Shown: positions 1 through 64,000 of the stretch, in pieces
Layout: each line of letters opens with the position of its first letter
Numbering within the stretch: position 1 is the first letter of the stretch
Assembly: GCF_006717095.1 (NCBI RefSeq)
Contig: NZ_VFQE01000001.1
Location: forward strand, 1,736,001-1,800,000
Length of the DNA stretch: 64,000 bases
Reading direction: 5' to 3'
DNA from: Blastococcus colisei
GTDB taxonomy: Bacteria; Actinomycetota; Actinomycetes; Mycobacteriales; Geodermatophilaceae
Notes under the pieces: generated by a model
Databases searched by the model: none
Seen by the model: only the letters and a program-made list of their open reading frames with translations
What the model was told of the DNA's origin: nothing
Translations under genes and position numbers: made by a program

Positions 1-499
1 GGATGGTGCGACCGGAGTCGGCCATCGCCCGGGTGATGGCCTGGCGGATCCACCACGTGGCGTAGGTCGAGAACTTGAAGCCCTTGGTGTAGTCGAACTT
101 CTCGACCGCGCGGATCAGGCCGACGTTCCCTTCCTGGATGAGGTCCAGGAACGTCATGCCGTGGCCGGTGTAGCGCTTGGCCACGGAGACGACGAGCCGG
201 AGGTTGGCCTCCAGCAGGTGCGCCTTGGCGGCCTTGCCGTCGATGGCGAGGGTCTTGTAGTCCCGCTTCTTGGCGGGGGTGAGGTCCGGCTTCTCGGCGA
301 GGAGGCGCCCGGCGTAGAGGCCGGCCTCGATCCGCTTGGCGAGCTCGACCTCCTGCTCGGCGGTCAGCAGCGCGGTCTTGCCGATGGTGTTGAGGTACAC
401 GCGCACCAGGTCGGTGGACACCAGGCCAGTGGTGTCGGGCTCACGCCGCGGTGAGCGCACCTCGAGGGTGTCGTTGGGGGAAGACTGCAGCAGCGTCAC
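1..499 (-). CDS. sigB: RNA polymerase sigma factor, SigB type (partial)
   Basis: Only the N-terminal 166 codons are inside the window; the gene runs off the left edge. The translation begins [14 protein letters not shown] at a GTG and quickly enters sigma region 1.2 ([19 protein letters not shown]) and then region 2, with [39 protein letters not shown] and [17 protein letters not shown], the core-binding, -10-recognition and melting segments. It lacks the long N-terminal extension of the principal sigma factor encoded at 39758-41143, which is how mycobacterial SigB differs from SigA, so I call it SigB rather than SigA. Family knowledge: SigB serves stationary phase and stress. A possible SigR/SigH/SigE-type promoter lies about 150 bp upstream. 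The C-terminal regions 3 and 4 cannot be judged. Confidence 0.85.
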
Positions 500-646
500 G
501 ATGGGTCTTCGTCCTTGCCTTCGGTTCGGATGCATCCGCCGCGTCTTCGCGGGCCGTAGCGGTGCATCCAGGCGTCAAGTGCGGGCGGTGTCCGGGTTCT
601 CCGGACCGGTCCCTGCCTCTTCTGTCCGATGTGGTACGCCCTGCAC

Positions 647-673
647 AACGGCTCGGACGGGGTCCCGTGTTCC
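647..673 (-). promoter_or_regulatory. candidate ECF-type (SigR/SigH/SigE-like) promoter of sigB
   Basis: On the minus strand GGAAC (673-669) is followed 19 bases later by GTT (649-647). This matches the GGAAY-N18/19-GTT architecture known for thiol-stress and envelope-stress ECF sigma factors in actinobacteria, which are known to drive sigB in mycobacteria. It would give a leader of roughly 140 nt before the GTG at 499. Such short motifs occur by chance in GC-rich DNA, so the placement upstream of sigB is the main support. Confidence 0.35.
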
Positions 674-753
674 ACGATTCGGTCGTTCACAGCAAACCGA
701 CAGGGAGTGTCTTCGGTCACCCACGCATACCCGCCCGGGCGTCCCGTCTCACC

Positions 754-1221
754 TCATGAGGGACGCGAGTGTGGTTCTCCGACCTCCAGCAGCAGCGTCA
801 TCGGGCCCTCGTTGACCGACGACACCCGCATCCGGGCGCCGAAGACCCCGGTCGCGACGGTGCACCCGCGACGTCGCAGTTCGGCGCAGACCTCGTCGAC
901 CAGCGGCTCGGCCACTTCCCCCGGAGCGGCGTCCTGCCACGAGGGACGGCGCCCCTTGCGGGTGTCGGCGTAGAGGGTGAACTGGCTGACCACGAGCACA
1001 GGAAGCCCCAGGTCCGCGGCCGAGACCTCTCCGTCGGGGCCGGGGAAGATGCGCAGCTCGTGGATCTTGCGGGCCAGCGCCCGGGCGGTTCCCGTGTCGT
1101 CGCCGTGGGTCGCTCCGACCAGTGACAGCAGTCCCGGTCCGATCTCGCCGACGACGACCTCATCAACGGTTACAGCCGCTGTACTGACCCTGCTGACCAC
1201 CGCGCGCACCAAGCCATTCAA
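754..1221 (-). CDS. dtd: D-aminoacyl-tRNA deacylase
   Basis: Dtd hydrolyses D-aminoacyl-tRNAs (and Gly-tRNA-Ala) as a chiral proofreading enzyme in the cytoplasm. The 155-residue product has the usual family length and both active-site signatures: [17 protein letters not shown] in the middle and the C-terminal NEGPMTLLL (the Gly-cisPro motif region). The family normally begins MRAVVQRV; here the match starts at VRAVVSRVS, so a GTG at 1209 is an alternative start to the ATG at 1221. It is a stand-alone gene, transcribed in the same direction as sigB, with 254 bases between its stop and the sigB start. Confidence 0.93.
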
Positions 1222-1264
1222 CCGGACAGTGGCCGACGGCGAGCTGGTCGAGGGTGCGCTCGAG

Positions 1265-1981
1265 TCACGCCCGGAGGAAGGCCTCGGCGAGTCCGGCCGG
1301 CTGGGTGAAGCAGGCCTCGTGGCTGCCGGGTGCGGGCTGGACGGGCACGCCGAGCCGCTCGGCGAACCGCGCCCAGCCGTACTCGCCGGGCGGCAGCGCG
1401 ACGTCGTGTTCGCTGAGCACGTAGGCCAGTGGCACCCCGAGCTGGTCCGGCTCGATCGGGTCCACGATCTCGGTGAAGTACTGGTACGGCTGGGGCACCA
1501 TCAGCGAGTGGACGATGCGCTGTGCCTCCTCGGCGGCGTCGTTCATGAACGCCGCCTGCCAGACCTCGAAGGGCAGGGCCACCGAGTTGTCGCCGGACGC
1601 CTCGGCCAGCGAGGCGAACAGCTGCTGGTACTGGGGCGGGACCTCGTCGTGCAGTGACCGGCCGGCGGCCGGGACGAAGGCGCTCCAGTAGACGACCTTG
1701 CGGAGCCGGGATGCGAGCGCTGGGGCCGCGCCGGTGATGGGGTAGCCGCCCCAGCTGTGCCCCACCAGCGTCACGTCCTGCAGGTCCTCGCGCTCGACGA
1801 GCTCGACGATCGCGCGGACCACGTCGGACAGGGAGTGCCGGGTCCGGTCGTCACCGTCGGCCAGTCCGGGCAGCGTGGGCGTGTGGACGGTGTGGCCGGC
1901 GGCGCGCAGGTGCTCGGCGACGGGGTGCCAGGCCCAACCGCCGTGCCAGGCGCCGGTGACGAGGACGAAGGGTGCGGACAT
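1265..1981 (-). CDS. alpha/beta hydrolase, hydroxynitrile lyase/methyl-ester hydrolase type
   Basis: The 238-residue cytoplasmic protein has a complete catalytic triad: nucleophile Ser76 in VGHSWGG, Asp193 in SEHDVALP and His221 in GSHEACF. The opening [21 protein letters not shown] and the compact length are typical of the branch that contains plant methylesterases (SABP2/MES), hydroxynitrile lyases and bacterial EstC-type esterases. It lies 51 bases downstream of the maleylpyruvate isomerase gene on the same strand, after a GAGGAG ribosome site, so it may be the last cistron of the salicylate/gentisate operon. Inference: it could release salicylate from methyl salicylate or another ester. 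Exact substrate unknown; a general esterase role is the safe reading. Confidence 0.8.
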
Positions 1982-2032
1982 GGTGTGCTCCTCTGCGTGG
2001 ACGGCTGACGCCGGGGTTGGCGACCGTGGTTG

Positions 2033-2719
2033 TCACAGCCAGGTGGGGAGCGGGGAGTCGCGGTCTGCCGTCGACCGGGCGAGGCTGCGCCGTCCGGTGA
2101 CCCAGGCCGCGACGTCGGCGAGGTCGCCGGTCGCCGTCGCCGGGCCGGCGCCCCAGTCGCGGGTGCCGGTGGTGAACCGGACGCCCGGGGTCTGGTCGCG
2201 CCGCTGCCAGGTTCGCGTCACGTCGTCGATCAGTTCGGTGAGGACGTCGTCCGGGACGTGCCCGAAGCCCAGGCCTGCGTCGAGGTCGACCGCGTGCACC
2301 CACACCTCGCGGCAGCGCATCCAGGGCACCTCCGAGGCCGTCACGGTGCGGCCCTGCGCCGTGCGGACCTCGGCGGTCCAGGCCTCCTCCGGCATCCCGC
2401 GCACGGCAGTCGCCAGCCGCCGCCCGGCCGCCCGGCAGTCGGCGACGAGGTCGGCGGCCGGCAGCGAGGCGGTCTCGGCGATGGCCGCGTCCCGCGCTGC
2501 CGCAGACGCATACATGGGGGTCGCCTCGCCGGTGCGTGCCCAGGTCAGGAGGTTGACCAGGGCGTCGGCGTTGCGGGCGACGTGTGCGACGACGGTCCGC
2601 CGCGGCCAACCCGGGAGGAGGGACGGCCCGTCGAGGTCGGGCTCGGGAAGGCGGTCGAGCGCGGTGGCGAAGAAGGCCTCGCCGTGCTCCCACCAGCCGA
2701 GCGTTCCCGGCGCGCTCAC
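2033..2719 (-). CDS. mycothiol-dependent maleylpyruvate isomerase family protein
   Basis: The 228-residue product fits the MDMPI fold (DinB-like four-helix bundle plus C-terminal domain). Zn-ligand candidates are the His of VVAHVARNADALVN and the Glu/His of REVWVHAVDLDAG, the pattern of Corynebacterium glutamicum maleylpyruvate isomerase. That enzyme uses mycothiol to turn maleylpyruvate into fumarylpyruvate, the step after gentisate ring cleavage. The GTG start overlaps the stop of the fumarylpyruvate hydrolase gene by one base (TAGTG). The neighbours before and after it in the pathway are both adjacent, so the general family name can be narrowed to this reaction with good confidence. Confidence 0.85.
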   Translation of the reverse strand: MSAPGTLGWWEHGEAFFATALDRLPEPDLDGPSLLPGWPRRTVVAHVARNADALVNLLTWARTGEATPMYASAAARDAAIAETASLPAADLVADCRAAGRRLATAVRGMPEEAWTAEVRTAQGRTVTASEVPWMRCREVWVHAVDLDAGLGFGHVPDDVLTELIDDVTRTWQRRDQTPGVRFTTGTRDWGAGPATATGDLADVAAWVTGRRSLARSTADRDSPLPTWL

Positions 2720-3552
2720 TACCCGGCCACGCAGGTGTTGCGGCACTCGCCGAGCCCGGCGATGGACGTGGTGAGCACCTGGCCCGGCTGCAGGTAGCGC
2801 GGCGGCGTGCGGGCGTGGCCGACCCCGCCTGGCGTGCCGGTGGAGATGATGTCGCCGGGCCGCAGGGTGACCATCGTGGAGACGTACTCGATCAGGGCGA
2901 CGGGATCGAAGAGCAGGTCGGCGGTGGTGTCCTGCTGCACCGTCTCCCCGTCGATCTTCGTGCTGATCTCCAGCGACGGTCGGACCCCGCCGGCCAGTTC
3001 GTCGGGGGTGACGAGGTAGGGGCCGAGTGGGGTGGTCGCCTCCCAGTTCTTGCCCTGCAGCCATTCCTTGGTCCGGAACTGCCAGTCGCGGCAGGTGACG
3101 TCGTTGAGCACCGCGAAGCCGGCGATGGCGCGCTCGGCGTCGGCGCCGCGGGCGCGACGGACCGGCGTGCCGATGACGACGGCGAGCTCGCACTCCCAGT
3201 CGAAGGCGTCGGTCTCCGGTGGCCTGACGATGTCGTCGTTGGCCCCGACGAGGGTGTCGGCGACCTTGGAGAACAGCGTCGGGTACTCGGGTAGGTCGCG
3301 GCCCATCTCGAGGATGTGGGTGCGGTAGTTCAGCCCGACGCACACGATCTTGCCGGGGTGGGGGACGACCGGGGCGAACGCCGCGCCCCTGACCTCGCGC
3401 ACCGGCTCGGTGGCGGCGGCGGCCCGCTCGGTCCAGGCCGGATCGGCGAGGAAGGCGCCGAGGTCGGGCGCACCGAGGTCGACGAGGACGTCGTCCTCGA
3501 CCCGGACGGCGCGGGTGGTGCCCTCCAGGGTCCGGATCGTCGCCAGCCTCAC
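2719..3552 (-). CDS. fumarylpyruvate hydrolase (FAH family)
   Basis: The 277-residue enzyme belongs to the fumarylacetoacetase family. Metal-binding residues are visible as Glu120 and Glu122 in DWECELAVVIG and Asp151 in VLNDVTCRDWQ, preceded by KIVCVGLNYRTH and followed by GDIISTGTPGGVG. In gentisate catabolism this family hydrolyses fumarylpyruvate to fumarate and pyruvate, which enter central metabolism. The GTG start overlaps the stop of the gentisate dioxygenase gene (GTGA), so translation is coupled. FAH proteins acting on acylpyruvates in homoprotocatechuate pathways look alike; the gentisate dioxygenase and isomerase neighbours decide the substrate. Confidence 0.87.
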   Translation of the reverse strand: MRLATIRTLEGTTRAVRVEDDVLVDLGAPDLGAFLADPAWTERAAAATEPVREVRGAAFAPVVPHPGKIVCVGLNYRTHILEMGRDLPEYPTLFSKVADTLVGANDDIVRPPETDAFDWECELAVVIGTPVRRARGADAERAIAGFAVLNDVTCRDWQFRTKEWLQGKNWEATTPLGPYLVTPDELAGGVRPSLEISTKIDGETVQQDTTADLLFDPVALIEYVSTMVTLRPGDIISTGTPGGVGHARTPPRYLQPGQVLTTSIAGLGECRNTCVAG

Positions 3553-4688
3553 CGGTCCACCGCCGCGCGGTCCAGGTGCAGGGCCTCGAAGATCGGCGTG
3601 TCGCTGAACCGGAACAGATCGAGAGCGCCGGAGTCGGAGTCCGAGCTGCCGGCCTCCGATCGCACCGACAGCGGCTGCCAGGAGGGGACGACGAACAGGT
3701 CGCCGCGGCTCACGCTCCACGAGCTGTCGCCGACGGTCACCGTGCCGCTGCCGTCGAACACCTGGTAGACCGACGAGCCGGCCTCGCGGCGTGGGGCGGT
3801 CTCGGTGCCGCGGCGGACGCGGTGCAGCTCGGCGCGGATGGTGGGCAGGACGTCGCCGCCGGTGGTCGGGTTGGTGTAGCGGACCGCGGCGTGGCCGGGC
3901 TCGACGGTGCCGGGGTGCCCCTCGGCCTCCAGCTCCAACTGGTCGGTCAGCGCGGCGTCGGTGTCGGCCCACCGGTAGTTCAGCAGCGGAGTGCCGACGG
4001 TGGCGCCGGGGGCCGACACCGGGCGCAGGCCGGGGTGGCCCCACAGCCGCTGGGAGCGGGAGCGCTCCGGCGTGGTCCGCTCCTCGTCGCTGATCGCCTC
4101 CCGGCCGAACTCGAAGAACTGGGACTCGGCGTTGTACTGGAACGGGATGTCCAGCCCGTCGATCCAGGCCATGGGCCGGTCGGCGGCGTTGTGGTGCGCG
4201 TGCCAGTTCCAGCCGGCCTGCGGCAGGAAGTCACCGCGCCTCATCGGCACGGGGTCGCGGCCGACGACGGTCCACACGCCCTCGCCCTCGACGACGAACC
4301 GGAACGCGTGCTGGGTGTGCCGGTGCTCGGGGGCGTTCTCGCCGGGCATCAGGTACTGGATCGCGGCCCACAGCGTGGGCGTGGCGTAGGGCTTGCCGCC
4401 CAGGGCAGGGTTGGCCAGCGCGATGGCGCGGCGCTCGCCGCCGCGGCCCACCGGGACCAGGTGGCCGGCCTGGTCGGCCAGCTGCAGGAGGTTCTGCCAC
4501 CGCCACACGTGCGGGACGGCGCGGGACCGCGGGTGCACCGGCATGAGATCGCCGATCTCGGTCCACAGCGGGATCAGCAGCTCCTGCTCGAAGCCGCGGT
4601 ACAGCTGCTCGAGCTCGGGCGTCGGCGTCGGCTGGTCCGGCGCGTCGACGGCGGTCAGCGAGACGGGCGAGGCGAGGTCCTGGGTCAT
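3549..4688 (-). CDS. gentisate 1,2-dioxygenase
   Basis: A 379-residue bicupin Fe(II) dioxygenase that opens gentisate (2,5-dihydroxybenzoate) to maleylpyruvate. The N-terminal cupin has PEHRHTQHAFRFVVEGEG with iron ligands His122 and His124 and a further WHAH motif (His163, His165); the second cupin is the SSVYQVFDGSGTVTVGDSSW...GDLFVVPSW stretch. Length and motifs match SdgD/GDO enzymes. I start it at the ATG at 4688 because this overlaps the upstream ligase stop in an ATGA; an in-frame upstream extension to 4808 lies inside the ligase gene and has no homologous look. Neighbours supply both the preceding and following pathway steps. Confidence 0.92.
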   Translation of the reverse strand: MTQDLASPVSLTAVDAPDQPTPTPELEQLYRGFEQELLIPLWTEIGDLMPVHPRSRAVPHVWRWQNLLQLADQAGHLVPVGRGGERRAIALANPALGGKPYATPTLWAAIQYLMPGENAPEHRHTQHAFRFVVEGEGVWTVVGRDPVPMRRGDFLPQAGWNWHAHHNAADRPMAWIDGLDIPFQYNAESQFFEFGREAISDEERTTPERSRSQRLWGHPGLRPVSAPGATVGTPLLNYRWADTDAALTDQLELEAEGHPGTVEPGHAAVRYTNPTTGGDVLPTIRAELHRVRRGTETAPRREAGSSVYQVFDGSGTVTVGDSSWSVSRGDLFVVPSWQPLSVRSEAGSSDSDSGALDLFRFSDTPIFEALHLDRAAVDR

Positions 4689-6379
4689 GACAGAGCGTCC
4701 TCTCGTGCGGTGAGGCGGTGGGCGATGTCCTCGCGCAGCGCCTTCTTGTCGATCTTTCCGACCTTGGTGGTGGGCAGTTCGGCGACGATCTCGAGGTGTT
4801 CGGGCCACTTGTACGTGGCGACGCCGGCGGCGGCCATGGACTGCCGGAGGTCATCGAGGGCCAGCGTGGCGTCGGGCTTCAGGACGGCGAACAGGCAGAC
4901 CCGCTCGCCCAGCACGGCGTCGGGCATGGCGACGGCTGCGACGGAGGCGACCTGGGGGAGCTGGTAGGCGAGGTTCTCGACCTCCTCGGCGCTGATCTTC
5001 TCGCCGCCACGGTTGATCATGTCCTTGTCCCGGCCCTCCACGACGAGGTTGCCGTCGGGACGGCGCCGGACGATGTCGCCGCTGCGGTACCAGCCGTCGG
5101 CGGTGAAGGCGCGGGCGTTCTGCTCGGGCGCGCGGTAGTAGCCGCGGGGCGTGTACGGGCCGCGGGTGAGCAGCGCGCCGGGCTCGCCGTCGGCGACGTC
5201 CTGGTCGAGCTCGTCGACGACGCGGACCTCGTCGCCCTCGCTCATCGGCCGGCCCTGCGTGCTGCAGATGACGTCCTCGGGGTCGTCGAGGCGGGTGTAG
5301 TTGAGCAGGCCCTCGGCCATGCCGAACACCTGCTGCAGCGTGCAGCCGAGTACCGGGCGGACGGTGCGGGCCACCTCGTCGGCCAGCCGGGCGCCGCCGA
5401 CCTGGAGCAGTTGCAGGGTTCCGAGGTCCTGCGCGCCCACCTCGGCGGCGTGGGCGAGCCAGCGCTGGGCGACCGCCGGTACCGCCGCGGTGACGGTGAC
5501 CCCTTCGCCGGCGATCGTGGCGAAGGCCCGCTCGGGCTCGGGAGAGGGCAGCATGACCACCCGGCCGCCGGTGAGCAGGGTGCCGAGGATCCCGGGGCAG
5601 GCCAGCGGGAAATTGTGCGAGGCGGGCAGCGACACCAGGTAGACCGAGTCGGGACCCATGCCGCACAGCTCGGCGCTGGCGCGGGCGTTGTAGGCGTAGT
5701 CGTCGTGGGTGCGGGCGATCAGCTTCGGCAGGCCGGTGGTGCCGCCGGAGAGCAGGAAGACGGCAACCGACCGGCTCGACGGCTGGTCGGCGTCCCACCG
5801 CTCGCGGGACGCCCGGGCGTCCGCGGACTCGGCGCAGAGCGTGGTCAGATCGACCTGGCCGGGGCGGACCTGGTCACCGACCACCAGGATCCGGTCGAGG
5901 GTCCCCGACCCCTCGCGCAGCGCCTCGGCCATCGCCGCGTGGTCGAAGCCGCGCAGCGTGGCCGGCACGGCGAGCGCCGCCGCCTCGCTGTGCGCGGCCA
6001 GGTAGCCGATCTCGTGCTGCCGGTGCGCCGGCAGCGCCATCACCGGCACGATCCCGGCGCGCAGGCAGGCCAGGGTGAGGACGACGAACTGCCAGCAGTT
6101 GGGCAGCTGGACGACGATGCGGTCGTCCCTCTCCAGGCCGAGGTCGTCGACCAGGCGGGCCGCCAGCCCGTCGGCGCGTGCGGCCAGGGAGCGGTAGCTG
6201 AGCCGGACGTCCCCGTCGACGAGCGCGATGGCGTCGGGGTGCGCGTCGGCGGCCGCCATCAGCTCGGCGCCCAGGGCCACCCCCCGCCACCACCCCCGCT
6301 CGGCGTAGCTGCGAGCGTCCTGCTCGGGCCAGGGGACGACCCCCTCGGCGATCGGGGGAACGGTGCGGCTGCCGGTCAT
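4685..6379 (-). CDS. aryl-AMP/CoA ligase, probable salicylyl-CoA ligase (SdgA-like)
   Basis: The 564-residue ANL-superfamily enzyme resembles 2,3-dihydroxybenzoate-AMP ligases (EntE/DhbE). Visible motifs are VVQLPNCWQFV, the P-loop-like LLSGGTTGLPKLIARTH, the adenylate motif WYRSGDIVRRRPDG, NRGGEKISAEEVE, and the C-terminal catalytic Lys in TKVGKIDKKAL. In Streptomyces sp. WA46 an EntE-like enzyme (SdgA) makes salicylyl-CoA from salicylate, ATP and CoA. The same neighbours (SdgC-like hydroxylase, gentisate dioxygenase) are present here, and no aryl carrier protein or NRPS is nearby, so a catabolic salicylyl-CoA ligase is preferred over siderophore biosynthesis. Its start overlaps the upstream gene (ATGA). 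Confidence 0.82.
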   Translation of the reverse strand: MTGSRTVPPIAEGVVPWPEQDARSYAERGWWRGVALGAELMAAADAHPDAIALVDGDVRLSYRSLAARADGLAARLVDDLGLERDDRIVVQLPNCWQFVVLTLACLRAGIVPVMALPAHRQHEIGYLAAHSEAAALAVPATLRGFDHAAMAEALREGSGTLDRILVVGDQVRPGQVDLTTLCAESADARASRERWDADQPSSRSVAVFLLSGGTTGLPKLIARTHDDYAYNARASAELCGMGPDSVYLVSLPASHNFPLACPGILGTLLTGGRVVMLPSPEPERAFATIAGEGVTVTAAVPAVAQRWLAHAAEVGAQDLGTLQLLQVGGARLADEVARTVRPVLGCTLQQVFGMAEGLLNYTRLDDPEDVICSTQGRPMSEGDEVRVVDELDQDVADGEPGALLTRGPYTPRGYYRAPEQNARAFTADGWYRSGDIVRRRPDGNLVVEGRDKDMINRGGEKISAEEVENLAYQLPQVASVAAVAMPDAVLGERVCLFAVLKPDATLALDDLRQSMAAAGVATYKWPEHLEIVAELPTTKVGKIDKKALREDIAHRLTAREDALS

Positions 6380-8418
6380 GGACGGACCTCCCTGCCCAGG
6401 GTCAGGACGGCGTCGAGCGCGAGCAGCCCGTCGGCGGTCACGCGCAGCGGGTTGATCTCCACGTCGTCGACGTGGGGATGGGTGACGAGCAGGTCACCGA
6501 GGGCGGCCAGCACTCTGCCCAGGGCCGCTCGGTCGGCGACCGGGCCGCCGCGGAAGCCGTCGAGGAGGGCCCGGCCGCTCAGCTCGTCGGCGAGCGCGCC
6601 GGCGTCCTCGGCGGTCACCGGGGCCGGGGTGATGGCGACGTCTGCCAACGCCTCGGCGACCACGCCGCCCAGGCCGACCAGTACGACCGGCCCGAAGACG
6701 GGGTCCCGGGACGCCCCCACGATGAGGTCGACGCCGGCCGGAGCCATCGCCTCGACCAGGAAGCGAGTGGCCCCGATGGCCTCGAGTGCCTCGAGGGCGT
6801 CGTCCAGACCGGCGGCGTCCCGGATGCCCAGGTGCACGCCTCCGACGTCGGACTTGTGGGTGACCGCGGCGTCGAGCACCTTGACCGCGAGCGGGCCCGG
6901 CAGCTCGGCCAGCGCCCGGTGCGCCGCGGCCCGGTCCGAGCAGGGCCGCCGGGGCGGCGTCGCGATGCCGAGCTGTTCGAGGACGGTCTTGGCCTCGTCC
7001 TCGTCGAGGTCGCGCTGCGGCACGGTCGCCCGCATCGGCGGGCGCGGTCCGTCGATGCGCCGTCGGCTCCGGGCGCGCGCGTCGTCGACCAGGGCGGTGA
7101 CGGCGACGGTGAGCGCGGTGGGGCCGTCCACGGCGGGGACGCCGTGCTTCCGCAGCGCCTGCCGCTGCGGCAGCACCTGGTCCGCCGGGCCGCCCAGCCC
7201 GACGACGACCGGTCCGGCGCTCGCGGACTCCACGGTGGCCGGAAGGTCCAGCGCGTCCGGCTCGGAGAGGGCGTAGACGCTGACGAGGTCGATCCCCGCA
7301 TCGGCGGCGACCGTGGAGAGCACCCGACCGAAGGAGGGATCCGGGCGGCCGGTGTCGACCGGGTTGGCCTGGTACGTCAGCGGTGGCAGCAGGTCGGCGA
7401 GCGCCGTCCGGGTCGCCTGGGCCAATGGTGGGACGGCGACGCCACGTCCGCGCAGCCCGTCGACGTGCAGCAACCCGGGCCCGGCCTGCGCAGTGACCAC
7501 CCCGACGCCGGGGTCGGGGCAGGGATCCAACCGCACCGCGGACAGGGCGATGAGCGCGTCCACCAGCTGGCGCTCGTCGTCGACGAGCACCGCACCGGCG
7601 GCCCGGAGCGCGGCACGGGTGGTGCGCCAGGAGGTGGCCAGCGCGCCGGTGTGCGAGCGGGCGAATTCCGCGACATCGTTGCGGCCGACGACCAGGGCGA
7701 CGACCGGCTTGTGCACCGTGAGCGCCCGGAGCGCGTCCACGAGCGCGGGTCCGTCGGTCACCGACTCCACGTGCAGTCCCACCGCCCGGGTGGCGTCGTC
7801 CTCGGCCAGGTGGGTGAGCACCTCCGCGGCGGTGACGTCGACGGCGTTGCCCAGGCCGACCGCGAGGGAGGCGCCGAGGTCGGCGTCGGCGAGCAGGAAG
7901 GCCAGCGCGTGGTTCATCCCGCCGCTGGCCGCGACGACGGCCACCGGGCCGGCGGGCACCGCGGCCGCGCCGGGGACGAAGGAGGCGGTCAGGTCGCGGG
8001 ACGGGACGAGGAAGCCGGAGGTGTTCGGGCCGAGCAGCGCGACGCCGGCGTCCCGGGCCGCCGCGAGCAGGTCCTGCTGGTACCCGGTCCCGCGACCGCC
8101 GGCCTCGGCGTACCCGCCCGAGCAGACCAGCGCTGCCCGCACCCCGGCCCGACCCGCGTCGGCCAGTGCCTGTGCGGAGACCGCCGCCGGCACGCAGAGC
8201 ACCGCCAGGTCGAGGGGGTCGGGGGAGGCGGCGGCGGCGTCGGCGACGCCGGCGTACCGGCCGGCCGCCGGGTCGGCGTCGCGCGCGTTGACGCCGACGA
8301 CGGTGCCCGGGAACCGCGTCAGCGACCGTGCCATGACCGCGCCGAGCTTGCCGGGATCGCGCGAGGCGCCGACGACCACGATGCCGCGGGGTGCGAACAG
8401 CGGATCTAGCCGGCTCAC
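6376..8418 (-). CDS. acyl-CoA synthetase, ADP-forming (acetate-CoA ligase family)
   Basis: The 680-residue protein has the fused NDP-forming layout: an N-terminal CoA-binding Rossmann domain (GIVVVGASRDPGKLG), succinyl-CoA-ligase-like domains (VAVVAASGGMNHALAF; TGALATSW, where the His in ARSHTGALA is the likely phosphohistidine), and a C-terminal ATP-grasp domain (KVLDAAVTHKSDVGGVHLGI ... DVEINPLRV). Such enzymes make acyl-CoA from acid, CoA and ATP, giving ADP. It starts at a GTG overlapping the stop of the hydroxylase gene and ends overlapping the start of the AMP-forming ligase. Why an operon with an AMP-forming ligase needs a second CoA ligase is unclear: a different aromatic acid, or CoA recovery from gentisyl-CoA, are guesses. 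Confidence 0.85.
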   Translation of the reverse strand: MSRLDPLFAPRGIVVVGASRDPGKLGAVMARSLTRFPGTVVGVNARDADPAAGRYAGVADAAAASPDPLDLAVLCVPAAVSAQALADAGRAGVRAALVCSGGYAEAGGRGTGYQQDLLAAARDAGVALLGPNTSGFLVPSRDLTASFVPGAAAVPAGPVAVVAASGGMNHALAFLLADADLGASLAVGLGNAVDVTAAEVLTHLAEDDATRAVGLHVESVTDGPALVDALRALTVHKPVVALVVGRNDVAEFARSHTGALATSWRTTRAALRAAGAVLVDDERQLVDALIALSAVRLDPCPDPGVGVVTAQAGPGLLHVDGLRGRGVAVPPLAQATRTALADLLPPLTYQANPVDTGRPDPSFGRVLSTVAADAGIDLVSVYALSEPDALDLPATVESASAGPVVVGLGGPADQVLPQRQALRKHGVPAVDGPTALTVAVTALVDDARARSRRRIDGPRPPMRATVPQRDLDEDEAKTVLEQLGIATPPRRPCSDRAAAHRALAELPGPLAVKVLDAAVTHKSDVGGVHLGIRDAAGLDDALEALEAIGATRFLVEAMAPAGVDLIVGASRDPVFGPVVLVGLGGVVAEALADVAITPAPVTAEDAGALADELSGRALLDGFRGGPVADRAALGRVLAALGDLLVTHPHVDDVEINPLRVTADGLLALDAVLTLGREVRP

Positions 8419-10004
8419 GACGGGTTCTCCACCGGTGCGCCGATCAGGTCCGTGCGACCGGAGAGGACGGCGGTCACGGCGACGTCCTCGGCCGCGGCGG
8501 CGTCGACCTCATCGACCAACAGGCTCACCGCACCGTGCTCGAGCCGCGCCGCCTCGCACAGCAGCCGGCGGGTCAGCGCGGTGCCGCCGCTCACCGCGAC
8601 GAGCGCGGTGCCGGCCGCCGCGCCTTTCGCGACGGCGTCCAGGGCCGCCGGTAGCCGGGCTTCGTCGTCCGGGGCGGTCACCGAGAGCCCCCACGGGGTG
8701 CCGTCGTCGGTGGGCTCCGGCCGCAGGGGGAGGGGGCCACCGGGCAGGTGGACGGCGCCGTCGCCGACCACGACCACTCGACCGTCCAGGCGCTGGCCGG
8801 CGATCTCGATCGGGCTGTCCAGCGGCTCGGCGCCGTGGGCCTGCCGCCAGCGGTCGTGGACGTCGGTGACGAACCCGACGTCGCGGCGGCGCAGCTTGGA
8901 CTCGGTCAGGCTGCGGGTGAAGAAGTGGTAGGCGAACTGCCACGCCGGCAGGGCGTCGTGCGAGCGGCCGAAGTGCTCCCACCACGACAGGCTGGGGCGC
9001 GCGGAGTCCTGGATCTTCGCCACCTGGGGCCGCCGCACGGTCTCGCAGGCAGCCAGCGCGGCGTCGACGTCGTCCCCGCGCTCGTCGAGGGCGGCCGCCA
9101 GCGCGACAGCGTCCTCCATCGCCATCTTCGTGCCGGAGCCGACCGAGAAGTGGGCGGTGTGCGCGGCGTCGCCCAGCAGCGCGATCGCGGTCCGGTCGAC
9201 CCGGTGCCGCCAGCGCCGGGCGCGGCGGGTGCGGAAGTTCCCCCACCGGGAGTTGTTGACCAGCAGCGGGTGCCCGTCGATCTGCTCGGCGAACAGCTCC
9301 TGCAGGTAGGCCTTGGTTTTCTCGTCGTTGGGGCCGGGCGGCTGGGTGACGTCGAACTCGTCCAGCCCGGCGGCCCGCCACGAGTCCTCGTCCGTCTCGA
9401 CGATGAAGGTGGAGACGCCGTTGCCGATCGGGTAGCCGTGGACGGCGAAGACGCCGTGCGGCCCGCGCTCGTGCACGAACGTCAGCCCGGTGAACGGGTA
9501 GGTGGTGCCCAGCCAGATGAACTTGGCCGTGGCGGTCTCGACGCTGGGCTCGAAGACGTCAGCGAACCGGTGGCGCAGCCGGGAATTGGCGCCGTCGGCG
9601 GCGACGACCAGGTCATAGCCGGCTGCCACCAACTCGGCGGGGTCGACCTCGGTGGAGAAGCGCAGGTCGACGCCCGCCTCGACGGCGCGCTGCTGCATCA
9701 GCCGCAGCAGCGTCCGGCGCTCCACGGCCGCCATCCCGTTGCCGCGACACAGGAACCGCTCACCGTGCAGCCGGACCTCGATCGGGTCCCAGTGCACCCC
9801 GTGCTCGGTCAGCGCCGTTCGCAGCACCGGGTCGGCGGCGTGGATGCCCTCCAACGTGGCGTCGGAGAAGACGACTCCGAAGCCGAAAGTGTCCTCGGCA
9901 CGGTTGCGCTCGAAGAGCGTCACCTCCCGGCCGGGGTCACCCGCCTTGGCCAGGGTGGCCGCGAGCAGCCCGCCGGGGCCACCACCGAGTACTGCCAGCC
10001 GCAT
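8415..10004 (-). CDS. FAD-dependent monooxygenase, salicylyl-CoA 5-hydroxylase-like, with reduced C-terminal domain
   Basis: The 529-residue protein opens with a dinucleotide-binding GGGPGGL (residues 7-13), has the DG motif in VVAADGANSR and the FAD-ribityl GD motif in GDAAHTAHFSVGSGTK (from residue 278). That last string is characteristic of the SdgC/2-aminobenzoyl-CoA monooxygenase group, so salicylyl-CoA 5-hydroxylation to gentisyl-CoA is the likely reaction. Bifunctional SdgC-like proteins continue with an Old Yellow Enzyme-type barrel of about 360 residues. Here only about 130 residues follow (398-529), yet their beginning (PIEIAGQRLDGRVVVV) and end (AVLSGRTDLIGAP) still look like the two ends of such a barrel. 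It is the first gene of the operon; the start at 10004 gives the FAD motif at the usual distance. Confidence 0.8.
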   Translation of the reverse strand: MRLAVLGGGPGGLLAATLAKAGDPGREVTLFERNRAEDTFGFGVVFSDATLEGIHAADPVLRTALTEHGVHWDPIEVRLHGERFLCRGNGMAAVERRTLLRLMQQRAVEAGVDLRFSTEVDPAELVAAGYDLVVAADGANSRLRHRFADVFEPSVETATAKFIWLGTTYPFTGLTFVHERGPHGVFAVHGYPIGNGVSTFIVETDEDSWRAAGLDEFDVTQPPGPNDEKTKAYLQELFAEQIDGHPLLVNNSRWGNFRTRRARRWRHRVDRTAIALLGDAAHTAHFSVGSGTKMAMEDAVALAAALDERGDDVDAALAACETVRRPQVAKIQDSARPSLSWWEHFGRSHDALPAWQFAYHFFTRSLTESKLRRRDVGFVTDVHDRWRQAHGAEPLDSPIEIAGQRLDGRVVVVGDGAVHLPGGPLPLRPEPTDDGTPWGLSVTAPDDEARLPAALDAVAKGAAAGTALVAVSGGTALTRRLLCEAARLEHGAVSLLVDEVDAAAAEDVAVTAVLSGRTDLIGAPVENPS

Positions 10005-10019
10005 CGCGGATCCCCCAGT

Positions 10020-10063
10020 ACCTGTGTCACTTCCACGCGGAGCGGCGTTAGACTGACACAGGT
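10020..10063. promoter_or_regulatory. inverted repeat, candidate PaaX-family operator
   Basis: A perfect 10-bp inverted repeat, ACCTGTGTCA (10020-10029) and TGACACAGGT (10054-10063), separated by 24 bases, lies between the divergent hydroxylase (start 10004) and PaaX-like regulator (start 10190) genes. The arm spacing would place two half-sites on nearly the same DNA face. It lies only 16-59 bp upstream of the catabolic operon start, a position suited to repression. Assignment to the PaaX-like protein is inferred from position only. Confidence 0.6.
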
Positions 10064-10189
10064 CCTGTCGATGGCACAACCGTCCAGCGACAGCTCCGTC
10101 GGCCCGTCGCGGGACGGCTCGCTCGTCGCGGAGCTGAATCTGGGCTGGGCCGGACGATGGCCGCAGGGCCCGGACTGGCGAGGAGACAG

Positions 10190-10993
10190 ATGAAGCCGCG
10201 ATCCGTCGTCTTCGACCTGTTCGGCGACCATCTGCGCTACCACGGCGGCGCGGCCCGCACCCAGGTGTTGGTGGACCTGCTCGAGGTGTTCGGCGTGGGC
10301 GAGCCGACCGCGCGCATCGTCCTGGCCCGCATGCGCAAGGAAGGGTGGTTCGACACGCATCGCGAGGGCCGCCAGGTCGTGCACACGCTGTCCGACAAGG
10401 CGTGGCGGCTGCTTGACGAGGGCCGGACGAGGATCTTCGAACGGGGGCATCAGCCGTGGGACGGGCAATGGCGCATGGTGATCTACGCGGTCTCGGAGCA
10501 GGACCGGGCTGAACGAGAACGCCTGCGCCGGACGCTGTCGTGGCTGGGGTTCGGGCCGCTGGCCACGGCCACCTGGATCAGCCCCCACGAGGCGCTTGAC
10601 GACGTCGAGCGCGCACTTTCGGGCACGTCGGCGCGGCTGGACCTGCTGACGTGCCGGTCCCGCGACCGGGCCACCGACCTGGACATGGTGGACCGCGCCT
10701 GGGACCTCAAGACCCTCGGCCGCGACTACCAGGATCTGGTCGCCCGGCTCGAGGCCTTGCCTCCCGTGGCCGAGCTCGTGGCGATGTCCGGTCCCGACGC
10801 CCTGCGGCGGCGGATCGAGCTGGTCGCCGACTACCGGCACTTCCCGTTCCGTGACCCCGACCTGCCCGCCGACCTGCTCCCGGCCGACTGGCCCGGGGGT
10901 CGGGCGCACGAGCTGTTCATCGTTGCCCACGAGGCGCTGAGTGCGCCGGCCGATGCTCACGTCGCGGCGGTCCTGGACCGTCACGCGGGCTGA
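10190..10993 (+). CDS. PaaX-family transcriptional regulator
   Basis: The 267-residue protein matches the PaaX layout: N-terminal winged helix (MKPRSVVFDLFGDHLRYHGG ... GVGEPTARIVLARMRKEGWF, then EGRQVVHTLSDKAWRLLDEGRTRIF), a central domain starting WDGQWRMVIYAVSE, and a C-terminal PaaX_C segment ending in DYRHFPFRDPDLPADLLPADW. PaaX repressors respond to aryl-CoA effectors (phenylacetyl-CoA in E. coli). Beside an operon that makes salicylyl-CoA, an aryl-CoA-responsive repressor is a sensible local regulator. I choose the ATG at 10190 because AGGAG (10181-10185) precedes it; an ATG at 10157 lacks this. A 10-bp inverted repeat in the divergent promoter is the likely binding site. Confidence 0.86.
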   Translation: MKPRSVVFDLFGDHLRYHGGAARTQVLVDLLEVFGVGEPTARIVLARMRKEGWFDTHREGRQVVHTLSDKAWRLLDEGRTRIFERGHQPWDGQWRMVIYAVSEQDRAERERLRRTLSWLGFGPLATATWISPHEALDDVERALSGTSARLDLLTCRSRDRATDLDMVDRAWDLKTLGRDYQDLVARLEALPPVAELVAMSGPDALRRRIELVADYRHFPFRDPDLPADLLPADWPGGRAHELFIVAHEALSAPADAHVAAVLDRHAG

Positions 10994-11074
10994 GTCGCCA
11001 ACCCCGTCGGTCCGACGAGACGCTCCGGTGGGCCTTCCGGGGCAGCGAGGGGCCAGCTCGGCTCGTTGGCTTCT

Positions 11075-11144
11075 CGCTGAACGCTGAACGCTGAACGCTG
11101 AACGCTGAACGCCGACCGCCGACCGCCGACCGCCGACCGCCGAC
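11075..11144. repeat. heptamer tandem repeat, 5 x CGCTGAA then 5 x CGCCGAC
   Basis: Ten uninterrupted 7-base units: five exact CGCTGAA copies (11075-11109) pass without a break into five exact CGCCGAC copies (11110-11144). The two unit types differ at two positions. The array lies in the 389-base space between the PaaX-like gene and the DUF222/HNH gene. A 7-base period is not a multiple of three and no coding frame is supported, so this looks like slipped-strand expansion of two successive variants. The other part of this space holds fragment A of the HhH-GPD repeat family. Confidence 0.9.
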
Positions 11145-11172
11145 CGCTTTCTCGCCGACCGTCACGCGCCAC

Positions 11173-11300
11173 GATCGGCAGCGTGTCGACCTACAGATTG
11201 CTGAGGATCCCGCGGCCGGTGACCTGCTCGGTCGCGATCTGCTCGCGCTGCTGACCGGGACGTTGCTCGACCAGCACATGCGTCGACGAAGGCAGCGACG
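11173..11300 (+). repeat. HhH-GPD 5'-fragment repeat, copy A (most diverged)
   Basis: From about 11183 the sequence follows codons 1-31 of the HhH-GPD gene at 25193 with many substitutions (frame: LQIAEDPAAGDLLGRDLLALL), then leaves it at codon 32 and continues with the CACATGCGTCGACGA tail shared with copies B and C. A one-base deletion near the start puts the first codons out of frame. No ribosome site is evident. The stretch 11301-11382, up to the HNH gene, holds nothing I recognise. Confidence 0.75.
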
Positions 11301-11382
11301 TGCGAGCCGCAGCATGCCCGTGGACACGTGCTGACTCGTCGACTACTCGGCGGGCCGGAATGCCCTGTTCCTCCGGGCGGAG

Positions 11383-12849
11383 CTAGAAGGGTGGCGGATC
11401 GCCGCCCGGTTCGGCCGGTGGTGGCTCGGGTGGGGGCCTCCGCAGGCCTGGTGGCCTGGTCGTGCGGGTGACGCCGGAGGGGGTGGTGACCTGCAGGGTG
11501 CCGTCGGGGTCCATGACGAAGCGCCAGCCGCGGGCGAAGGTCTTCAGCCGGTGATGGGAGCGGCACAAGCAGCAGAGGTTCGTGCACGTCGTCGCACCGT
11601 CGCAGGCGTGCGGGATGACGTGGTCCAGATCGGCCCAGCCCACCCGCTGCCCGCAGTTGGGCATCCGGCAGGTGTGATCCCTCGTCTGGACGAACGTCTC
11701 CTGCCGGTCGGTGGGCTCGTAGCCCTCGCTGTCCGGGGGCGTGCCGAGCACCGGGCAGCCGCAGTTCCCGCCCGGATGCTCGGCGCAGCCCTTCTTCGCC
11801 ACCCGCAGCAGCTCGGCGACCGTGGTGGTGGCCAGCAGCCGGCCGTCGGCGTCGGTGATCGCGAACGTCAGAGTGCCGCCGTGCGGTGTCTGCAGGCCCA
11901 GGGCGCCGATCCGGGCGAGCAGGTCGCGGGCGTGCGCCGCGGTGATCGCCAGCCCGTTGACCGACCCCGCCTGCGTGGATCCGCCCTGCAGGGAGTCGAG
12001 GGTGGCGGTGATCGTCAGATGGGCGGTGGCGTCGGGCTGGTCGTGCCCGCCGGGGCGGCGCAGCAGCAGGGAGAACAGCTCGGTGCGGATCTGGGCGATC
12101 GGGCGTGGGTCGCCGTCGGCCTTGGCCATCGTGGCCAGCTGGTCGATCACCGTGTAGGCCTCGGCCGCCTCATCGGCGGCCAGTTCCGCGCCGAGGGTGG
12201 CCATGCCGTCGGAGCCGGGCTGCAGGAAGACGTCGGCGCAGCGCTTGGCCTGCTCGCGGCGCTCATCGGCAGCCGTGGCGTCCAGCGCGAGCAGCAGCTC
12301 CAGCGCCCGGGTCTTCAGCCTGGCCACGGACAGGTCGACCGCCTCGGGCAGCAGCATGGTCTCGATCGCCCGCGCCAGGTCGGGGCGGGTGCTCCCGAGC
12401 ACGTCCGCGAGCGCCGCCGCGCGGGCCAGATCCAGCTCCCCCCGGGAGAGCGCGCGGTAGGTGGCGGGCAGGTTCTCCTGCCACCCCCGCGCCCGGTGGT
12501 GCAGGTGGTTGGCGGTGCCGCGGCCGCGGTTGAGCACCATCGCCAGCTCCCCGGCGAAGAACTCACTGACCCCGACCGGATCGTTCCCGGCCGCCCAGCC
12601 GGGCGTGCGCGCCCCCGGGGTACCGGCCGGGGGGTCGTGCTCGTCGGAGGTCAGCTCGGCCAGCCGCACGATCAACTCCGCCTCATAGGCGGCAGCCATC
12701 GCCTGCCGGCGCTGCTGCTGGTGCAGCTCCGCGGCCGCCTGCTCCTTCGACAGCAACGCCACCGGCAGCCGCGACGGGCTGACCGGCTGGTCGAGCAACC
12801 AGTCGATCAGCACGCCCTCGACGGTCGAGGAGCCGGAGATCTTGGGCAC
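11383..12849 (-). CDS. DUF222 domain protein with C-terminal HNH nuclease motif (13E12 type)
   Basis: The 488-residue product has an N-terminal DUF222 region (helical, ELIVRLAELTSDEHD ... DLARAAALADVLG) and a C-terminal HNH domain with CRMPNCGQRVGWADLDHVIPH and CTNLCCLCRSHHRLKTF, containing the paired Cys zinc ligands and the His-Asn-His-like core. This composition is that of the REP13E12-type proteins that occur in many copies in actinobacterial genomes. Their function is not established; nuclease activity is inferred from the HNH motif, and a mobile-element origin is suspected from their multiplicity. Here it is a single gene with a GTG start, flanked by HhH-GPD repeat copy A on one side and katG on the other. 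The proline-rich C-terminus is low complexity. Confidence 0.82.
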   Translation of the reverse strand: MPKISGSSTVEGVLIDWLLDQPVSPSRLPVALLSKEQAAAELHQQQRRQAMAAAYEAELIVRLAELTSDEHDPPAGTPGARTPGWAAGNDPVGVSEFFAGELAMVLNRGRGTANHLHHRARGWQENLPATYRALSRGELDLARAAALADVLGSTRPDLARAIETMLLPEAVDLSVARLKTRALELLLALDATAADERREQAKRCADVFLQPGSDGMATLGAELAADEAAEAYTVIDQLATMAKADGDPRPIAQIRTELFSLLLRRPGGHDQPDATAHLTITATLDSLQGGSTQAGSVNGLAITAAHARDLLARIGALGLQTPHGGTLTFAITDADGRLLATTTVAELLRVAKKGCAEHPGGNCGCPVLGTPPDSEGYEPTDRQETFVQTRDHTCRMPNCGQRVGWADLDHVIPHACDGATTCTNLCCLCRSHHRLKTFARGWRFVMDPDGTLQVTTPSGVTRTTRPPGLRRPPPEPPPAEPGGDPPPF

Positions 12850-13150
12850 ACCGACAAGCTAAGGCAGGGGTACGACACTATTCGGCGGATGAACAGTGAC
12901 GTCGCGGAGTGCGGCTGAACGTCGGATGTCCATCACTCACCTCGACCACGCACGTGGGCGCGCCGATGGAACGCCCGGCGAGCCGACCGGGATCGACGGT
13001 CGGGCGCTTCCTGCTGCGCCGCGGAACCATCCCCGGGGTTCGGTGAAGCTGGCGATTCGTCGGCTCCCCTGCAGCACCGCCCGTGCGGAACAAGCCGACG
13101 CCCGGGCCGTGTCACCAGGAGGACGCGACGCGATCGGGACGGGGGCGCGC
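12850..13150. other. intergenic space between HNH gene start and katG terminator
   Basis: About 300 bases without a supportable gene. The part next to 12850 must hold the promoter of the HNH gene, but I see no convincing -35/-10 pair (TAGTGT at 12880-12875 on the minus strand is the only AT-rich hexamer). Small open frames here have no ribosome site or recognisable product. Confidence 0.5.
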
Positions 13151-13187
13151 GGACGCCCCGGCCCGCACGACGCGAGCCGGGGCGTCC
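13151..13187 (-). terminator. terminator hairpin of katG
   Basis: A perfect 12-bp stem, GGACGCCCCGGC (13151-13162) and GCCGGGGCGTCC (13176-13187), with a 13-base loop, lies 13 bases past the katG stop. There is no U-tract, as is common in GC-rich actinobacteria. Confidence 0.7.
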
Positions 13188-13199
13188 ACGAGGGAGTGC

Positions 13200-15419
13200 T
13201 TACCGCAGGTCGAAGCGGTCGAGTTCCATCACCTTGACCCAGGCTGCGACGAAGTCCCGCACGAACCGCTCCTGAGCGTCGTCGGCCGAGTAGACCTCGA
13301 CGATGCCGCGCAGGATCGAGTTCGAGTTGAACACGAGGTCGGCGGGGGTGGCCGTCCGCACGACGGTGCCATCGGCGTCCAGACCCTCGTACACACCTTC
13401 CGTGTCGGCCGAGGTGCGCCACGAGACACCGAGGTCGAGCAGGTTGCGGAAGAAGTCCTGCGACAGCACGCCCGGCCGGTCGGTGAACACGCCGTGCTGC
13501 ACGCCGCCGGTGGTGGCGCCGAGCACGCGCAGCCCGCCGACCAGCAGGGTCATCTCCTTCGGCGTCAGCTCCAGCATGTAGGCCCGGTCGACGAGCAGCG
13601 TCTCCGGAGCCAGCTTGCTGCCCGGCTGGATCCAGTTGCGGAAGCCGTCGGCCCGCGGCTCGAGCCAGCGGAAGTTGTCGACGTCCGTCTGCTCCTGGGA
13701 GGCGTCGGTGCGGCCGGGCGTGAACGGCACGGTCACCTGGACGCCGGCGTCGGCCGCGGCCTTCTCCACCGCCGCGCTCCCGCCGAGCACGATGAGGTCG
13801 GCGAGCGAGACCCTCCTGCCGCTCTCGGACTCGAACTCGCCCTGCACCCGCTCGAGCACCGGCAGCACGTCGCGGACGCCCTCGTTGACCGCCCAGCCGA
13901 TCTGCGGCTCGAGGCGCAGCCTGGCCCCGTTGGCGCCGCCGCGCTTGTCCGTGCCGCGGTACGACGCTGCCGCGGACCAGGCCGTGTGCACCAGCTGCGA
14001 CACGGTCAGGCCGGAGGAGAGCAGACGCTGCTTGAGGTCCGCGATCTCCGGCTCACCGACCAGATCGTGCTCGACCTCGGGAACCGGGTCCTGCCAGATG
14101 AGCTCCTCGGCCGGCACGTCGGGGCCGAGGTAGCGGCTCTTCGGGCCCATGTCGCGGTGCAGGAGCTTGAACCACGCCCGTGCGTACTGGTCGGCGAAGT
14201 ACTCGGGGTCGTTCGAGAAGCGCTCCGAGATCGCGCGGAACCCGGGGTCCATGATGAGAGCGAGGTCGGTGGTCGCCATCATCGGCGGGTTCTTCTTGCC
14301 CTCGATGTGCGCGTCGGGGACGAGCTCCTGCGCCTCGGGGTTCTTGGGCTGCCACTGCTTGGCGCCGGCGGGGCTCTCGGTGAGCTCCCACTCGAAGCCG
14401 AACAGGGTCTCCCAGTAGGAGTTGTCCCACTGCGTCGGCGTCGGGGTCCAGGCGCCCTCGAGACCGCTGGTGATCGCGTCGGCGCCCTTGCCGGCGCCGT
14501 GCTGGCTGATCCAGCCGAGGCCGTTGCCGTGCACCGGGCACCCCTCGGGCTCCGGGCCGATGAGCTCGGGGTTGCCGGCGCCGTGCGTCTTGCCGAAGGT
14601 GTGGCCGCCGGCGATCAGGGCGACGGTCTCCTCGTCGGTCATGCCCATCCGGTTGAAGGTCACGCGGATGTCGTGGGCCGAGGCGACCGGGTCGGGCCGG
14701 CCCTGCGGTCCCTCCGGGTTGACGTAGATCAGGCCCATGGTGACCGCCGCCAGGTGGCCCTCGTCGAGGTCGAGCGGGACGTCCCCGCTGTAGCGCTCGT
14801 CGCCGAGCCAGGTGTCCTCCGGCCCCCAGAAGACCTCCTCGGGCTGCCAGGTGTCCTCGCGGCCGAAGGCGAACCCGAAGGTCTTCAGGCCCATGTCGTC
14901 GTGCGCGACGTTGCCGGCGAGCACGAGCAGGTCGGCCCAGGAGAGCGTGCGGCCGTACTTCTGCTTGATCGGCAGCAGCAGGCGGCGTGCCTTGTCCAGG
15001 TTGGCGTTGTCCGGCCAGCTGTTGAGCGGGGCGAAGCGCTGCGCGCCCTGGCCGCCGCCGCCCCGGCCGTCGGCGATGCGATAGGTGCCGGCCGCGTGCC
15101 ACGACATGCGGATGAACAGGGGGCCGTAGTGACCCCAGTCGGCCGGCCACCAGTCCTGTGAGGTGCGCATCATCTGGGCGACGTCGCGCTTGAGTTCCTC
15201 GACGTCCAGCTTCGCGAACTCGGTCTTGTAGTCGAAGTCCGCACCGAGCGGGTCGGAGTCCGTCGAGGGCTTGTTCAGCACCGACAGGTCGACCTGGTTG
15301 GGCCACCAGTCCCTGTTTCCGCGGGGCCGCTGGTCGGTGGAGGCGGTCGGCGACGGGATCGCCGGGTTCTCGCTCTCGCTGGTGCTCTCGGTGTGGACCT
15401 TGTCGGTCTCGTCAGTCAC
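13200..15419 (-). CDS. katG: catalase-peroxidase
   Basis: The 739-residue bifunctional haem enzyme removes H2O2 as catalase and peroxidase. The distal triad is Arg104, Trp107 and His108 in [11 protein letters not shown], and the covalent adduct partners are Trp107, Tyr232 ([10 protein letters not shown]) and Met258 (FNRMGM). The proximal haem ligand is His273 in [12 protein letters not shown], so all catalytic residues are present. The C-terminal non-haem duplicate domain is complete to the end. The GTG start at 15419 gives the family's usual N-terminus; a longer open frame upstream runs into furA. The gene follows furA after 46 bases, the classic actinobacterial furA-katG operon, and is followed by a strong hairpin. 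The segment [16 protein letters not shown] is a mild departure from the commoner VALESMGFKTFGF. Confidence 0.95.
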
Positions 15420-15465
15420 GGCGGACCTTTCTGGGCGTCGGGCGGGAGGGGGAGCGGTCGGTGGA

Positions 15466-15888
15466 TCAGGCGGCCGCACAGCTCGGGCAGCGACCCCAGA
15501 AGACGACCTCGGCCTCGTCGACGGCGAAGCCGCCGTCGTCGGAAGGGGTGAGGCATGGGGCCGCGCCGACGGCGCAGTCGACGTCGACGATGGCGCCGCA
15601 GTCGCGGCAGACCAGGTGGTGGTGGTTGTCGCCCACGCGCGCCTCGTAGCGGGCCACCGACCCTCGCGGCTGGATGCGCCGGACGAGGCCGGTGTCGGTG
15701 AGCACCCGCAGGACGTCGTAGACGGCCTGGTGGGAGATGGCGTCCACACGCGTGCGCGCGGCGCCGATGAGAGCCTCGGTGTCGAGGTGTGGGTGCGCAT
15801 GCACGGCGTCCAGGACCGCCAGGCGCGGACGTGTGACGCGCAGGCCCACGGCGCGCAGGTCGCGTTCGAGCTCTGCCGGGTCGGGCAC
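15466..15888 (-). CDS. furA: Fur-family regulator of katG (FurA)
   Basis: The 140-residue protein has the Fur winged helix ([25 protein letters not shown] ... [21 protein letters not shown]) and the dimerisation/metal part with [10 protein letters not shown] and a C-terminal CPSC pair. Next to katG this is FurA, the redox/iron-sensitive repressor of furA-katG. I choose the GTG at 15888: AGGA stands 7 bases before it and the N-terminus then matches mycobacterial FurA length. A longer frame opens at a TTG at 15924, but that TTG is better read as the -35 element (TTGACT) of the promoter. Autoregulation is expected from the family. Confidence 0.9.
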
Positions 15889-15905
15889 GAGTAGATCCTG
15901 GCGCG

Positions 15906-15928
15906 CTTCCTTGGAAGGAGTCAAGAAA
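15906..15928 (-). promoter_or_regulatory. furA-katG promoter region with candidate FurA box
   Basis: On the minus strand TTGACT (15924-15919) looks like a -35 and is followed by CCTTCCAAGGAAG, an imperfect dyad with arms CTTCC/GGAAG (15917-15906). The arrangement TTGACT plus a TTCC-A-GGA dyad resembles the mycobacterial FurA box that overlaps the furA -35. The -10 is weak (CAGGAT, 18 bases on). Function inferred by analogy. Confidence 0.4.
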
Positions 15929-16152
15929 CGCGTGGCCCCGACCGGCAGCCCCTGCAGGCTCGTCGGCGCCGACGACAGTCTGCGCCGACGCTCGGCCGGT
16001 GGACGTCCTCCGCCCGTGCACTCGGTGCGGCTCTGGTCCGAGTCCCTGTCGCGGCCGTGCGGTCAGACGTCGACGCCCGACAGTCGGGTCGTGCGGTCCC
16101 CGAGCCGCGCTGGTCCGAGGCCCATCGGGGCGTCGTCATCGGGCTGCGTTGA

Positions 16153-16279
16153 GGCACACTTCCTCGTGCCGGAACTCCGCATCGCCCAGGACGACGCCGC
16201 CGACGACCGCCTCGGGCGCGACCCGCTCGCGCTGCTGATCGGGATGCTGCTGGACCAGCACGTGCGTCGACGAAGCAGC
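16153..16279 (+). repeat. HhH-GPD 5'-fragment repeat, copy B (open frame of 52 codons)
   Basis: Starts with GGCAC/GTGCC arms around the GTG at 16166, follows codons 1-31 of the HhH-GPD gene closely (RIAQDDAADDRLGRDPLALL), then switches at codon 32 to the CATGCGTCGACGAAGCAGC-type tail. The frame stays open from 16166 to a TAG at 16324, two bases short of the convergent mazF stop, giving a 52-residue product if translated. No convincing ribosome site. The 228 bases between furA (15925) and this copy hold nothing else I can recognise. Confidence 0.85.
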
Positions 16280-16325
16280 AGGCTCGTCTTCCCAGGAGCG
16301 ATGCAGGCCGGGGTGTGGGTGTAGG

Positions 16326-16643
16326 TCAAAGACCGAGATACCGGGTGACGGCGACCTCGACGTCCTCGAGTTCGTCGCGATGGAGGAAGAACGCGGGCTC
16401 TTCTTCGATGAACTGCACGTCGACGGTTCGCAGATGATCGACAAGGAACCGGGTGGGGATTCCGCCGAGCGCGATCTCGGGCCGGAAGACGGCCGGCTGC
16501 GCCTGCGTCGACGTCGGGACGATCGTGGCGACGCTCCAGGCCATGTCGGTCGGGCTGAGGACCAGGCCGTAGCGCCGGCCGCGCTGCTCGTGTCCACGAC
16601 GGGCCTCGCCGAGGTCGACCCGGTAGACGGCGCCGCGGATCAC
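16326..16643 (-). CDS. MazF/PemK-like toxin
   Basis: The 105-residue product starts [31 protein letters not shown], the beta-strand opening of the MazF/PemK ribonuclease family, with the usual second half ([16 protein letters not shown] ... [12 protein letters not shown]). Family members cleave RNA unless bound by an antitoxin. The GTG at 16643 overlaps the antitoxin stop (GTGA), which fixes the start and shows translational coupling; a longer frame from 16715 lies inside the antitoxin gene. Catalytic residues cannot be assigned with certainty from sequence alone. It converges on repeat copy B with only one base between the two stops. Confidence 0.78.
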
Positions 16644-16840
16644 CAGGCGTCGGCTTCGTCGGACAAGTCCTCGTCGGCCAACCGCTCTGCGTCGGCACGC
16701 GCTCGCGCAAGCCACGCTTCGCGGTCCAGAAGGCGTAGTGCGCGACGAATGACGTCGGTCGTTCGCTCGTCGTCCCGAATGGCCTCACGGATGATCCGCT
16801 CGTCGTCGTCGGTCGGACGGAATCCGATCGTCTTGCTCAT
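16640..16840 (-). CDS. antitoxin-like protein (ribbon-helix-helix type) of the MazF-like toxin
   Basis: The 66-residue product [24 protein letters not shown]... begins with a short beta strand followed by two helices ([22 protein letters not shown]), a ribbon-helix-helix pattern, and ends in an acidic tail likely to wrap the toxin. It precedes and overlaps the MazF-like gene, the usual antitoxin-first order. A good promoter stands so close to the ATG that the mRNA would be nearly leaderless. Autoregulation by the complex is expected for the family. Confidence 0.75.
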
Positions 16841-16848
16841 GCCTTGAT

Positions 16849-16876
16849 GTTATACACCTGCTTTACATCTGTTCAA
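16849..16876 (-). promoter_or_regulatory. promoter of the antitoxin-toxin pair
   Basis: Minus strand TTGAAC (16876-16871), 16 bases, TATAAC (16854-16849). This is the most consensus-like sigma-A promoter in the accessory zone and one of the few AT-rich spots. The expected transcription start (about 16842) is within 2-3 bases of the ATG at 16840, so the transcript is probably leaderless. An ATGT...ACAT partial dyad spans the spacer and -10 and may be an operator. Confidence 0.65.
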
Positions 16877-17036
16877 CCGTCCTGTGGAGTCGAGGCTCCG
16901 TTGGCAGTGGGCGCCTTCGCTCCGACTGGCCGCGGCGGCACATCGTGGACGCTCGCCGCGGGGTGCGGCAGGGGAAGGGCGACAGCCGACGCGCAGCTCG
17001 CCGGCCACAGGGGGGATTGCGGCGGGGTCGCTCTGC

Positions 17037-17165
17037 GGCACCATCTCCGGTGTGCCGACCCTCCGCATCGCCCAGGACACCGCCGCCGACGAGCTGCTCG
17101 GATGCGACCCGCTCGCGCTGGTGATCGGGATGCTGCTGGACCAGCACATGCGTCAACGAAGCAGC
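17037..17165 (+). repeat. HhH-GPD 5'-fragment repeat, copy C (open frame of 38 codons)
   Basis: GGCAC at 17037 and GTGCC at 17052 bracket the start; the frame from GTG 17052 matches codons 1-31 of the HhH-GPD gene almost exactly (VPTLRIAQDTAADELLG, then DPLALVIGMLLDQ) and ends QHMRQRSS with a TGA at 17168. A 38-residue peptide would result if translated. The surrounding gap, 16877-17036 and 17169-17330, shows no other gene or signal I can support. Confidence 0.88.
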
Positions 17166-17330
17166 TGACCGTTCCCAGCGCCGAGATCAGCGGACGCCCC
17201 GCTGCTGGTCCCCATGCCCTGCGACCGCCCGCGCCGCGTGGACGGGAGTCGCTGGGGGCGCGGCCAACCCCTGCCGCTCGGCGCAGCGTCCGGCCCCTCC
17301 ACGCCCCACCCGGTGGGCTGTTCACGCCCG

Positions 17331-17987
17331 TCAAGGCAGCAGGCTGTCTTCCAGTGTGGTGCGCAGCCAGCGCTCGTACCGGTCCGGTGGCCAGTCGCAG
17401 TGCACCCGGAACATGTGGTGCAGCTCGGGGCTGGTGAGGGCCCACAGGACGGCGGCTGCCTCGTCCACCGGCATCGCGTCCCGCAGGGGGCCGTTCGACG
17501 CGATCCATCCCGCGACGGTCGTCATGGCCTGCCGCCGCTGGCGCAGGTGCAGATCGTCGCGCAGGGCCCCGACGTCGGCATCGACCGCGGCAGCGCTGCG
17601 CAGCATGTCATCGACCGGAGCGATGCGCTCCAGCTGGCCGAGGATGCCGTGGGCGAACGCCGCGACCTGCTGACGCTGGTCGGTCTCGGCCCGCATGGCC
17701 TGTGGATCCGGTCTGTCCAGTAGCGGGACGTCGGCGTCGTCACCACCCACGACGGTGTCCAGCGCCGCCTGCAGCAGCCGGCGCTTCGAACCGAAGAGGT
17801 GGAACACCGTGTCGACCGACACCTCGGCCTCGCTGGCGACCGCGGCCAGGGTCGTGCCGGCGTAGCCCCGGGCGAGGAACAGGTCGATGGCCGCCGCGAC
17901 GACCCGGCGCCGGGTCCTCCTCGCCCGCTCGGCGCGCAGCGGGGAGCGGTAGGGCCGTCGGTTGACAGGGTCCGCCACGGGGAGCAC
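17331..17987 (-). CDS. TetR-family transcriptional regulator
   Basis: A 218-residue regulator with the TetR helix-turn-helix near residues 25-70 (RRRVVAAAIDLFLARGYAGTTLAAVASEAEVSVDTVFHLFGSKRRLL split over two helices) and a variable helical ligand domain. GTG at 17987 is used; an in-frame GTG at 17978 would also work. It is divergent from the small methyltransferase gene at 18041, with a perfect 8-bp palindrome between them that is a fitting TetR operator. Ligand unknown. Confidence 0.88.
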   Translation of the reverse strand: MLPVADPVNRRPYRSPLRAERARRTRRRVVAAAIDLFLARGYAGTTLAAVASEAEVSVDTVFHLFGSKRRLLQAALDTVVGGDDADVPLLDRPDPQAMRAETDQRQQVAAFAHGILGQLERIAPVDDMLRSAAAVDADVGALRDDLHLRQRRQAMTTVAGWIASNGPLRDAMPVDEAAAVLWALTSPELHHMFRVHCDWPPDRYERWLRTTLEDSLLP

Positions 17988-18000
17988 GCTACCGCTATTC

Positions 18001-18019
18001 GTCCTAGTGCAACTAGGAC
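18001..18019. promoter_or_regulatory. palindromic TetR operator candidate
   Basis: GTCCTAGTGCAACTAGGAC: two perfect 8-bp arms (GTCCTAGT/ACTAGGAC) around a 3-base centre, placed 14 bases from the TetR start and 22 bases from the methyltransferase start. Size, symmetry and position fit a TetR dimer site controlling both genes. Confidence 0.72.
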
Positions 18020-18040
18020 CGAAATGATGAGAGGTGCCGC

Positions 18041-18646
18041 ATGAGCACCGGATACGCCATCGCTTACCGGCTGGGCATCACTCCGTGGGAGCGCGCCGGA
18101 CGGGAGGCGGCGGGCCAATTCACCGGTCTGTTGTCCCGGGAGGAGGCCGAGCGGACCCCGCCGTACGGACGCGCCCTCGACTTGGGCTGCGGAACCGGTG
18201 TGCACTCCCTGGAACTGGCCCGAAGGGGCTGGGTGGTGACCGGGATCGATGCCGTGGGCGCCGCCGTGCGTCAGGCCCGGGCGCGCGCGGTCGAGCAAGG
18301 GGCCGACGTCAGGTTCCTGGAGGGTGACGTCACCGCCCTGCGGCGGGCTGACGTGGGCGAGGTCGGCTTCTTCCTCGACGTCGGGTGCTTCCACGGGTTG
18401 ACGGATAGCCAGCGGGCGGCGATGGGGGACGGGGTCACCGCCGTCGCCGCCCCCGGCGCGACGCTGCTCCTGCTCGCCTTCCGGCCCGGACGGCGCCAGC
18501 TCCTGCCGCGCGGTGCTGGCCGCGGCGACATCGAAACCGCCTTTCCCGGCTGGACCCTCGCCGATGAGGTGCTCGCCGACGTGACCGGGATGCCCGGCCC
18601 GCTCAGGCGGACCGCGCCGCGCTGGTACCGCCTGCGAAGAGCGTGA
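18041..18646 (+). CDS. class I SAM-dependent methyltransferase
   Basis: The 201-residue protein has the SAM-binding GxGxG motif in RALDLGCGTGVHSLELARRGW, the acidic strand-2 end in VVTGIDAVGAAV, and DVTALRRADVGEVGFFLDVGCFHGL where motif II/III is expected. Such compact thiopurine/tellurite-like methyltransferases act on small molecules; substrate is unknown. It has an ATG with a GAGAGG ribosome site and sits opposite a TetR regulator, which suggests induction by a toxic compound (inference). Confidence 0.85.
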   Translation: MSTGYAIAYRLGITPWERAGREAAGQFTGLLSREEAERTPPYGRALDLGCGTGVHSLELARRGWVVTGIDAVGAAVRQARARAVEQGADVRFLEGDVTALRRADVGEVGFFLDVGCFHGLTDSQRAAMGDGVTAVAAPGATLLLLAFRPGRRQLLPRGAGRGDIETAFPGWTLADEVLADVTGMPGPLRRTAPRWYRLRRA

Positions 18647-18700
18647 CGGCGGAGCAGACGGTCGCCGTGGCGGTGGGTGCTTGCCACGAGCCCTTCCTAC

Positions 18701-18760
18701 GGCACGATCTCGGTGTGCCGACTCTGCGCATCGCCCAGGACGACATGTGAGAACGAAGCA
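18701..18760 (+). repeat. HhH-GPD 5'-fragment repeat, copy D (internally deleted)
   Basis: Keeps both ends of the repeat but lacks the middle: GGCACGATCTCGGTG (18701-18715) and codons 1-10 of the HhH-GPD gene (VPTLRIAQDD up to 18744) are followed directly by ATGTGAGAACGAAGCA, the diverged 3' tail. About 66 bases present in copies B and C are missing. The frame stops after 11 codons (TGA at 18750). It lies just upstream of the AfsR-like regulator gene. Confidence 0.8.
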
Positions 18761-18795
18761 CCGCGGCCGCTGCGCCCGATACCGTCGACAGGGCG

Positions 18796-21700
18796 ATGAA
18801 TGTGCAGTCACGTCCACGAGGGCCGGCGCCCCGGTTCGGGATCCTCGGTGAGCTGCGCGTCGACGTCGGTGGCGACGAGGTGCGGCTCGGCAGCCCGAAC
18901 CAGCGCGTGCTGCTGGCGGCCCTTCTGGCCGAGGTCGGAGCGGTCCTCTCCGTCGACCGGCTGGCCGACATCCTGTGGGGCGACGGCCAACCCCACGATC
19001 CGGCAGGCGCGATCCAGACCCAGGTCTCCCGGTTGCGAGGTGCGCTCGAGCGGAGGGGCGGCGCTCCTGCCCGAGACGTGCTCGTCACGCGCCCTGGGGG
19101 CTACGCCGTGGCCGTCGAGCCCGACCAGGTCGACGCCGGCCGTTTCGAGCGGCTGATCGGCGAGGCACGCGCCGCCTCGAAACCGCATGCCAGGGTCGAG
19201 CTGACGGCGGAGGCGTTGAGGCTGTGGCGGGGACCGCCACTGCCTGAACTCGGCCACGAGCGGGCGATCGTGGAGGCGGCGCGCCTGGAGGAGCTGCGCT
19301 GGACTGCGCTGGAGCTCCGAGCTGAGGCGATGCTGAGCCTGGGGCGCCACCCGGATGTCGTGGCCGAACTCGAGGTGCCGATCGCCGGCAACCCGCTCCG
19401 TGAACAGCTCCGTGGTCAGCTGATGGTGGCGCTGTACCGCTCTGGACGGCAGGCGGATGCGCTCGCCGCCTACCGGGATCTGCGGGACACGCTGGTCGGC
19501 GAGCTGGGGATCGAGCCGTCGGCGCCGCTGCGGGAGCTCGAGCGGGCGATTCTCCAGCAGGCCGAGACCCTCCCGTGGCCGGCGTCCCCGGTCGAGGGCG
19601 GTGCGGACGTGGGTGCCCCACGCCGGACTCACCGGGCGGCGAGGGGGACGAATCCCGCGTTGCCCGAGGAGCTGACCAGTTTCGTCGGTCGGCAGGCGGA
19701 CATCCGGGGCGTCAGGGCAGCGCTGGAGCAGAACCGGATCGTGGTCCTGACCGGCGTCGGTGGCGTGGGCAAGAGCCGGCTCGCCGTACGCGTCGCTCGC
19801 GAGCTGACCGAGGACTACGCCGACGGCGCGGTGTGGTGCGACCTCGTCAGCGCCGAGGACCCGAGCGCCGTGCCCGATGTGGTCGCGACCGCGCTCGGTG
19901 TGCTGCCTTCCGAGCGCGGGAGCATCGCCGGCCTGACGGAGATCCTGCGCGCCCAGCACGTGCTGCTGGTGGTCGACAACTGCGAGCACGTGCTGGCCGG
20001 CGCCTCCGAGCTGGTGAACCTGCTCCGGCGCCGATGCCCGAACGTGGGTGTGCTGGCCACCAGCCGGCAGCCGCTCGACGTCGTCGGCCAACAGGTCTGG
20101 CCGGTTCCACCCCTGGACGTCGGGGACCTGGGGCGAGGCACTGCGGTGGAGTTGTTCCGAGAGCGGGCCGCATCGGCGGATCCCACCGTCGACTGCACCG
20201 GCGCCGACCGGGAGGCCGTGCTGGAGCTCTGCCGCCGGCTCGACGGACTGCCCCTGGCCGTCGAGCTGGCCGCGGCCCGGACGCGATCCATGACCCCGGC
20301 CGACATCGCCGAACGGCTCGATTCCCGGCTCGAGATGCTCGCCGAGGGATCCGACGCCACCTCGCCGCGGCACCGGAGCCTGCAGGCCGCCCTCGACTGG
20401 TCCTACGACCTGCTCCCGGATGCGACGCAGCGGCTCTTCGATCGGCTCGCTGTCTTCGCCGGCGGGTTCGATCTCGACGCCGCCGGCCGTGTCTGCGCCG
20501 GCGATGGGGTACCGGCAGCCGCGGTTGCCGGCCGGTTGGCCGAACTGGTCGACCACTCGCTGGTGGCCGTCGACCGCGCCGGCCGGCACGCGCGGTACCG
20601 CCTCCTGGAGAGCCTCCAGGCCTACGCCGAGGCGCACCTCGACGAGCGTGGCGAGCTGCCGTCCTGGCGTCGCCGTCATGCCGAGCACTACCTGTCCCTG
20701 GCGGAACGGGCCGCGGTCGGCCTGCGCGGCCCCGACGAAGGCCATTGGGTGCACCTGCTCGACACCGAGTTCGCCAACGTCCGTGCCGCACAGAACCGGG
20801 CATGCGCGTCCGGGCACGCGGACGTGACCCTGCGGCTTCCGGGACTCCTGTGCGACTACGCGTACTTCCGGCTCCGCGACGAGGTGTACGGGTGGGCGCA
20901 GCATGCGCTCGAGCTGTCGGAAGCTTCGGCCCACCCCGCCCGGTCGGCGGCCCTGCTCACGGCTGCGGTCGGCCGCATGCAACGGGGTGAGCTGGACGGG
21001 GCACTCGAGGCCGGCGCCCAGGTGCTCGCCGCGACCTCCGACGATCAGCTGGTACTGCGTGCCACGCAGCTGCTCGCGGAGATCGCGCTCTACCAGGGGC
21101 GCCTGGACGATGTCGACCGGCGAGGGGACGAGGTCCTCGAACGGGCGCGTGCGGCGGCGGATCCCTACGCCGAGGCGCTGGGCCACCTCTACCGCGTGCA
21201 TGCGGCCGCCTACCGCGGACAGCCCGAGCAGGCGCGATCCCGTCTCGACGCCGGTTGGCGGGCCGTGGAGAGAGCCGGCACCCCGAGCCTGCGGGCGGGA
21301 TTCAGCTACCTCGAGGGCGAGATCCGGCTGGATGCCGCTCCCGAGGTGGCGCTCGCCGCGTTCGCCCAGGCCATCGAGGCCACCCGCCCGGTGGGCAACC
21401 GGTTCGTGGCAGGGGTGGCCCGCGTCGCCATCGCCTCCCTGGCGGCGCGGCACGGGAGACCGGAGGAGGCGTTGCTGGCCTTCCGCGACATCGTCGACCA
21501 CTGGCGGACGTGCGGTGACTGGGTCCACCTGTGGACCACCCTGCACAACCTCGTGGTCATGCTCGAGCGCGTCGGAGCCGACGAGGCCGCGGCGGTCCTG
21601 CACGGCGCGGTGCACACCGCCACCACCGGCGCCCAGCCCTTCGGCGCGGACGCCGACCGCCTGCGGGCCGCTGCCGCCGCTCTGCGGCGGTCGTTGGGGG

Positions 21701-21822
21701 AGGAGACGTTCGCGGCCGCCGTGACGCGCGGTCGGTGCATGAGCGACGTGGACGTGGTCACCTTCGTGCTCGACGAGATGGAGCGTCTGCTGACAGCGCA
21801 GTCGGCCGAAGGGTGCGGGTAG
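18796..21822 (+). CDS. AfsR/SARP-type regulator (BTAD, NB-ARC ATPase, TPR)
   Basis: The 1008-residue protein carries an OmpR-like winged helix (residues about 14-95, FGILGELRVDVGGDEVRLG...RVLLAALL), a bacterial transcriptional activator domain (to about 250), an NB-ARC ATPase with P-loop GVGGVGKSRL near residue 320 and LLVVDNCEHV as Walker B, and a long C-terminal TPR-like helical region. The architecture matches AfsR-like regulators, which sense signals through the ATPase/TPR part and activate secondary metabolism or morphological genes. No biosynthetic cluster is adjacent, so the target is unknown. It starts at ATG 18796 just after repeat copy D, so part of its promoter may lie in that repeat. 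Confidence 0.87.
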   Translation: MNVQSRPRGPAPRFGILGELRVDVGGDEVRLGSPNQRVLLAALLAEVGAVLSVDRLADILWGDGQPHDPAGAIQTQVSRLRGALERRGGAPARDVLVTRPGGYAVAVEPDQVDAGRFERLIGEARAASKPHARVELTAEALRLWRGPPLPELGHERAIVEAARLEELRWTALELRAEAMLSLGRHPDVVAELEVPIAGNPLREQLRGQLMVALYRSGRQADALAAYRDLRDTLVGELGIEPSAPLRELERAILQQAETLPWPASPVEGGADVGAPRRTHRAARGTNPALPEELTSFVGRQADIRGVRAALEQNRIVVLTGVGGVGKSRLAVRVARELTEDYADGAVWCDLVSAEDPSAVPDVVATALGVLPSERGSIAGLTEILRAQHVLLVVDNCEHVLAGASELVNLLRRRCPNVGVLATSRQPLDVVGQQVWPVPPLDVGDLGRGTAVELFRERAASADPTVDCTGADREAVLELCRRLDGLPLAVELAAARTRSMTPADIAERLDSRLEMLAEGSDATSPRHRSLQAALDWSYDLLPDATQRLFDRLAVFAGGFDLDAAGRVCAGDGVPAAAVAGRLAELVDHSLVAVDRAGRHARYRLLESLQAYAEAHLDERGELPSWRRRHAEHYLSLAERAAVGLRGPDEGHWVHLLDTEFANVRAAQNRACASGHADVTLRLPGLLCDYAYFRLRDEVYGWAQHALELSEASAHPARSAALLTAAVGRMQRGELDGALEAGAQVLAATSDDQLVLRATQLLAEIALYQGRLDDVDRRGDEVLERARAAADPYAEALGHLYRVHAAAYRGQPEQARSRLDAGWRAVERAGTPSLRAGFSYLEGEIRLDAAPEVALAAFAQAIEATRPVGNRFVAGVARVAIASLAARHGRPEEALLAFRDIVDHWRTCGDWVHLWTTLHNLVVMLERVGADEAAAVLHGAVHTATTGAQPFGADADRLRAAAAALRRSLGEETFAAAVTRGRCMSDVDVVTFVLDEMERLLTAQSAEGCG

Positions 21823-21884
21823 TCCCCGTATCCGGAGAGTGCCTCTCCAAGAAAGCCGGCACCACCTCGTCGTACGTTCCGATG

Positions 21885-22043
21885 TCATCTGCCGGCAGAT
21901 CGTGCGAGCTGTCCGGCACGTCGGGCGGACGTCTCCATCTGCGGCTGCCAACTGCGCAGGTCGCCGAGCGAGCCGTGCACCAGGACGGCCGGGTCTCCTG
22001 CTCCTCGCTCGACGTACTCGAGCTGCGTCTGGTCCACCTGCAT
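21885..22043 (-). pseudogene. alpha/beta hydrolase N-terminal remnant
   Basis: An ATG at 22043 opens 52 codons (MQVDQTQLEYVERGAGDPAV, then LVHGSLGDLRSW, the oxyanion-loop HG motif of alpha/beta hydrolases) before the similarity stops and a TGA occurs at 21885. The rest of the hydrolase (nucleophile elbow, Asp, His) is absent, so this is a decayed fragment filling the space between the AfsR-like and methyltransferase genes. Confidence 0.6.
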
Positions 22044-22073
22044 GGTGGGCACGTGCGCCGCTCGATCTCTCTC

Positions 22074-23144
22074 CTACGGGCGGGCCTCGAGCACCTGGTG
22101 GATCGGGGCGTCGGCGACCTTCCGGAACCGGGTGAAGCCCGCCTTCTCGAAGATCTCCCCGATCGCGGTGGGTCCGGCCTGCCCGCCGAGCGCGTAGCGG
22201 CCGGGCTGGGCCAGCGCGTTGGGGACGCAGACGAACGTGGACATGCCGTACCCGAGCCTGCCCAGCGGGTTCAGGTTGTCCTCGGTGCGGTCGCCGGACC
22301 GGATCTCGACGAGCATCACCGCGCCGTCCTCCGCGAGCGTCTCGCGCGCGTGGACCGCCGCCGACACCGGGTCGCCGAAGTCGTGCAGGGCGTCGAAGAA
22401 GCAGATCAGGTCGTAGCCGCCGTCGGGGGCCGGGTACCCGCCGGCGTCCGCCACCTCGAATCTGAGCCGGTCGCCGCCCTCGAGCCCGGCGTCGGCGGCA
22501 CGCCGCCGGGCGATCTCGACGGAGGCGGCGTGATAGTCGAACCCGGAGACGGTGACGTTCGGGAAGGCCCCGGCGAGCAGGATCGTCGAGGCCCCGTGAC
22601 CGCAGCCGACGTCGGCGACGTGTCCGCCATCCTGCAGCCGCTGCTGCACGCCGTCGAGCGCGGGGATCCAGCTCTCGACGAGGTGCGTCCGGTAGGCCGG
22701 CGCGAAGATCCCCTCCGTCGAACCGAAGAGCCCGGGGCTCTGCTCGTGCCAGCCCACGCCGTCTCCTGACCGGAAGGACGACTCGAGCCTCTCCGCGACC
22801 GCCCACACCGCGGCCATCTGCTCGAAGCCCGGCGCCAGGTGGACGGGGCTGTTCTCGTTCGCCAGCACCAGGGCGTGCTCCGGCGGAAGCTCGTAGGTGC
22901 CCTGTGCCGGCTCATACTTGATGTAGCCCCCGGCCGCCTGGTTGGCCAGCCACTCGCGCAGGTAGCGCTCGTGGACCTCCGTCCGTAGCGCCAGGTCCGC
23001 GGGTGTCAGCGGTCCCGCACCGGCCATCGCCCGGTACAGGCCGAGCCGATCGCCGATGTGAGCCAGGGCGGTCGAGACCGTGGCGCCGAGGTCGCCGACG
23101 ACCTGTCCCGCGAACTGCTCGAGCTTCTGTTCGTCGATGGTCAT
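22074..23144 (-). CDS. SAM-dependent methyltransferase with N-terminal winged helix (Rv2258c-like)
   Basis: The 356-residue protein has an N-terminal dimerisation/winged-helix part (GDRLGLYRAMAGAGPLTPADLALRT, VHERYLREWLANQAAGGYI) and a class I methyltransferase domain with GHVADVGCGHGASTILLA, the acidic VSGFDYHAASV and DLICFFDALHD. The layout and wording match the mycobacterial Rv2258c family, whose natural substrate is unsettled. It is a single gene with an ATG start on the strand opposite to the AfsR-like gene. Confidence 0.85.
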   Translation of the reverse strand: MTIDEQKLEQFAGQVVGDLGATVSTALAHIGDRLGLYRAMAGAGPLTPADLALRTEVHERYLREWLANQAAGGYIKYEPAQGTYELPPEHALVLANENSPVHLAPGFEQMAAVWAVAERLESSFRSGDGVGWHEQSPGLFGSTEGIFAPAYRTHLVESWIPALDGVQQRLQDGGHVADVGCGHGASTILLAGAFPNVTVSGFDYHAASVEIARRRAADAGLEGGDRLRFEVADAGGYPAPDGGYDLICFFDALHDFGDPVSAAVHARETLAEDGAVMLVEIRSGDRTEDNLNPLGRLGYGMSTFVCVPNALAQPGRYALGGQAGPTAIGEIFEKAGFTRFRKVADAPIHQVLEARP

Positions 23145-23291
23145 GGTCGCGTCACTCCCTGGGTCGAGGTCCGGTGCCCCGGATCCTCACGCGCCGTCCT
23201 CTCATCCGGCTGTCACTTACCTGTCGCTGCCGCCGTCACCGGACGAGACCTCCTGCGGGCTGAGCCGACCCGGTGACTTCCCGTCGAGAGA

Positions 23292-24476
23292 TCAGCTGTC
23301 GCCGGTGGCACGTAGTGACAGGACGGCGAGGTCGTCCGCCAGGTGACCGGACTGGAAGTCCAGCACCGACGTCTCCACCCTCCCGGCGATGTCCGCGGCG
23401 CCGGCCCCCGGCACCGCGGCGAGCAGCGCCCGCAGCCGGTCCTCGCCGAACAGCTCGAGACCGCCCGCAGCAGTTCGGTACCGGGCCTCGGTCACCCCGT
23501 CGGTGTAGAGCACGAGCACGTCGCCGGGCACCAGGATCGTCCCCTCCACCGGGAGGTCGATCTCGGGCAGGCTGCCCAACAGCGTCCCGGGGCTGCCCAG
23601 CTCCTCCACGGCGCCGGTGCCGCCGCGGAGGACCAGGGGCAGCGGGTGGCCGGCAGACGCCGCGCGCAGGTCGATCCGGTGCCCGGCGCGTCGGGCCAGG
23701 ACGCAGGCGACGGTGCACGTCCCGTTGGGGGCTCCCTGACGCAGCAGGACGGTGTTGGCCGTGTGCAGCACGTCCGCCGGATCGGCTGTGTGGACGGCGG
23801 CGGTCCGGATCGCGTAGCGGACGGCGGCGGTGAGCGACGCGGCGACCGGCCCGGTGCCCTCGACGTCGCCGATGACCAGCAGCCACGAGGAGTCGTCGAT
23901 CTCGATGAGGTCGTAGAAGTCTCCGCCGACGGTGGCCACCGTCCCGCCGGGCCGGTAGACGGCTGCCAGCTCCGCCCCGGCGGGCTGCGGGAGGTCGGGG
24001 GGCAGGAGGCTGCTCTGCAGGTCCTCGGCGAGCCGGCGGTGACGTTCCTTGGAGGCGGCCAGCGCCTCGGCGAGTCGTCGCTCGGTGGTCACGTCGGCCA
24101 CCACGACGCACAACCCGATGACCTCCCTGTCGTGCCGGACGGGGAAGAAGCTGGCGTTCCAGTGGCGGACGTCCTCCGGCCGGCTGCCCACCGCGCCGGT
24201 CATGAGGATGTCCCGTCTCGGCCGGCCGGAGCGCAGCACCTCGCGGTACTGCTCCTCGGCTTCGGCACCGATCCCTGGGTGCAGCTCCGCGGGCGTCCGG
24301 CCCAGCAGCTCGACGGCCGGCACCCCGTTCATCTCCTCTAGGACCGGGTTGACCCGTACGTGCCGGATGTCCTCGTCGAACAACCCGACGCCGAACGGCG
24401 CGCTGTCGATGACCGCGTCCAACTGGGCGGCGATCACCTGGAGGCGGCTGCGTCCTGCTCCGGGAGATCGAGGCAC
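23292..24476 (-). CDS. PAS domain-containing SpoIIE/PP2C phosphatase
   Basis: The 394-residue protein has a PAS fold (residues about 12-130: LDAVIDSAPFGVGLFDEDIRH ... GLCVVVADVTTERR) and a SpoIIE-type PP2C domain (from about 160) with metal-binding VGGDFYDL, VIGDVEGTGPVAA, GTLLGSLPEI, LVLYTDGVTEAR and the terminal HLADDLAVLSL. Family members dephosphorylate anti-sigma-factor antagonists in partner-switching stress pathways; the PAS domain presumably senses a small ligand or redox state. No STAS or anti-sigma gene is adjacent, so the partner is elsewhere. GTG start at 24476. Confidence 0.88.
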   Translation of the reverse strand: MPRSPGAGRSRLQVIAAQLDAVIDSAPFGVGLFDEDIRHVRVNPVLEEMNGVPAVELLGRTPAELHPGIGAEAEEQYREVLRSGRPRRDILMTGAVGSRPEDVRHWNASFFPVRHDREVIGLCVVVADVTTERRLAEALAASKERHRRLAEDLQSSLLPPDLPQPAGAELAAVYRPGGTVATVGGDFYDLIEIDDSSWLLVIGDVEGTGPVAASLTAAVRYAIRTAAVHTADPADVLHTANTVLLRQGAPNGTCTVACVLARRAGHRIDLRAASAGHPLPLVLRGGTGAVEELGSPGTLLGSLPEIDLPVEGTILVPGDVLVLYTDGVTEARYRTAAGGLELFGEDRLRALLAAVPGAGAADIAGRVETSVLDFQSGHLADDLAVLSLRATGDS

Positions 24477-24619
24477 AGAAAGGACAGTAGGCAGCCGGAC
24501 CGACTCCCATGCACGCCTGTACTGCGGATACGTGACCGCGGAGCATTCTCACCGGGCACGCCCAGGCCCTGTACTCACGCGCAACTCCACCTGGAGACCG
24601 GCCGGGCGCCGGCCGAGCG

Positions 24620-25060
24620 CCCGGGGTACCCCTCGGCGGAGCTCGACCGCATCCCGGCGCCGGCCGTCGAGTCCTTCGCCGGCGTCGGCTGGTTCTTCGA
24701 CCTGGCCGATCCGAGCGGGGGAGACCGTCGTGGACCTCGGGTCGGGGTCGGGAATGGACGCGTTCTCCGCCGCGCTGCGGGTCGGCCCGACGGGATGCGT
24801 CGTCGGGGTCGACATGACAGACGCGCAAAGCCGACCGGCGCGCCGAGCACGGCCTCGACCACGCCATGTCTCGGGGCCGGGCGGATCGAGCAGCTGCCGG
24901 TCGACGACGTCAGCGTCGACGTGGTCCTCTCCAACCGGGCCATCAACCGACCCCGACAAGGACCAGGTCTTCCGTGAGGTGGCACGGGTGCTGCGGTCGG
25001 GCGGCCGGCCTACGGCGTCCGCAGCGTCTGCGTGCTGGCGAAGAAGCAGGTGCGCTGGCC
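24620..25060 (+). pseudogene. decayed methyltransferase (arsenite methyltransferase-like)
   Basis: Recognisable segments lie in successive different frames: YPSAELDRIPAPAVESFAG (about 24627-24684), ETVVDLGSGSGMDAFSAALR with the SAM-binding motif (about 24721-24780), RIEQLPVDDVSVDVVLSN (about 24885-24938) and DKDQVFREVARVLRSGG (about 24953-25003). At least three frameshifts separate them. The order and wording match the ArsM/UbiE-like methyltransferase group. Outside this remnant, 24477-24619 and 25061-25192 hold nothing else I can support apart from the ribosome site of the next gene. Confidence 0.8.
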
Positions 25061-25192
25061 CACCGCCGTGGCTGCACCGGGCTCCCGACGGGACGTCGCG
25101 AGTCCGGTGCGGCGACTCTGCCCAGGGAGCCGCGCTCGCCGAGTCGTCCACGCCGGCTGTTCGCCCGGATGCTGATCAGGGAGGATCGGCGC

Positions 25193-25786
25193 GTGCCGAC
25201 CCTCCGCATCGCCCAGGACCCCGCGGCCGACGAGCTGCTCGGGCGCGACCCGCTCGCGCTGCTGATCGGGATGCTGCTGGACCAGCAGTTCCCGATGGAG
25301 CGCGCGTTCGGTGCGCCCCGACTGTTGGCCGATCGACTCGGCGTCGATCGCCTGGACGCCGCTGTCCTGGCTGCCCTCGACCCGGACGAGCTGACCCGCG
25401 TGTTCCAGGGCCCGCCGGCGCTGCACCGGTACCCCGGGTCCATGGCCGGCCGGACGCAGGAGCTGTGCCGGCTGCTCGTGGACCGGTACGGCGGGCTGCC
25501 GGAGAACCTCTGGACCGACGCTCCCGACGGGGCGAGCCTGCTGAAGCGGCTCAACGAGCTGCCCGGCTTCGGCGCCCAGAAGTCGAAGATCTTCCTCGCC
25601 CTCCTCGGCAAGCAGTACGGCGTCACGCCGCCGGGCTGGCGGGAGGCGGCCGGCGACTACGGGGTCGACGGCTCGCGACGCTCGGTCGCCGACATCACCG
25701 GACCGGAGTCGCTGGCCGAGGTGCGTGCCGTCAAGCAGGAGCAGAAGCAGGCGGCCAAGGCCGCCAAGCAGTCCGCCACGAACTAG
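25193..25786 (+). CDS. HhH-GPD family base-excision DNA repair protein
   Basis: The 197-residue protein contains the helix-hairpin-helix signature LNELPGFGAQKSKIFLALLG (residues about 119-138) of the HhH-GPD glycosylase superfamily and a lysine-rich C-terminal tail (VKQEQKQAAKAAKQ). It is shorter than Endo III and lacks the FeS cysteine loop; a catalytic Asp is not obvious, the Asp of GVDGSRRSVADI being a candidate. The start is GTG 25193, set by AGGGAGG at 25178-25184. Its first 31 codons are the source-like sequence for repeat copies A-D at 11.2, 16.2, 17.0 and 18.7 kb; beyond codon 31 (DQQFPMERAFG) only this copy continues. Enzymatic activity is unproven. Confidence 0.85.
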   Translation: MPTLRIAQDPAADELLGRDPLALLIGMLLDQQFPMERAFGAPRLLADRLGVDRLDAAVLAALDPDELTRVFQGPPALHRYPGSMAGRTQELCRLLVDRYGGLPENLWTDAPDGASLLKRLNELPGFGAQKSKIFLALLGKQYGVTPPGWREAAGDYGVDGSRRSVADITGPESLAEVRAVKQEQKQAAKAAKQSATN

Positions 25787-25889
25787 CCGAAGGCAGCAGC
25801 GTCCACCGCGCGACGGTGGCACGATGGGTTGCGCACCGCGCACTGCCCGGGGAACCCCCAGGGCGCACGGTCGTGGAGGGATGGAGCCC

Positions 25890-26222
25890 GTGGCCTCGAG
25901 CCAGCAGTTCCCGCGTCAGCGCCGGCCCGAGCCCGTGCTCATCACCGAGGCCGAGCCGAGCATGGCCGAGCAGCACGCGTTCCGGAAGAAGCGGTACGCG
26001 ATCACCATGGGCATCCGAGCGGTGTTCATCGTCCTCGCGGCGTCGTTCTACCAGGTCGTCTGGCTCATGCTGATCTTCGCCTTCCTGGGCACGGTCCTGC
26101 CCTGGATCGCCGTCATCATGGCCAACGACCGCCCGCCCAAGAAGCGGCTGCACGTCAACACGTACGACGCCCGCCCCGACCGCGTGCTGGAGAGCCGCCC
26201 CACTCGCGTCATCGACGGCTGA
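25890..26222 (+). CDS. DUF3099 domain membrane protein
   Basis: The 110-residue protein has a short soluble N-terminus (EPVLITEAEPSMAEQHAFRKKRY), two hydrophobic segments (TMGIRAVFIVLAASFYQVVW and LMLIFAFLGTVLPWIAVIMA) and a basic tail, the DUF3099 pattern found in actinobacteria. Function unknown. I start at GTG 25890 because GGAGGG (25875-25880) is 9 bases upstream; the in-frame ATG at 25881 would abut that ribosome site. It converges on the iron ABC operon with 15 bases between stops. Confidence 0.8.
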   Translation: MASSQQFPRQRRPEPVLITEAEPSMAEQHAFRKKRYAITMGIRAVFIVLAASFYQVVWLMLIFAFLGTVLPWIAVIMANDRPPKKRLHVNTYDARPDRVLESRPTRVIDG

Positions 26223-26237
26223 TCAGCGGGCGCCGGG

Positions 26238-27077
26238 TCAGTGCATCCGGTGGCCGGCCGCGAGGGGCTCGGCCGGCACGGTCGTGTGGTGCCGGCCGAG
26301 CGGAAGCATCAGCGGCTTCCCCGACGTCGGGTCGACGATCACCTGGCATTCCAGGCCGAACACCGCACGCACGTTGTCCACGGTGAGCACGTCCGCGGGG
26401 GTGCCGGCAGCGTGGACGCGACCGGACGTCAGCGCGACCAGGTGGTCGGCGTAGCGGGCGGCCATGTTGAGGTCGTGCAGGACCATGACGACGGTCGTGC
26501 CGCGTGCGTGGTTGAGGTCGGTGAGCAGGTCGAGGACCTCCACCTGGTGGCTCACGTCGAGGAACGTGGTCGGTTCGTCCAGCAGCAGGAGGTCGGTCTG
26601 CTGAGCCAGGGCCATCGCGATCCACACCCGCTGGCGCTGTCCCCCGGAGAGCTCGTCGACGGCGCGGTCGGCCAGCGCGGTGGTCTGCGTCGCCTCCAGG
26701 GCCGACGCCACCGCCGCGTCGTCCGCCCTGCTCCAGCGGGAGAAGACGCCCTGGTGCGGATGGCGACCGCGCCCCACGAGATCGGCGACCGTGATGCCCT
26801 CGGGAGCGATCGGGGACTGCGGCAGCAGACCGAGCGTCCGGGCCAGCTCCTTGGCGGGGAGGCGGTGCACCGCCCTGCCGTCCAGGAGGACCTGGCCGCT
26901 CCGTGGCGGTAGCAGGCGGGACATCGACCGCAGCAGGGTCGACTTGCCGCAGGCGTTCGCGCCGACGATCGCGGTGATCCGCCCGGCAGGGACGGCGAGG
27001 TCGAGGTGCTCGATGACGGTGCGCTCGCCGTATGCGAGCGTCAGGTGCTCGGCCGTGAGCGAATGGGTGGCGGTCAC
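26238..27077 (-). CDS. iron-siderophore ABC transporter ATP-binding protein (FecE/FepC type)
   Basis: A 279-residue ATPase with Walker A GANACGKST (Ala in place of the common Asn-Gly order), Q-loop LLPQSP, signature LSGGQRQRVWIAMA, Walker B LLLLDEPTTFLD and switch His in VMVLHDLN. It energises uptake of Fe-siderophore complexes through the two FecCD permeases encoded immediately upstream, with a GTGA overlap. Last gene of a four-gene operon under DtxR/IdeR-like boxes. Confidence 0.92.
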   Translation of the reverse strand: MTATHSLTAEHLTLAYGERTVIEHLDLAVPAGRITAIVGANACGKSTLLRSMSRLLPPRSGQVLLDGRAVHRLPAKELARTLGLLPQSPIAPEGITVADLVGRGRHPHQGVFSRWSRADDAAVASALEATQTTALADRAVDELSGGQRQRVWIAMALAQQTDLLLLDEPTTFLDVSHQVEVLDLLTDLNHARGTTVVMVLHDLNMAARYADHLVALTSGRVHAAGTPADVLTVDNVRAVFGLECQVIVDPTSGKPLMLPLGRHHTTVPAEPLAAGHRMH

Positions 27078-28126
27078 AGCGAGCCTCCGGCCCGGTTGGT
27101 GCGGGCGATCAGGTAGATGAGATACGGAGCGCCGAGCACACCAGTGACGACGCCGACCGGGAAGCGGGTCCCGAGGGCGAACTGACCGACGAGGTCGGCG
27201 ACCAGCACCAGCACCGCCCCGACCAGCGCGGCCGGGACGAGCAGCGAGCCGTGCGGTCCCACGATCCTCGCCGCGATGGGGCCCGCGAGAAACGACACGA
27301 AGGCGATCGGGCCGCACGCGGCCGTGGCGAAGGCGATCAGGCCGACCGCCGCCACGATCGCCACGATGCGCGTCCGCTCGACGCGGATGCCCAGCGCCGA
27401 GGCGGTGTCGTCGCCCAGCTGCAGCGCGGAGAGTTCCCGCGTCTGCGCGAGCAGCACGGGCCCGAGCACGACCAGGGCGAGCAGGGCGGGGACGGTCCCG
27501 TCCCAGGTGCTGCCGTTGAGGCTGCCGGTCAGCCAGCGCAGCGCCTCGGCGAAGTCCCACGCCCCGGCCTCCGACAGGACGTAGGAGGTGATGCTCTTCG
27601 ACATCGCCGCGACGCCGATGCCGATGAGGATGAGACGGGTCCCCGCGACCCCGTCCTTGAACGCGAGCGTGTACACCAGCAGCGCGACACCCAGCGCGGC
27701 GACGATCGCGGTGGCCGAGACCGCGGTTCCGCTCCAGCCGAGGAACACGATGGCGAAGGCGGCCGCGGCGCTGGCTCCTGAGGTGATGCCGATGACGTCC
27801 GGGCTGGCCAGGGGGTTGCGCAGCATGGTCTGGAAGGTGACGCCGGCCAGGCCGAAGCTCAGTCCTGCCACGACCGCGAGGACGGCGCGCGGCAGCCGCA
27901 GCCGGCCGACGGTGAACGAGGCGCCGGGCACGTCCTCGCCGAGGACGACGCGGAGCACGTCCCCGGGTGGGTAGAACGTCCGCCCGACCATCAGCGTGAC
28001 GGCGAACGCGACGACGACGATCACGCCGAGGACCGTGACGACCAGGCGCCGGCGCGACGCGCGGCGGACCCGGCTCCGGGCGACGGCGTCCACGGTCGAA
28101 GGCGGCGGTGCGACGGTGACGGTCAC
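27074..28126 (-). CDS. iron-siderophore ABC transporter permease (FecCD family)
   Basis: A 350-residue multi-spanning protein with FecCD/BtuC hallmarks: RLPRAVLAVVAGLSFGLAGVTFQTMLRNPLASPDVIGITSGA and CGPIAFVSFLAGPIAARI. It forms half of the membrane channel with the paralogous upstream permease. The GTG start overlaps the upstream stop (GTGA), as at every junction of this operon. Confidence 0.92.
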   Translation of the reverse strand: MTVTVAPPPSTVDAVARSRVRRASRRRLVVTVLGVIVVVAFAVTLMVGRTFYPPGDVLRVVLGEDVPGASFTVGRLRLPRAVLAVVAGLSFGLAGVTFQTMLRNPLASPDVIGITSGASAAAAFAIVFLGWSGTAVSATAIVAALGVALLVYTLAFKDGVAGTRLILIGIGVAAMSKSITSYVLSEAGAWDFAEALRWLTGSLNGSTWDGTVPALLALVVLGPVLLAQTRELSALQLGDDTASALGIRVERTRIVAIVAAVGLIAFATAACGPIAFVSFLAGPIAARIVGPHGSLLVPAALVGAVLVLVADLVGQFALGTRFPVGVVTGVLGAPYLIYLIARTNRAGGSL

Positions 28127-29166
28127 AGCTCCCGCACCTTCTGCCGGCGGACGATGGCGATGAAGAAGGGCGCGCCGATCAGGGCGGTGATGATGCCGAC
28201 GTCGATCTCGGCAGGGCGGGCCACGATGCGGCCGAGCACGTCGGCAGCGGTCAGCAGGCACGGGCCGGTGAGCGCGGAGAAGGGCAGCAGCCAGCGGTGG
28301 TCCACCCCGATCAGCAGCCGGCACAGGTGCGGGACGACGAGGCCGACGAAGCCGATGGGTCCGGCCACGGCGGTGGCGGCGCCGGCCAGCAGGACCGAGC
28401 CCAGGGCCGCGACGCCCCGGGCGAGGGCGACCCGTTCCCCGAGTCCGGCCGCGAGCTCGTCGCCCAGAGCGAGCGAGTTGAGGCTGCGGGCCGACAGCAG
28501 GCTGACCGCGAGCCCCACGACGAGGAAAGGCACCACGGTGCTGATGCCGGTGAAGCTGGCGCCGCCGACGCCGCCGATCTCCCACGACTGGATGCTCTCG
28601 GCGATGTCACCGCGGGGAAGGGCCACGGCGGTGATGAACGAGGCGAGCGCGGCGGACGTGGCCGCCCCGGCCAGGGCGAGCTTGAGCGGTGTCGCCCCGC
28701 CGCGGCCCAGCGAGCCGACGGCGTACACGAACACCGCAGTGACGGCGGCGCCGACGATCGCCGTCCAGACGATGCTGGTCGCCGAGAACAGCCCGAACCA
28801 GGCGATCCCGGCGACCACGGCGAGCGACGCCCCCATGTTGATGCCGAGGACACCCGGATCGGCCAGCGGGTTGCGGGTGACGCCCTGCATGACCGCCCCG
28901 GAGAGCCCGAGCGCCGCGCCGACGACGACCGCGAGGACGGTGCGGGGGATCCGCTTGGTCACGGCCGCCTGGCCGATGGTGTCCGACGACCCGCCGAGGG
29001 CGGCGACGATGTCGGACCAGCCCACTCCGCGCGAGCCCACCGCGACCGAAGCAGCCATGAGCGCGACCAGGACCCCGACGACCACCAGGAGCCACAGCAC
29101 CCGGACCGGCCCCGGGCGCCGCACGACGGCGGCGCCCGGGGCCGGGGCGGAGGCGACCTGGGTCAC
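28123..29166 (-). CDS. iron-siderophore ABC transporter permease (FecCD family)
   Basis: A 347-residue FecCD permease with RIPRTVLAVVVGAALGLSGAVMQGVTRNPLADPGVLGINMGA and GPIGFVGLVVPHLCRLLIG, the typical conserved loops. Paralogue of the downstream permease, with which it should form a heterodimer. GTG start overlaps the binding-protein stop. Confidence 0.92.
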   Translation of the reverse strand: MTQVASAPAPGAAVVRRPGPVRVLWLLVVVGVLVALMAASVAVGSRGVGWSDIVAALGGSSDTIGQAAVTKRIPRTVLAVVVGAALGLSGAVMQGVTRNPLADPGVLGINMGASLAVVAGIAWFGLFSATSIVWTAIVGAAVTAVFVYAVGSLGRGGATPLKLALAGAATSAALASFITAVALPRGDIAESIQSWEIGGVGGASFTGISTVVPFLVVGLAVSLLSARSLNSLALGDELAAGLGERVALARGVAALGSVLLAGAATAVAGPIGFVGLVVPHLCRLLIGVDHRWLLPFSALTGPCLLTAADVLGRIVARPAEIDVGIITALIGAPFFIAIVRRQKVREL

Positions 29167-30191
29167 TGGGCCTTGTCAGCTGCCTCGGCGAGCATCGAGA
29201 CGTAGTCCTCGAGCACCCAGGAGATGGCCAGCGGCGTGGGGTTCGCGGCCGTGCCCAGGGGCGTGTCGGGCAGCAGGACGATCGACCCGTTGGCGACGGC
29301 GGGGATCTGCGACAGCAGCGGGTCGGCGTTGAGCGCGTCGACCAGCTCGTGGTCCCCGTAGGTCACGATGACGTCCACGTCGTCGAACACGTCGACCTGC
29401 TCGGCGCTCACCGTCCCGGAGAACTGCTCCGGATCGGTCGAGGCCTCCTCGACGCTCGCGGGAGTCGACAGCCCGAGGTCCTCGAAGAAGGCGCTGCGGG
29501 TGTCGAACGGCGTGTAGAAGCTGACCTCGCTCAGGTCCGTCGTGTCGACGTGCGTGAGGAACATCGTCGACCTGCCCTCGAGCTGCGGGTGCTCGGCGAC
29601 GGCGTCGGCGATGTCCTGCTCGATGCTCGCGACGAGCTCCTCGCCGTCGGCGGCCATGCCCATGCCCGCGGCGTTGATCTCGATCATCTCGCGCCACGGG
29701 GTCGCCCACGGCGCCTGCGGGTACGCCACGACCGGTGCGATCTCGCTGAGCGTGTCGTAGTCCTCCTGGGTCAGCCCGGAGTAGCCGGCGAGGATGACGT
29801 CGGGATCGGTGTCCGCGACCGCCTCGAAGTCGATGCCGTCGGTCTCGTCGAACAGGACCGGGACGTCGGCGTCGAGCTCCTCGAGCCGCTCGCTGACCCA
29901 GGGCAGGAGGCCGTCGCCGTCGTCGTCGCCGAAGTTCGCGGCGGCCATGCCGACCGGGACGACGCCGAGGGCCAACGGAACCTCGTGGTTGGCCCAGTTG
30001 ACCGTCGCGACCCGCTCGGGCTCCGAGTCGATCGTGGTCGTGCCGAGCGCGTGCTCGATCGTGACCGGTGACCAGTCCCCGGCCTCGGAGCTCGCCTCCT
30101 CCACGTCGGCCGACGAGGAGGAGCAGGCGGCGAGCCCGGCCGTCAGGAACGAGGCGGCGGAGAGCGCGAGCAGTCGTGATGCGCGGTGCAT
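29163..30191 (-). CDS. iron-siderophore ABC transporter substrate-binding lipoprotein
   Basis: The 342-residue precursor has a basic start (MHRASRLL), a hydrophobic signal core and a lipobox LAAC (Cys23) followed by a serine linker, so it is anchored outside the membrane. The body is a TroA/FepB-type fold: PERVATVNWANHEVPLALGVVPVG, DPDVILAGYSGLTQEDYDTLSEIAPVVAY and DDVDVIVTYGDHELVDALNADP. It captures ferric siderophores for the permeases downstream. First gene of the operon; two DtxR/IdeR-like boxes lie 137-170 bases upstream, so iron repression is expected. No siderophore synthesis genes are nearby. Confidence 0.92.
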   Translation of the reverse strand: MHRASRLLALSAASFLTAGLAACSSSSADVEEASSEAGDWSPVTIEHALGTTTIDSEPERVATVNWANHEVPLALGVVPVGMAAANFGDDDGDGLLPWVSERLEELDADVPVLFDETDGIDFEAVADTDPDVILAGYSGLTQEDYDTLSEIAPVVAYPQAPWATPWREMIEINAAGMGMAADGEELVASIEQDIADAVAEHPQLEGRSTMFLTHVDTTDLSEVSFYTPFDTRSAFFEDLGLSTPASVEEASTDPEQFSGTVSAEQVDVFDDVDVIVTYGDHELVDALNADPLLSQIPAVANGSIVLLPDTPLGTAANPTPLAISWVLEDYVSMLAEAADKAQ

Positions 30192-30327
30192 GGTGTCCTT
30201 CGAGTCGTGCCGCGTCGTCCGTGACTGCGCGGCTGTGGTCCGGCGGCCGGCGATCTACCGTCTGTGCGCGCCACGGGCGGCGGCACCGCACTGACGGTCG
30301 ACGGGCGCGCGCCCTGGCCGGTTCGCA

Positions 30328-30361
30328 TGAGGTGAGGCTCGCCTAACTTAGGCTTGCCTCA
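30328..30361 (-). promoter_or_regulatory. tandem DtxR/IdeR-like iron boxes
   Basis: TGAGGTGAGGCTCGCCTAA (30328-30346) agrees with the 19-bp DtxR/IdeR consensus TTAGGTTAGGCTAACCTAA at about 15 positions, and an overlapping second site (30343-30361, ending TTAGGCTTGCCTCA) at about 13. They stand upstream of the siderophore-uptake operon and so probably cover its promoter. The rest of the space to the psuK stop (30362-30434) shows nothing further. Confidence 0.75.
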
Positions 30362-30434
30362 GCGCATGACAATGACGACGGGGTCACGATCGCCGTCAGC
30401 GCTCGGGCAGCCGGGGCGCAGGCAGGGTCCGGGC

Positions 30435-31319
30435 CTACCGGGCGCCGGGCCGCCGGACCACGTCGGCCGCCAGCGCCAGGCCCGCGTCCAGGAACTCGAC
30501 GGGGTCGCCGTCCGGGAACCGCAGCCAGGCAGCCAGCAGACCGGCGGCGAACGCGTCACCCGCTCCGGTGGTGTCGACGACGTCCGTGGCATGCGCCGGC
30601 CGGTGCACGAGCACGTCCCCCGACGCCCACAGCGCCCCGTCGGCGCCCAGGCTCAGCGCGACGATGCGGTGCCGGCCGGCCAGGGACCGTGCCGCGTCGG
30701 AGGGGTCCGCGCACCCGGTGAGCAGCCGTGCCTCGTCCGCGTTCGGCAGCAGCAGGGTCGCCCGAGCGGTGTCGGCCAGCCAGCGGTCGACCCCGTACCG
30801 GGCCAGCGGGCCGGTCGAGGCTGGGTCGAGCGAGACGGTGCACCCGGCGTGGACCGCTGCCTCCAGAGCCGCCAGGCCGGCGGCCCGCGGCCCCGGGTCC
30901 AGCAGCGTGTAGCCGGAGAGGTGCAGGTGCTGACCGCGCAAAAGCTGCGGGACGTCGTCGGGCCTCAGCTGCAGGTTCGCGCCGCGGTCGGCCAGCATGC
31001 TCCGCTGCCCGCCGGGCTCGACCAGGCTCACGATGGTGCCGGTCGCCGCGCCGGACACGGTCCGCAGCAGCAGGTGCACGCCCGACCCGGCCAGCTCGGC
31101 CGCCAGCCCGGTGCCGGCAGCGTCGTCGCCGATGCAGCCCGCGAGGGCGGCAGCAGTGCCCAGGTGCGCGAGGTGCGCGGCCACGTTGGCGCCGGCGCCA
31201 CCACCGCGGGTGCGGATGGCGGCCGGCCGGTCGGAGCCGGGGGCCGGCTCTCCGGACAGCACGACGACGACGTCCGTCGCGACGTCCCCGACGACGACGA
31301 CGCGAGGGCGATCGCTCAG
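30435..31319 (-). CDS. psuK: PfkB-family sugar kinase, probable pseudouridine kinase; CTG start
   Basis: The 294-residue kinase has the PfkB N-terminal pattern (VVVVGDVATDVVV ... GGGAGANVAAHLAHLG) and the C-terminal ATP/catalytic signature DTTGAGDAFAAGLLAAW. Coupled to psuG it probably phosphorylates pseudouridine to its 5'-phosphate. The family N-terminus begins right at codon 1 of a frame opening with CTG at 31319, which overlaps the psuG stop (CTGA) and is preceded by GGAGG seven bases upstream. No ATG, GTG or TTG occurs in frame until residue 20 (GTG 31262), which would cut off the first beta strand. I therefore favour a CTG start; if wrong, the protein begins at 31262 and would be truncated. 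Confidence 0.78.
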   Translation of the reverse strand: MSDRPRVVVVGDVATDVVVVLSGEPAPGSDRPAAIRTRGGGAGANVAAHLAHLGTAAALAGCIGDDAAGTGLAAELAGSGVHLLLRTVSGAATGTIVSLVEPGGQRSMLADRGANLQLRPDDVPQLLRGQHLHLSGYTLLDPGPRAAGLAALEAAVHAGCTVSLDPASTGPLARYGVDRWLADTARATLLLPNADEARLLTGCADPSDAARSLAGRHRIVALSLGADGALWASGDVLVHRPAHATDVVDTTGAGDAFAAGLLAAWLRFPDGDPVEFLDAGLALAADVVRRPGAR

Positions 31320-32260
31320 CGGGCCACCTCCGCCAATGCCGCCGCGATCTGCCCGGCGAGCTCGGCGTTGCGCAGCACCAGCCGCACGTTCACCGCGAGC
31401 GTGGCCCCCTCGCTGGCGCGGTGGAGGTGGTCGAGGACGAACGGGGTCACGTCCTTGCCCCGCACGCCGGCGTCGTCGGCAGCGGCGAGCGCTCCGGCGA
31501 TCACGCGGTCGTGCAGGGCGGGGTCGAGCTGCTCGTCCAGGGGGAGCGGGTTGGCGACCACGACGGCGCCCGGCGCGAGTTCCCGGCGGGCGGCGAACAC
31601 CCGGGCGGCCTCGGTGGCATCGGCGACCGACCAGTCCAGCGTCGAGCCCGAGTCGGCGACGTAGAACCCGGGGAAGGTCGTCGTCCGGTAGCCGACGACG
31701 GTCACCGACAGCGACTCGAGCCGCTCCAGGGTGGCCGGTACGTCCAGGATCGACTTCACCCCGGCGCAGACGACGACCAGGGAGGTGCGCGACAGCGCCG
31801 TGAGGTCGGCGGACTCGTCGAAGGTGTCGACGGACTCGCGGTGCACCCCGCCGAGGCCTCCGGTGGCGAAGACGCCGACACCCGCCGCCGCCGCCAGCAG
31901 CGCCGTGCTCGAGACGGTGGTGGCGCCGCTGAGTCCCAGGGCGGCGGCCACGGGCAGGTCCCGGACGCCGAGCTTGGCCAGATCGGGATCGGCGCAGACG
32001 CGGTCGACCTCGTCGGCGGTCAGCCCCACGTGCGGGACGCCGTCCAGCACGGCGATCGTCGCGGGCACCGCGCCGCCGGCGCGGACGGCCGCCTCCACGT
32101 CGTCGGCGGCCGCGCGGTTCTCCGGGCGGGGCAGCCCGTGGGCGAGCAGCGTGCTCTCCAGGGCGACGACGGGCCGGCCGGTGCTCAGCGCGTCGGCGAC
32201 CTCGGGGGAGAGGACGGTGCCGGCAGGAAGATCGGGAGTGGAGGACCGGGTGGGATGCAC
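31316..32260 (-). CDS. psuG: pseudouridine-5'-phosphate glycosidase
   Basis: The 314-residue enzyme splits pseudouridine 5'-phosphate into uracil and ribose 5-phosphate. Family motifs are present: VVALESTLLAHGLPRPEN, ATIAVLDGVPHVGL, TTVSSTALLAAAAGVGVFATGGLGGVHR, and the Lys of VVCAGVKSILDV that binds the sugar phosphate. Length is normal for PsuG (about 300-315). I use the GTG at 32260; the longer frame up to 32404 runs into the divergent DUF3039 promoter and looks unlike the family. The stop overlaps the start of psuK, forming the usual salvage pair. Confidence 0.9.
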   Translation of the reverse strand: MHPTRSSTPDLPAGTVLSPEVADALSTGRPVVALESTLLAHGLPRPENRAAADDVEAAVRAGGAVPATIAVLDGVPHVGLTADEVDRVCADPDLAKLGVRDLPVAAALGLSGATTVSSTALLAAAAGVGVFATGGLGGVHRESVDTFDESADLTALSRTSLVVVCAGVKSILDVPATLERLESLSVTVVGYRTTTFPGFYVADSGSTLDWSVADATEAARVFAARRELAPGAVVVANPLPLDEQLDPALHDRVIAGALAAADDAGVRGKDVTPFVLDHLHRASEGATLAVNVRLVLRNAELAGQIAAALAEVAR

Positions 32261-32342
32261 CCTGTCATCATGGAGGGCCGGTGCGGTCGCATCGCCACCC
32301 CGGGTGGCCGTTCCCAGACCCGCAGACCAGCAGGGAGCCTCC

Positions 32343-32570
32343 ATGAGCAGCAGCGACATCCTCGAGCGCCCGGACGTCCGGGACGCCGACACCGGCAACG
32401 CCAACGAGGTCTTCCACTACGTGAAGAAGAACAAGATCGCCGAGAGCGCCGTCATGGGCACCATGGTCGAGGCCCTGTGCGGCGAGGTCTTCCCGGTCAC
32501 CAAGAGCCCGAAGCCGGGCAGCCCGGTATGCCCGGCCTGCAAGGAGATCTACGAGCAGCTCAAGAAGTAG
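32343..32570 (+). CDS. DUF3039 domain protein
   Basis: A 75-residue protein conserved in actinobacteria, with FHYVKKNKIAESAVMGTMVEALCGEVFPVT and CPACKEIYEQLKK. The single Cys of ALCGEVF plus the CPAC pair suggests a small metal site. Function unknown. ATG start, preceded by AGGGAG. It is divergent from psuG and ends before a cluster of hairpin repeats. Confidence 0.87.
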   Translation: MSSSDILERPDVRDADTGNANEVFHYVKKNKIAESAVMGTMVEALCGEVFPVTKSPKPGSPVCPACKEIYEQLKK

Positions 32571-32675
32571 CGAGGGGTCCCAGAGGAGTCCCGACCGCCA
32601 GGTCGTGCCGAGTGGGGCCCGGAGGGTCCCGCGCAGGCGCGACGCAACGGCTCAGCGCGGCGGGGGAGGGCAATT

Positions 32676-32761
32676 GGCCGCGGTGCGGTCCGGAGGACCG
32701 CAGTGTCATGGCCGCGGTGCGGTCCGGAGGACCGCAGTGTCATAGCGGTCCGGAGGACCGC
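32676..32761. repeat. three copies of a perfect hairpin palindrome
   Basis: The 17-base element GCGGTCCGGAGGACCGC (arms GCGGTCC/GGACCGC around GGA... centre) occurs three times: 32685-32701, 32719-32735 and 32745-32761. The first two are part of a 34-base direct repeat (32676-32709 and 32710-32743) ending AGTGTCAT; the third is a shorter unit with GATGTCA. They lie between the convergent DUF3039 and YihY genes, so a transcription-terminator or mRNA-end role is possible, but the tandem form is unusual for that. Confidence 0.85.
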
Positions 32762-32765
32762 GATG

Positions 32766-33890
32766 TCACAGCAGGCCGAGCCGTCTGGCCTCCTGCTCCA
32801 GCTTCGCTGCGCGCCGTTCCCGCCGGCGCCGGTCGTGCCGACGCAGCGGCGCCGGCCAGCGGGCCTGGATCGTGGCGTTCAGCTCGGCGCCCAGCAGCAC
32901 GGCCATCCCGAAGAAGAAGCAGAACAGCAGGGCACCGATGGGAGCGGCCAGGGCGCCGTAGGGCAGCGCGGTGATCAGGACGTCGGCCACGTAGCTCCGC
33001 AGGAGCAGCGCCGCGACCAGGAAGAAGCCGACGGCGAGCAGCGTGCCCGGCAGGTGCCGGCGCCACGGCAGCCGGTTGGGCAGCACCACGTGGTAGAAGC
33101 TCGTGAGCGCCAGGAGCAGCCCGACGAGCACGACCGGCCAGTACACGGCGTTGACCAGCACCATGCCGGTCGACTGCCAGTCGGCCGGCATCAGCCCGAC
33201 GAGGACCTCGCGGCCGAGCACCAGCAGCGGCAGGGTCAGCACGGCCATGAACATGCCGACGACGAACAGCCAGAGGGCCTTCAGGCGGGTGCGGATCGGG
33301 CCGCGCACGTCGCGCTGGTCGTAGGCGATGACGATGGTGTTCATGAACGTCGCCGTCGCCGACGAGCCCGCCCAGAGGGACAGCAGGAAGCCCAGGCTCA
33401 CCACCTCGAGCCGGCCCGAGCCGAGGATGTCCGACAGCGTGGGGGCCACGAGGTCGTCGACGACGTCGGATGTCAACACCTGCGCCGATGCGGTCAGCAG
33501 CTGGTCCTCGATGCGGCGGACGGCGTCGCCTCCGATCAGCGAGCTCAGGTAGCCCAGCGACCCCAGCAGCCCGATCAGCAGCGGCGGCACGGACAGGATC
33601 TGCCAGAACGCCGCCTCCGCGGAGAGCCCGAGGATGCGGTCCTGCCACGCCTTGGCCAGCGTGCGGCCGAGCACCTGCAGGGGCACGCGCAGCGGCGCCG
33701 GCCACCGGTCCAGCCGGCCGGGCGAGGTGACCTCGTCGTCCGGCGGCACGAACCGGGTCGAGCCCGCCGGGGACCGGTCCTCCGTGTCGGCCGGGGCCGG
33801 GGAGGGATGAACGGTCTCCGTCGCTGCGCCGTCGACCGCCCCGGGCTCCCCGGTGCGCGGAGGAGACCCACTGGGCAGGACGGTGCTCAC
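32766..33890 (-). CDS. YihY/BrkB-family inner membrane protein
   Basis: About 374 residues with a proline/acid-rich cytoplasmic N-terminus (to about residue 60) and six hydrophobic segments, including FWQILSVPPLLIGLLGSLGYL, VVSLGFLLSLWAGSSATATFMNTIVIAYD and IGALLFCFFFGMAVLLGAELNAT, the last being the family's C-terminal signature. Once called ribonuclease BN, the family is now regarded as of unknown transport or envelope function. Start uncertain: GTG 33890 is used, GTG 33905 is in frame. A very basic C-terminus (RRHDRRRRERRAAK) faces the cytoplasm. Confidence 0.87.
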   Translation of the reverse strand: MSTVLPSGSPPRTGEPGAVDGAATETVHPSPAPADTEDRSPAGSTRFVPPDDEVTSPGRLDRWPAPLRVPLQVLGRTLAKAWQDRILGLSAEAAFWQILSVPPLLIGLLGSLGYLSSLIGGDAVRRIEDQLLTASAQVLTSDVVDDLVAPTLSDILGSGRLEVVSLGFLLSLWAGSSATATFMNTIVIAYDQRDVRGPIRTRLKALWLFVVGMFMAVLTLPLLVLGREVLVGLMPADWQSTGMVLVNAVYWPVVLVGLLLALTSFYHVVLPNRLPWRRHLPGTLLAVGFFLVAALLLRSYVADVLITALPYGALAAPIGALLFCFFFGMAVLLGAELNATIQARWPAPLRRHDRRRRERRAAKLEQEARRLGLL

Positions 33891-33972
33891 CCGCCCAGTG
33901 TGCACGCCCGGTACCGCGGTGGCCGCCCTCCCGGGCCGCTGGGCCAGGGCATTCGCCCCCTCGGGCGACCGG

Positions 33973-36228
33973 TCAGCCGGCCGGGGTCGGCTCCGCGGGC
34001 GGCGCGGCCGGAGGGATGCACACGATCACCGGCTCGGCGGCGTAGCGCGTCTGGAAGTCCTCCCGCTTCAGCTCGGCGCCCGAGGCCAGGTCGCGGAAGA
34101 CCCGCGTGACGGTGATGTCGAAGCCGGTCGACCCGTTCTGCGGGGTGCAGTTGCCGTCGTCCGGCTTCTCCTGCACCACCGGGGCCCGCTGGTTGTAGCG
34201 GTTGCTGCTGATCGACTGGATCTCGTACCGCTTGGTCCCGTAGAAGGTCACCGTGATCGTGCCGGGGGTCCAGGCGGTGTCGATGTAGACGCCGGTGTCG
34301 CTGTCGTTGCGCCACTCGAGGTCGATCGAGTCGTAGTAGACCGTCGCCTCGCGGCCGGCGGGGTAGCGGCTGATGTAGTAGCTGTGCGGCTTGTGGAAGA
34401 CGTCTTCGAGCCCGGCGAAGAACACCGCGTTGAACATCGTGGTGGCGAACTGGCTGATGCCGCCGCCGACCGCGGTGGTGAACTCCCCGTTGTTGATGAC
34501 GCCGGCCTCGACGTAACCCTGTGCGACCCCGCGCGGGCCGGTGAAGCCGTTGAGGCTGAACGTCTCGCCCGGCAGGACGAGGGCGCCGTCCACCTCCTGG
34601 GCGACCACGCGGATGTTGGTGCCGCTGGCCGGGTTGCCGATGTTGGTGGTGAAGCTGCCGATCTCCTCCCGGATGCCGAGCCCCTGCGCCTCCTCCGTGG
34701 TGAAGTCGGCCGGCACCGGGCCCAGCTGGGCGGTGACCGTGCGCGGCGCCGACTCGCCCAGCACCGGGAGGAGCTGCTCGGCCAGCGTCGCCGGGGCGAC
34801 GCCGGTGCCGTCCACGGAGGGCACGACGGTGACCGCGCCGCCGGACACCTCGAAGCGGGCGTCCTCGGCACCGCTGCCGAACACGGCCAGCTCGTCGCCC
34901 AGCGCCGTCTGCAGGGCTGCCGGGTCGATGCCGACCGCGAGGACGCCGTCCTCCTGGGGCGTGAACGTGAGCGAGGCCGCGATGGCCTCCACCGGCACCT
35001 CGGCGGTGTCCTGGCTGTTCTCCACGACGACCAACACGGGTGCCGAGAGGGCGGGCTCGACGGTCTCCTCCAGCACCCGCTGAGCCTCCGCCGCATCGAC
35101 GTCGACGGGCGTCACGTCGACGGGCAGGTCGATCGGCGTGCTGGGGTCCGCGCCGGACTGCAGTGCGTCGATGACCGCCTCCGCGGCCCCCTCCCGGTCG
35201 AGGGTGCGGCCGTCGGCCGGCTCGGTGACCGAGGGGGTGGTGCCCTCGATGACGATCGAGGCGTCGACCGGTGCGCGGTCCACCTGCTCGGCCAGCGCGT
35301 CGATCTGCGCGGCGAGGGCGGTCTCCTCGCCGGTGAAGGTCGGTTCGATCTCGCGATCGCTGAAGAGTGATGTCAGGCGGGTCCAGGGGTTGAGCGGCTG
35401 GTCGTCGGCGGAGTCGATGGTCGCCTCGACGTCCAGCGTGATCCCGGCCGTCAGTGGCGAGAAGGGGGCCGTCACGTCGTCGGCGCGCACCACGTGCTCG
35501 GCATCGACCCGGGGGGCCAGGTCCTCCTCGAGGGCAGCGCCGGCGGCGGCGGGGGATAGACCGCCGATGTCGACGCCGGCCACGACGGTCGAGCGCGGGA
35601 TGTCGCCCGAGGACAGCAGCAGGTCACCGCCGTAGAGCGCGGCCAGGACGGCGACCGCGCCGGCCGGCACCAGGACGGCACGGCGGCGCCACCGCGGGCC
35701 GCCGCCGCTGCCGGCGGTGGGCTCGGCGCCCGGAGGGGGCAGGTCCGGGGTGTCCGCCACGGGTGCCGTGTCCTGCACAGGCGACGACGCGGCAGCGGGC
35801 TCGGGTGCGCCGGTGACCGGCACCGTGTCCATGCCTCCGCCGGGCTGCTGGGGGCCGGACATGTCGAGCGCCTGGGTACTGCGGTCCTCGTCCTGGTCCG
35901 CATCGGGCTGGGCGGCCTCGACGGCCGGTGCGGCACCGGTGATGGGGCCGGCCTGGTCGGGCGCGCCGAGCAGCCAGTCGCGGGTGACCGGGCGGGTGTC
36001 GTCGTGGCCGTCGGCCGGTGCCGGCCGGGTGCCGTCGGGCGAGGGGCGCCCGTCGGCGTCCTCCGGGCGCATCCGCACCGTCTCGTCGTGCGCGGGCGGG
36101 TGCTGGGGCATGGGGTGTTCCTCCGGTGTCGGTCGACCGGTGGTCCCCGAGAACGACGGAGCCGCCGGCCCTCCGTCCGCACGAGGCGGTGTGGAGGACG
36201 CGGCGGCGTCGTCGGGTGAGGCGGTCAT
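33973..36228 (-). CDS. VanW-family protein with PG-binding-4 repeats
   Basis: The 751-residue protein has a disordered, proline/acid-rich N-terminus of about 180 residues, one membrane span (RAVLVPAGAVAVLAALYGGDLLL), an extracellular region with repeated peptidoglycan-binding-4-like segments (STVVAGVDIGGLSPAAAGAAL ... PADGRTLDREGAAEAVIDAL) and the VanW domain with LPGETFSLNGFTGPRG, GGGISQFATTMFNAVFFAGL and YPAGREATVYY. VanW proteins are linked to glycopeptide-resistance loci but most, as here, are cell-wall proteins of unknown role. An in-frame ATG at 36111 is an alternative start. Confidence 0.87.
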   Translation of the reverse strand: MTASPDDAAASSTPPRADGGPAAPSFSGTTGRPTPEEHPMPQHPPAHDETVRMRPEDADGRPSPDGTRPAPADGHDDTRPVTRDWLLGAPDQAGPITGAAPAVEAAQPDADQDEDRSTQALDMSGPQQPGGGMDTVPVTGAPEPAAASSPVQDTAPVADTPDLPPPGAEPTAGSGGGPRWRRRAVLVPAGAVAVLAALYGGDLLLSSGDIPRSTVVAGVDIGGLSPAAAGAALEEDLAPRVDAEHVVRADDVTAPFSPLTAGITLDVEATIDSADDQPLNPWTRLTSLFSDREIEPTFTGEETALAAQIDALAEQVDRAPVDASIVIEGTTPSVTEPADGRTLDREGAAEAVIDALQSGADPSTPIDLPVDVTPVDVDAAEAQRVLEETVEPALSAPVLVVVENSQDTAEVPVEAIAASLTFTPQEDGVLAVGIDPAALQTALGDELAVFGSGAEDARFEVSGGAVTVVPSVDGTGVAPATLAEQLLPVLGESAPRTVTAQLGPVPADFTTEEAQGLGIREEIGSFTTNIGNPASGTNIRVVAQEVDGALVLPGETFSLNGFTGPRGVAQGYVEAGVINNGEFTTAVGGGISQFATTMFNAVFFAGLEDVFHKPHSYYISRYPAGREATVYYDSIDLEWRNDSDTGVYIDTAWTPGTITVTFYGTKRYEIQSISSNRYNQRAPVVQEKPDDGNCTPQNGSTGFDITVTRVFRDLASGAELKREDFQTRYAAEPVIVCIPPAAPPAEPTPAG

Positions 36229-36253
36229 CGCGGGCGCGACGATATCGCCTTCC

Positions 36254-36478
36254 TCACGCAGTTACGTGCTGCTCGCCGTCTGTGTCGATGATGTCGACAG
36301 CGATGTCACGCAGCTTGCTCTCGTACTCGCGAGCGTGGTGCCCGCAGAAGACGAGATCGCTGCCGCTCGCGAGAACGACGCGCACCTTGGCCAGGGCTCC
36401 ACAGCGGTCGCAGTGGAACGGGACGACGAGGTCATCGGTGGGCGGGGTCGACGTCAGCGTCTGGGTCATCTGGCTCAT
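36254..36478 (-). CDS. small zinc-ribbon-like protein (DUF7455 type)
   Basis: A 74-residue protein with FHCDRCGALAKVRVVLASG and LVFCGHHAREYESKLRDIA: a CxxC pair plus CxHH, a likely zinc site. The string matches a short actinobacterial family of unknown function often encoded near sigma factor genes (general knowledge). ATG at 36478 is used; the longer frame to 36646 has no family look. Confidence 0.8.
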   Translation of the reverse strand: MSQMTQTLTSTPPTDDLVVPFHCDRCGALAKVRVVLASGSDLVFCGHHAREYESKLRDIAVDIIDTDGEQHVTA

Positions 36479-36990
36479 CACTCGCTCTCTACCGCACGGA
36501 CCCGCGGCTGCGGATCGGCCTCCTGCACAGCGCCAGGATGGCCCCTCGTGTTCCCGTTCCGATGGCCGGTGACCACGGACTCGCCGAAAGAGATGAGTCC
36601 GTAACACGCCGGGCCTTGATGGAGCGGGTTCAGCAGGGGACGTCACTGGATGGACGGTCGTGCACGTTGCCTGGGTCGATCTGCCGGACCGGCTGGGTGC
36701 CGGGCCGACCGTGGGTCCGCTGCTGTTCTGACGCTTCCCACGCTACGCCGTCTACCCGACAAGTGTCGGCGTACACCGTCGGTCACCCGTTCGACGCCCA
36801 CACTTCGCTCCTCCGGGGCAGCCGGGCCCATCGGGACCCGGCCCGCGAAGCGTCCGAAAGGGCCATTCCGGCTCTGCCCAGCGGATTCATGCCGACGGCA
36901 CCGGCGATGATCACGATTTCGTTGCAGCCGCCCGAGCCGGGACGACGTATGGCAGGTTCTGCTCCTGCATGCCCACCGAGGATGAGGTAG
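36479..36990. other. 512-base intergenic space upstream of the FG-GAP-like genes
   Basis: No supportable gene. The only structured element I see is CCGACAAGTGTCGG (36756-36769), two perfect 6-bp arms around AG, which could be an operator. A promoter for the gene at 36991 must lie here but no clear -35/-10 pair stands out. Confidence 0.45.
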
Positions 36991-38262
36991 ATGGACCGAA
37001 AGATGTGGCACCGCGCGCTCGTGGCGGCTCTGGTGATCGTGACCGTCACCGGCGGTGCGACCGCCGCGGCCGCGGACGAGGCGCACCGGCTGACCGGTGC
37101 GGATCCGGCGCACGAATCCGTGGGAGGGGGAGTGGCGCCGGCCTCCACGGTCGTAGCTCTGCCCGATCTCGCGATCGCGCACCGGCTGCCGTCGGGTGGG
37201 ATGAACCTGTGGCGGATGCCGCTCTCCGAGCTGGAGGACGGCTTCGGGCAGCCCCAGTTGGTGAAGACTCTGGACTTCGGCGGGTTCTCCTACGACAACT
37301 CCCGCACGATCGCGGGTGACTTCGGGGACATCACCGCCTCCGACGACGGCACCGCCGACCACCTGATCTGGCACCGCCAGCCCAACGGTGGGGTGCTGCT
37401 CTGGGCGGTCGGAGGCGGGGCCGACACCACGCCGCGCCTCTGGCACGACCTGCGGACCGGGGGGTGGTCCTATGCGGCCTCGACTCCCATGGTGGGCGAC
37501 GTCAACGGCGACGGCTGGGACGACCTCGTGGTCACGCACAGCACGGGCAACCGCGGAGACACCAACATCTGGGTCTTCCCGAGCGATGGGACCAGGTTGA
37601 CGGCGCCCCAGCACTGGGCGACCAAGCGCAGCGGTGACTCCGTGCTGCCCCCGCGGTTCCTCCTCGGCGACCTCAGCCGCGACGGGGAGGGCCGGGACGA
37701 CGTCATCGAGGTGCAGGGCGACGTCTACCGCTTCGTCGGAGGGACGCTCCAGAGTGTCCTGCAGTACGGGGCCTGGACGAGCGGCTCCCTGCAGTCCTAC
37801 TACACCGACGCGGTCTTCTACGGCCCGAAGTCGGCCGGGTGGTCGTTCGGGTCGTCACGGCAGCTGACCGGCGACGTGACGGGCGACGGCCTGATCGACG
37901 TGGTCACCGTCCACGCGCAGCCGAAGGGCGGGATCCTCGTGTGGATGCACCGGGGATGCTCCTACGACACCGGCACCCAGTACTGCATGGAAGCGCCTGT
38001 CGTCTGGCAGGACCTGCGTACCGGCGGGTGGTCGTTCGCCGGGTCGCGTCAGCACCTGGCCGACACCGACGGTGACGGGCGGCAGGACCTCGTCAGCCTC
38101 CACAGCCAGGGCGGGCATCCTGGGATCCTCGTCTGGCGGCACCGCAGCACTGGAACGGGCCTCGAGACACCCGAGGTGATGGCGGACCTGAAGACGGGTG
38201 GCTGGAGCTACGCGAGCAGCCGGGAGGCCGTCGCCGACCTCTACGGCACCTTCGTCGGATAG
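36991..38262 (+). CDS. secreted FG-GAP/VCBS-like repeat protein, paralogue 1
   Basis: The 423-residue precursor has a Sec signal (RALVAALVIVTVTGGATAAAADEA; cleavage near AAA-DE). The mature part has beta-propeller-like repeats, each ending in a calcium-binding-type loop: DVNGDGWDDLVV, DVTGDGLIDVVTV, DTDGDGRQDLVSL. Each is preceded by a (R/K)TGGWS(Y/F) segment. FG-GAP/VCBS proteins are extracellular binding or adhesive proteins; no enzyme domain is visible. The next gene is a close paralogue. Start: ATG 36991 or ATG 37003; the paralogue's N-terminus (MWPRGL) aligns with the second (MWHRAL). Confidence 0.82.
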   Translation: MDRKMWHRALVAALVIVTVTGGATAAAADEAHRLTGADPAHESVGGGVAPASTVVALPDLAIAHRLPSGGMNLWRMPLSELEDGFGQPQLVKTLDFGGFSYDNSRTIAGDFGDITASDDGTADHLIWHRQPNGGVLLWAVGGGADTTPRLWHDLRTGGWSYAASTPMVGDVNGDGWDDLVVTHSTGNRGDTNIWVFPSDGTRLTAPQHWATKRSGDSVLPPRFLLGDLSRDGEGRDDVIEVQGDVYRFVGGTLQSVLQYGAWTSGSLQSYYTDAVFYGPKSAGWSFGSSRQLTGDVTGDGLIDVVTVHAQPKGGILVWMHRGCSYDTGTQYCMEAPVVWQDLRTGGWSFAGSRQHLADTDGDGRQDLVSLHSQGGHPGILVWRHRSTGTGLETPEVMADLKTGGWSYASSREAVADLYGTFVG

Positions 38263-38433
38263 CCATCGATCAGCGCACGCGCCCGCCCGGCGGGGTCCCG
38301 CTCGTTCCTGTCTCTTCGGCACGAATCGCGACCGTCCCGGCACTCCGGTCCCACCGTTCCCACCGCTGTCGGCCCTGGGCGGGTCGTGGGCCCTACCCTC
38401 CAGCGACCCAGGACGAGAAGGAAGGGCTCACGG

Positions 38434-39690
38434 ATGTGGCCAAGAGGACTGGTGGCCGCCGTGGCGGTGGCGACGGTCGCCAGCTGGTCGCCGGCGGCGG
38501 CCTCGGACAGCGCTGACCGGCTGACGGGTGAGGACCCCGCGCATGCCGCCGCGCAGGCCGGGGACACGTCGGCGTCGGCGATCGTGCCGTTGCCGGATCT
38601 GGGCATCGCCCACCGGCTGCCGTCGGGTGGGATGAACCTGTGGCGGATCCCGCTGTCGGAGTTGGAGACCGGCTACGGCCGGCCCCAGCTGGTCAAGACG
38701 CTGAACTTCGGGGGTTTCTCCTACGACCGGTCGGTCACTCTCGCCGGCGACTTCGGCGACATCACGCCGTCCGACGACGGCACCACCGACTTCGTGGTCT
38801 GGCACGCGCAGCCCAACGGCGGCGTCCTGCTCTGGGCGGTCGGCGGTGGCTCGGACACCACACCGCGGCTCTTGATGGACCTGCGGACCGGGGGCTGGTC
38901 CTGGGCAGACTCCCGGCCCATGGTCGGCGACGTCAACGGGGACGGCTGGGATGACCTGGTCGTGCGCCACAGGTACGGAACGACGCACTCGAACGTCTGG
39001 GTCATCCACAGCGATGGATCCACGTTCGGGCCGCCGGAACTCTGGTACCGGGAACTGCTCACCCACGGTTTCGACGGCACCCGCCACCTGATGGCGGACA
39101 TCGGCATGAGCCCACTTGGTACCAGCTGGTCGATCAGTGCCGACGGCTGGGCTGACTGGTGGGCCATCCGGCCGTATCCGGACGGGATCATGGTCGACGG
39201 CATGCGTAGCGGTGCTCACGGCTGGTTCGGCATCTCGAATCCGACTGCAGAGGGCAGGACGACGGCCTCAGAGGCCCAGCTCCGTTCGGCCACCGGGGAC
39301 GGGTGGTCCTACACCGCCTCGCGGCAACTGGTCGGTGACGTGACGGGAGACGGGCTGAACGACCTGGTCAGCGTGCATCGGCAGGGGAACGGTGGCCTCC
39401 TCCTCTGGGTCCACCTGGGCGAGACATCCGCGAGCCCGTGGCAGGACCTCCGCACGGGGGGCTGGTCCTACGCCGGATCACGCCAGCACCTGGCGGACAC
39501 CAACGGCGACGGGATGGCGGACCTGATCAGCGTCCACAGCCAGACCGGCAATCCCGGCATGCTGATCTGGCGTTCGTTGGGCTCGGCTACCGGATTCGAG
39601 GCGCCCGAGGTGATCGCGGACCTGAAGACCGGGGGCTGGAGCTACTCGGCCAGCCGGGAGAGCGTCGCGGATCTCTACGGCGAGATGTGA
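38434..39690 (+). CDS. secreted FG-GAP/VCBS-like repeat protein, paralogue 2
   Basis: A 418-residue precursor that matches paralogue 1 along its length: signal peptide (GLVAAVAVATVASWSPAAAS), LPDLGIAHRLPSGGMNLWRIPLSELE, PNGGVLLWAVGGGSDTTPRL, three DxxGDGxxDL loops (DVNGDGWDDLVV, DVTGDGLNDLVS, DTNGDGMADLIS) and repeated TGGWSY. The central third (about residues 195-290) is where the two diverge most, with an insert around SISADGWADWWAIRPYPDG. ATG 38434 follows AAGGAAGGG. The pair presumably arose by tandem duplication. Transcription ends at a strong terminator after this gene. Confidence 0.83.
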   Translation: MWPRGLVAAVAVATVASWSPAAASDSADRLTGEDPAHAAAQAGDTSASAIVPLPDLGIAHRLPSGGMNLWRIPLSELETGYGRPQLVKTLNFGGFSYDRSVTLAGDFGDITPSDDGTTDFVVWHAQPNGGVLLWAVGGGSDTTPRLLMDLRTGGWSWADSRPMVGDVNGDGWDDLVVRHRYGTTHSNVWVIHSDGSTFGPPELWYRELLTHGFDGTRHLMADIGMSPLGTSWSISADGWADWWAIRPYPDGIMVDGMRSGAHGWFGISNPTAEGRTTASEAQLRSATGDGWSYTASRQLVGDVTGDGLNDLVSVHRQGNGGLLLWVHLGETSASPWQDLRTGGWSYAGSRQHLADTNGDGMADLISVHSQTGNPGMLIWRSLGSATGFEAPEVIADLKTGGWSYSASRESVADLYGEM

Positions 39691-39708
39691 CCCGGTTACG
39701 TACACGCA

Positions 39709-39742
39709 GAGGCCCCCGACCGGCGAACCGGTCGGGGGCCTC
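39709..39742. terminator. bidirectional terminator between FG-GAP gene and rpoD
   Basis: Perfect 15-bp stem (39709-39723 with 39728-39742) closed by a CGAA tetraloop, the strongest hairpin of the window, between two convergent genes. GC-rich without a U-tract in the forward direction; serves both strands. Confidence 0.88.
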
Positions 39743-39757
39743 CTTCGTAGGTGGAGC

Positions 39758-41143
<1,386 letters not shown>

Positions 41144-41493
41144 TCAGGTTCCTTCCCGTGCTGGGTGCGTTCCCCGGGGAACCTTCTGGTCCCCGGGCAG
41201 CGGCTCCGGTCCTCGCACCTGCTCAGCGGCAGAGGTCCCGGCAGACCGGCGCGGCGTTTGGCCGCTGGACGGGCAGGGGATCCCTCCCGGCTGGAGGGCG
41301 ACGGGGTGGGGCTCTCTCATTGTAACGACGTGTCCGGCGATCTCCACCGTCTCGGACGCCGCGGCCTCGCCCCGACGAGGCGTTTCGCGTGTCACGGGGC
41401 GGTTCTCACTCTTCGTGGTGCCATCGGTCGTGGAGCCCGATACCTGGAGCACCCGGTCCCTCGGACCCCACCCGCACCACCCGTTCGGGCGGC
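41144..41493 (-). promoter_or_regulatory. rpoD upstream region with candidate -10
   Basis: This 350-base space contains no gene. On the minus strand TACAAT (41324-41319) is a near-consensus -10 about 175 bases before the rpoD start; a matching -35 is not clear (GTGGAG region 17-18 bases upstream). The leader includes a perfect 14-base palindrome GTTCCCCGGGGAAC (41169-41182) close to the start codon, which could hold mRNA structure. Confidence 0.45.
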
Positions 41494-42237
41494 TCAGCGG
41501 TCGGTGCGCTCGTGCGCGGCCAGGGCCGCCCCCACGATGCCGGCGTCGTTCTGCAGCTCGGCCGGGACGACCGGCGTCCGGGTGGAGAGCAGCGGCACCC
41601 ACTTGTGGGCCTTCTTGCTCACGCCGCCGCCGACGATGATGAGGTCGGGCCAGAGCCCCGCCTCGAGGACGTCGAGGTAGCGGTCGACCCGCCGCGCCCA
41701 CTCGGGATAGCTCAGTTCCTCGCGTTCCCGTGCCGCGGCGGAGGCCCGGCGTTCGCCGTCCTCCCCGTCCACCTGGATGTGGCCGAACTCCGTGTTGGGC
41801 ACGAGGCGGCCGTCGACGAACAGCGCGCTGCCGATGCCGGTGCCGAAGGTGAGCATCAGGACGACGCCCCTGCGGTCCCGGCCGGCGCCGTAGCGCATCT
41901 CGGCGATGCCGGCGGCGTCGGCGTCGTTGAGCGTCTCCACGGTGCCGGGGATCCGGGCGTCGAGCCCGGCGTCGAGGTCGGTGCCGATCCAGCTCTTGTC
42001 GACGTTGGCCGCGGTGTGGGCCACCCCGCGCTTCATGACGCCGGGGAAGGTGACGCCGATCCGCCCGGCCCAGCCGAAGTGGTCCACGATCCGGCCCACC
42101 ACGTCGTACACGGGGTCGGGCAGGGACGGCTGGGGCGTCTCGATCCGCAGCCGCTCACCGATCAGCTGGCCCTTCTCGAGGTCGACCAGGCATCCCTTGA
42201 TGCCGCTGCCGCCGATGTCCACTCCGAAGCCCTGCAC
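41494..42237 (-). CDS. ppgK: polyphosphate glucokinase
   Basis: A 247-residue ROK-type kinase that phosphorylates glucose with polyphosphate (or ATP). Visible: phosphate motif [28 protein letters not shown] (the polyphosphate-glucokinase version of the second phosphate motif), [13 protein letters not shown] with the catalytic Asp, and GHIQVDG. The GTG at 42237 gives the family N-terminus; an upstream extension to 42291 lies in the divergent promoter with suhB. Same order as sigA-ppgK-suhB in Mycobacterium. Confidence 0.93.
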
Positions 42238-42295
42238 GCCGACAGGGTAGTGAGCGGCGTCTCGCCCGTCCCTAGTCTGCGGCAGGATCACCCGC

Positions 42296-43114
42296 GTGAG
42301 CGCACCCGCCCCGGACCCCGGTCAGCTGCTGGCCCTCGCCGTCGACGTCGCCCGCGAGGCCGCTCTGCTGGTCGCCCGCGGCCGGGCATCGGCGGCCGAC
42401 CACGTCGACGTCAAATCCAGCCCGGTCGACGTCGTGACCGCGGTGGACCGCGCCAGCGAGGAGTTGATCACCGCCCGGCTGCTCGGCGCGCGGCCGGACG
42501 ACGGCCTGCTTGGGGAGGAGGGCGCCGAGCGCGCCGGATCGAGCGGGGTCCGCTGGGTGGTCGACCCGATCGACGGCACGGTCAACTTCCTCTACGGCCT
42601 GCCGGCCTACGCGGTGTCCATCGCGGCAGAGGTGGACGAGGAGGTCCGGGCCGGTGTGGTGCTCAACGTGGCGACCGGTGAAATCTTCACGGCGACGGCC
42701 GGCGGCGGCGCCCATCTGTCGTCCCCGGGCCTGCCGGAGCCCGTGCGGCTCACCGGCAGCCGCCCGGTCTCGTTGGAGCAGACCCTGGTGGCCACCGGCT
42801 TCGGCTACCGGGTGGAGCAGCGACGGGCGCAGGGCGCGGTGGTCGCCCGGCTCCTGCCCCAGGTGCGCGACATCCGCCGGAACGGCAGCTCGGCGCTGGA
42901 CCTGTGCACCGTGGCCGCCGGTCGCCTCGACGCCTACTACGAGCTGGACCTGAAGCCCTGGGACCATGCGGCCGGCGCCCTGGTCGCAGCCGAGGCCGGC
43001 GTGGTCGTCAGCGGGCTCGCCGGCCGCCCCTTCGCCGAGCCGATGGCCGTGGCCGCGGCGCCGTCGATCGCCGGCCCGTTCCTGGACCTGCTGGAGGAGT
43101 TGCACGCCGGCTGA
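42296..43114 (+). CDS. suhB: inositol monophosphatase family protein
   Basis: A 272-residue Mg-dependent phosphatase. Metal-binding motifs are complete: SSPVDVVTAVDRASE, LLGEEG, VVDPIDGTVNFLYGLP and the C-terminal ELDLKPWDHAAGALVAAEAG. In actinobacteria the enzyme supplies inositol for phosphatidylinositol and mycothiol; related members act on histidinol phosphate or NADP. Position next to ppgK matches the mycobacterial suhB. GTG start. Confidence 0.9.
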   Translation: MSAPAPDPGQLLALAVDVAREAALLVARGRASAADHVDVKSSPVDVVTAVDRASEELITARLLGARPDDGLLGEEGAERAGSSGVRWVVDPIDGTVNFLYGLPAYAVSIAAEVDEEVRAGVVLNVATGEIFTATAGGGAHLSSPGLPEPVRLTGSRPVSLEQTLVATGFGYRVEQRRAQGAVVARLLPQVRDIRRNGSSALDLCTVAAGRLDAYYELDLKPWDHAAGALVAAEAGVVVSGLAGRPFAEPMAVAAAPSIAGPFLDLLEELHAG

Positions 43115-43129
43115 GCGGCGCGCAGTGGG

Positions 43130-43678
43130 TCAGCACTCGGCCGCTGCTCCGGTGACGGGGGCGAGTGCCGCGGCGACCTCCTCGGCGGAGGCGAGCGTCG
43201 CGAACTCCGGCCCGACGACGACGTCGACGCGGGCGTCCGCCCGGACGTCCTGGTGGTCACCGGCCTCCGGGAGGAACAGCCGCACGTACCTGGCGGCATC
43301 GGAGCCGCGGGCCCCGTAGCGGAGCTCCCCGACGCCGGTGACCTCGCGCTCGGTGGGGTCGTTGGCGACCTCGGCGATGATGAAACCGCGCTCGCCCAGG
43401 GCGGTGGCCACCGTCTGCGCCAGGCCGGCGGTGTCGGTGGCGTTGAAGACCCGCAGGGTGATGTCGGCGGGCTCCAGCTCCGTCGGCGGGGCCGCCTCGG
43501 CCACCGACTCGCAGGCGGCGGCCTCTTCGGCTGCCTCCTGCTTCTCCGTGCGCAGCACGTTCCACCACACGCCGAGGGCGGCGACAGCGAGCACCAGCAG
43601 GAAGATCAACGGCGGCAGCGGACGGCGGCCGCTGCGGGGCCGCACCGGCGGGCGTTCGGTCCGCAGCGTCACGGTCAC
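43130..43678 (-). CDS. cei: LytR C-terminal domain protein (Cei-like)
   Basis: The 182-residue protein has a basic proline-rich cytoplasmic start, one membrane span (PPLIFLLVLAVAALGVWWNVL) and an extracytoplasmic LytR_C domain (ITLRVFNATDTAGLAQTVATALGERGFIIAEVAND ... VDVVVGPEFA). It corresponds by position and layout to Rv2700/Cei, a cell-envelope integrity protein of M. tuberculosis. Symbol is by synteny. Convergent with suhB. Confidence 0.82.
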   Translation of the reverse strand: MTVTLRTERPPVRPRSGRRPLPPLIFLLVLAVAALGVWWNVLRTEKQEAAEEAAACESVAEAAPPTELEPADITLRVFNATDTAGLAQTVATALGERGFIIAEVANDPTEREVTGVGELRYGARGSDAARYVRLFLPEAGDHQDVRADARVDVVVGPEFATLASAEEVAAALAPVTGAAAEC

Positions 43679-43791
43679 TCCTCGGCAGGACCCGGTGGCC
43701 GGCTCCGGTCGCTGGTCCCCGCGGCGGGGCCCGGGCCGGGCGGCGCCCCGGGAGGGGGTCGTCGAAGGGAGCTTAGGGCCGGACCCCGACC

Positions 43792-44850
43792 CTAGATCGC
43801 ACCGTCCTCGAGTGCGGCGCGTCCCAGCTCCACGCAGGGGTCGATGCGCTCGGCGTACCCGCTGGTGTCCTTGCCCGCCATCGCCCCGGCTGCCGACCGG
43901 GCGACGATGCCGGCGATGATCGCGGCGAACTTGAAGAAGGCGAACCCGACGTACCAGTTGAGGTCGGATAGATCGGCGCCCGTGCGCCGGGCGTAGCGCT
44001 CGGCGACCTCGGCGCGGGTGGGGAAGCCGGGCAGCGTGGTGACGGGGCTCATCGTCGAGGCGCGTTCCTCACCGGCCTGCGGCCAGTAGACGAACATCAT
44101 GCCGATGTCGGTCAGCGGGTCGCCCAGCGTCGACATCTCCCAGTCGAGGACCGCCTTGATCCGGCCCGGCTCGTCCGGGTCGAGCAGGCAGTTGTCCAGC
44201 CGGTAGTCGCCGTGCACGATGCTCGACCGCTGCGTCGCGGGCACCGTCTCGGCGAGGCGGGCAGCCAGGGCGTCCAGGTTCGGGCGGTCCCGGTCACGGG
44301 TGGCGTCCCACTGCTTGGTCCACCGGCGGACCTGGCGCGCCGCGAAGCCCTCCGGCCGGCCGAACTCGGCCAGCCCCACTGCCTCGTGGTCGACCGAGTG
44401 CAGGTCGGCCAGCACGTCGATGAGCCGCTCGCCCACCGCGCGGCGCTGGGCCGGCTCGTCGGCGTAGCCGGCCGGGAACTCCCGGACGACGTGGATCCCG
44501 ACGACCCGCTCCATCACGTAGAACGGCGCGCCGAGCACCGACTCGTCCGTGCACAGGTGGAGGGTGCGGGGAACCGGGACGTCGGTCGGGCCCAGCGCGG
44601 AGATCACCCGGTGCTCGCGGGCCATGTCGTGCGCGGTGGCCAGGACGGCGCCGGTCGGCGGCCGGCGCAGGATCACCGCAGCGTCCTCGTCACGGTCGTC
44701 GCTGCCGCCCTTCGGCGTGACGACGTAGGTGAGGTTGGACATGCCGGCGGCGATGAGGTCGATGTCGACCGAGCGCCAGCGCTCGTCGTTCAGGACGGAG
44801 GCCAGGTACGGCCCGACGACGACTGGATCAGCACCCACGGGAGTCGACAC
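43792..44850 (-). CDS. phosphotransferase family (APH-like) protein
   Basis: The 352-residue protein has the aminoglycoside-phosphotransferase-like kinase fold: AAGMSNLTYVVTP (nucleotide loop), AAVILRRPPTG with the ATP-binding Lys position occupied by Arg-rich sequence, the Brenner motif SSIVHGDYRLDNCLLD and the metal-binding VLDWEMSTLGDPLTDIGMM. Members of this subgroup occur beside acyl-CoA dehydrogenases and act on unknown small alcohols. GTG 44850 is used; the longer frame to 44922 lacks support. It replaces any DUF3093 gene that I might expect in this syntenic block. Confidence 0.85.
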   Translation of the reverse strand: MSTPVGADPVVVGPYLASVLNDERWRSVDIDLIAAGMSNLTYVVTPKGGSDDRDEDAAVILRRPPTGAVLATAHDMAREHRVISALGPTDVPVPRTLHLCTDESVLGAPFYVMERVVGIHVVREFPAGYADEPAQRRAVGERLIDVLADLHSVDHEAVGLAEFGRPEGFAARQVRRWTKQWDATRDRDRPNLDALAARLAETVPATQRSSIVHGDYRLDNCLLDPDEPGRIKAVLDWEMSTLGDPLTDIGMMFVYWPQAGEERASTMSPVTTLPGFPTRAEVAERYARRTGADLSDLNWYVGFAFFKFAAIIAGIVARSAAGAMAGKDTSGYAERIDPCVELGRAALEDGAI

Positions 44851-45204
44851 GGCGGCAGGGTAACCTCTGGCGCTCCGCGACCCGGGGGCCCGCTCGGAAC
44901 TCGTTTCCGGAGGCGGGCACAAACCGGGGCCGCGCCGCGTTGGGGGGCTGGCCGGACCTTGCCGCTCGCCGTCCCCGGACGGCGGGCAGGGCCCGGCCGG
45001 GACGGACAGCCGCTCGCCCCCCGCAGCGCGGGAGCCGGCACCGGACCCGTCCGGGGCACCACCGGCACCGGCAGCTCAGCAACGGCTGCCGGTCCACGAT
45101 CCTCCGGTCGCCACCGCGGCCGGCCAGGACGACGGCGCACACCCCGCGTCGTCGTCAGTACGAGCGGGCCCGACGCCCGCGAGAACCCCAGGGAGGGGCA
45201 CCCC
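44851..45204. other. 354-base intergenic space before the DUF4193 gene
   Basis: Extremely GC-rich. I see no gene, RNA motif or convincing promoter apart from the GGGAGGGG ribosome site (45190-45198) of the DUF4193 gene. Several long overlapping open frames are compositional. Confidence 0.45.
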
Positions 45205-45504
45205 ATGGCCACCGACTACGACGCCCCGCGCCGCAACGAGGCCGACGAGCTGGGTGAGGACTCGCTCGAGGAGCTCAAGGCACGACGGGCCGAGGCGCAG
45301 TCCGCCTCGGTCGACGTCGACGAGACCGACTTCAACGAGAACCTCGAGCTCCCCGGCGCCGACCTCTCCGGCGAGGAGCTCACCGTGCGCGTCCTGCCCA
45401 AGCAGGAGGACGAGTTCACCTGCTCCCGGTGCTTCCTCGTGCAGCACCGCACCCGGCTCGCCTCCACCCGGGGCGACCAGCTGCTCTGCCGCGACTGCGC
45501 CTGA
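45205..45504 (+). CDS. DUF4193 domain protein
   Basis: A 99-residue acidic protein with MATDYDAPRRNEADE at the N-terminus and a C-terminal zinc-ribbon-like FTCSRCFLVQHRTRLA ... LLCRDCA (two CxxC pairs). The family is nearly universal in actinobacteria (Rv2699c) with unknown function. ATG follows a strong GGGAGGGG ribosome site. Confidence 0.92.
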   Translation: MATDYDAPRRNEADELGEDSLEELKARRAEAQSASVDVDETDFNENLELPGADLSGEELTVRVLPKQEDEFTCSRCFLVQHRTRLASTRGDQLLCRDCA

Positions 45505-45520
45505 GAGGAACCCCGTGCTC

Positions 45521-45546
45521 CCCACCCTGTGCAGACTCGGGGTGGG
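45521..45546 (+). terminator. possible terminator after DUF4193
   Basis: CCCACCC (45521-45527) pairs with GGGTGGG (45540-45546) over a 12-base loop, 16 bases past the stop. Short stem and no U-tract, so only weak support. Confidence 0.3.
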
Positions 45547-45607
45547 ACCGGGGACGGGCGCAGGTAGCTGCTGACCACGGCAGGTTCCTGACCGAGGAGG
45601 TCGACCG

Positions 45608-46528
45608 GTGACTGACCATTCGGCGCGGACCGGCGCGGCGCGGGACGTCCCGCCGCCGCGCCCGGTGGCGTCCCCGGCCCCGGTCCCGGAGGAGACCGGC
45701 CTGGGTCGCGCGGCGCGCGCGGTGGCCGAGGCGGTCGCCGGCCTGGTCGTCGGCGGTGCCGGCGGCCGGTCGGACGCGCCGGACGGCGCGCCGCGGAAGT
45801 CCGCTGCCGGTGGTCTGCGCGACGTCGTCGCGGCGGTCGCCGGCGCCGTGGGCGCGGCGTTCGCCCCCGAGCGGGAGGACGGCACCGCCGCGCCACCAGC
45901 GCCGGGTGTCGACGCCGCCGGACCTGACCGGTCACCGGGTGCGCTCCTCGGGGACCTGTTGGCGGCGGCCGCACCCCGGCTGCCCATCCGCGACGCCTCC
46001 CGGCTGCGCCGGGCGCATCCCGGTGCCTCCGACCGCGAGATCGCCGATGCGCTCGTCGCCCGAGCCGCCCGGGTGACCTCCACCATCGGCGCGGCCACCG
46101 GCGGACTGTCGGCCGCGCACTGGTTCGCGCCGCCGTCCCTCCTTGCGCTCCCGCTGGAGCTGGGCGCCGAGACCGTGCTCGTCGCCGGTGTCGAGGTGGT
46201 CCTCATCGGTGAGCTGCACGAGCTGTACGGCCGCCGTGCGCCGGGCGACGCCCGGGCACGCGCCGCCGCCTACCTGGCCGGGTGGTCGGCGCAGCGGTCG
46301 GTCGACGGCGTCGGGACCGCGGGCCTCGGCTCGCTGCTGAGCGGGGCGGGGATGCGCGCGCTCCAGCGGCGGGTCACCCGCAGGCTGGCCGGGGCCGTGC
46401 CGGCCGCGGCGCCGTTCCTGATCGGCGCCGCGATCGCCGGGCGCGGCAACCGCCGCGCTACGGAGAAGCTGGCCGAGCGGGTGCTGGCCGACCTTCGCGC
46501 CACCCGGCCGCTGGACCCCGGCTCCTGA
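45608..46528 (+). CDS. hypothetical protein with hydrophobic core
   Basis: The 306-residue product begins with about 110 low-complexity Ala/Pro/Gly-rich residues and contains more ordered sequence from about residue 115: [35 protein letters not shown], then a hydrophobic stretch [36 protein letters not shown] and [14 protein letters not shown]. Perhaps membrane-associated. I do not recognise the family beyond its place between DUF4193 and dut. GTG start with GAGGAGG 5 bases earlier, which supports it being real. Confidence 0.7.
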
Positions 46529-46602
46529 GAAGCGGGCCCCCACGCGGACCGGCCGCGGGCGCCGTGCGCCCTCCTGCGCCGGCCGCGGTTAGGGTCGCCG
46601 AC

Positions 46603-47130
46603 GTGCCCGATTCGCCCCCTCCGTCGATCGACGTCCCGGTCCGCCTGACGTCACCGCAGGACCGTGGGCCGCGCTACGCCCTCCCCGGCGACGCGGGCGC
46701 GGACCTGTCGCTGGCCGAGGACGTCGATCTGGCCCCGTTCGAGCGCGCGCTGGTCGGCACGGGAGTCGCCGTCGCCATCCCCGAGGGCTATGCCGGCTTC
46801 GTGCACCCGCGTTCGGGCCTGGCCCACCGGCTCGGTCTCAGCCTGGTCAACGCGCCGGGCACGATCGACGCCGGCTACCGGGGGGAGATCAAGGTCAACC
46901 TGGTGAACCTGGACCCGACGACGCCGATCAGGCTGCGGCGGGGTGACCGGATCGCCCAGCTCGTCGTCCAGCCGGTGGTGCAGGCTCGGTTCGTGTCGGT
47001 CGACGAGCTTCCCGCGAGCGAGCGGGGCAGCGGCGGACACGGGTCCACCGGGGGTCACGCGGCCTCCGGGCAGACGACACCGGCAGTGGTCGGCGACGGA
47101 GCCGTCGCGGCTCAGGAAGGACAGGGCTGA
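46603..47130 (+). CDS. dut: dUTP diphosphatase
   Basis: Hydrolyses dUTP to dUMP, limiting uracil in DNA. All five trimeric dUTPase motifs are present: [10 protein letters not shown] (I), [15 protein letters not shown] (II), [16 protein letters not shown] (III), [13 protein letters not shown] (IV) and [10 protein letters not shown] (V). The 175-residue length includes a C-terminal extension of about 20 residues after motif V ([20 protein letters not shown]) not needed for catalysis. GTG 46603 gives the normal N-terminus. DUF3710 follows one base after the stop. Confidence 0.93.
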
Positions 47131-47131
47131 C

Positions 47132-47857
47132 ATGCCGTTCGGACGCCGGCGCAACCGGATCGAGCGCAGCCTGCGCGAGCGCGGGGTGCCGCCGGAGCCG
47201 CAGCACCGCGAGCGCGAGGTGGAGGAGACGACGGGCCCCTGGGACTCGGCGGACGCACCCGACGACGGCGTGCCCCGCGTGGACCTGGGCGCCATCCGGC
47301 TGCCCGGCCTCCCCGGCACCGACCTGCGGGTGGAGCTGAACCAGCAGCAGAAGGTCATCGGCGCGACGCTGCGCTCGGGGGACTCCCTGCTCATGGTGTC
47401 GGCGTTCGCCGCCCCGCGGGCCGGCGGCATCTGGGACGCCGTGCGCGAGGACCTGGCGAAGAGCGCCTCGGGGCAGGGCGGGTCGCTTCGCGAGGTGGAG
47501 GGCCCGTTCGGCCCGGAGCTCGCGGGCACCATCGTCACGCTGCCGCCGGCACAGCCGGGTCAGCCGGCGCCGACCCAGCCGGTGCGCCGGGCGGCGAGGT
47601 TCATCGGGGTGGACGGTCCCCGCTGGTTCCTGCGAGGGCTCATCACGGGCCCGGCCGCGGAGAGCGCGGAGGCGGCGGCGGTCCTCGAGTCGGCGTTCAG
47701 CGACATCGTCGTCGTCCGCGGGGCGGAGCCGATGCCCGTCCGCGAGCAGCTGCCGCTGACCCTGCCGCCGCAGGCGGCCGCCCAGCTGGCCCGCCGGCAG
47801 GAGGCCGGCCGCGCCGCCGCCACCCGGCCACCGTCGGCCCAGCCGCCGGCCGGCTGA
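47132..47857 (+). CDS. DUF3710 domain protein
   Basis: A 241-residue protein corresponding to Rv2696c by position and sequence style: MPFGRRRNRIERSLRERG, GPWDSADAPDD, VDLGAIRLPGLPGTDLRVELN, GIWDAVREDLAKSA and RWFLRGLITGPAA. Function unknown. Starts one base after the dut stop, so probably co-transcribed. Ala/Pro-rich tail. Confidence 0.9.
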   Translation: MPFGRRRNRIERSLRERGVPPEPQHREREVEETTGPWDSADAPDDGVPRVDLGAIRLPGLPGTDLRVELNQQQKVIGATLRSGDSLLMVSAFAAPRAGGIWDAVREDLAKSASGQGGSLREVEGPFGPELAGTIVTLPPAQPGQPAPTQPVRRAARFIGVDGPRWFLRGLITGPAAESAEAAAVLESAFSDIVVVRGAEPMPVREQLPLTLPPQAAAQLARRQEAGRAAATRPPSAQPPAG

Positions 47858-47909
47858 TCCCGTCCACGAGACCCGCCGGGTCGTCCCCGCGCCCGCGACG
47901 ACGCACGCC

Positions 47910-47922
47910 GTACGCTCTTTAC
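47910..47922 (+). promoter_or_regulatory. candidate promoter giving a leaderless start at the repeat
   Basis: TACGCT (47910-47915) is a plausible -10; the first GTGACC start codon of the 77-bp repeat is at 47923, so transcription would begin at or beside the start codon. No good -35 is seen. Confidence 0.35.
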
Positions 47923-48074
47923 GTGACCGAGCTTGGGAGGTCACGCGGGAAACAGAGCACCGTCGGCACGTGGTCGACGAGCACCAGCGAGGAGAGCACG
48001 TGACCGAGCTTGCGAGGTCACGCGGTAGGCAGAGCACCGTCGGCACGTGGTCGACGAGCGCCAGCGAGGAGAGC
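47921..48074 (+). repeat. two tandem 77-bp repeats carrying ribosome site and start codon
   Basis: Units 47921-47997 and 47998-48074 are near-identical (differences at a handful of bases); the third unit start (ACGTGACCGA at 48075) is the true OB-fold gene start. Each unit begins ACGTGACC, which pairs with GGTCACG 17 bases further to give a 7-bp hairpin over the start codon, and ends with a GAGGAGAG ribosome site. So each repeat unit supplies the ribosome site for the following start. Confidence 0.9.
47923..48003 (+). CDS. 26-codon mini-ORF 1 of the 77-bp repeat
   Basis: Opens at GTG 47923 (VTELGRSRGK...) and stops at TGA 48001-48003, overlapping the next GTG by four bases (GTGA). The product would be a 26-residue Ser/Thr-rich peptide. 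Probably a by-product of the repeat or a coupling device rather than a functional protein. Confidence 0.35.
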   Translation: MTELGRSRGKQSTVGTWSTSTSEEST

Positions 48075-48080
48075 ACGTGA
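48000..48080 (+). CDS. 26-codon mini-ORF 2 of the 77-bp repeat
   Basis: Opens at GTG 48000 (VTELARSRGR...) with GAGGAG upstream in the previous unit, stops at TGA 48078-48080, overlapping the OB-fold gene start as GTGA. Differs from mini-ORF 1 at four residues, with the length kept exactly. Translation would couple to the OB-fold gene. Confidence 0.35.
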   Translation: MTELARSRGRQSTVGTWSTSASEEST

Positions 48081-48454
48081 CCGAAACCCGATCGCCGAGC
48101 TGGTTGTCCCGGACGCTGCAGCGGCTCACGGCGGACGACCAGGCCATCGATGCGCAGGAGCTGCGCGCCGAGTCGGCCAACGCCGGCTGCGAGCCGTTGG
48201 GCTCCTGCCGCAAGGGTGCCGTGGTCACGGTGACGGGCCGGCTGAAGTCCGTCGTCTACACCCCGCGGGAGACCGTCCCGACCCTCGAGGCGGAGCTGTT
48301 CGACGGTTCCGGTTCGGTCACCCTGGTCTGGCTGGGGCGCCGGCGGATCCCGGGCATCGAGCCCGGGCGCACGCTGACCGCACGGGGCCGGTTCGCCGCC
48401 TTCGACGGCAAGCGGGTCATCTACAACCCCTGGTACGAGCTGGGCGCCGGCTGA
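48077..48454 (+). CDS. OB-fold nucleic acid-binding domain protein
   Basis: A 125-residue protein with LSRTLQRLTADDQAIDAQELRAES, then an OB fold: GSCRKGAVVTVTGRLKSVVYTP, TLEAELFDGSGSVTLVWLGRRRIPGIEPGRTLTARGRF and IYNPWYELG. Family counterpart Rv2694c; presumed to bind nucleic acid, role unknown. GTG 48077 (VTETRSPSW) is preceded by GAGGAGAG; a frame opening at 48047 runs through the repeat and is less likely. Confidence 0.9.
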   Translation: MTETRSPSWLSRTLQRLTADDQAIDAQELRAESANAGCEPLGSCRKGAVVTVTGRLKSVVYTPRETVPTLEAELFDGSGSVTLVWLGRRRIPGIEPGRTLTARGRFAAFDGKRVIYNPWYELGAG

Positions 48455-48521
48455 CCGAACCGACGTCGTGGACAGAGCCCGGGCGGAGACCCCGGCGACA
48501 GATGCACCGGGGGAGACGGCG

Positions 48522-49361
48522 ATGAGCGCACCTGAGGACCGGGCCGACCCGCCCGCACCCACCGCCGGGCCGGCCGGCGACCAGGCGGTTCCGCCGCTGG
48601 TGTTCGACCGCCACCTGGTGCTGGAGCAGCTCGGTGGCTGGCGAGGCATGGTGGACGCCACCCTGCCGACGATCGCCTTCATCGTCGCCAACTCCCTCGG
48701 TGGCCTGCGCACCGGCATCTGGGCGGCGCTGGGCGCGGCGCTGCTGGTGTTCCTCCTCCGCCTGCTGCGCCGCGAGAGCGTGCAGCAGGCGATCAGCGGG
48801 CTCTTCGCCGTCGGCATCGCGGTCGCCATCGCCGCCGCCACCGGGCAGGCTCGCGACTTCTACGTCCCGGGCATCATCCGCAACGCCGGTCTCGCCGTGA
48901 TCCTGCTGGGCTCGGTCGTCCTCCGCCGGCCGCTGGTCGGTGTCATCGCGGAGTTCCTGGCCCCCAGCCACCTCGGGGCCATGGCCTCCCACCGGCACTC
49001 GGTGCCGGGGTTCCGCGGCCGGATGGGCCGCGCCCGTGCGGTCCTCGACCCCAGCGAGCGCGACCCGGAGACGGGCCGGGCCCGGCCGGATCCGACCCCC
49101 GAGCAGCACTGGCGCGACGACCCCCGGCTGCTCCGTGCCTACGGCTGGCTGACGGTGCTCTGGGCCGGCGTGTTCCTGGTCCGGGCCGCCGTGCAGGGCT
49201 ATCTGTACCTGGGCAGCGAGAACACCGACGCCACGGACCTCGGCGTCGTGTCCCTGATCCTGGGCCTGCCCGTGACCGCGGCCGAGATCGTCATCACCCT
49301 GTGGGTGGTGTCGCGGCTGCACCGCCACCGCAGCACGGAGTCGGGCACACCCGCCGCTTAG
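48522..49361 (+). CDS. DUF3159 membrane protein
   Basis: A 279-residue integral membrane protein with LEQLGGWRGMVDATLPTIAFIVANSLGG, two further early spans and a C-terminal LGLPVTAAEIVITLWVVSRLH, the DUF3159 pattern (Rv2693c). Function unknown. ATG 48522 has GGGGGAG upstream; GTG 48468 in frame is an alternative. The stop overlaps the convergent TrkA-type gene by four bases. Confidence 0.87.
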   Translation: MSAPEDRADPPAPTAGPAGDQAVPPLVFDRHLVLEQLGGWRGMVDATLPTIAFIVANSLGGLRTGIWAALGAALLVFLLRLLRRESVQQAISGLFAVGIAVAIAAATGQARDFYVPGIIRNAGLAVILLGSVVLRRPLVGVIAEFLAPSHLGAMASHRHSVPGFRGRMGRARAVLDPSERDPETGRARPDPTPEQHWRDDPRLLRAYGWLTVLWAGVFLVRAAVQGYLYLGSENTDATDLGVVSLILGLPVTAAEIVITLWVVSRLHRHRSTESGTPAA

Positions 49362-50035
49362 ACCGGGCCGGCCCCGGTGTCGGGGGCCAGCACGTCCTTG
49401 AGCTGGTCCTCCACCTCGGCGTGGGTCACGAACAGCAGTTCGTCCCCGGCCTCCAGCGGCTCGTCGGGGGACGGCGTGATCACCCGTTCGCCGCGCAGGA
49501 TCGCCGTCAGCACGGTCTCCCGCGGGAGCGGGACCTCGCGCAGCGGCTTGCCCACCCACGGGGTGTCCTCGGCCAGGGTGATCTCGACCAGGTTGGCCGC
49601 GCCCTTGCGGAAGCTCATCAGCCGGACGACGTCGCCGACGGTGACGGCCTCCTCGACCAGCGCCGCGAGCACGCGCGGGGTGGAGACAGCGACGTCCACC
49701 CCCCAGGCCTCGGTGTAGAGCCACTCGTTGCGGGGGTCCTTCACCCGGGCGACGACGCGGTTGACCGCGAACTCGGTCTTGGCCAGCAGCGAGACGACCA
49801 GGTTGGCCTTGTCGTCTCCCGTGGCGGCGACGACGACGTCGCAGGTGGCCAGCTGGGCCTCCTCGAGGGAGGACACCTCGCACGCGTCGGCCTGCACCCA
49901 CTCCGCACCGGGCACCGAGCGGGTGCGCACCTTGCGGCCGTCCTTCTCGATGAGCATGACGGTGTGCCCGTTGCCGAGCAGTTCCCCGGCGATCGACCGG
50001 CCGACGGCGCCGGCCCCCACGATGGCGACTCTCAT
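49358..50035 (-). CDS. TrkA-family potassium uptake regulatory protein (CeoC-like)
   Basis: A 225-residue cytoplasmic regulator with an RCK_N Rossmann domain (MRVAIVGAGAVGRSIAGELLGNGHTVMLIEKD) and an RCK_C domain (LVEITLAEDTPWVGKPLREVPLPRETVLTAILRG). Such proteins bind NAD(H)/ATP and gate K+ uptake. It pairs with the upstream TrkA-type gene as ceoB/ceoC (Rv2691/Rv2692) in Mycobacterium. An APC-type transporter gene is divergent. Confidence 0.9.
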   Translation of the reverse strand: MRVAIVGAGAVGRSIAGELLGNGHTVMLIEKDGRKVRTRSVPGAEWVQADACEVSSLEEAQLATCDVVVAATGDDKANLVVSLLAKTEFAVNRVVARVKDPRNEWLYTEAWGVDVAVSTPRVLAALVEEAVTVGDVVRLMSFRKGAANLVEITLAEDTPWVGKPLREVPLPRETVLTAILRGERVITPSPDEPLEAGDELLFVTHAEVEDQLKDVLAPDTGAGPV

Positions 50036-50075
50036 GCTCGGTCTCCTCGTGCCCCGTCTTTAGATGTTCGGCGCA

Positions 50076-50744
50076 TCAGTGCTGCCCTCCGTCGGTGCCC
50101 CGCTCGACGACCTCGTGCACCCGGGCGGTGATGTCGTCGGTCACGGCGACCACGAGCTGGTCGCCGTCCTGGAGGACGGTGGTGGCGGTGGGCAGCACGG
50201 CCTCCCCGAAGCGGACCAGCCACGCGGCGCGGGCGCCCGAGGCGGTCTCGAGGTCGGCGAGCTTCCGGCCGACCCAGCTCTCGGTCACGGTGATGCGCAT
50301 GAGCAGGACCTTGCCGGTGGGCTCGCGCCAGAGCTCGCTGACCTTGACCGAGAGCAGCTCGCGGAGCAGGCGGTTCACCGTCCACGGGACCGTGGCGACG
50401 CTCGGGATCCCCATGCGCTCGTAGACCTCGGCCCGCTTGGAGTCGTAGATGCGGGCGACGACGTGCTGGACGCCGAAGGTCTCGCGGGCCACTCGCGCGC
50501 TGATGATGTTGGAGTTGTCACCGCTGCTGACCGCGGCGAAGGCACCCGCCGAATCCACCCCGGCGTCCAGCAGCGTCTGCCGGTCGAAGCCGAGGCCGGT
50601 GACCTGCCGGCCGGCGAAGTCCGGCCCGAGGCGCCGGAAGGCGGCGGGATCCTGGTCGATCACGGCAACGCTGTGCCCGACCTCCTCGAGGCGCCGGGCG
50701 ATGGCGGAGCCGACGCGTCCGCAGCCCATCACGACCACGTGCAC
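50076..50744 (-). CDS. TrkA-family potassium uptake regulatory protein (CeoB-like)
   Basis: A 222-residue RCK_N/RCK_C protein: VHVVVMGCGRVGSAIARRLEEVGHSVAVIDQD and VLLMRITVTESWVGRKLADLE. Nucleotide-binding GxGxxG intact. GTG 50744 follows GGGAG by six bases; a longer frame to 51008 overlaps the divergent transporter gene and is not used. Forty bases separate it from the CeoC-like gene. Confidence 0.9.
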   Translation of the reverse strand: MHVVVMGCGRVGSAIARRLEEVGHSVAVIDQDPAAFRRLGPDFAGRQVTGLGFDRQTLLDAGVDSAGAFAAVSSGDNSNIISARVARETFGVQHVVARIYDSKRAEVYERMGIPSVATVPWTVNRLLRELLSVKVSELWREPTGKVLLMRITVTESWVGRKLADLETASGARAAWLVRFGEAVLPTATTVLQDGDQLVVAVTDDITARVHEVVERGTDGGQH

Positions 50745-50900
50745 GAAGAACTCCCGGTGTCCGTCGCGCGAGCGCCGCCCGCCGCGCGTACCGGGCGCGA
50801 AGCTACACCCGGTAGCGCCCCGGGCGTGGCCGCGACGGGTGACCTCCCCCTCTCGGGCGGGGCGCGCGCCGTGGTGGCGGCACCGGGTGCCGCGCGTCCG

Positions 50901-50906
50901 TACCAT
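50901..50906 (+). promoter_or_regulatory. -10 of a probably leaderless APC transcript
   Basis: TACCAT ends 7 bases before the GTG at 50914, so the transcript would start at the start codon. No ribosome site precedes the GTG, consistent with leaderless translation. Confidence 0.45.
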
Positions 50907-50913
50907 CGCCGCC

Positions 50914-52956
50914 GTGCCGACCCTGTCCGACCTCGGACAACTGCCGAAACGTCTCGTCCTCGGACGAGCGGTCCGCAGCGACCGGCTCGGGGAGTCCCTG
51001 CTCCCCAAGCGACTGGCCCTGCCGATCTTCTCCAGCGACCCGTTGTCCTCGGTGGCCTACGCCACCCAGGAGATCCTCATCGTCCTGACCCTCGCCGGGA
51101 CCGCCTACCTGTACCTGACGCCGTGGCTGGCGGCCGCCGTCGTCCTCCTGCTGGCAACCCTGGTGCTGTCCTACCGCCAGGTGGTGCGGGCCTATCCCTC
51201 CGGCGGAGGCGACTACGAGGTCGCCCGGCACAATCACGGACCGCTCGCCTCGCTGGTGGTGGCCAGCGCGCTGCTCGTCGACTACGTGCTGACGGTCGCC
51301 GTGTCCGTCTCGGCCGGCACCGACAACATCATCTCCGCGTTCCCGTCGCTGGACGAGCACCGGGTCGCGATCGCCCTGGGGTTGGTCGCGCTCCTGGCGG
51401 CGCTCAACCTGCGCGGGGTGCGGGAGTCCGGCCGGGCGTTCGCGGCGCCGACCTATCTGTTCGTCACCGCCATCCTGGTGATGGTCGGCACGGGTCTCGT
51501 CCGCTACTTCGTCAGCGACACCGGGCTCGTCGCCGAGAGTTCGGGATACGGCGTCACCGCCGAGCCCGGTTACGGGGAGATGGGCGCACTCGCGCTGGTG
51601 CTGCTCACCCTGCGGGCGTTCGCCTCCGGCTGCACCGCGCTCACCGGCGTCGAGGCGATCGCCAACGGCGTGCCCGCATTCAAGCCGCCGAAGAGCCGCA
51701 ACGCCGCCACGACCCTGGCCTGGATGGGCGGCCTCGCGGCGGTCATGTTCATCGGGGTCAGCTCGCTGGCCCTGCTGGCCGACGTGAAGTACGTCGAGAA
51801 CCCCTGCGACCTCACCGGCTTCGCGGACTGCGAGACCGAGCCCCAGCGGACGGTCATCGCACAGCTGGCGGCCGCCGCGTTCGGCGGGCAGACGTCGATC
51901 GGCTTCTTCGTCGTCCAGGCCGCCACCGCCCTCGTGCTCGTCCTCGCCGCCAACACCGCGTTCAACGGCTTCCCGCTGCTGGGCTCGGTGCTCGCCCAGG
52001 ACCGGTACATGCCCCGCCAGCTGCACACCCGCGGCGACAAGCTCGCCTACAGCAACGGCATCCTGCTGCTGGCGGGCTTCGCGATGCTGCTGATCCTGGT
52101 CTTCGACGCGTCGGTGAGCCGGCTGATCCAGCTCTACATCGTCGGGGTCTTCACCGCGTTCACCATCGGCCAGTGGGGGATGGTCCGGCACTGGAACCGC
52201 GAGCGGGCGCTGGAGAGCGACCCGGCCGCGCGGGCGCGGATGCGTCGATCGCAGGCGATCAACCTGGTGGGCGGCACGCTCACGAGCGTCGTCCTGGTGA
52301 TCATCGTCGTCACGAAGTTCACCCACGGCGCCTGGCTGGTGCTCGTGTCCATGCCGGTGCTGATCGTCCTCATGAAGGCGATCAGCCAGCACTACTCGCA
52401 CGTCGCCGACCAGCTCGTGCCCGACACCGACTCCCGCACCCTGCCCAGCAAGGTGCACGCCGTCGTCCTCGTCTCGAAGGTGCACAAGCCGACACTGCGG
52501 GCCCTGGCCTTCGCCCGGGCCACCCGGCCCGACCAGCTCACCGCACTCACCGTCAACGTGGACGACGAGGACACCCGCGCCCTGCAGGCCGACTGGGAGC
52601 GCTACGACATCCCATGTGCGCTGACCGTCGTCGAGTCGCCGTACCGCGAGATCACCCGGCCGGTCCTCGACTACGTGAAGGCCATCCGGCGAGAGAGCCC
52701 GCGCGAACTGGTCGTGGTGTTCGTCCCGCAGTACGTCGTCGGCCACTGGTGGGAGAACGTCCTGCACAACCAGAGCGCGCTGCGGCTGCGCGCGCGGCTG
52801 CAGTTCCAGCCCGGCGTCATGATCACCACCGTGCCCTGGCAGCTGGAGAGCTCCGTGGGGCGGGAGGGCGGCGAGGGCCGCGGCGCCGGCCCCGCGCCCG
52901 GCGACCTCCGCCGCGGGCTGACCGAGGACGAGGTCGAGAGCTCGCCCTATGGCTGA
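50914..52956 (+). CDS. APC-superfamily amino acid/potassium permease
   Basis: The 680-residue protein has about twelve spans in its first 470 residues (start FSSDPLSSVAYATQEILIVL, then YPSGGGDYEVARHNHGPLASLVVASALLVDYVLTVAVS, TGVEAIANGVPAFKPPKSRNA) and a soluble C-terminal domain of about 200 residues. This is the KimA/Rv2690c-like layout; the adjacent TrkA-type genes make K+ uptake plausible, although the annotation tradition is amino acid permease. GTG 50914 is set by the -10 just upstream and absence of any ribosome site for longer frames. The stop overlaps the next gene by 8 bases. Confidence 0.88.
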   Translation: MPTLSDLGQLPKRLVLGRAVRSDRLGESLLPKRLALPIFSSDPLSSVAYATQEILIVLTLAGTAYLYLTPWLAAAVVLLLATLVLSYRQVVRAYPSGGGDYEVARHNHGPLASLVVASALLVDYVLTVAVSVSAGTDNIISAFPSLDEHRVAIALGLVALLAALNLRGVRESGRAFAAPTYLFVTAILVMVGTGLVRYFVSDTGLVAESSGYGVTAEPGYGEMGALALVLLTLRAFASGCTALTGVEAIANGVPAFKPPKSRNAATTLAWMGGLAAVMFIGVSSLALLADVKYVENPCDLTGFADCETEPQRTVIAQLAAAAFGGQTSIGFFVVQAATALVLVLAANTAFNGFPLLGSVLAQDRYMPRQLHTRGDKLAYSNGILLLAGFAMLLILVFDASVSRLIQLYIVGVFTAFTIGQWGMVRHWNRERALESDPAARARMRRSQAINLVGGTLTSVVLVIIVVTKFTHGAWLVLVSMPVLIVLMKAISQHYSHVADQLVPDTDSRTLPSKVHAVVLVSKVHKPTLRALAFARATRPDQLTALTVNVDDEDTRALQADWERYDIPCALTVVESPYREITRPVLDYVKAIRRESPRELVVVFVPQYVVGHWWENVLHNQSALRLRARLQFQPGVMITTVPWQLESSVGREGGEGRGAGPAPGDLRRGLTEDEVESSPYG

Positions 52957-54208
52957 AGGGCGGCCGAAGCGCGGGGGCCTCGGCTGGGCCGGCACCGAGT
53001 TCGAGGTGACCGTGGGCCCGGTCGCCCACGGCGGGCACTGCGTGGCCCGGCACGAGGGCCGGGTGGTCTTCGTGCGGCACAGCCTTCCCGGTGAGCGGGT
53101 GGTTGTCCGGGTGACCGAGGACCGCCACCCCGGTTTCTGCCGGGCCGACGCCGTCGAGGTGCTCGAGGCCTCGCCCGCACGCGTCGAGCGGCCGTGCCCC
53201 TACAGCGGTCCCGGGCGGTGCGGTGGCTGCGACTGGCAGCACGTCGACCCGGCCGAGCAGCGCCGGCTCAAGGCCGCGGTCGTCCGGGAGCAGCTGGCCC
53301 GCCTGGCCGGTCTCGACGTCGAGGTGGCGGTGGAGGAGCTGCCGGGCGGGCCGTTGCGCTGGCGCTCGCGCGCCCGGTTCGCCGTCGACCGGTCGGGGGC
53401 GCCGGGGCTGCGCCGGCACCGGTCGCACGACGTCGTCGTCCTGGACGACTGCCCGATCACCGTGGAGCCGGCGGCGGCCGCGGTGCTGCAGCGTCGATGG
53501 CCCGGCGCCGGTGCCGTCGACGTCTCGATCGACTCCACCGGTGCCGTGACCACCGCCCGACTCGACCGGCAGGGCCGGCCCACGTCGAGCCGGGTCGTGC
53601 GTCCCGGCGGAGAGCTGCCGGAGGAGCCCTCGGGACGGGCCGAACGGCGGGCCGGTGGCCGGGACTGGGAGGTCGAGGGCACCGGGTTCTGGCAGGTGCA
53701 CCCGGCCGCCGCCGATGCGCTCGTCGCCGCCGTGGCCGGGTTCGCCGACGTGCGGACGGGGGAGACGGTGCTCGACCTGTACGCGGGCGCGGGTCTCTTC
53801 GGCGGTGCCCTCGCGCCCGCGGTGGGCCTCGAGGGCCGGGTGGTCTGCGTGGAGTCCGACCCAGGAGCCTGCGCCGCCGCCGACACCAACCTCGGCGGCT
53901 TCTCGCAGGCAGAGGTCTGGCAGGGCGACGTGGACGCCGAAGGGCTGACCGGGCTGCTGGCCGAGCTGGGTGCGGCCCCCGACGTCGTCGTCCTCGACCC
54001 GCCTCGGGCCGGTGCCGGACCGGCGGTCAGCCGGCTGCTGGCAGGAACGGGGGCACGCGCCGTCGTCTACGTCGCCTGCGACCCGGCGGCCCTGGCCCGG
54101 GACGTCGCCGCCTTCGTCGAGGCCGGCTACCGGTTGGCCGCCGTCCGCGGCTTCGATGCCTTCCCGATGACAGCGCACGTGGAGTGCGTGGCGCTGCTCG
54201 CCCGCTGA
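52949..54208 (+). CDS. class I SAM-dependent RNA methyltransferase (TrmA/RlmD family)
   Basis: A 419-residue enzyme with a TRAM-like N-terminus (VGPVAHGGHCVARHEGRVVFVRHSLPGERV), iron-sulfur-type cysteines (CPYSGPGRCGGCDW), SAM motif VLDLYAGAGLFGGAL, substrate motif VVLDPPRAG and the nucleophilic Cys in VVYVACDPAALARD. It methylates C5 of a uridine in rRNA or tRNA; Rv2689c is the counterpart. Which nucleotide is not decidable here. ATG overlaps the permease stop. Confidence 0.92.
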   Translation: MAEGRPKRGGLGWAGTEFEVTVGPVAHGGHCVARHEGRVVFVRHSLPGERVVVRVTEDRHPGFCRADAVEVLEASPARVERPCPYSGPGRCGGCDWQHVDPAEQRRLKAAVVREQLARLAGLDVEVAVEELPGGPLRWRSRARFAVDRSGAPGLRRHRSHDVVVLDDCPITVEPAAAAVLQRRWPGAGAVDVSIDSTGAVTTARLDRQGRPTSSRVVRPGGELPEEPSGRAERRAGGRDWEVEGTGFWQVHPAAADALVAAVAGFADVRTGETVLDLYAGAGLFGGALAPAVGLEGRVVCVESDPGACAAADTNLGGFSQAEVWQGDVDAEGLTGLLAELGAAPDVVVLDPPRAGAGPAVSRLLAGTGARAVVYVACDPAALARDVAAFVEAGYRLAAVRGFDAFPMTAHVECVALLAR

Positions 54209-54301
54209 CGTCGGTGCGACGCCGGGCATGCACGGATGCCTGCGCCGGCCCGCGCCCCAGGTCTGGGCGGGCTGGGATGGGCAACCGGCTACCGTCTCGG
54301 T

Positions 54302-54532
54302 GTGCCCACGTGGGAATACGCCTCCGTCATCACCGCCAACGACGCCGAGTCGCAGCGCGCCGGCGTCAGCGTCAAGCTCCCCGGCGGCCAGTCCGAACGT
54401 CAGCAGGGCGACACCAGTTCCGTCCTCAACCGCCTCGGCTCCGAGGGCTGGGAGCTGGTGAGCTACCACTCCAGCGGCGCCGGGACCTGGGGGTTCGAGC
54501 AGTTCTGGCTCAAGCGCCAGTCCGGCTCCTGA
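54302..54532 (+). CDS. DUF4177-like small protein
   Basis: A 76-residue protein VPTWEYASVITAND... with the ending LNRLGSEGWELVSYHSS and FEQFWLKRQ, the WEY/GWELV pattern of DUF4177-type proteins. Function unknown. GTG 54302 lies 5 bases after TACCGT (54291-54296), a likely -10, so the mRNA may be leaderless; a longer frame from 54236 has no support. Confidence 0.75.
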   Translation: MPTWEYASVITANDAESQRAGVSVKLPGGQSERQQGDTSSVLNRLGSEGWELVSYHSSGAGTWGFEQFWLKRQSGS

Positions 54533-54581
54533 CGCCGGCGCCGCTGACGCCGTCGCGGAACCGTCCCTGCCGCGGTGCACA

Positions 54582-54959
54582 GTGAGCGGTGTGGACGACA
54601 GCGTGCCCCCGGGCTGGCCCGAGGAGGTGCGTCCTCCCGGCGCCCCCGACTGGGAGCGGACGGCGGTGGCGTGGCTGTACGACCTGGTCCCACCGGACTA
54701 CCGGGCGCACGAGGTGCTGCGCCGCTATCCGGTGCTGCTCGCCCGGTTCGCCGCCGACCACGTGGCCGCCGGTCTCGAGGCGGCGCGCAGAGGCTGGCGC
54801 ACCGTGCGGGTGGAACTGGCCGACCAGCTGCCCGCCGAGGCCATCGAGGCGGCCATGACCGCCTACGAGCGCGAGGGGGCCCGCCTGGCGGCGGCGGCCC
54901 GTGGCGTCGAGGTGGTGGCGGGGGCGTTGCGGGGGGAGCGGTGGGTGCCGCGCATCTGA
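54582..54959 (+). CDS. conserved hypothetical protein
   Basis: A 125-residue soluble protein: [76 protein letters not shown]. The wording is regular and non-repetitive, codon use matches neighbours, and the frame is unlikely to be a shadow. I do not recognise a function. GTG 54582 or GTG 54591. Confidence 0.75.
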
Positions 54960-55092
54960 GGCGTGGGCGGTGTGCTGCATCCGCGCCACACGCTCGATCG
55001 GAAGAGCAGGGAAACCGCGGCTACAGTTGATCCGCGGCTCCCTCCAACGCTACCGAGGCAGCTGCCGCCGACCGAGAGGACACCGTCGAGCC

Positions 55093-57009
55093 GTGCCGCT
55101 CCTGCGATCGCTCCAGGGCCCCGGAGATGTCAGGGCCCTGCCCGCCGACCAGCTGCCGACCCTGGCGGCCGAGATCCGCGACGCGCTGGTCACCAGCGTC
55201 GCCAAGACCGGCGGGCACCTCGGGCCGAACCTGGGATGCGTCGAGCTGACGATCGCGCTGCACCGGGTGTTCGAATCACCGCGCGAGCCGATCGTCTTCG
55301 ACACCGGCCACCAGGCCTACGTGCACAAGATGCTGACCGGCCGGGTCGACGGCTTCGAGCGGCTCCGTCAGCGCGGTGGCCTCTCCGGGTACCCGAGCCG
55401 GTCGGAGAGCGAGCACGACTGGGTGGAGAACAGCCACGCGTCGACGTCGCTGTCCTACGCCGACGGGCTCGCCAAGGCCTACGCCGTCCGCGGTGACAAG
55501 CGCCCCGTGGTGGCGGTGATCGGTGACGGCGCCCTGACCGGTGGCATGGCCTGGGAGGCGCTGAACAACATCGCCGCCGCACAGGACCGCCCCGTCGTCA
55601 TCGTCGTCAACGACAACGGCCGCTCCTACTCGCCGACCATCGGCGGCGTGGCCGACGCGCTCGCCACCCTGCGGCTGCGCCCCGGCTACGAGCAGGCGCT
55701 GCTGCAGGTGCGCCAGGCGCTGCACCGCGCCCCTGTCGTGGGGTCGGCTCTCTACGACGCGCTGCACGCGATCAAGAAGGGCCTCAAGGACGTCCTCTCC
55801 CCGCAGGGGATGTTCGAGGACCTCGGCATGAAGTACGTCGGGCCGGTCGACGGGCACGACATCGAGGTCATGGAGTCCGCCCTGCGCCGGGCGCGCTCGT
55901 TCGGCGGACCGGTCATCGTGCACGCCGTCACCACCAAGGGCTTCGGCTACGCGCCGGCCGAGACCGACCAGATCGACGCCTGGCACGCCACCGGCGTCTT
56001 CGACCCCGACAGCGGGGCGAGCACCGTCGCCGCCCGCGACTGGACGACGGCCTTCTCCGACGAGCTGGTGCGCATCGGGGCCGAGCGGTCCGACGTCGTC
56101 GCGATCACCGCGGCCATGCTGCACCCGACCGGCCTCGCGGCCTTCGCCGAGCGTTTCCCCGAGCGGGTGTTCGACGTGGGCATCGCCGAGCAGCACGCGC
56201 TGACGTCCGCCGCGGGGCTGGCGATGGGCGGGATGCACCCCGTGGTCGCCGTCTACTCCACGTTCCTGAACCGGGCCTTCGACCAGCTGCTGATGGACGT
56301 GGCGCTGCACCGTCAGCCGGTCACCGTGGTCCTCGACCGGGCCGGCGTCACCGGCACCGACGGCGCCTCGCACAACGGCATGTGGGACATGTCGATCCTG
56401 TCGGTCGTCCCGGGTGTGCGGCTCGCGGCGCCCCGCGACGAGTCGACCCTGCGGGAGGCGCTGCGCGAGGCGGTCGCGGTCACCGACGGGCCGACCGTCG
56501 TGCGGTTCCCGAAGGGGCCGCCGCCGGTGGACATCCCCGCGCTGGAGCGGCGCGGGCCCGTGGACGTCCTGCGCCGCGGAGACCGCGCGGACGTGCTGCT
56601 GGTGGCCGTCGGGTCGATGGTGCCGATGTGCCTGGCCGTGGCCGAGCGGGCCGCCGACCAGGGCATCGAGGTGACGGTGGTCGACCCCCGCTGGGTCCTG
56701 CCGGTGGCCGATGAGCTCGTGGCGCTGGCGTCAGGTTTCCGGCTGGTCGTCACCGTGGAGGACGGCGGCCGTGCCGGGGGAGTGGGCACGACCTTGACCC
56801 AGGCGCTGCAGGACCGGGAGTGCGACGTGCCGGTGCGCGCTGTCGGCCTGGCGCAGGAGTTCTTCGAGCACGGCAGCCGCGGGCAGGTGCTGGCCGACGC
56901 CGGCCTCACCGAGCAGGACGTCGCTCGCCGGATCGCCGAGTGGACGGCGAAGCTGGGGGAGCGCGCGGAGAACTCCGTGGTCGAGCCGGTGGACGGGGCG
57001 CAGCGGTGA
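55093..57009 (+). CDS. dxs: 1-deoxy-D-xylulose-5-phosphate synthase
   Basis: Condenses pyruvate and glyceraldehyde 3-phosphate to DXP, first step of the MEP isoprenoid pathway. The 638-residue TPP enzyme has [23 protein letters not shown], the TPP/Mg motif [18 protein letters not shown] ... [14 protein letters not shown], the transketolase Pyr domain with [17 protein letters not shown] (catalytic Glu) and [20 protein letters not shown]. Complete to the C-terminal transketolase domain. GTG 55093 is used. Upstream, two CCGCGG words (55015-55020, 55032-55037) flank TACAGT (55022-55027), a possible -10. Stop overlaps the next gene (GTGA). Confidence 0.95.
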
Positions 57010-57290
57010 CGGTGATCGCCGAGATCCAGGTGGCGCCGGCACCGCCCGGGACGGCGGAGAACCCGCACGCGCACGTGGAGGCCGCCATCGCGGTGATCCA
57101 GGCGTCCGGGCTTCGCTACGAGGTCGGCGCGCTCGGGACCACGCTCGAGGGCGGGGCCGACGAGGTCTGGGCGACGCTGCGCGCCGCGCACGAGGCGATG
57201 CTGGCTGCCGGCGCGGATGCCGGTCTCTCGCACATCAAGGTGGCCTCCGTGAACCGCACGATGGACAGCCTGACGTCGAAGTTCCGCTGA
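57006..57290 (+). CDS. thiamine-binding protein (MTH1187/YkoF family, DUF77)
   Basis: A 94-residue protein [38 protein letters not shown] ... [18 protein letters not shown], the ferredoxin-like fold of the thiamine-binding MTH1187 group. It is translationally coupled (GTGA) to dxs, whose cofactor is thiamine diphosphate, which makes a thiamine-related role attractive but unproven. Confidence 0.82.
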
Positions 57291-57303
57291 CGGAACCGGG
57301 GAC

Positions 57304-58149
57304 TCAGCCCTTGACCGCTCCGGAGATGAGTCCTTGGGTCACCTGCCGCTGCAGGACGACGAAGAGCAGGATCACGGGCAGGATCGTGATGAGGGTGCCG
57401 GCCGCGAGGGGGCCGATGTCGACCGAGCGGCCGCCGACGAACAGGTACAGCCCGGTGGTCAGCGGCCGGTAGCCGCCTCCCGGCATGTACAGCAGTGGGA
57501 CCAGGAAGTTGTTCCAGTTCTGCAGGAACGTGAAGACCGTGAGCGCGCCCATCCCCGAGGTGACCAGCGGCAGCATGATCCGGCTGAAGATCTGCCACTC
57601 CGAGGCTCCGTCGATCCGGGCGGCCTGCTCGATCTCGGTGGGCAGGTCGGTGAAGAAGGCACGCATGAACCACGCGCCGAAGGCCAGCTGGGTGCTGGCA
57701 AGGACGAGGTTGACTCCGACGAGGCTGTCCAGGAGCCGCATGGACCGCAGCTGGAAGTACAGCGGGACCATGTACGTGAAGAAGGGCACCAGCAGTCCGA
57801 GCACCACCAGGTAGAACGCCGGCGTGCGCCCCGGGAAGGGAAGCCGCGCGAAGGCGTACCCGGCCATGGTCGACAGCACGACGACGAGGACGGTGCTCGG
57901 CACCGACAGCAGGATGCTGTTGAGCAGGTAGCCGTCGAAACCGCCGACCGTCCAGGCGGTGCGGAGGTTCTCCAGGGAGAACGAGGAGAACAGCCCGAAC
58001 GGGTTCACCCGCACGTCCTGGGACGTCTTCAGCGTCGTGGACAGGACGAGGATCACCGGGAACAGGGTGAGGAGAGCGAGCCCGCCGAGCGCGAGGTGGC
58101 GGCCGATCCCTGCCCGGCCGGGCGCGTAAGCCTTCTTCGTGCGCGTCAT
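57304..58149 (-). CDS. carbohydrate ABC transporter permease (MalG type)
   Basis: A 281-residue permease with six spans and the EAA loop variant EIEQAARIDGASEWQIFSRIMLPLVTSGMGAL, which docks the shared ATPase. It belongs to the CUT1 family (MalG-like, for oligosaccharides or glycerol phosphates). ATG overlaps the upstream permease stop (ATGA). No ATPase gene is in the operon; a shared MsiK-type ATPase is usual in actinobacteria. Confidence 0.9.
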   Translation of the reverse strand: MTRTKKAYAPGRAGIGRHLALGGLALLTLFPVILVLSTTLKTSQDVRVNPFGLFSSFSLENLRTAWTVGGFDGYLLNSILLSVPSTVLVVVLSTMAGYAFARLPFPGRTPAFYLVVLGLLVPFFTYMVPLYFQLRSMRLLDSLVGVNLVLASTQLAFGAWFMRAFFTDLPTEIEQAARIDGASEWQIFSRIMLPLVTSGMGALTVFTFLQNWNNFLVPLLYMPGGGYRPLTTGLYLFVGGRSVDIGPLAAGTLITILPVILLFVVLQRQVTQGLISGAVKG

Positions 58150-59141
58150 GCCCCGATGCGCTCCCGCGCCAGCCGGCTCTGCAGCCGGTCGAGCCAGATG
58201 GCGAACGGGACCGCCAGCACGGTGATCGCCAGCGCCAGCGTCGTCCCGTAGCTGATCCGGCTGAGCTGGAAGGCGTTGCTGTAGGCCAGCGTGCCGAGCA
58301 CGTCGCTGGCGCCGGCCGGGCCGCCCCCGGTCATCACGAAGATCAGGTCGAAGACGGCGAACCCGCCGATCAACGTGATCGCGGCGACCATGAGGAAGAC
58401 GGGCATGATCTGCGGCAGCACGACGTAGCGCAGCCGCTGCCACCAGTTCGCCCCGTCGAGCAGTGCGGCGTCGACCTGGTCGACGTCCACGTTGCGCAGC
58501 GCGGACAGGATGATCACGAAGACGAAACCGACCGCCGTCCAGACCGCGGTGGCGAGGACGGCGTACAGCGCCGTGCTCGGGTCACCCAGCCAGCCGCGGG
58601 TCAGCCCGTCGAGACCGACGGCCTCGAGCACCCCGTTGAGCCAGCCCCGCGTCGGCGCGTAGATCCAGCCCCACACGACGCCGACCGCCACCGGAGGCAG
58701 CACGTAGGGGAGGAAGAAGGCGACCCGGTAGACGGCCGAGCCCCGTCGGACCCCCCACAACAGCAGGGCCAGCCCCAGGCCGAGCACCAGCGGGGCCACC
58801 GTGCCGCCGACGATCCACACGAGGTTGTTGCCGAACGCGGCCCACACGTCGGGATCCCCGAACATCTCGGCGAAGTTGGCCAGCCCGACCCACGGCGGGT
58901 TCGGGTCCAGGCCGTCGAAGTCGACGAAGACGTAGTAGATCGCGTTCAGCATCGGGAAGACGAGGAACACCGCCATCACCACCACGGCAGGGGCGACGAG
59001 GAGCGCACCGAGCCGGGCCTGCTCACGGCGGGTCGCGGCGGAGATCCCGGCGCGCGCCGTGGTCCGGCGTCGTCCCGGGGCGGCCGGGCCGGGATCCGAC
59101 GGCGTCGGTGCCGCCGGCTCCCGGACGTCCGGCCGGCTCAC
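58146..59141 (-). CDS. carbohydrate ABC transporter permease (MalF type)
   Basis: A 331-residue permease with a proline-rich cytoplasmic head, six spans and the EAA loop QVDAALLDGANWWQRLRYVVLPQIMPVFLMV. The partner of the MalG-type permease downstream. GTG 59141 overlaps the binding-protein stop (GTGA). Confidence 0.9.
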   Translation of the reverse strand: MSRPDVREPAAPTPSDPGPAAPGRRRTTARAGISAATRREQARLGALLVAPAVVVMAVFLVFPMLNAIYYVFVDFDGLDPNPPWVGLANFAEMFGDPDVWAAFGNNLVWIVGGTVAPLVLGLGLALLLWGVRRGSAVYRVAFFLPYVLPPVAVGVVWGWIYAPTRGWLNGVLEAVGLDGLTRGWLGDPSTALYAVLATAVWTAVGFVFVIILSALRNVDVDQVDAALLDGANWWQRLRYVVLPQIMPVFLMVAAITLIGGFAVFDLIFVMTGGGPAGASDVLGTLAYSNAFQLSRISYGTTLALAITVLAVPFAIWLDRLQSRLARERIGA

Positions 59142-60415
59142 GCCTGCGCCGCTGCTTCGAGGTTGGCGGCGACCTCCTCCGGAGTGGCCTGACCGGTCAG
59201 AACCGCCTGGACGCCGTCGAACATGGCCTCGTTGAAGGCCTCGGGCATGAGGACGTCGATGTTGTAGCCGAGTTCGCCGCCGCCCTCGGACAACGCCGAG
59301 ACCTGGTCGAGCACCTGAGCGAGCAGCGGGTCGACGTCCAGTCCGGAGGTGTCCACGGGCCTCGGCGGGATGGTCTGCAGGTTCTCCACCGTCCACTGGC
59401 CGTGCTCTTCGGAGGCCAGGAAGTCCAGCAACTGGATCGCAGCCTCGGGGTTGTCGGTGTTGGCCGCGACGAACGGGCCCGAGCCGAGGCCGCCGGCGAA
59501 CACGCCCTCGCCGTCCGGTGACGGGAAGGGGATGTAGGCGGACTCGAAGTCGGCGCCGACGGCCAGGTCGTTGATGAACCAGCTGCCGGTGGGAATCATC
59601 GCCGCCTGGCCGGAGAGGTAGAGCGAGGTCATGGTGTCGTAGTCGACCGCCGTCGGTGACTCCGGCAACCAGCCGTTCTGGTTGGCCTCCACCCAGAAGG
59701 CCAGCGCGTCGACGACCTCCGGCGACTCCCAGGACCGCTCGCCGGACAGCAGCGCCTCCATGCCGTCGGCACCGACTGCGCTGGACAGGGCCATGCTCAG
59801 CAGGTGGCTGCCGGGCCAACCCTCCTGGTCACCGAACGCCATGGGGATCAGCCCGGCCTCGCGGATGGTCGCCGAGACCTCGCGGAGCTCGTCGAGGGAC
59901 TGTGGCGGCTCGATGCCCAGGTCCTCGAAGATCCCCGTGTTGTAGTACAGGCCGACGGTCTCCATCTCGCCCGGGATGCCGTACACCTTCCCGTCGTAGG
60001 TCACCCGCTCCTTGGCGAAGTCGTAGACCTCCCAGTCGTTCTCCTCGTAGGCCTCGGTGAGGTCGTAGAGCAGCCCTGCCTCGGCGAGGGCGCCCCCGAT
60101 CCCCGGACCGGAGCCCCAGTTGAAGACGTCCGGGCCTTCCTCGGAGCGCAGCTGGGTCTGCAGCACGGTCCGCATCGTGTCGATGTCGAGCTGCTGCACC
60201 TGCACGTCGATTCCGGAGGATTCCTCGAACTCGGCCAGGTGGTCCTCGAGCCGCTGGAGTGAGTCGGCGTCCTCGAGCTGCTCGATGAGGTAGCGCAGCG
60301 TGGTGCCTTCGCCGTCGCCGGCGTCCCCGGATGGCGAGGGGGTCCCTCCGGTGCACGCCGTGGCGACCAGGCAGGTGGCGGTGGCCGCGAGGATCTTTCC
60401 GGAGGGAATGCGCAT
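59138..60415 (-). CDS. sugar ABC transporter substrate-binding lipoprotein
   Basis: The 425-residue precursor has a signal peptide with lipobox VATAC (Cys21) and the family-1 binding-protein fold: LRYLIEQLEDADSLQRLEDHLAEFEESSGIDVQVQQ, GKVYGIPGEMETVGLYYNTGIFEDLGIEPPQSLDEL and WPGSHLLSMALSSAVG. The ligand is probably a sugar or oligosaccharide but no glycosidase or regulator gene is adjacent to narrow it. First gene of the operon. Confidence 0.9.
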   Translation of the reverse strand: MRIPSGKILAATATCLVATACTGGTPSPSGDAGDGEGTTLRYLIEQLEDADSLQRLEDHLAEFEESSGIDVQVQQLDIDTMRTVLQTQLRSEEGPDVFNWGSGPGIGGALAEAGLLYDLTEAYEENDWEVYDFAKERVTYDGKVYGIPGEMETVGLYYNTGIFEDLGIEPPQSLDELREVSATIREAGLIPMAFGDQEGWPGSHLLSMALSSAVGADGMEALLSGERSWESPEVVDALAFWVEANQNGWLPESPTAVDYDTMTSLYLSGQAAMIPTGSWFINDLAVGADFESAYIPFPSPDGEGVFAGGLGSGPFVAANTDNPEAAIQLLDFLASEEHGQWTVENLQTIPPRPVDTSGLDVDPLLAQVLDQVSALSEGGGELGYNIDVLMPEAFNEAMFDGVQAVLTGQATPEEVAANLEAAAQA

Positions 60416-60488
60416 GCCCGGCCCCTTGCTCCATGGCGGTCCGGTGCCGGTCCGCGGTTCGCGGATGGTCCATCGCGCGACAGCGAGG

Positions 60489-60522
60489 GGTCAAGGACAT
60501 GGATCCGCCCGTGTCGAAACCG
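60489..60522 (-). promoter_or_regulatory. candidate promoter/LacI-type operator of the sugar ABC operon
   Basis: Minus strand TTGACC (60494-60489) with GACCAT 18 bases on is a possible promoter. Just upstream, TGTCGAAACCG (60512-60522) resembles one half of the CGAAA/TTTCG operators used by actinobacterial LacI-type sugar regulators; the second half is degenerate. Confidence 0.3.
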
Positions 60523-60551
60523 CTACCCGCCGGCCGGACGCGGGATGACGG

Positions 60552-60587
60552 CGGCCCGGGCCCCTCCACGCTGAGGGGCCCGGGCCG
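60552..60587 (-). terminator. terminator of the fadA-fadB operon
   Basis: Perfect 15-bp stem (60552-60566 with 60573-60587), 6-base loop CACGCT, beginning 17 bases after the fadB stop and placed before the sugar ABC operon promoter region. Confidence 0.85.
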
Positions 60588-60603
60588 TCGGGCTCGGTGC
60601 GGG

Positions 60604-62703
60604 TCAGGCGGGCAGGGACGCGACGCCCTGCGGCAGGAACCGCTCGCCGGTGACCTTCTCGGCGACACCGGTCCGGTCCAGGTGGGCGGAGATGCCGCCC
60701 AGCCAGAACGGCCACCCGGCGCCCAGCAGCATGCACAGGTCGATGTCCTGCACGGCCTGGACGACGCCCTCGTCCAGCATCAGCCCGATCTCCTGTGCCA
60801 GCGCCTCGACGGCGCGCTCGCGGACCTCGTCCTCGGTCAGCGGGGAGGGGGTGGGCGGGGTGAAGGCACTGCTCCCCTCGAGCTCGGGGTCGACGACGCC
60901 CGGCTCGCTGTACACCGACGACTTGCCGAGCTCGACCATCTTCCGCAAGGCCTCGCCGACGGAGAACCGGTCGGGGAAGGCCTCGTGCATGCGCTCGGCC
61001 ACGTGCAGCGCCACCGGCGGGCCGACGAGGGTGAGCAGCTCGAACGGCGTCATCGGCAGGCCCAGCGGGTCCAGGGCCCGGTCGGCGACGGCGACCGGGG
61101 TGCCCTGCTCCACCGACGCCGTGACCTCGCCGAGGAAGCGGGTGAGCAGCCGGTTGACCACGAACGCCGGGGCGTCCGCGACCAGCACGCAGCTCTTCTT
61201 CAGCGACCTGCCGACGGCGAAAGCGGTGGCCAGCGTGGCGTCGTCGGTCTGCTCGGCGCGCACGACCTCCAGCAGCGGCAGCACCGCCACCGGGTTGAAG
61301 AAGTGCAGGCCCACGACCCGCGCGGGGTGCTCGAGCTTCGACGCCATCTCGGTCACCGACAGCGCCGAGGTGTTGGTGGCGAGCACGCACTCGGGCGAGA
61401 CGATGGCCTCGACCTCGGCGAACACCTGCTGCTTGACCGACATCTCCTCGAACACGGCCTCGATGACGAGGTCGGCGTCGGCGAAGACGTCCTTGGACAG
61501 CGAGCCGGTCACCAGGCCCTTGAGCTGGTTGAGCTTGTCCTGGTTCAGCCGGCCGCGCCGGGCCAGCTTGTCCAGCTCGCCGTGCACGTACGCCACGCCC
61601 TTGTCCACGCGCGCCTGGTCGATGTCGGTCAGCACGACCGGCACCTTCAGCTGCCGCACGAGCAGCATCGCCAGCTGCGAGGCCATCAGGCCCGCACCGA
61701 CGACGCCGACCTTGGTGACCGTGCGCGCCAGCGCCTTGTCCGGGGCGCCGGCCGGCCGCTTGGCCCGCTTGTTCACCAGGTCGAAGCTGTACAGCGAGGC
61801 CCGCAGCGGGTCGCTCATCAGCAGCTCGGTCAGGGCGTCGTCCTCGGCGGCCGTGCCGGCGGTGAAGGCCTCGCCCTCGACGCCGTCGCGGGCCAGCTCC
61901 ATCAGCTCCACGGCCCGGACGGCGCCGGGGGAGGCGTTGCGGGTGCGGGCGGCGACGATCGCCGTCGCGCGGGCGATCCCGTCGTCCCAGGTCGACCGAT
62001 CGATCTCGGGACGGGAGACGGTCACGGCTCCGCCGAGGACGCCGACGGCCCACTCGAGCGACCGCTCGAGGAAGTCGGCCGGCTCGAACACGACGTCGGC
62101 GATCCCGAGCTTCGCCGCCTTCGGTGCCGGCGTCATCGTGTTCTGTGCGAGCGCGTTCTCGACGATCACCGTGACGGCGGGGTCGATGCCGATCAGGTTC
62201 GGCAGCAGCTGCGTGCCGCCCCAGCCGGGCACCAGGCCGAGGAAGACCTCGGGGAAGGCCACCATCGCCGTCGAGGCGAGCGTCCGGTACCGGCAGTGCA
62301 GCGCCAGCTCCAGCCCGCCGCCGAGCGCGACGCCGTTGACGAAGGCGAACGTCGGGACCGACGAGTCCTTGAGCCGACGGAAGACCCGGTGGCCGGTCTC
62401 CGCGATCTCCCGCGCCGTGGCCGCGTCGGTGACCGACGGCACGCCGGAGAGGTCGGCGCCGACCGCGAAGATGAACGGCTTGCCGGTCACGCCGATCGCC
62501 ACCGGGGCGGGGGACCGGGCGGCGATCTCGTCCAGCGCGGCGTCCAGCGAGGCCAGGCCGCCGGGGCCGAAGGTCGACGGGCGGGTGTGGTCGTGCCCGT
62601 TGTCCAGCGTGATCAGCGCGAACTCACCGGAGAGCCCCGGGAGGGTCAGGAACCGGACCTTGGCCCGGGTCACGACCTCGTTCTCGAAAACAGCGGTGCT
62701 CAC
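60604..62703 (-). CDS. fused enoyl-CoA hydratase/3-hydroxyacyl-CoA dehydrogenase (FadB/FadJ type)
   Basis: The 699-residue protein joins an N-terminal crotonase domain (PVAIGVTGKPFIFAVGADLSG; FAFVNGVALGGGLELALHCRYR with the two oxyanion loops and MVAFPEVFLGLVPGWGGTQLL containing the catalytic Glu) to an NAD-dependent dehydrogenase (VGVVGAGLMASQLAML; NTSALSVTEMAS; VGLHFFNPVAVLPLLEVV with the catalytic His). It performs the two middle steps of beta-oxidation. The Rossmann motif reads GAGLMAS instead of the usual GAGxMGx. GTG 62703 overlaps the thiolase stop (GTGA). Confidence 0.93.
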   Translation of the reverse strand: MSTAVFENEVVTRAKVRFLTLPGLSGEFALITLDNGHDHTRPSTFGPGGLASLDAALDEIAARSPAPVAIGVTGKPFIFAVGADLSGVPSVTDAATAREIAETGHRVFRRLKDSSVPTFAFVNGVALGGGLELALHCRYRTLASTAMVAFPEVFLGLVPGWGGTQLLPNLIGIDPAVTVIVENALAQNTMTPAPKAAKLGIADVVFEPADFLERSLEWAVGVLGGAVTVSRPEIDRSTWDDGIARATAIVAARTRNASPGAVRAVELMELARDGVEGEAFTAGTAAEDDALTELLMSDPLRASLYSFDLVNKRAKRPAGAPDKALARTVTKVGVVGAGLMASQLAMLLVRQLKVPVVLTDIDQARVDKGVAYVHGELDKLARRGRLNQDKLNQLKGLVTGSLSKDVFADADLVIEAVFEEMSVKQQVFAEVEAIVSPECVLATNTSALSVTEMASKLEHPARVVGLHFFNPVAVLPLLEVVRAEQTDDATLATAFAVGRSLKKSCVLVADAPAFVVNRLLTRFLGEVTASVEQGTPVAVADRALDPLGLPMTPFELLTLVGPPVALHVAERMHEAFPDRFSVGEALRKMVELGKSSVYSEPGVVDPELEGSSAFTPPTPSPLTEDEVRERAVEALAQEIGLMLDEGVVQAVQDIDLCMLLGAGWPFWLGGISAHLDRTGVAEKVTGERFLPQGVASLPA

Positions 62704-63923
62704 TTGGTGACGCCCTCCCAATTCGGGTTCTCCCAGATCACGGTGGCGCCCATGCCGAGGCCCACGCACATGGCCGTGAGCCCGTAGCGGACGTCCGGCC
62801 GCTCGGCGAACTGCCGCGACAACTGCGTCATGAGCCGGACGCCGGAGGAGGCCAGGGGATGGCCCACGGCGATGGCGCCGCCCCATGGATTGACGCGCTC
62901 GTCGTCGTCGGCGATGCCGAAGTGGTCGAGGAACGCCAGCACCTGGACGGCGAACGCCTCGTTGAGCTCGAACAGCCCGATGTCATCGATCGTCAGGCCG
63001 GTGCGGGCCAGCGCGCGCTCCGTCGACGGCACCGGGCCCACGCCCATGACCTCGGGCTCGACTCCGACGAAGCCGTAGCCGACCAGCCGCATGCCGATGT
63101 CCAGACCCAGCTCGAGCGCGACGTCCTCGGCGGCCAGCAGGCAGCCGGTGGCGCCGTCGTTCAGGCCCGCGGCGTTGCCGGCGGTGACGTGGCCGTGCGG
63201 GCGGAACGGCGTCTTCAGCGAGGCCAGCCCGTCGAGGGTGGTCTGCGGCCGCGGCGGCTCGTCGACGGTGGCGACGCCCCAGCCGTGCTCGGCCGAGCGG
63301 GTGGCCATCGGAACCAGCTCCGGGCCGATCTGGCCGTTGGCCACGGCCTTGGCGTACTTCTGCTGGCTGGCCAGCGCGAACGCGTCGGCGCGCTCCTTGG
63401 TCAGGTGCGGGAAGCGGTCGTGCAGGTTCTCCGCCGTCGACCCCATGACCAGCGCGGAGGGGTCGACCAGCTTCTCGCTGATGATCCGCGGGTTGGGGTC
63501 GACGCCCTCGCCCATGGGGTGGTTGCCCATGTGCTCGACGCCGCCGGCGATGGCGACGTCGTAGGCCCCGAAGGCGATGCCGCTGGCGGTGGTGGTCACG
63601 GCGGTCATCGCGCCGGCGCACATGCGGTCGATCGAGTAACCCGGAACGGACTTCGGCAGCCCGGCCAGCAGTGCGGCGGTCCGCCCGAGGGTCAGGCCCT
63701 GGTCGCCGATCTGGGTCGTGGCGGCGATCGCCACCTCGTCCACGCGATCGGCCGGCAGCGCCGGGTTGCGGCGCAGGAGCTCGCGGATGACCCGGACGAC
63801 CAGGTCGTCGGCCCGGGTCTCGGCGTAGATGCCCTTCGGCCCGGCCTTGCCGAAGGGGGTGCGCACGCCGTCGACGAAGACGACCTCACGCAGCGAGCGT
63901 GGCCGCCGCTCTTCCAATGACAC
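62700..63923 (-). CDS. acetyl-CoA acyltransferase (thiolase)
   Basis: The 407-residue thiolase has the nucleophilic Cys in IDRMCAGAMTAV, NEAFAVQVLAF, the His of GGAIAVGHPLASSG and the second catalytic Cys in TAMCVGLGMG. It cleaves 3-ketoacyl-CoA in beta-oxidation (degradative FadA type) and forms the trifunctional complex with the downstream FadB-like protein. GTG 63923 is used. A palindromic operator candidate lies 52 bases upstream. Confidence 0.93.
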   Translation of the reverse strand: MSLEERRPRSLREVVFVDGVRTPFGKAGPKGIYAETRADDLVVRVIRELLRRNPALPADRVDEVAIAATTQIGDQGLTLGRTAALLAGLPKSVPGYSIDRMCAGAMTAVTTTASGIAFGAYDVAIAGGVEHMGNHPMGEGVDPNPRIISEKLVDPSALVMGSTAENLHDRFPHLTKERADAFALASQQKYAKAVANGQIGPELVPMATRSAEHGWGVATVDEPPRPQTTLDGLASLKTPFRPHGHVTAGNAAGLNDGATGCLLAAEDVALELGLDIGMRLVGYGFVGVEPEVMGVGPVPSTERALARTGLTIDDIGLFELNEAFAVQVLAFLDHFGIADDDERVNPWGGAIAVGHPLASSGVRLMTQLSRQFAERPDVRYGLTAMCVGLGMGATVIWENPNWEGVTK

Positions 63924-63974
63924 GCAGACCTCCGCAGCAGTTCGGCTCCGGCCCGGACAGGCTCGGCGAGCTCA

Positions 63975-63992
63975 AGTTACCCGTCGGTAACT
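63975..63992. promoter_or_regulatory. palindromic operator upstream of the thiolase gene
   Basis: AGTTACC (63975-63981), CGTC, GGTAACT (63986-63992): perfect 7-bp arms. The GTTACC/GGTAAC half-sites resemble operators of TetR-type fatty acid degradation repressors in actinobacteria. Position upstream of a fad operon supports control of beta-oxidation. Confidence 0.55.
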
Positions 63993-64000
63993 CCGTGGCC

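Follow-up and report, generated by a model that had tools for sequence, protein, structure and literature searches.

The window, a stretch of 64,000 nucleotides from Blastococcus colisei that was analysed as a whole, contains one intact gene for an HhH-GPD-type base excision repair protein (25193-25786, plus strand; TIGR03252, 2e-83), and upstream of it lie several partial copies of the start of the same gene. The question raised by this locus is how one gene start came to be present repeatedly in front of a single complete gene. An earlier note had proposed that a unit of about 125 bp was copied as a small, MITE-like element derived from the gene. That interpretation is partly supported: the copies do have a common origin, but they are very probably scars left by one site-specific integration after another, each at codon 31 of this gene.

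Copies of the gene start in the window

Copies A, B, C, and D, reported at 11183, 16166, 17052, and 18715, are all present and, like the intact gene at 25193, lie on the plus strand. They are located, as had been claimed, in accessory DNA, namely an insertion zone (1222-25192) bordered on the left by dtd (757-1221, minus strand; PF02580, 6e-47; TIGR00256, 4e-37), the gene for D-aminoacyl-tRNA deacylase, which is here 24.0 kb from the HhH-GPD gene. Fragment A (11176-11299) consists of decayed codons 1-31 and a class-1 tail, and fragments B (16156-16279) and C (17039-17165) are displaced gene starts with the same class of tail. All three leave the gene at one and the same base, right after GACCAG in codon 31; the crossovers fall after positions 11274, 16258, and 17144, and the equivalent base of the gene is 25285, within the proposed integration core (attB) GACCAGC at 25280-25286 on the plus strand. 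Past the crossover, the three copies continue with the common tail CAC(A/G)TGCGTC(G/A)ACGAAG(G)CAGC, which is foreign to the gene. The earlier note was thus right that fixed common ends imply a single mechanism behind the copies.

Fragment D (18705-18762, plus strand) had been taken to lack the tail, but a remnant, ..ACATG..GAACGAAGCA, is still there; D is a gene start with an internal deletion, ~70 bp being missing between codon 10 and the tail. Its homologue in another genome (G020) is a full fragment with its tail, and it follows the same methyltransferase cassette (94.9% identity over 1464 bp). The GGCAC...GTGCC dyad noticed in the copies also exists; it is, however, not particular to the fragments but belongs to the gene start in many relatives, being found in 48/84 gene starts and in 21 of the 54 fragments long enough to be judged. 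The intact gene of the window has no such dyad.

The DNA between successive crossovers carries different genes each time. The interval from A to B (11275-16258) contains genes for a DUF222 protein (11383-12849), a KatG-like peroxidase (within 13200-15800), and a Fur regulator (15466-15924), all on the minus strand. The interval from B to C (16259-17144), to which similar DNA occurs in stretches of 11 other genomes, encodes a PemK/MazF-like toxin (16326-16715, minus strand) and, judging by position alone, a probable antitoxin. Between C and D (17145-18744) lie a TetR regulator (17331-17987, minus strand) and a methyltransferase (18041-18646, plus strand), and the last interval (18745-25285) comprises a BTAD/STAND regulator (18796-21822, plus strand), a second methyltransferase (22074-23144, minus strand), a PAS-SpoIIE phosphatase (23292-24476, minus strand), and the gene start now in use, whose codons 1-31 are the part that appears to be exchanged. 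Compared with the whole genome of the window, the B unit has three other good matches, all at this locus: C (3e-36), the intact gene (1e-31), and fragment A (1e-18); D was not among the matches listed, and the sole further match had an E-value of 3e-4. A shorter query of the same genome gave two additional matches at 6e-4.

One crossover point across the Geodermatophilaceae

The census of the family covered 98 stretches, mostly 18-19 kb upstream and ~1 kb downstream of the gene, from 91 of 112 Geodermatophilaceae genomes; its limit was 25 bits, and fragment D, at 22 bits, is below it. Genomes of the same genus and those with several matches were sampled first, and mostly single-match genomes were added afterwards; from a later batch of stretches, those of G037, G080, G084, and G086 were also analysed. 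Left out were the B46786 and Gsab loci, which duplicate G020 and G053, and G014b, which is unrelated. In total, 73 fragments were found in 43/91 genomes, with a classed tail in 39 genomes. All 73 lie on one strand, and wherever a fragment shares a stretch with the gene or its 3' half, it is upstream of it (54/54); the other 19 are on stretches without the gene, and some draft genomes have fragments and gene on separate contigs. Whole-genome matches, both in the window's own genome and, among the matches listed, in the family, follow the same pattern of strand and position.

A classed tail joins the core in 62/73 fragments (and doubtfully in two more), and GACCAG is exact in 53 of the 62. Class 1, the class found in the window, accounts for 44, class 2 for 13 (plus the two doubtful cases), class 3 for two, and class 4 for three; among fragments without a classed tail, two remain gene-like, five have some other sequence, and two have no core. 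The classes are our own and were built from the same fragments, but as a control a class could be assigned to only 7 of 20,000 random 24-mers and, among 859 GACCAGC sites elsewhere, to 5. A repeat of the gene end with an adjacent motif that the gene itself lacks, a feature for which the fragment borders were tested, is present there.

These observations do not suit a 125-bp unit as the entity that moved, given the single strand, the constant upstream position, and the longer DNA with differing genes between scars; the fragments are better understood as 5' ends that were displaced from the HhH-GPD gene. A dispersed, gene-derived element of the MITE type would have common ends, a short unit, and, in some copies, inverted arms, all of which are seen. 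Yet its copies would have to be confined to one strand and to this locus (in the window's genome, in the family among the matches listed, and in the census), its inverted arm is part of the gene start rather than a terminal repeat of the unit, and no dispersed copies with target duplications were seen, so that we regard such an element as hardly credible. The chance that the fragments are ordinary paralogues, decayed after tandem duplication, is similarly close to negligible: the fragments are of course gene-like, and 2/73 remain so past the core, but the other tails are missing from intact genes, among those listed, and a single cut point is shared across several genera.

Decayed paralogues are also at odds with the existence of empty sites. 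In 21/46 stretches, the DNA left of the outermost fragment is found directly before the gene in a fragment-free genome (gaps <600 bp), and positions 1-1210 of the window match the DNA directly before the intact gene in G093. Where dtd was found, it immediately precedes the HhH-GPD gene in 11/81 stretches, with a spacing of 20-243 bp; this arrangement occurs in 11/47 fragment-free stretches versus 0/34 fragment-bearing ones (Fisher p 0.002). Displacement of dtd alone is nevertheless not proof of scars, because it was also seen in 36/47 fragment-free stretches.

Split genes, serine integrases, and uncoupled gene starts

In three genomes (G037, G080, and G016), a large serine integrase lies next to the native 3' half of the gene, which has been severed at this same core. 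The gene in G037 is interrupted by an insert of 8.9 kb whose genes include a serine integrase along with capsid and primase-like ones, whereas in G080 and G016 the integrase adjoins the native 3' half; in G015 (B. tunisiensis), the gene is split by a 0.5-kb insert with GACCAGC at either end. These three stretches with integrases were taken after a recombinase scan of the 98 stretches, which had yielded a single one, in G047, 9.5 kb from the gene. The class-1 tail is linked to an integrase through G016 only, with a foreign gene copy in between. Resolvase, Recombinase, and zinc-ribbon domains were recognized in the G037 and G080 integrases, the zinc ribbon of the latter just below its cut-off (23.7 versus 25.3 bits). 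Close relatives (E<=1e-60) of the two integrases occur in one and two, respectively, of 108 genomes; the window's genome has none, and its five other resolvase-domain matches all lie away from this locus. Tyrosine recombinases were absent near the gene among the matches listed for 16 genomes, and absent from the stretches. Fixed ends, empty sites, and a recombinase occurring with them, which the earlier note had proposed to look for, were all found, but they point to integration scars and not to a transposon.

The Streptomyces phages Celia, Yosif, Nanodon, and Conan encode integrases that share 39-42% identity with the G080 enzyme and 31-34% with the G037 enzyme. These are whole phages, and the likeness lies in the integrases and in the core CGACCAGC beside int, which was found ~45 bp upstream of int and flanked by inverted arms, as judged by eye, in all four phages read of 39 records with at least 80% coverage. 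Because GACCAGC occurs 16 times across the four 3.8-kb phage stretches, its presence near int is suggestive only. In 4/4 elements, the P and P' arms were not significant as inverted repeats of each other. A fragment with its tail gave no match to phages and one weak match, an unannotated Nocardia record, in a plasmid collection, and two tail patterns gave 0 matches in IMG/VR.

In the model we favor, codon 31 of the HhH-GPD gene, with the core GACCAGC, would serve as attB for integrative elements whose integrases are large serine enzymes of the phage type, and integrases of this kind probably made the scars. Integration would cut the gene, leaving the old promoter and codons 1-31 at the far end, joined to a half-site of the element (B-P', the common tail, which we take to represent P'), and the 3' half at the near end. 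Simple attP x attB integration leaves the gene unrestored, and this counts against the model as it stands; in most genomes, the gene may have been made whole again by a foreign gene start arriving with the new DNA, the integrase part being lost. The likeliest route would be that the element brings an HhH-GPD gene of its own, or the start of one, and that this recombines with the native 3' half left orphaned, the intervening DNA being deleted; G016 resembles the state preceding that deletion. Repeated cycles would then line up scars one after another, each separated from the next by different genes.

The genes themselves also suggest an exchange of gene starts. Across 33 fragment-bearing genomes, codons 1-31 show hardly any correlation with the rest of the gene (rho 0.06), whereas other windows along the gene gave values of 0.27-0.45; bootstrap medians were 0.07 for codons 1-31 and 0.42, with the order reversed in 0/500, but rho near 0 was also obtained for some windows of 24 bp in the 3' part. 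In this comparison, G009, G010, and G011, which have fragments on another contig, were grouped as fragment-bearing, and G041 and G079, of the same kind, were not.

Gene starts average ~85% similarity, reaching 97% between genera, and it is conceivable, at distinctly lower probability than serial integration, that there were a few old integrations, followed by spread mainly through homologous recombination between gene-start repeats of ~100 bp on the incoming and the resident DNA. One such step would make the gene whole, bring in cassettes, and dispose of integrases, and the identical part of the G063/G064 pair starts ~11 bp right of the core. Moreover, 45 of 54 similar cassette pairs start elsewhere than at the core. 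The remaining 9/54 start within 10 bases of it, however, and have left fragments that are 66-88% alike, which is no higher than for fragments generally (79%, sd 7); four tail classes at one base also require a site-specific step. Spread by homologous recombination is equally a possible second step of the integration model, and the likelihoods of the two overlap. The small share of cassette pairs starting at the core, together with the displacement of dtd in stretches without fragments, slightly lowers the odds of serial integration.

In two further readings, cassettes are added singly. Gene capture on a family-wide scale, with the first 31 codons as an exchangeable recombination site and integrase-less cassettes added one at a time before the gene, we consider improbable. 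An integron-like array, in which a trans-acting recombinase (tyrosine or of another type) inserts small integrase-less cassettes singly and the 31 codons with the tail are the cassette's site, appears quite unlikely. The latter would account for the lack of a recombinase in nearly all stretches, for intervals that hold ordinary genes, measure 0.26-17 kb, and have similar counterparts at other positions and in other genera, and for the gene start that ends each interval. Against it, TIGR02249 scored above its curated cut-off in 0/108 genomes (with one partial weak match, in G066), the split genes adjoin serine integrases, and the core, compared by eye, is not common to dif sites; a cargo of several genes on two strands is likewise unlike integron cassettes. 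Xer/dif was tried separately and rejected: dif-like sites were present in 8/8 genomes, but the likeness of the class-2 tail to the XerD arm, by eye, is weak.

Known systems and significance

The closest known kind is the tandem serine-recombinase island, represented by SCC and by the ssrA islands of Dehalococcoides. SCC elements have Ccr serine recombinases and accreting cassettes, some without a recombinase. The G080 integrase matches the CcrB and CcrC models weakly, but both it and the G037 integrase are far under the Ccr cut-offs, and SCC uses another gene and another gene end. In the sections of PMC3146451 drawn on here, the ssrA islands are described as lying in tandem at one single-copy gene, bordered by a gene-end repeat beside a conserved motif of 15 bp that the gene does not have; some have a serine recombinase, and 15 have no integration module. 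The tandem layout, the repeat with its motif, and the occasional serine recombinase are thus shared (PMC3146451). The ssrA islands, as described there, target an RNA gene at its 3' end, whereas at the present locus the target is codon 31 of a protein-coding gene, with exchange of the N-terminal part; the two cases further differ in host phylum, integrase, and cargo.

SXT/R391 ICEs, according to the part of PMC2791158 consulted, integrate site-specifically at the 5' end of prfC, a conserved protein gene as in the present case, and tandem arrays are cited; these elements are conjugative with a tyrosine integrase, however, and that part describes no family-wide array of integrase-less scars. The attB of mycobacteriophage Bxz2 is a putative DNA glycosylase gene, Msmeg_5156, and the excerpted description resembles our locus in its serine integrase, DNA-glycosylase gene attB, and actinobacterial host, with no scar arrays described in that excerpt (PMC9262239). 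A literature search found no publication joining HhH-GPD, attB, and integrase; searches on gene cassettes, integrons, or genomic islands of Geodermatophilaceae, and on serine integrases and tandem integration, gave nothing relevant among the matches listed, and one on Blastococcus genomic islands and integrases gave a single paper, on dinucleases, whose accessible part does not describe this site.

The gap that separates the HhH-GPD gene from dtd measures 20-243 bp in 11 stretches and up to ~24 kb elsewhere; it marks a place of foreign gene uptake in the Geodermatophilaceae, and its candidate attB/attP pairs for serine integrases are possible genetic tools in these soil bacteria. Should gene capture after all be true, each cassette would bring a new gene start, the N-terminus and promoter of a repair protein would be swapped between genera, and the locus would be an analogue of the integron built from serine-integrase sites. 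If the serial integration model is true, each scar would represent one event and preserve the host's old gene start, so that the order of insertions could be read, and the start of a conserved repair gene would have been altered by repeated integration without loss of the gene.

The fragments and the insertion zone in the window

The intact HhH-GPD gene (window position 25193) and its four partial copies, fragments A, B, C, and D (11183, 16166, 17052, and 18715), were all found where the earlier note had placed them. The gene is of the base excision repair type (TIGR03252 match). Fragments A, B, and C depart from it after GACCAG, in codon 31, and continue into a tail, CAC(A/G)TGCGTC(G/A)ACGAAG(G)CAGC; fragment D is missing its middle part and still carries the tail at its end, and its homologue in genome G020 is complete. 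The accessory zone recognized in that note is indeed present but is larger than had been marked: dtd (D-aminoacyl-tRNA deacylase; 757-1221), its left border, lies ~24.0 kb from the gene.

Short tandem repeats (GAACGCT and CGCCGAC units; 11077-11147) stand immediately 5' of fragment A, and the region 3549-10993 encodes cupin, AMP-ligase, acyl-CoA synthetase-like, FAD monooxygenase, and PaaX regulator genes, perhaps an aromatic-degradation cluster gained in the same zone. Among 84 gene starts, 48 have a GGCAC-loop-GTGCC dyad across the GTG codon (e.g., window 17035-17056), which perhaps serves translational or operator control.

Fragments and empty sites across the family

Blastococcus, the genus of the window and of B. 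tunisiensis, is a member of the Geodermatophilaceae. The tail occurs in three named records: Blastococcus tunisiensis, Blastococcus sp. DSM 46786, and Geodermatophilus sabuli. A fragment query gave matches in 103 of 112 Geodermatophilaceae genomes (E<=1e-8), many of which were the gene itself; many of these genomes had more than one match among the matches listed. Of 397 genomes of the order, 11 contained a 36-base tail pattern, and every one of these belongs to the family. The census sample comprised 98 stretches from 91 genomes, mostly covering 18-19 kb upstream and ~1 kb downstream of the gene, and a nucleotide profile (limit 25 bits) detected 73 fragments in 43 genomes, on a single strand throughout. 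For 54 of them, the same stretch also contains the gene, whole or as its 3' half, and every one lies upstream of it; the other 19 are on stretches without the gene. Neighboring sites are spaced 0.26-17 kb apart (56 intervals). Tails fell into class 1, that of the window (44), class 2 (13, and two doubtful), class 3 (two), and class 4 (three); two further fragments are gene-like beyond the core, five are of other types, and two have no core. The exact GACCAG core was present in 53 of 62 fragments with a classed tail, and under the same rule classed tails came up for only 7 of 20,000 random 24-mers and for 5 of 859 GACCAGC occurrences elsewhere. One tail in G097 (L093 878-1040) has a core repeated head to tail (CTCGACCAGCACCTTGCA), perhaps the product of slippage or of more than one integration there.

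The dtd-bearing sequence was located in 81 of the 98 stretches. It lies 20-243 bp ahead of the gene in 11, none with fragments; in the other 70, dtd is more distant or the stretch has no gene, and 34 of these have fragments and 36 do not. Directly preceding dtd was seen in 11/47 fragment-free versus 0/34 fragment-bearing stretches (Fisher p 0.002). In the 36 fragment-free stretches with displaced dtd, the scars may have disappeared, or the space may have been filled another way. With both gaps required to be <600 bp, the left flank of the outermost fragment corresponded to the left flank of the gene in a fragment-free genome in 21 of 46 fragment stretches, some of these matches being loose (gaps 200-460 bp) and that of G064 doubtful. 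Fragments and intact gene are on separate contigs in G079 (C5, C25) and G041 (C4, C7, C16); because the dtd-side scar of G079 is on one contig and the gene on another, a large insertion may separate the two, or the gene may have moved.

Integrases and split genes

When the 98 stretches were scanned with proteins of 20 recombinase loci, a single recombinase emerged. It is a serine recombinase of G047 (L174, oriented 7808-9271), and the gene 9.5 kb downstream of it is intact and has no recognized fragments; the positive control for an earlier recombinase scan was an unrelated stretch, G014b. Integrases were located via genomes in which the start and end of the gene lie apart. In G037, the gene is split by an 8.9-kb, phage-satellite-like insert (L207, G037:C1:2320900-2333000). 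This insert encodes a capsid protein, a primase-like protein, and a 491-amino-acid serine integrase located ~40 bp beyond GACCAGC. A serine integrase also adjoins the native 3' half in G080, which has class-2 tails on another contig, and a 64% identical integrase does so in G016. Also in G016, a full-length gene copy closest to that of another genus sits 30.8 kb upstream, preceded by a class-1 fragment; this region (G016:C5 ~154-186 kb; L224-L226, L059), in which an integrase and the orphaned 3' half of the native gene accompany a complete foreign copy, is possibly an intermediate of gene restoration. The 0.5-kb insert splitting the B. tunisiensis gene (L039 190-1290) has GACCAGC at both ends and, read by eye, seemingly encodes two very small membrane proteins.

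The G037 and G080 integrases resemble Streptomyces phage integrases. In all four such phages read, CGACCAGC lies ~45 bp upstream of int, flanked by inverted arms, although GACCAGC occurs 16 times in these phage stretches; the test for inverted-repeat arms was negative in four Geodermatophilaceae elements.

A mosaic gene and its possible origin

The HhH-GPD gene is a mosaic. Among 33 fragment-bearing genomes, pairwise identity over codons 1-31 is uncorrelated with that of the rest of the gene (Spearman rho 0.06), versus rho 0.27-0.45 for other gene windows; in 13 fragment-free genomes, the first window gave 0.42 and the others 0.05-0.35. Bootstrapping over genomes gave rho 0.07 (-0.13 to 0.27) for codons 1-31 versus 0.42 (0.25 to 0.57) for the 93 bases that follow, an order reversed in none of 500 replicates, though rho is noisy in finer windows. 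As an example of the cross-genus pairs, G017/G093 are 97% identical before codon 31 and 77% after.

Similar intervals recur in other genera and at other positions. A PemK/MazF-type toxin interval (B-C, window 16259-17144) is also present in stretches of 11 other genomes, across genera, and is the last before the gene in five of them; it is so placed in G024 and stands between fragments in G059, the two aligning over 799 bases at 92%. G024 and G019 both have a counterpart of a histidine kinase-response regulator interval from G020, and G024 also has one of the initial half of the interval between fragment D and the gene in the window. Only 9 of 54 similar interval pairs start <=10 bases from the core in both members, the other 45 starting farther inside; the left fragments of those nine are 66-88% alike, the same as fragments generally (79, sd 7).

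Integration of serine-integrase elements at GACCAGC would account for a breakpoint that does not vary, for the shared orientation, for the tails (as P' element arms), and for the split genes. Integration alone does not explain the whole gene in most genomes. We infer that a new gene start would arrive with the element, that one homology-based deletion would convert a G016-type arrangement into the usual array, and that homologous recombination between gene-start repeats could carry intervals further.

Tests for an integron and for a MITE both failed. The Dehalococcoides ssrA islands, as described in PMC3146451, follow the same logic; SXT elements are reported to integrate at the 5' end of prfC (PMC2791158), and the site of Bxz2 is given as a DNA glycosylase gene (PMC9262239). 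The Geodermatophilaceae array differs from these in that an N-terminal coding part is exchanged, its reach is family-wide, and integrases are nearly absent; we file its scars as a variant of tandem-accreted serine-integrase islands.
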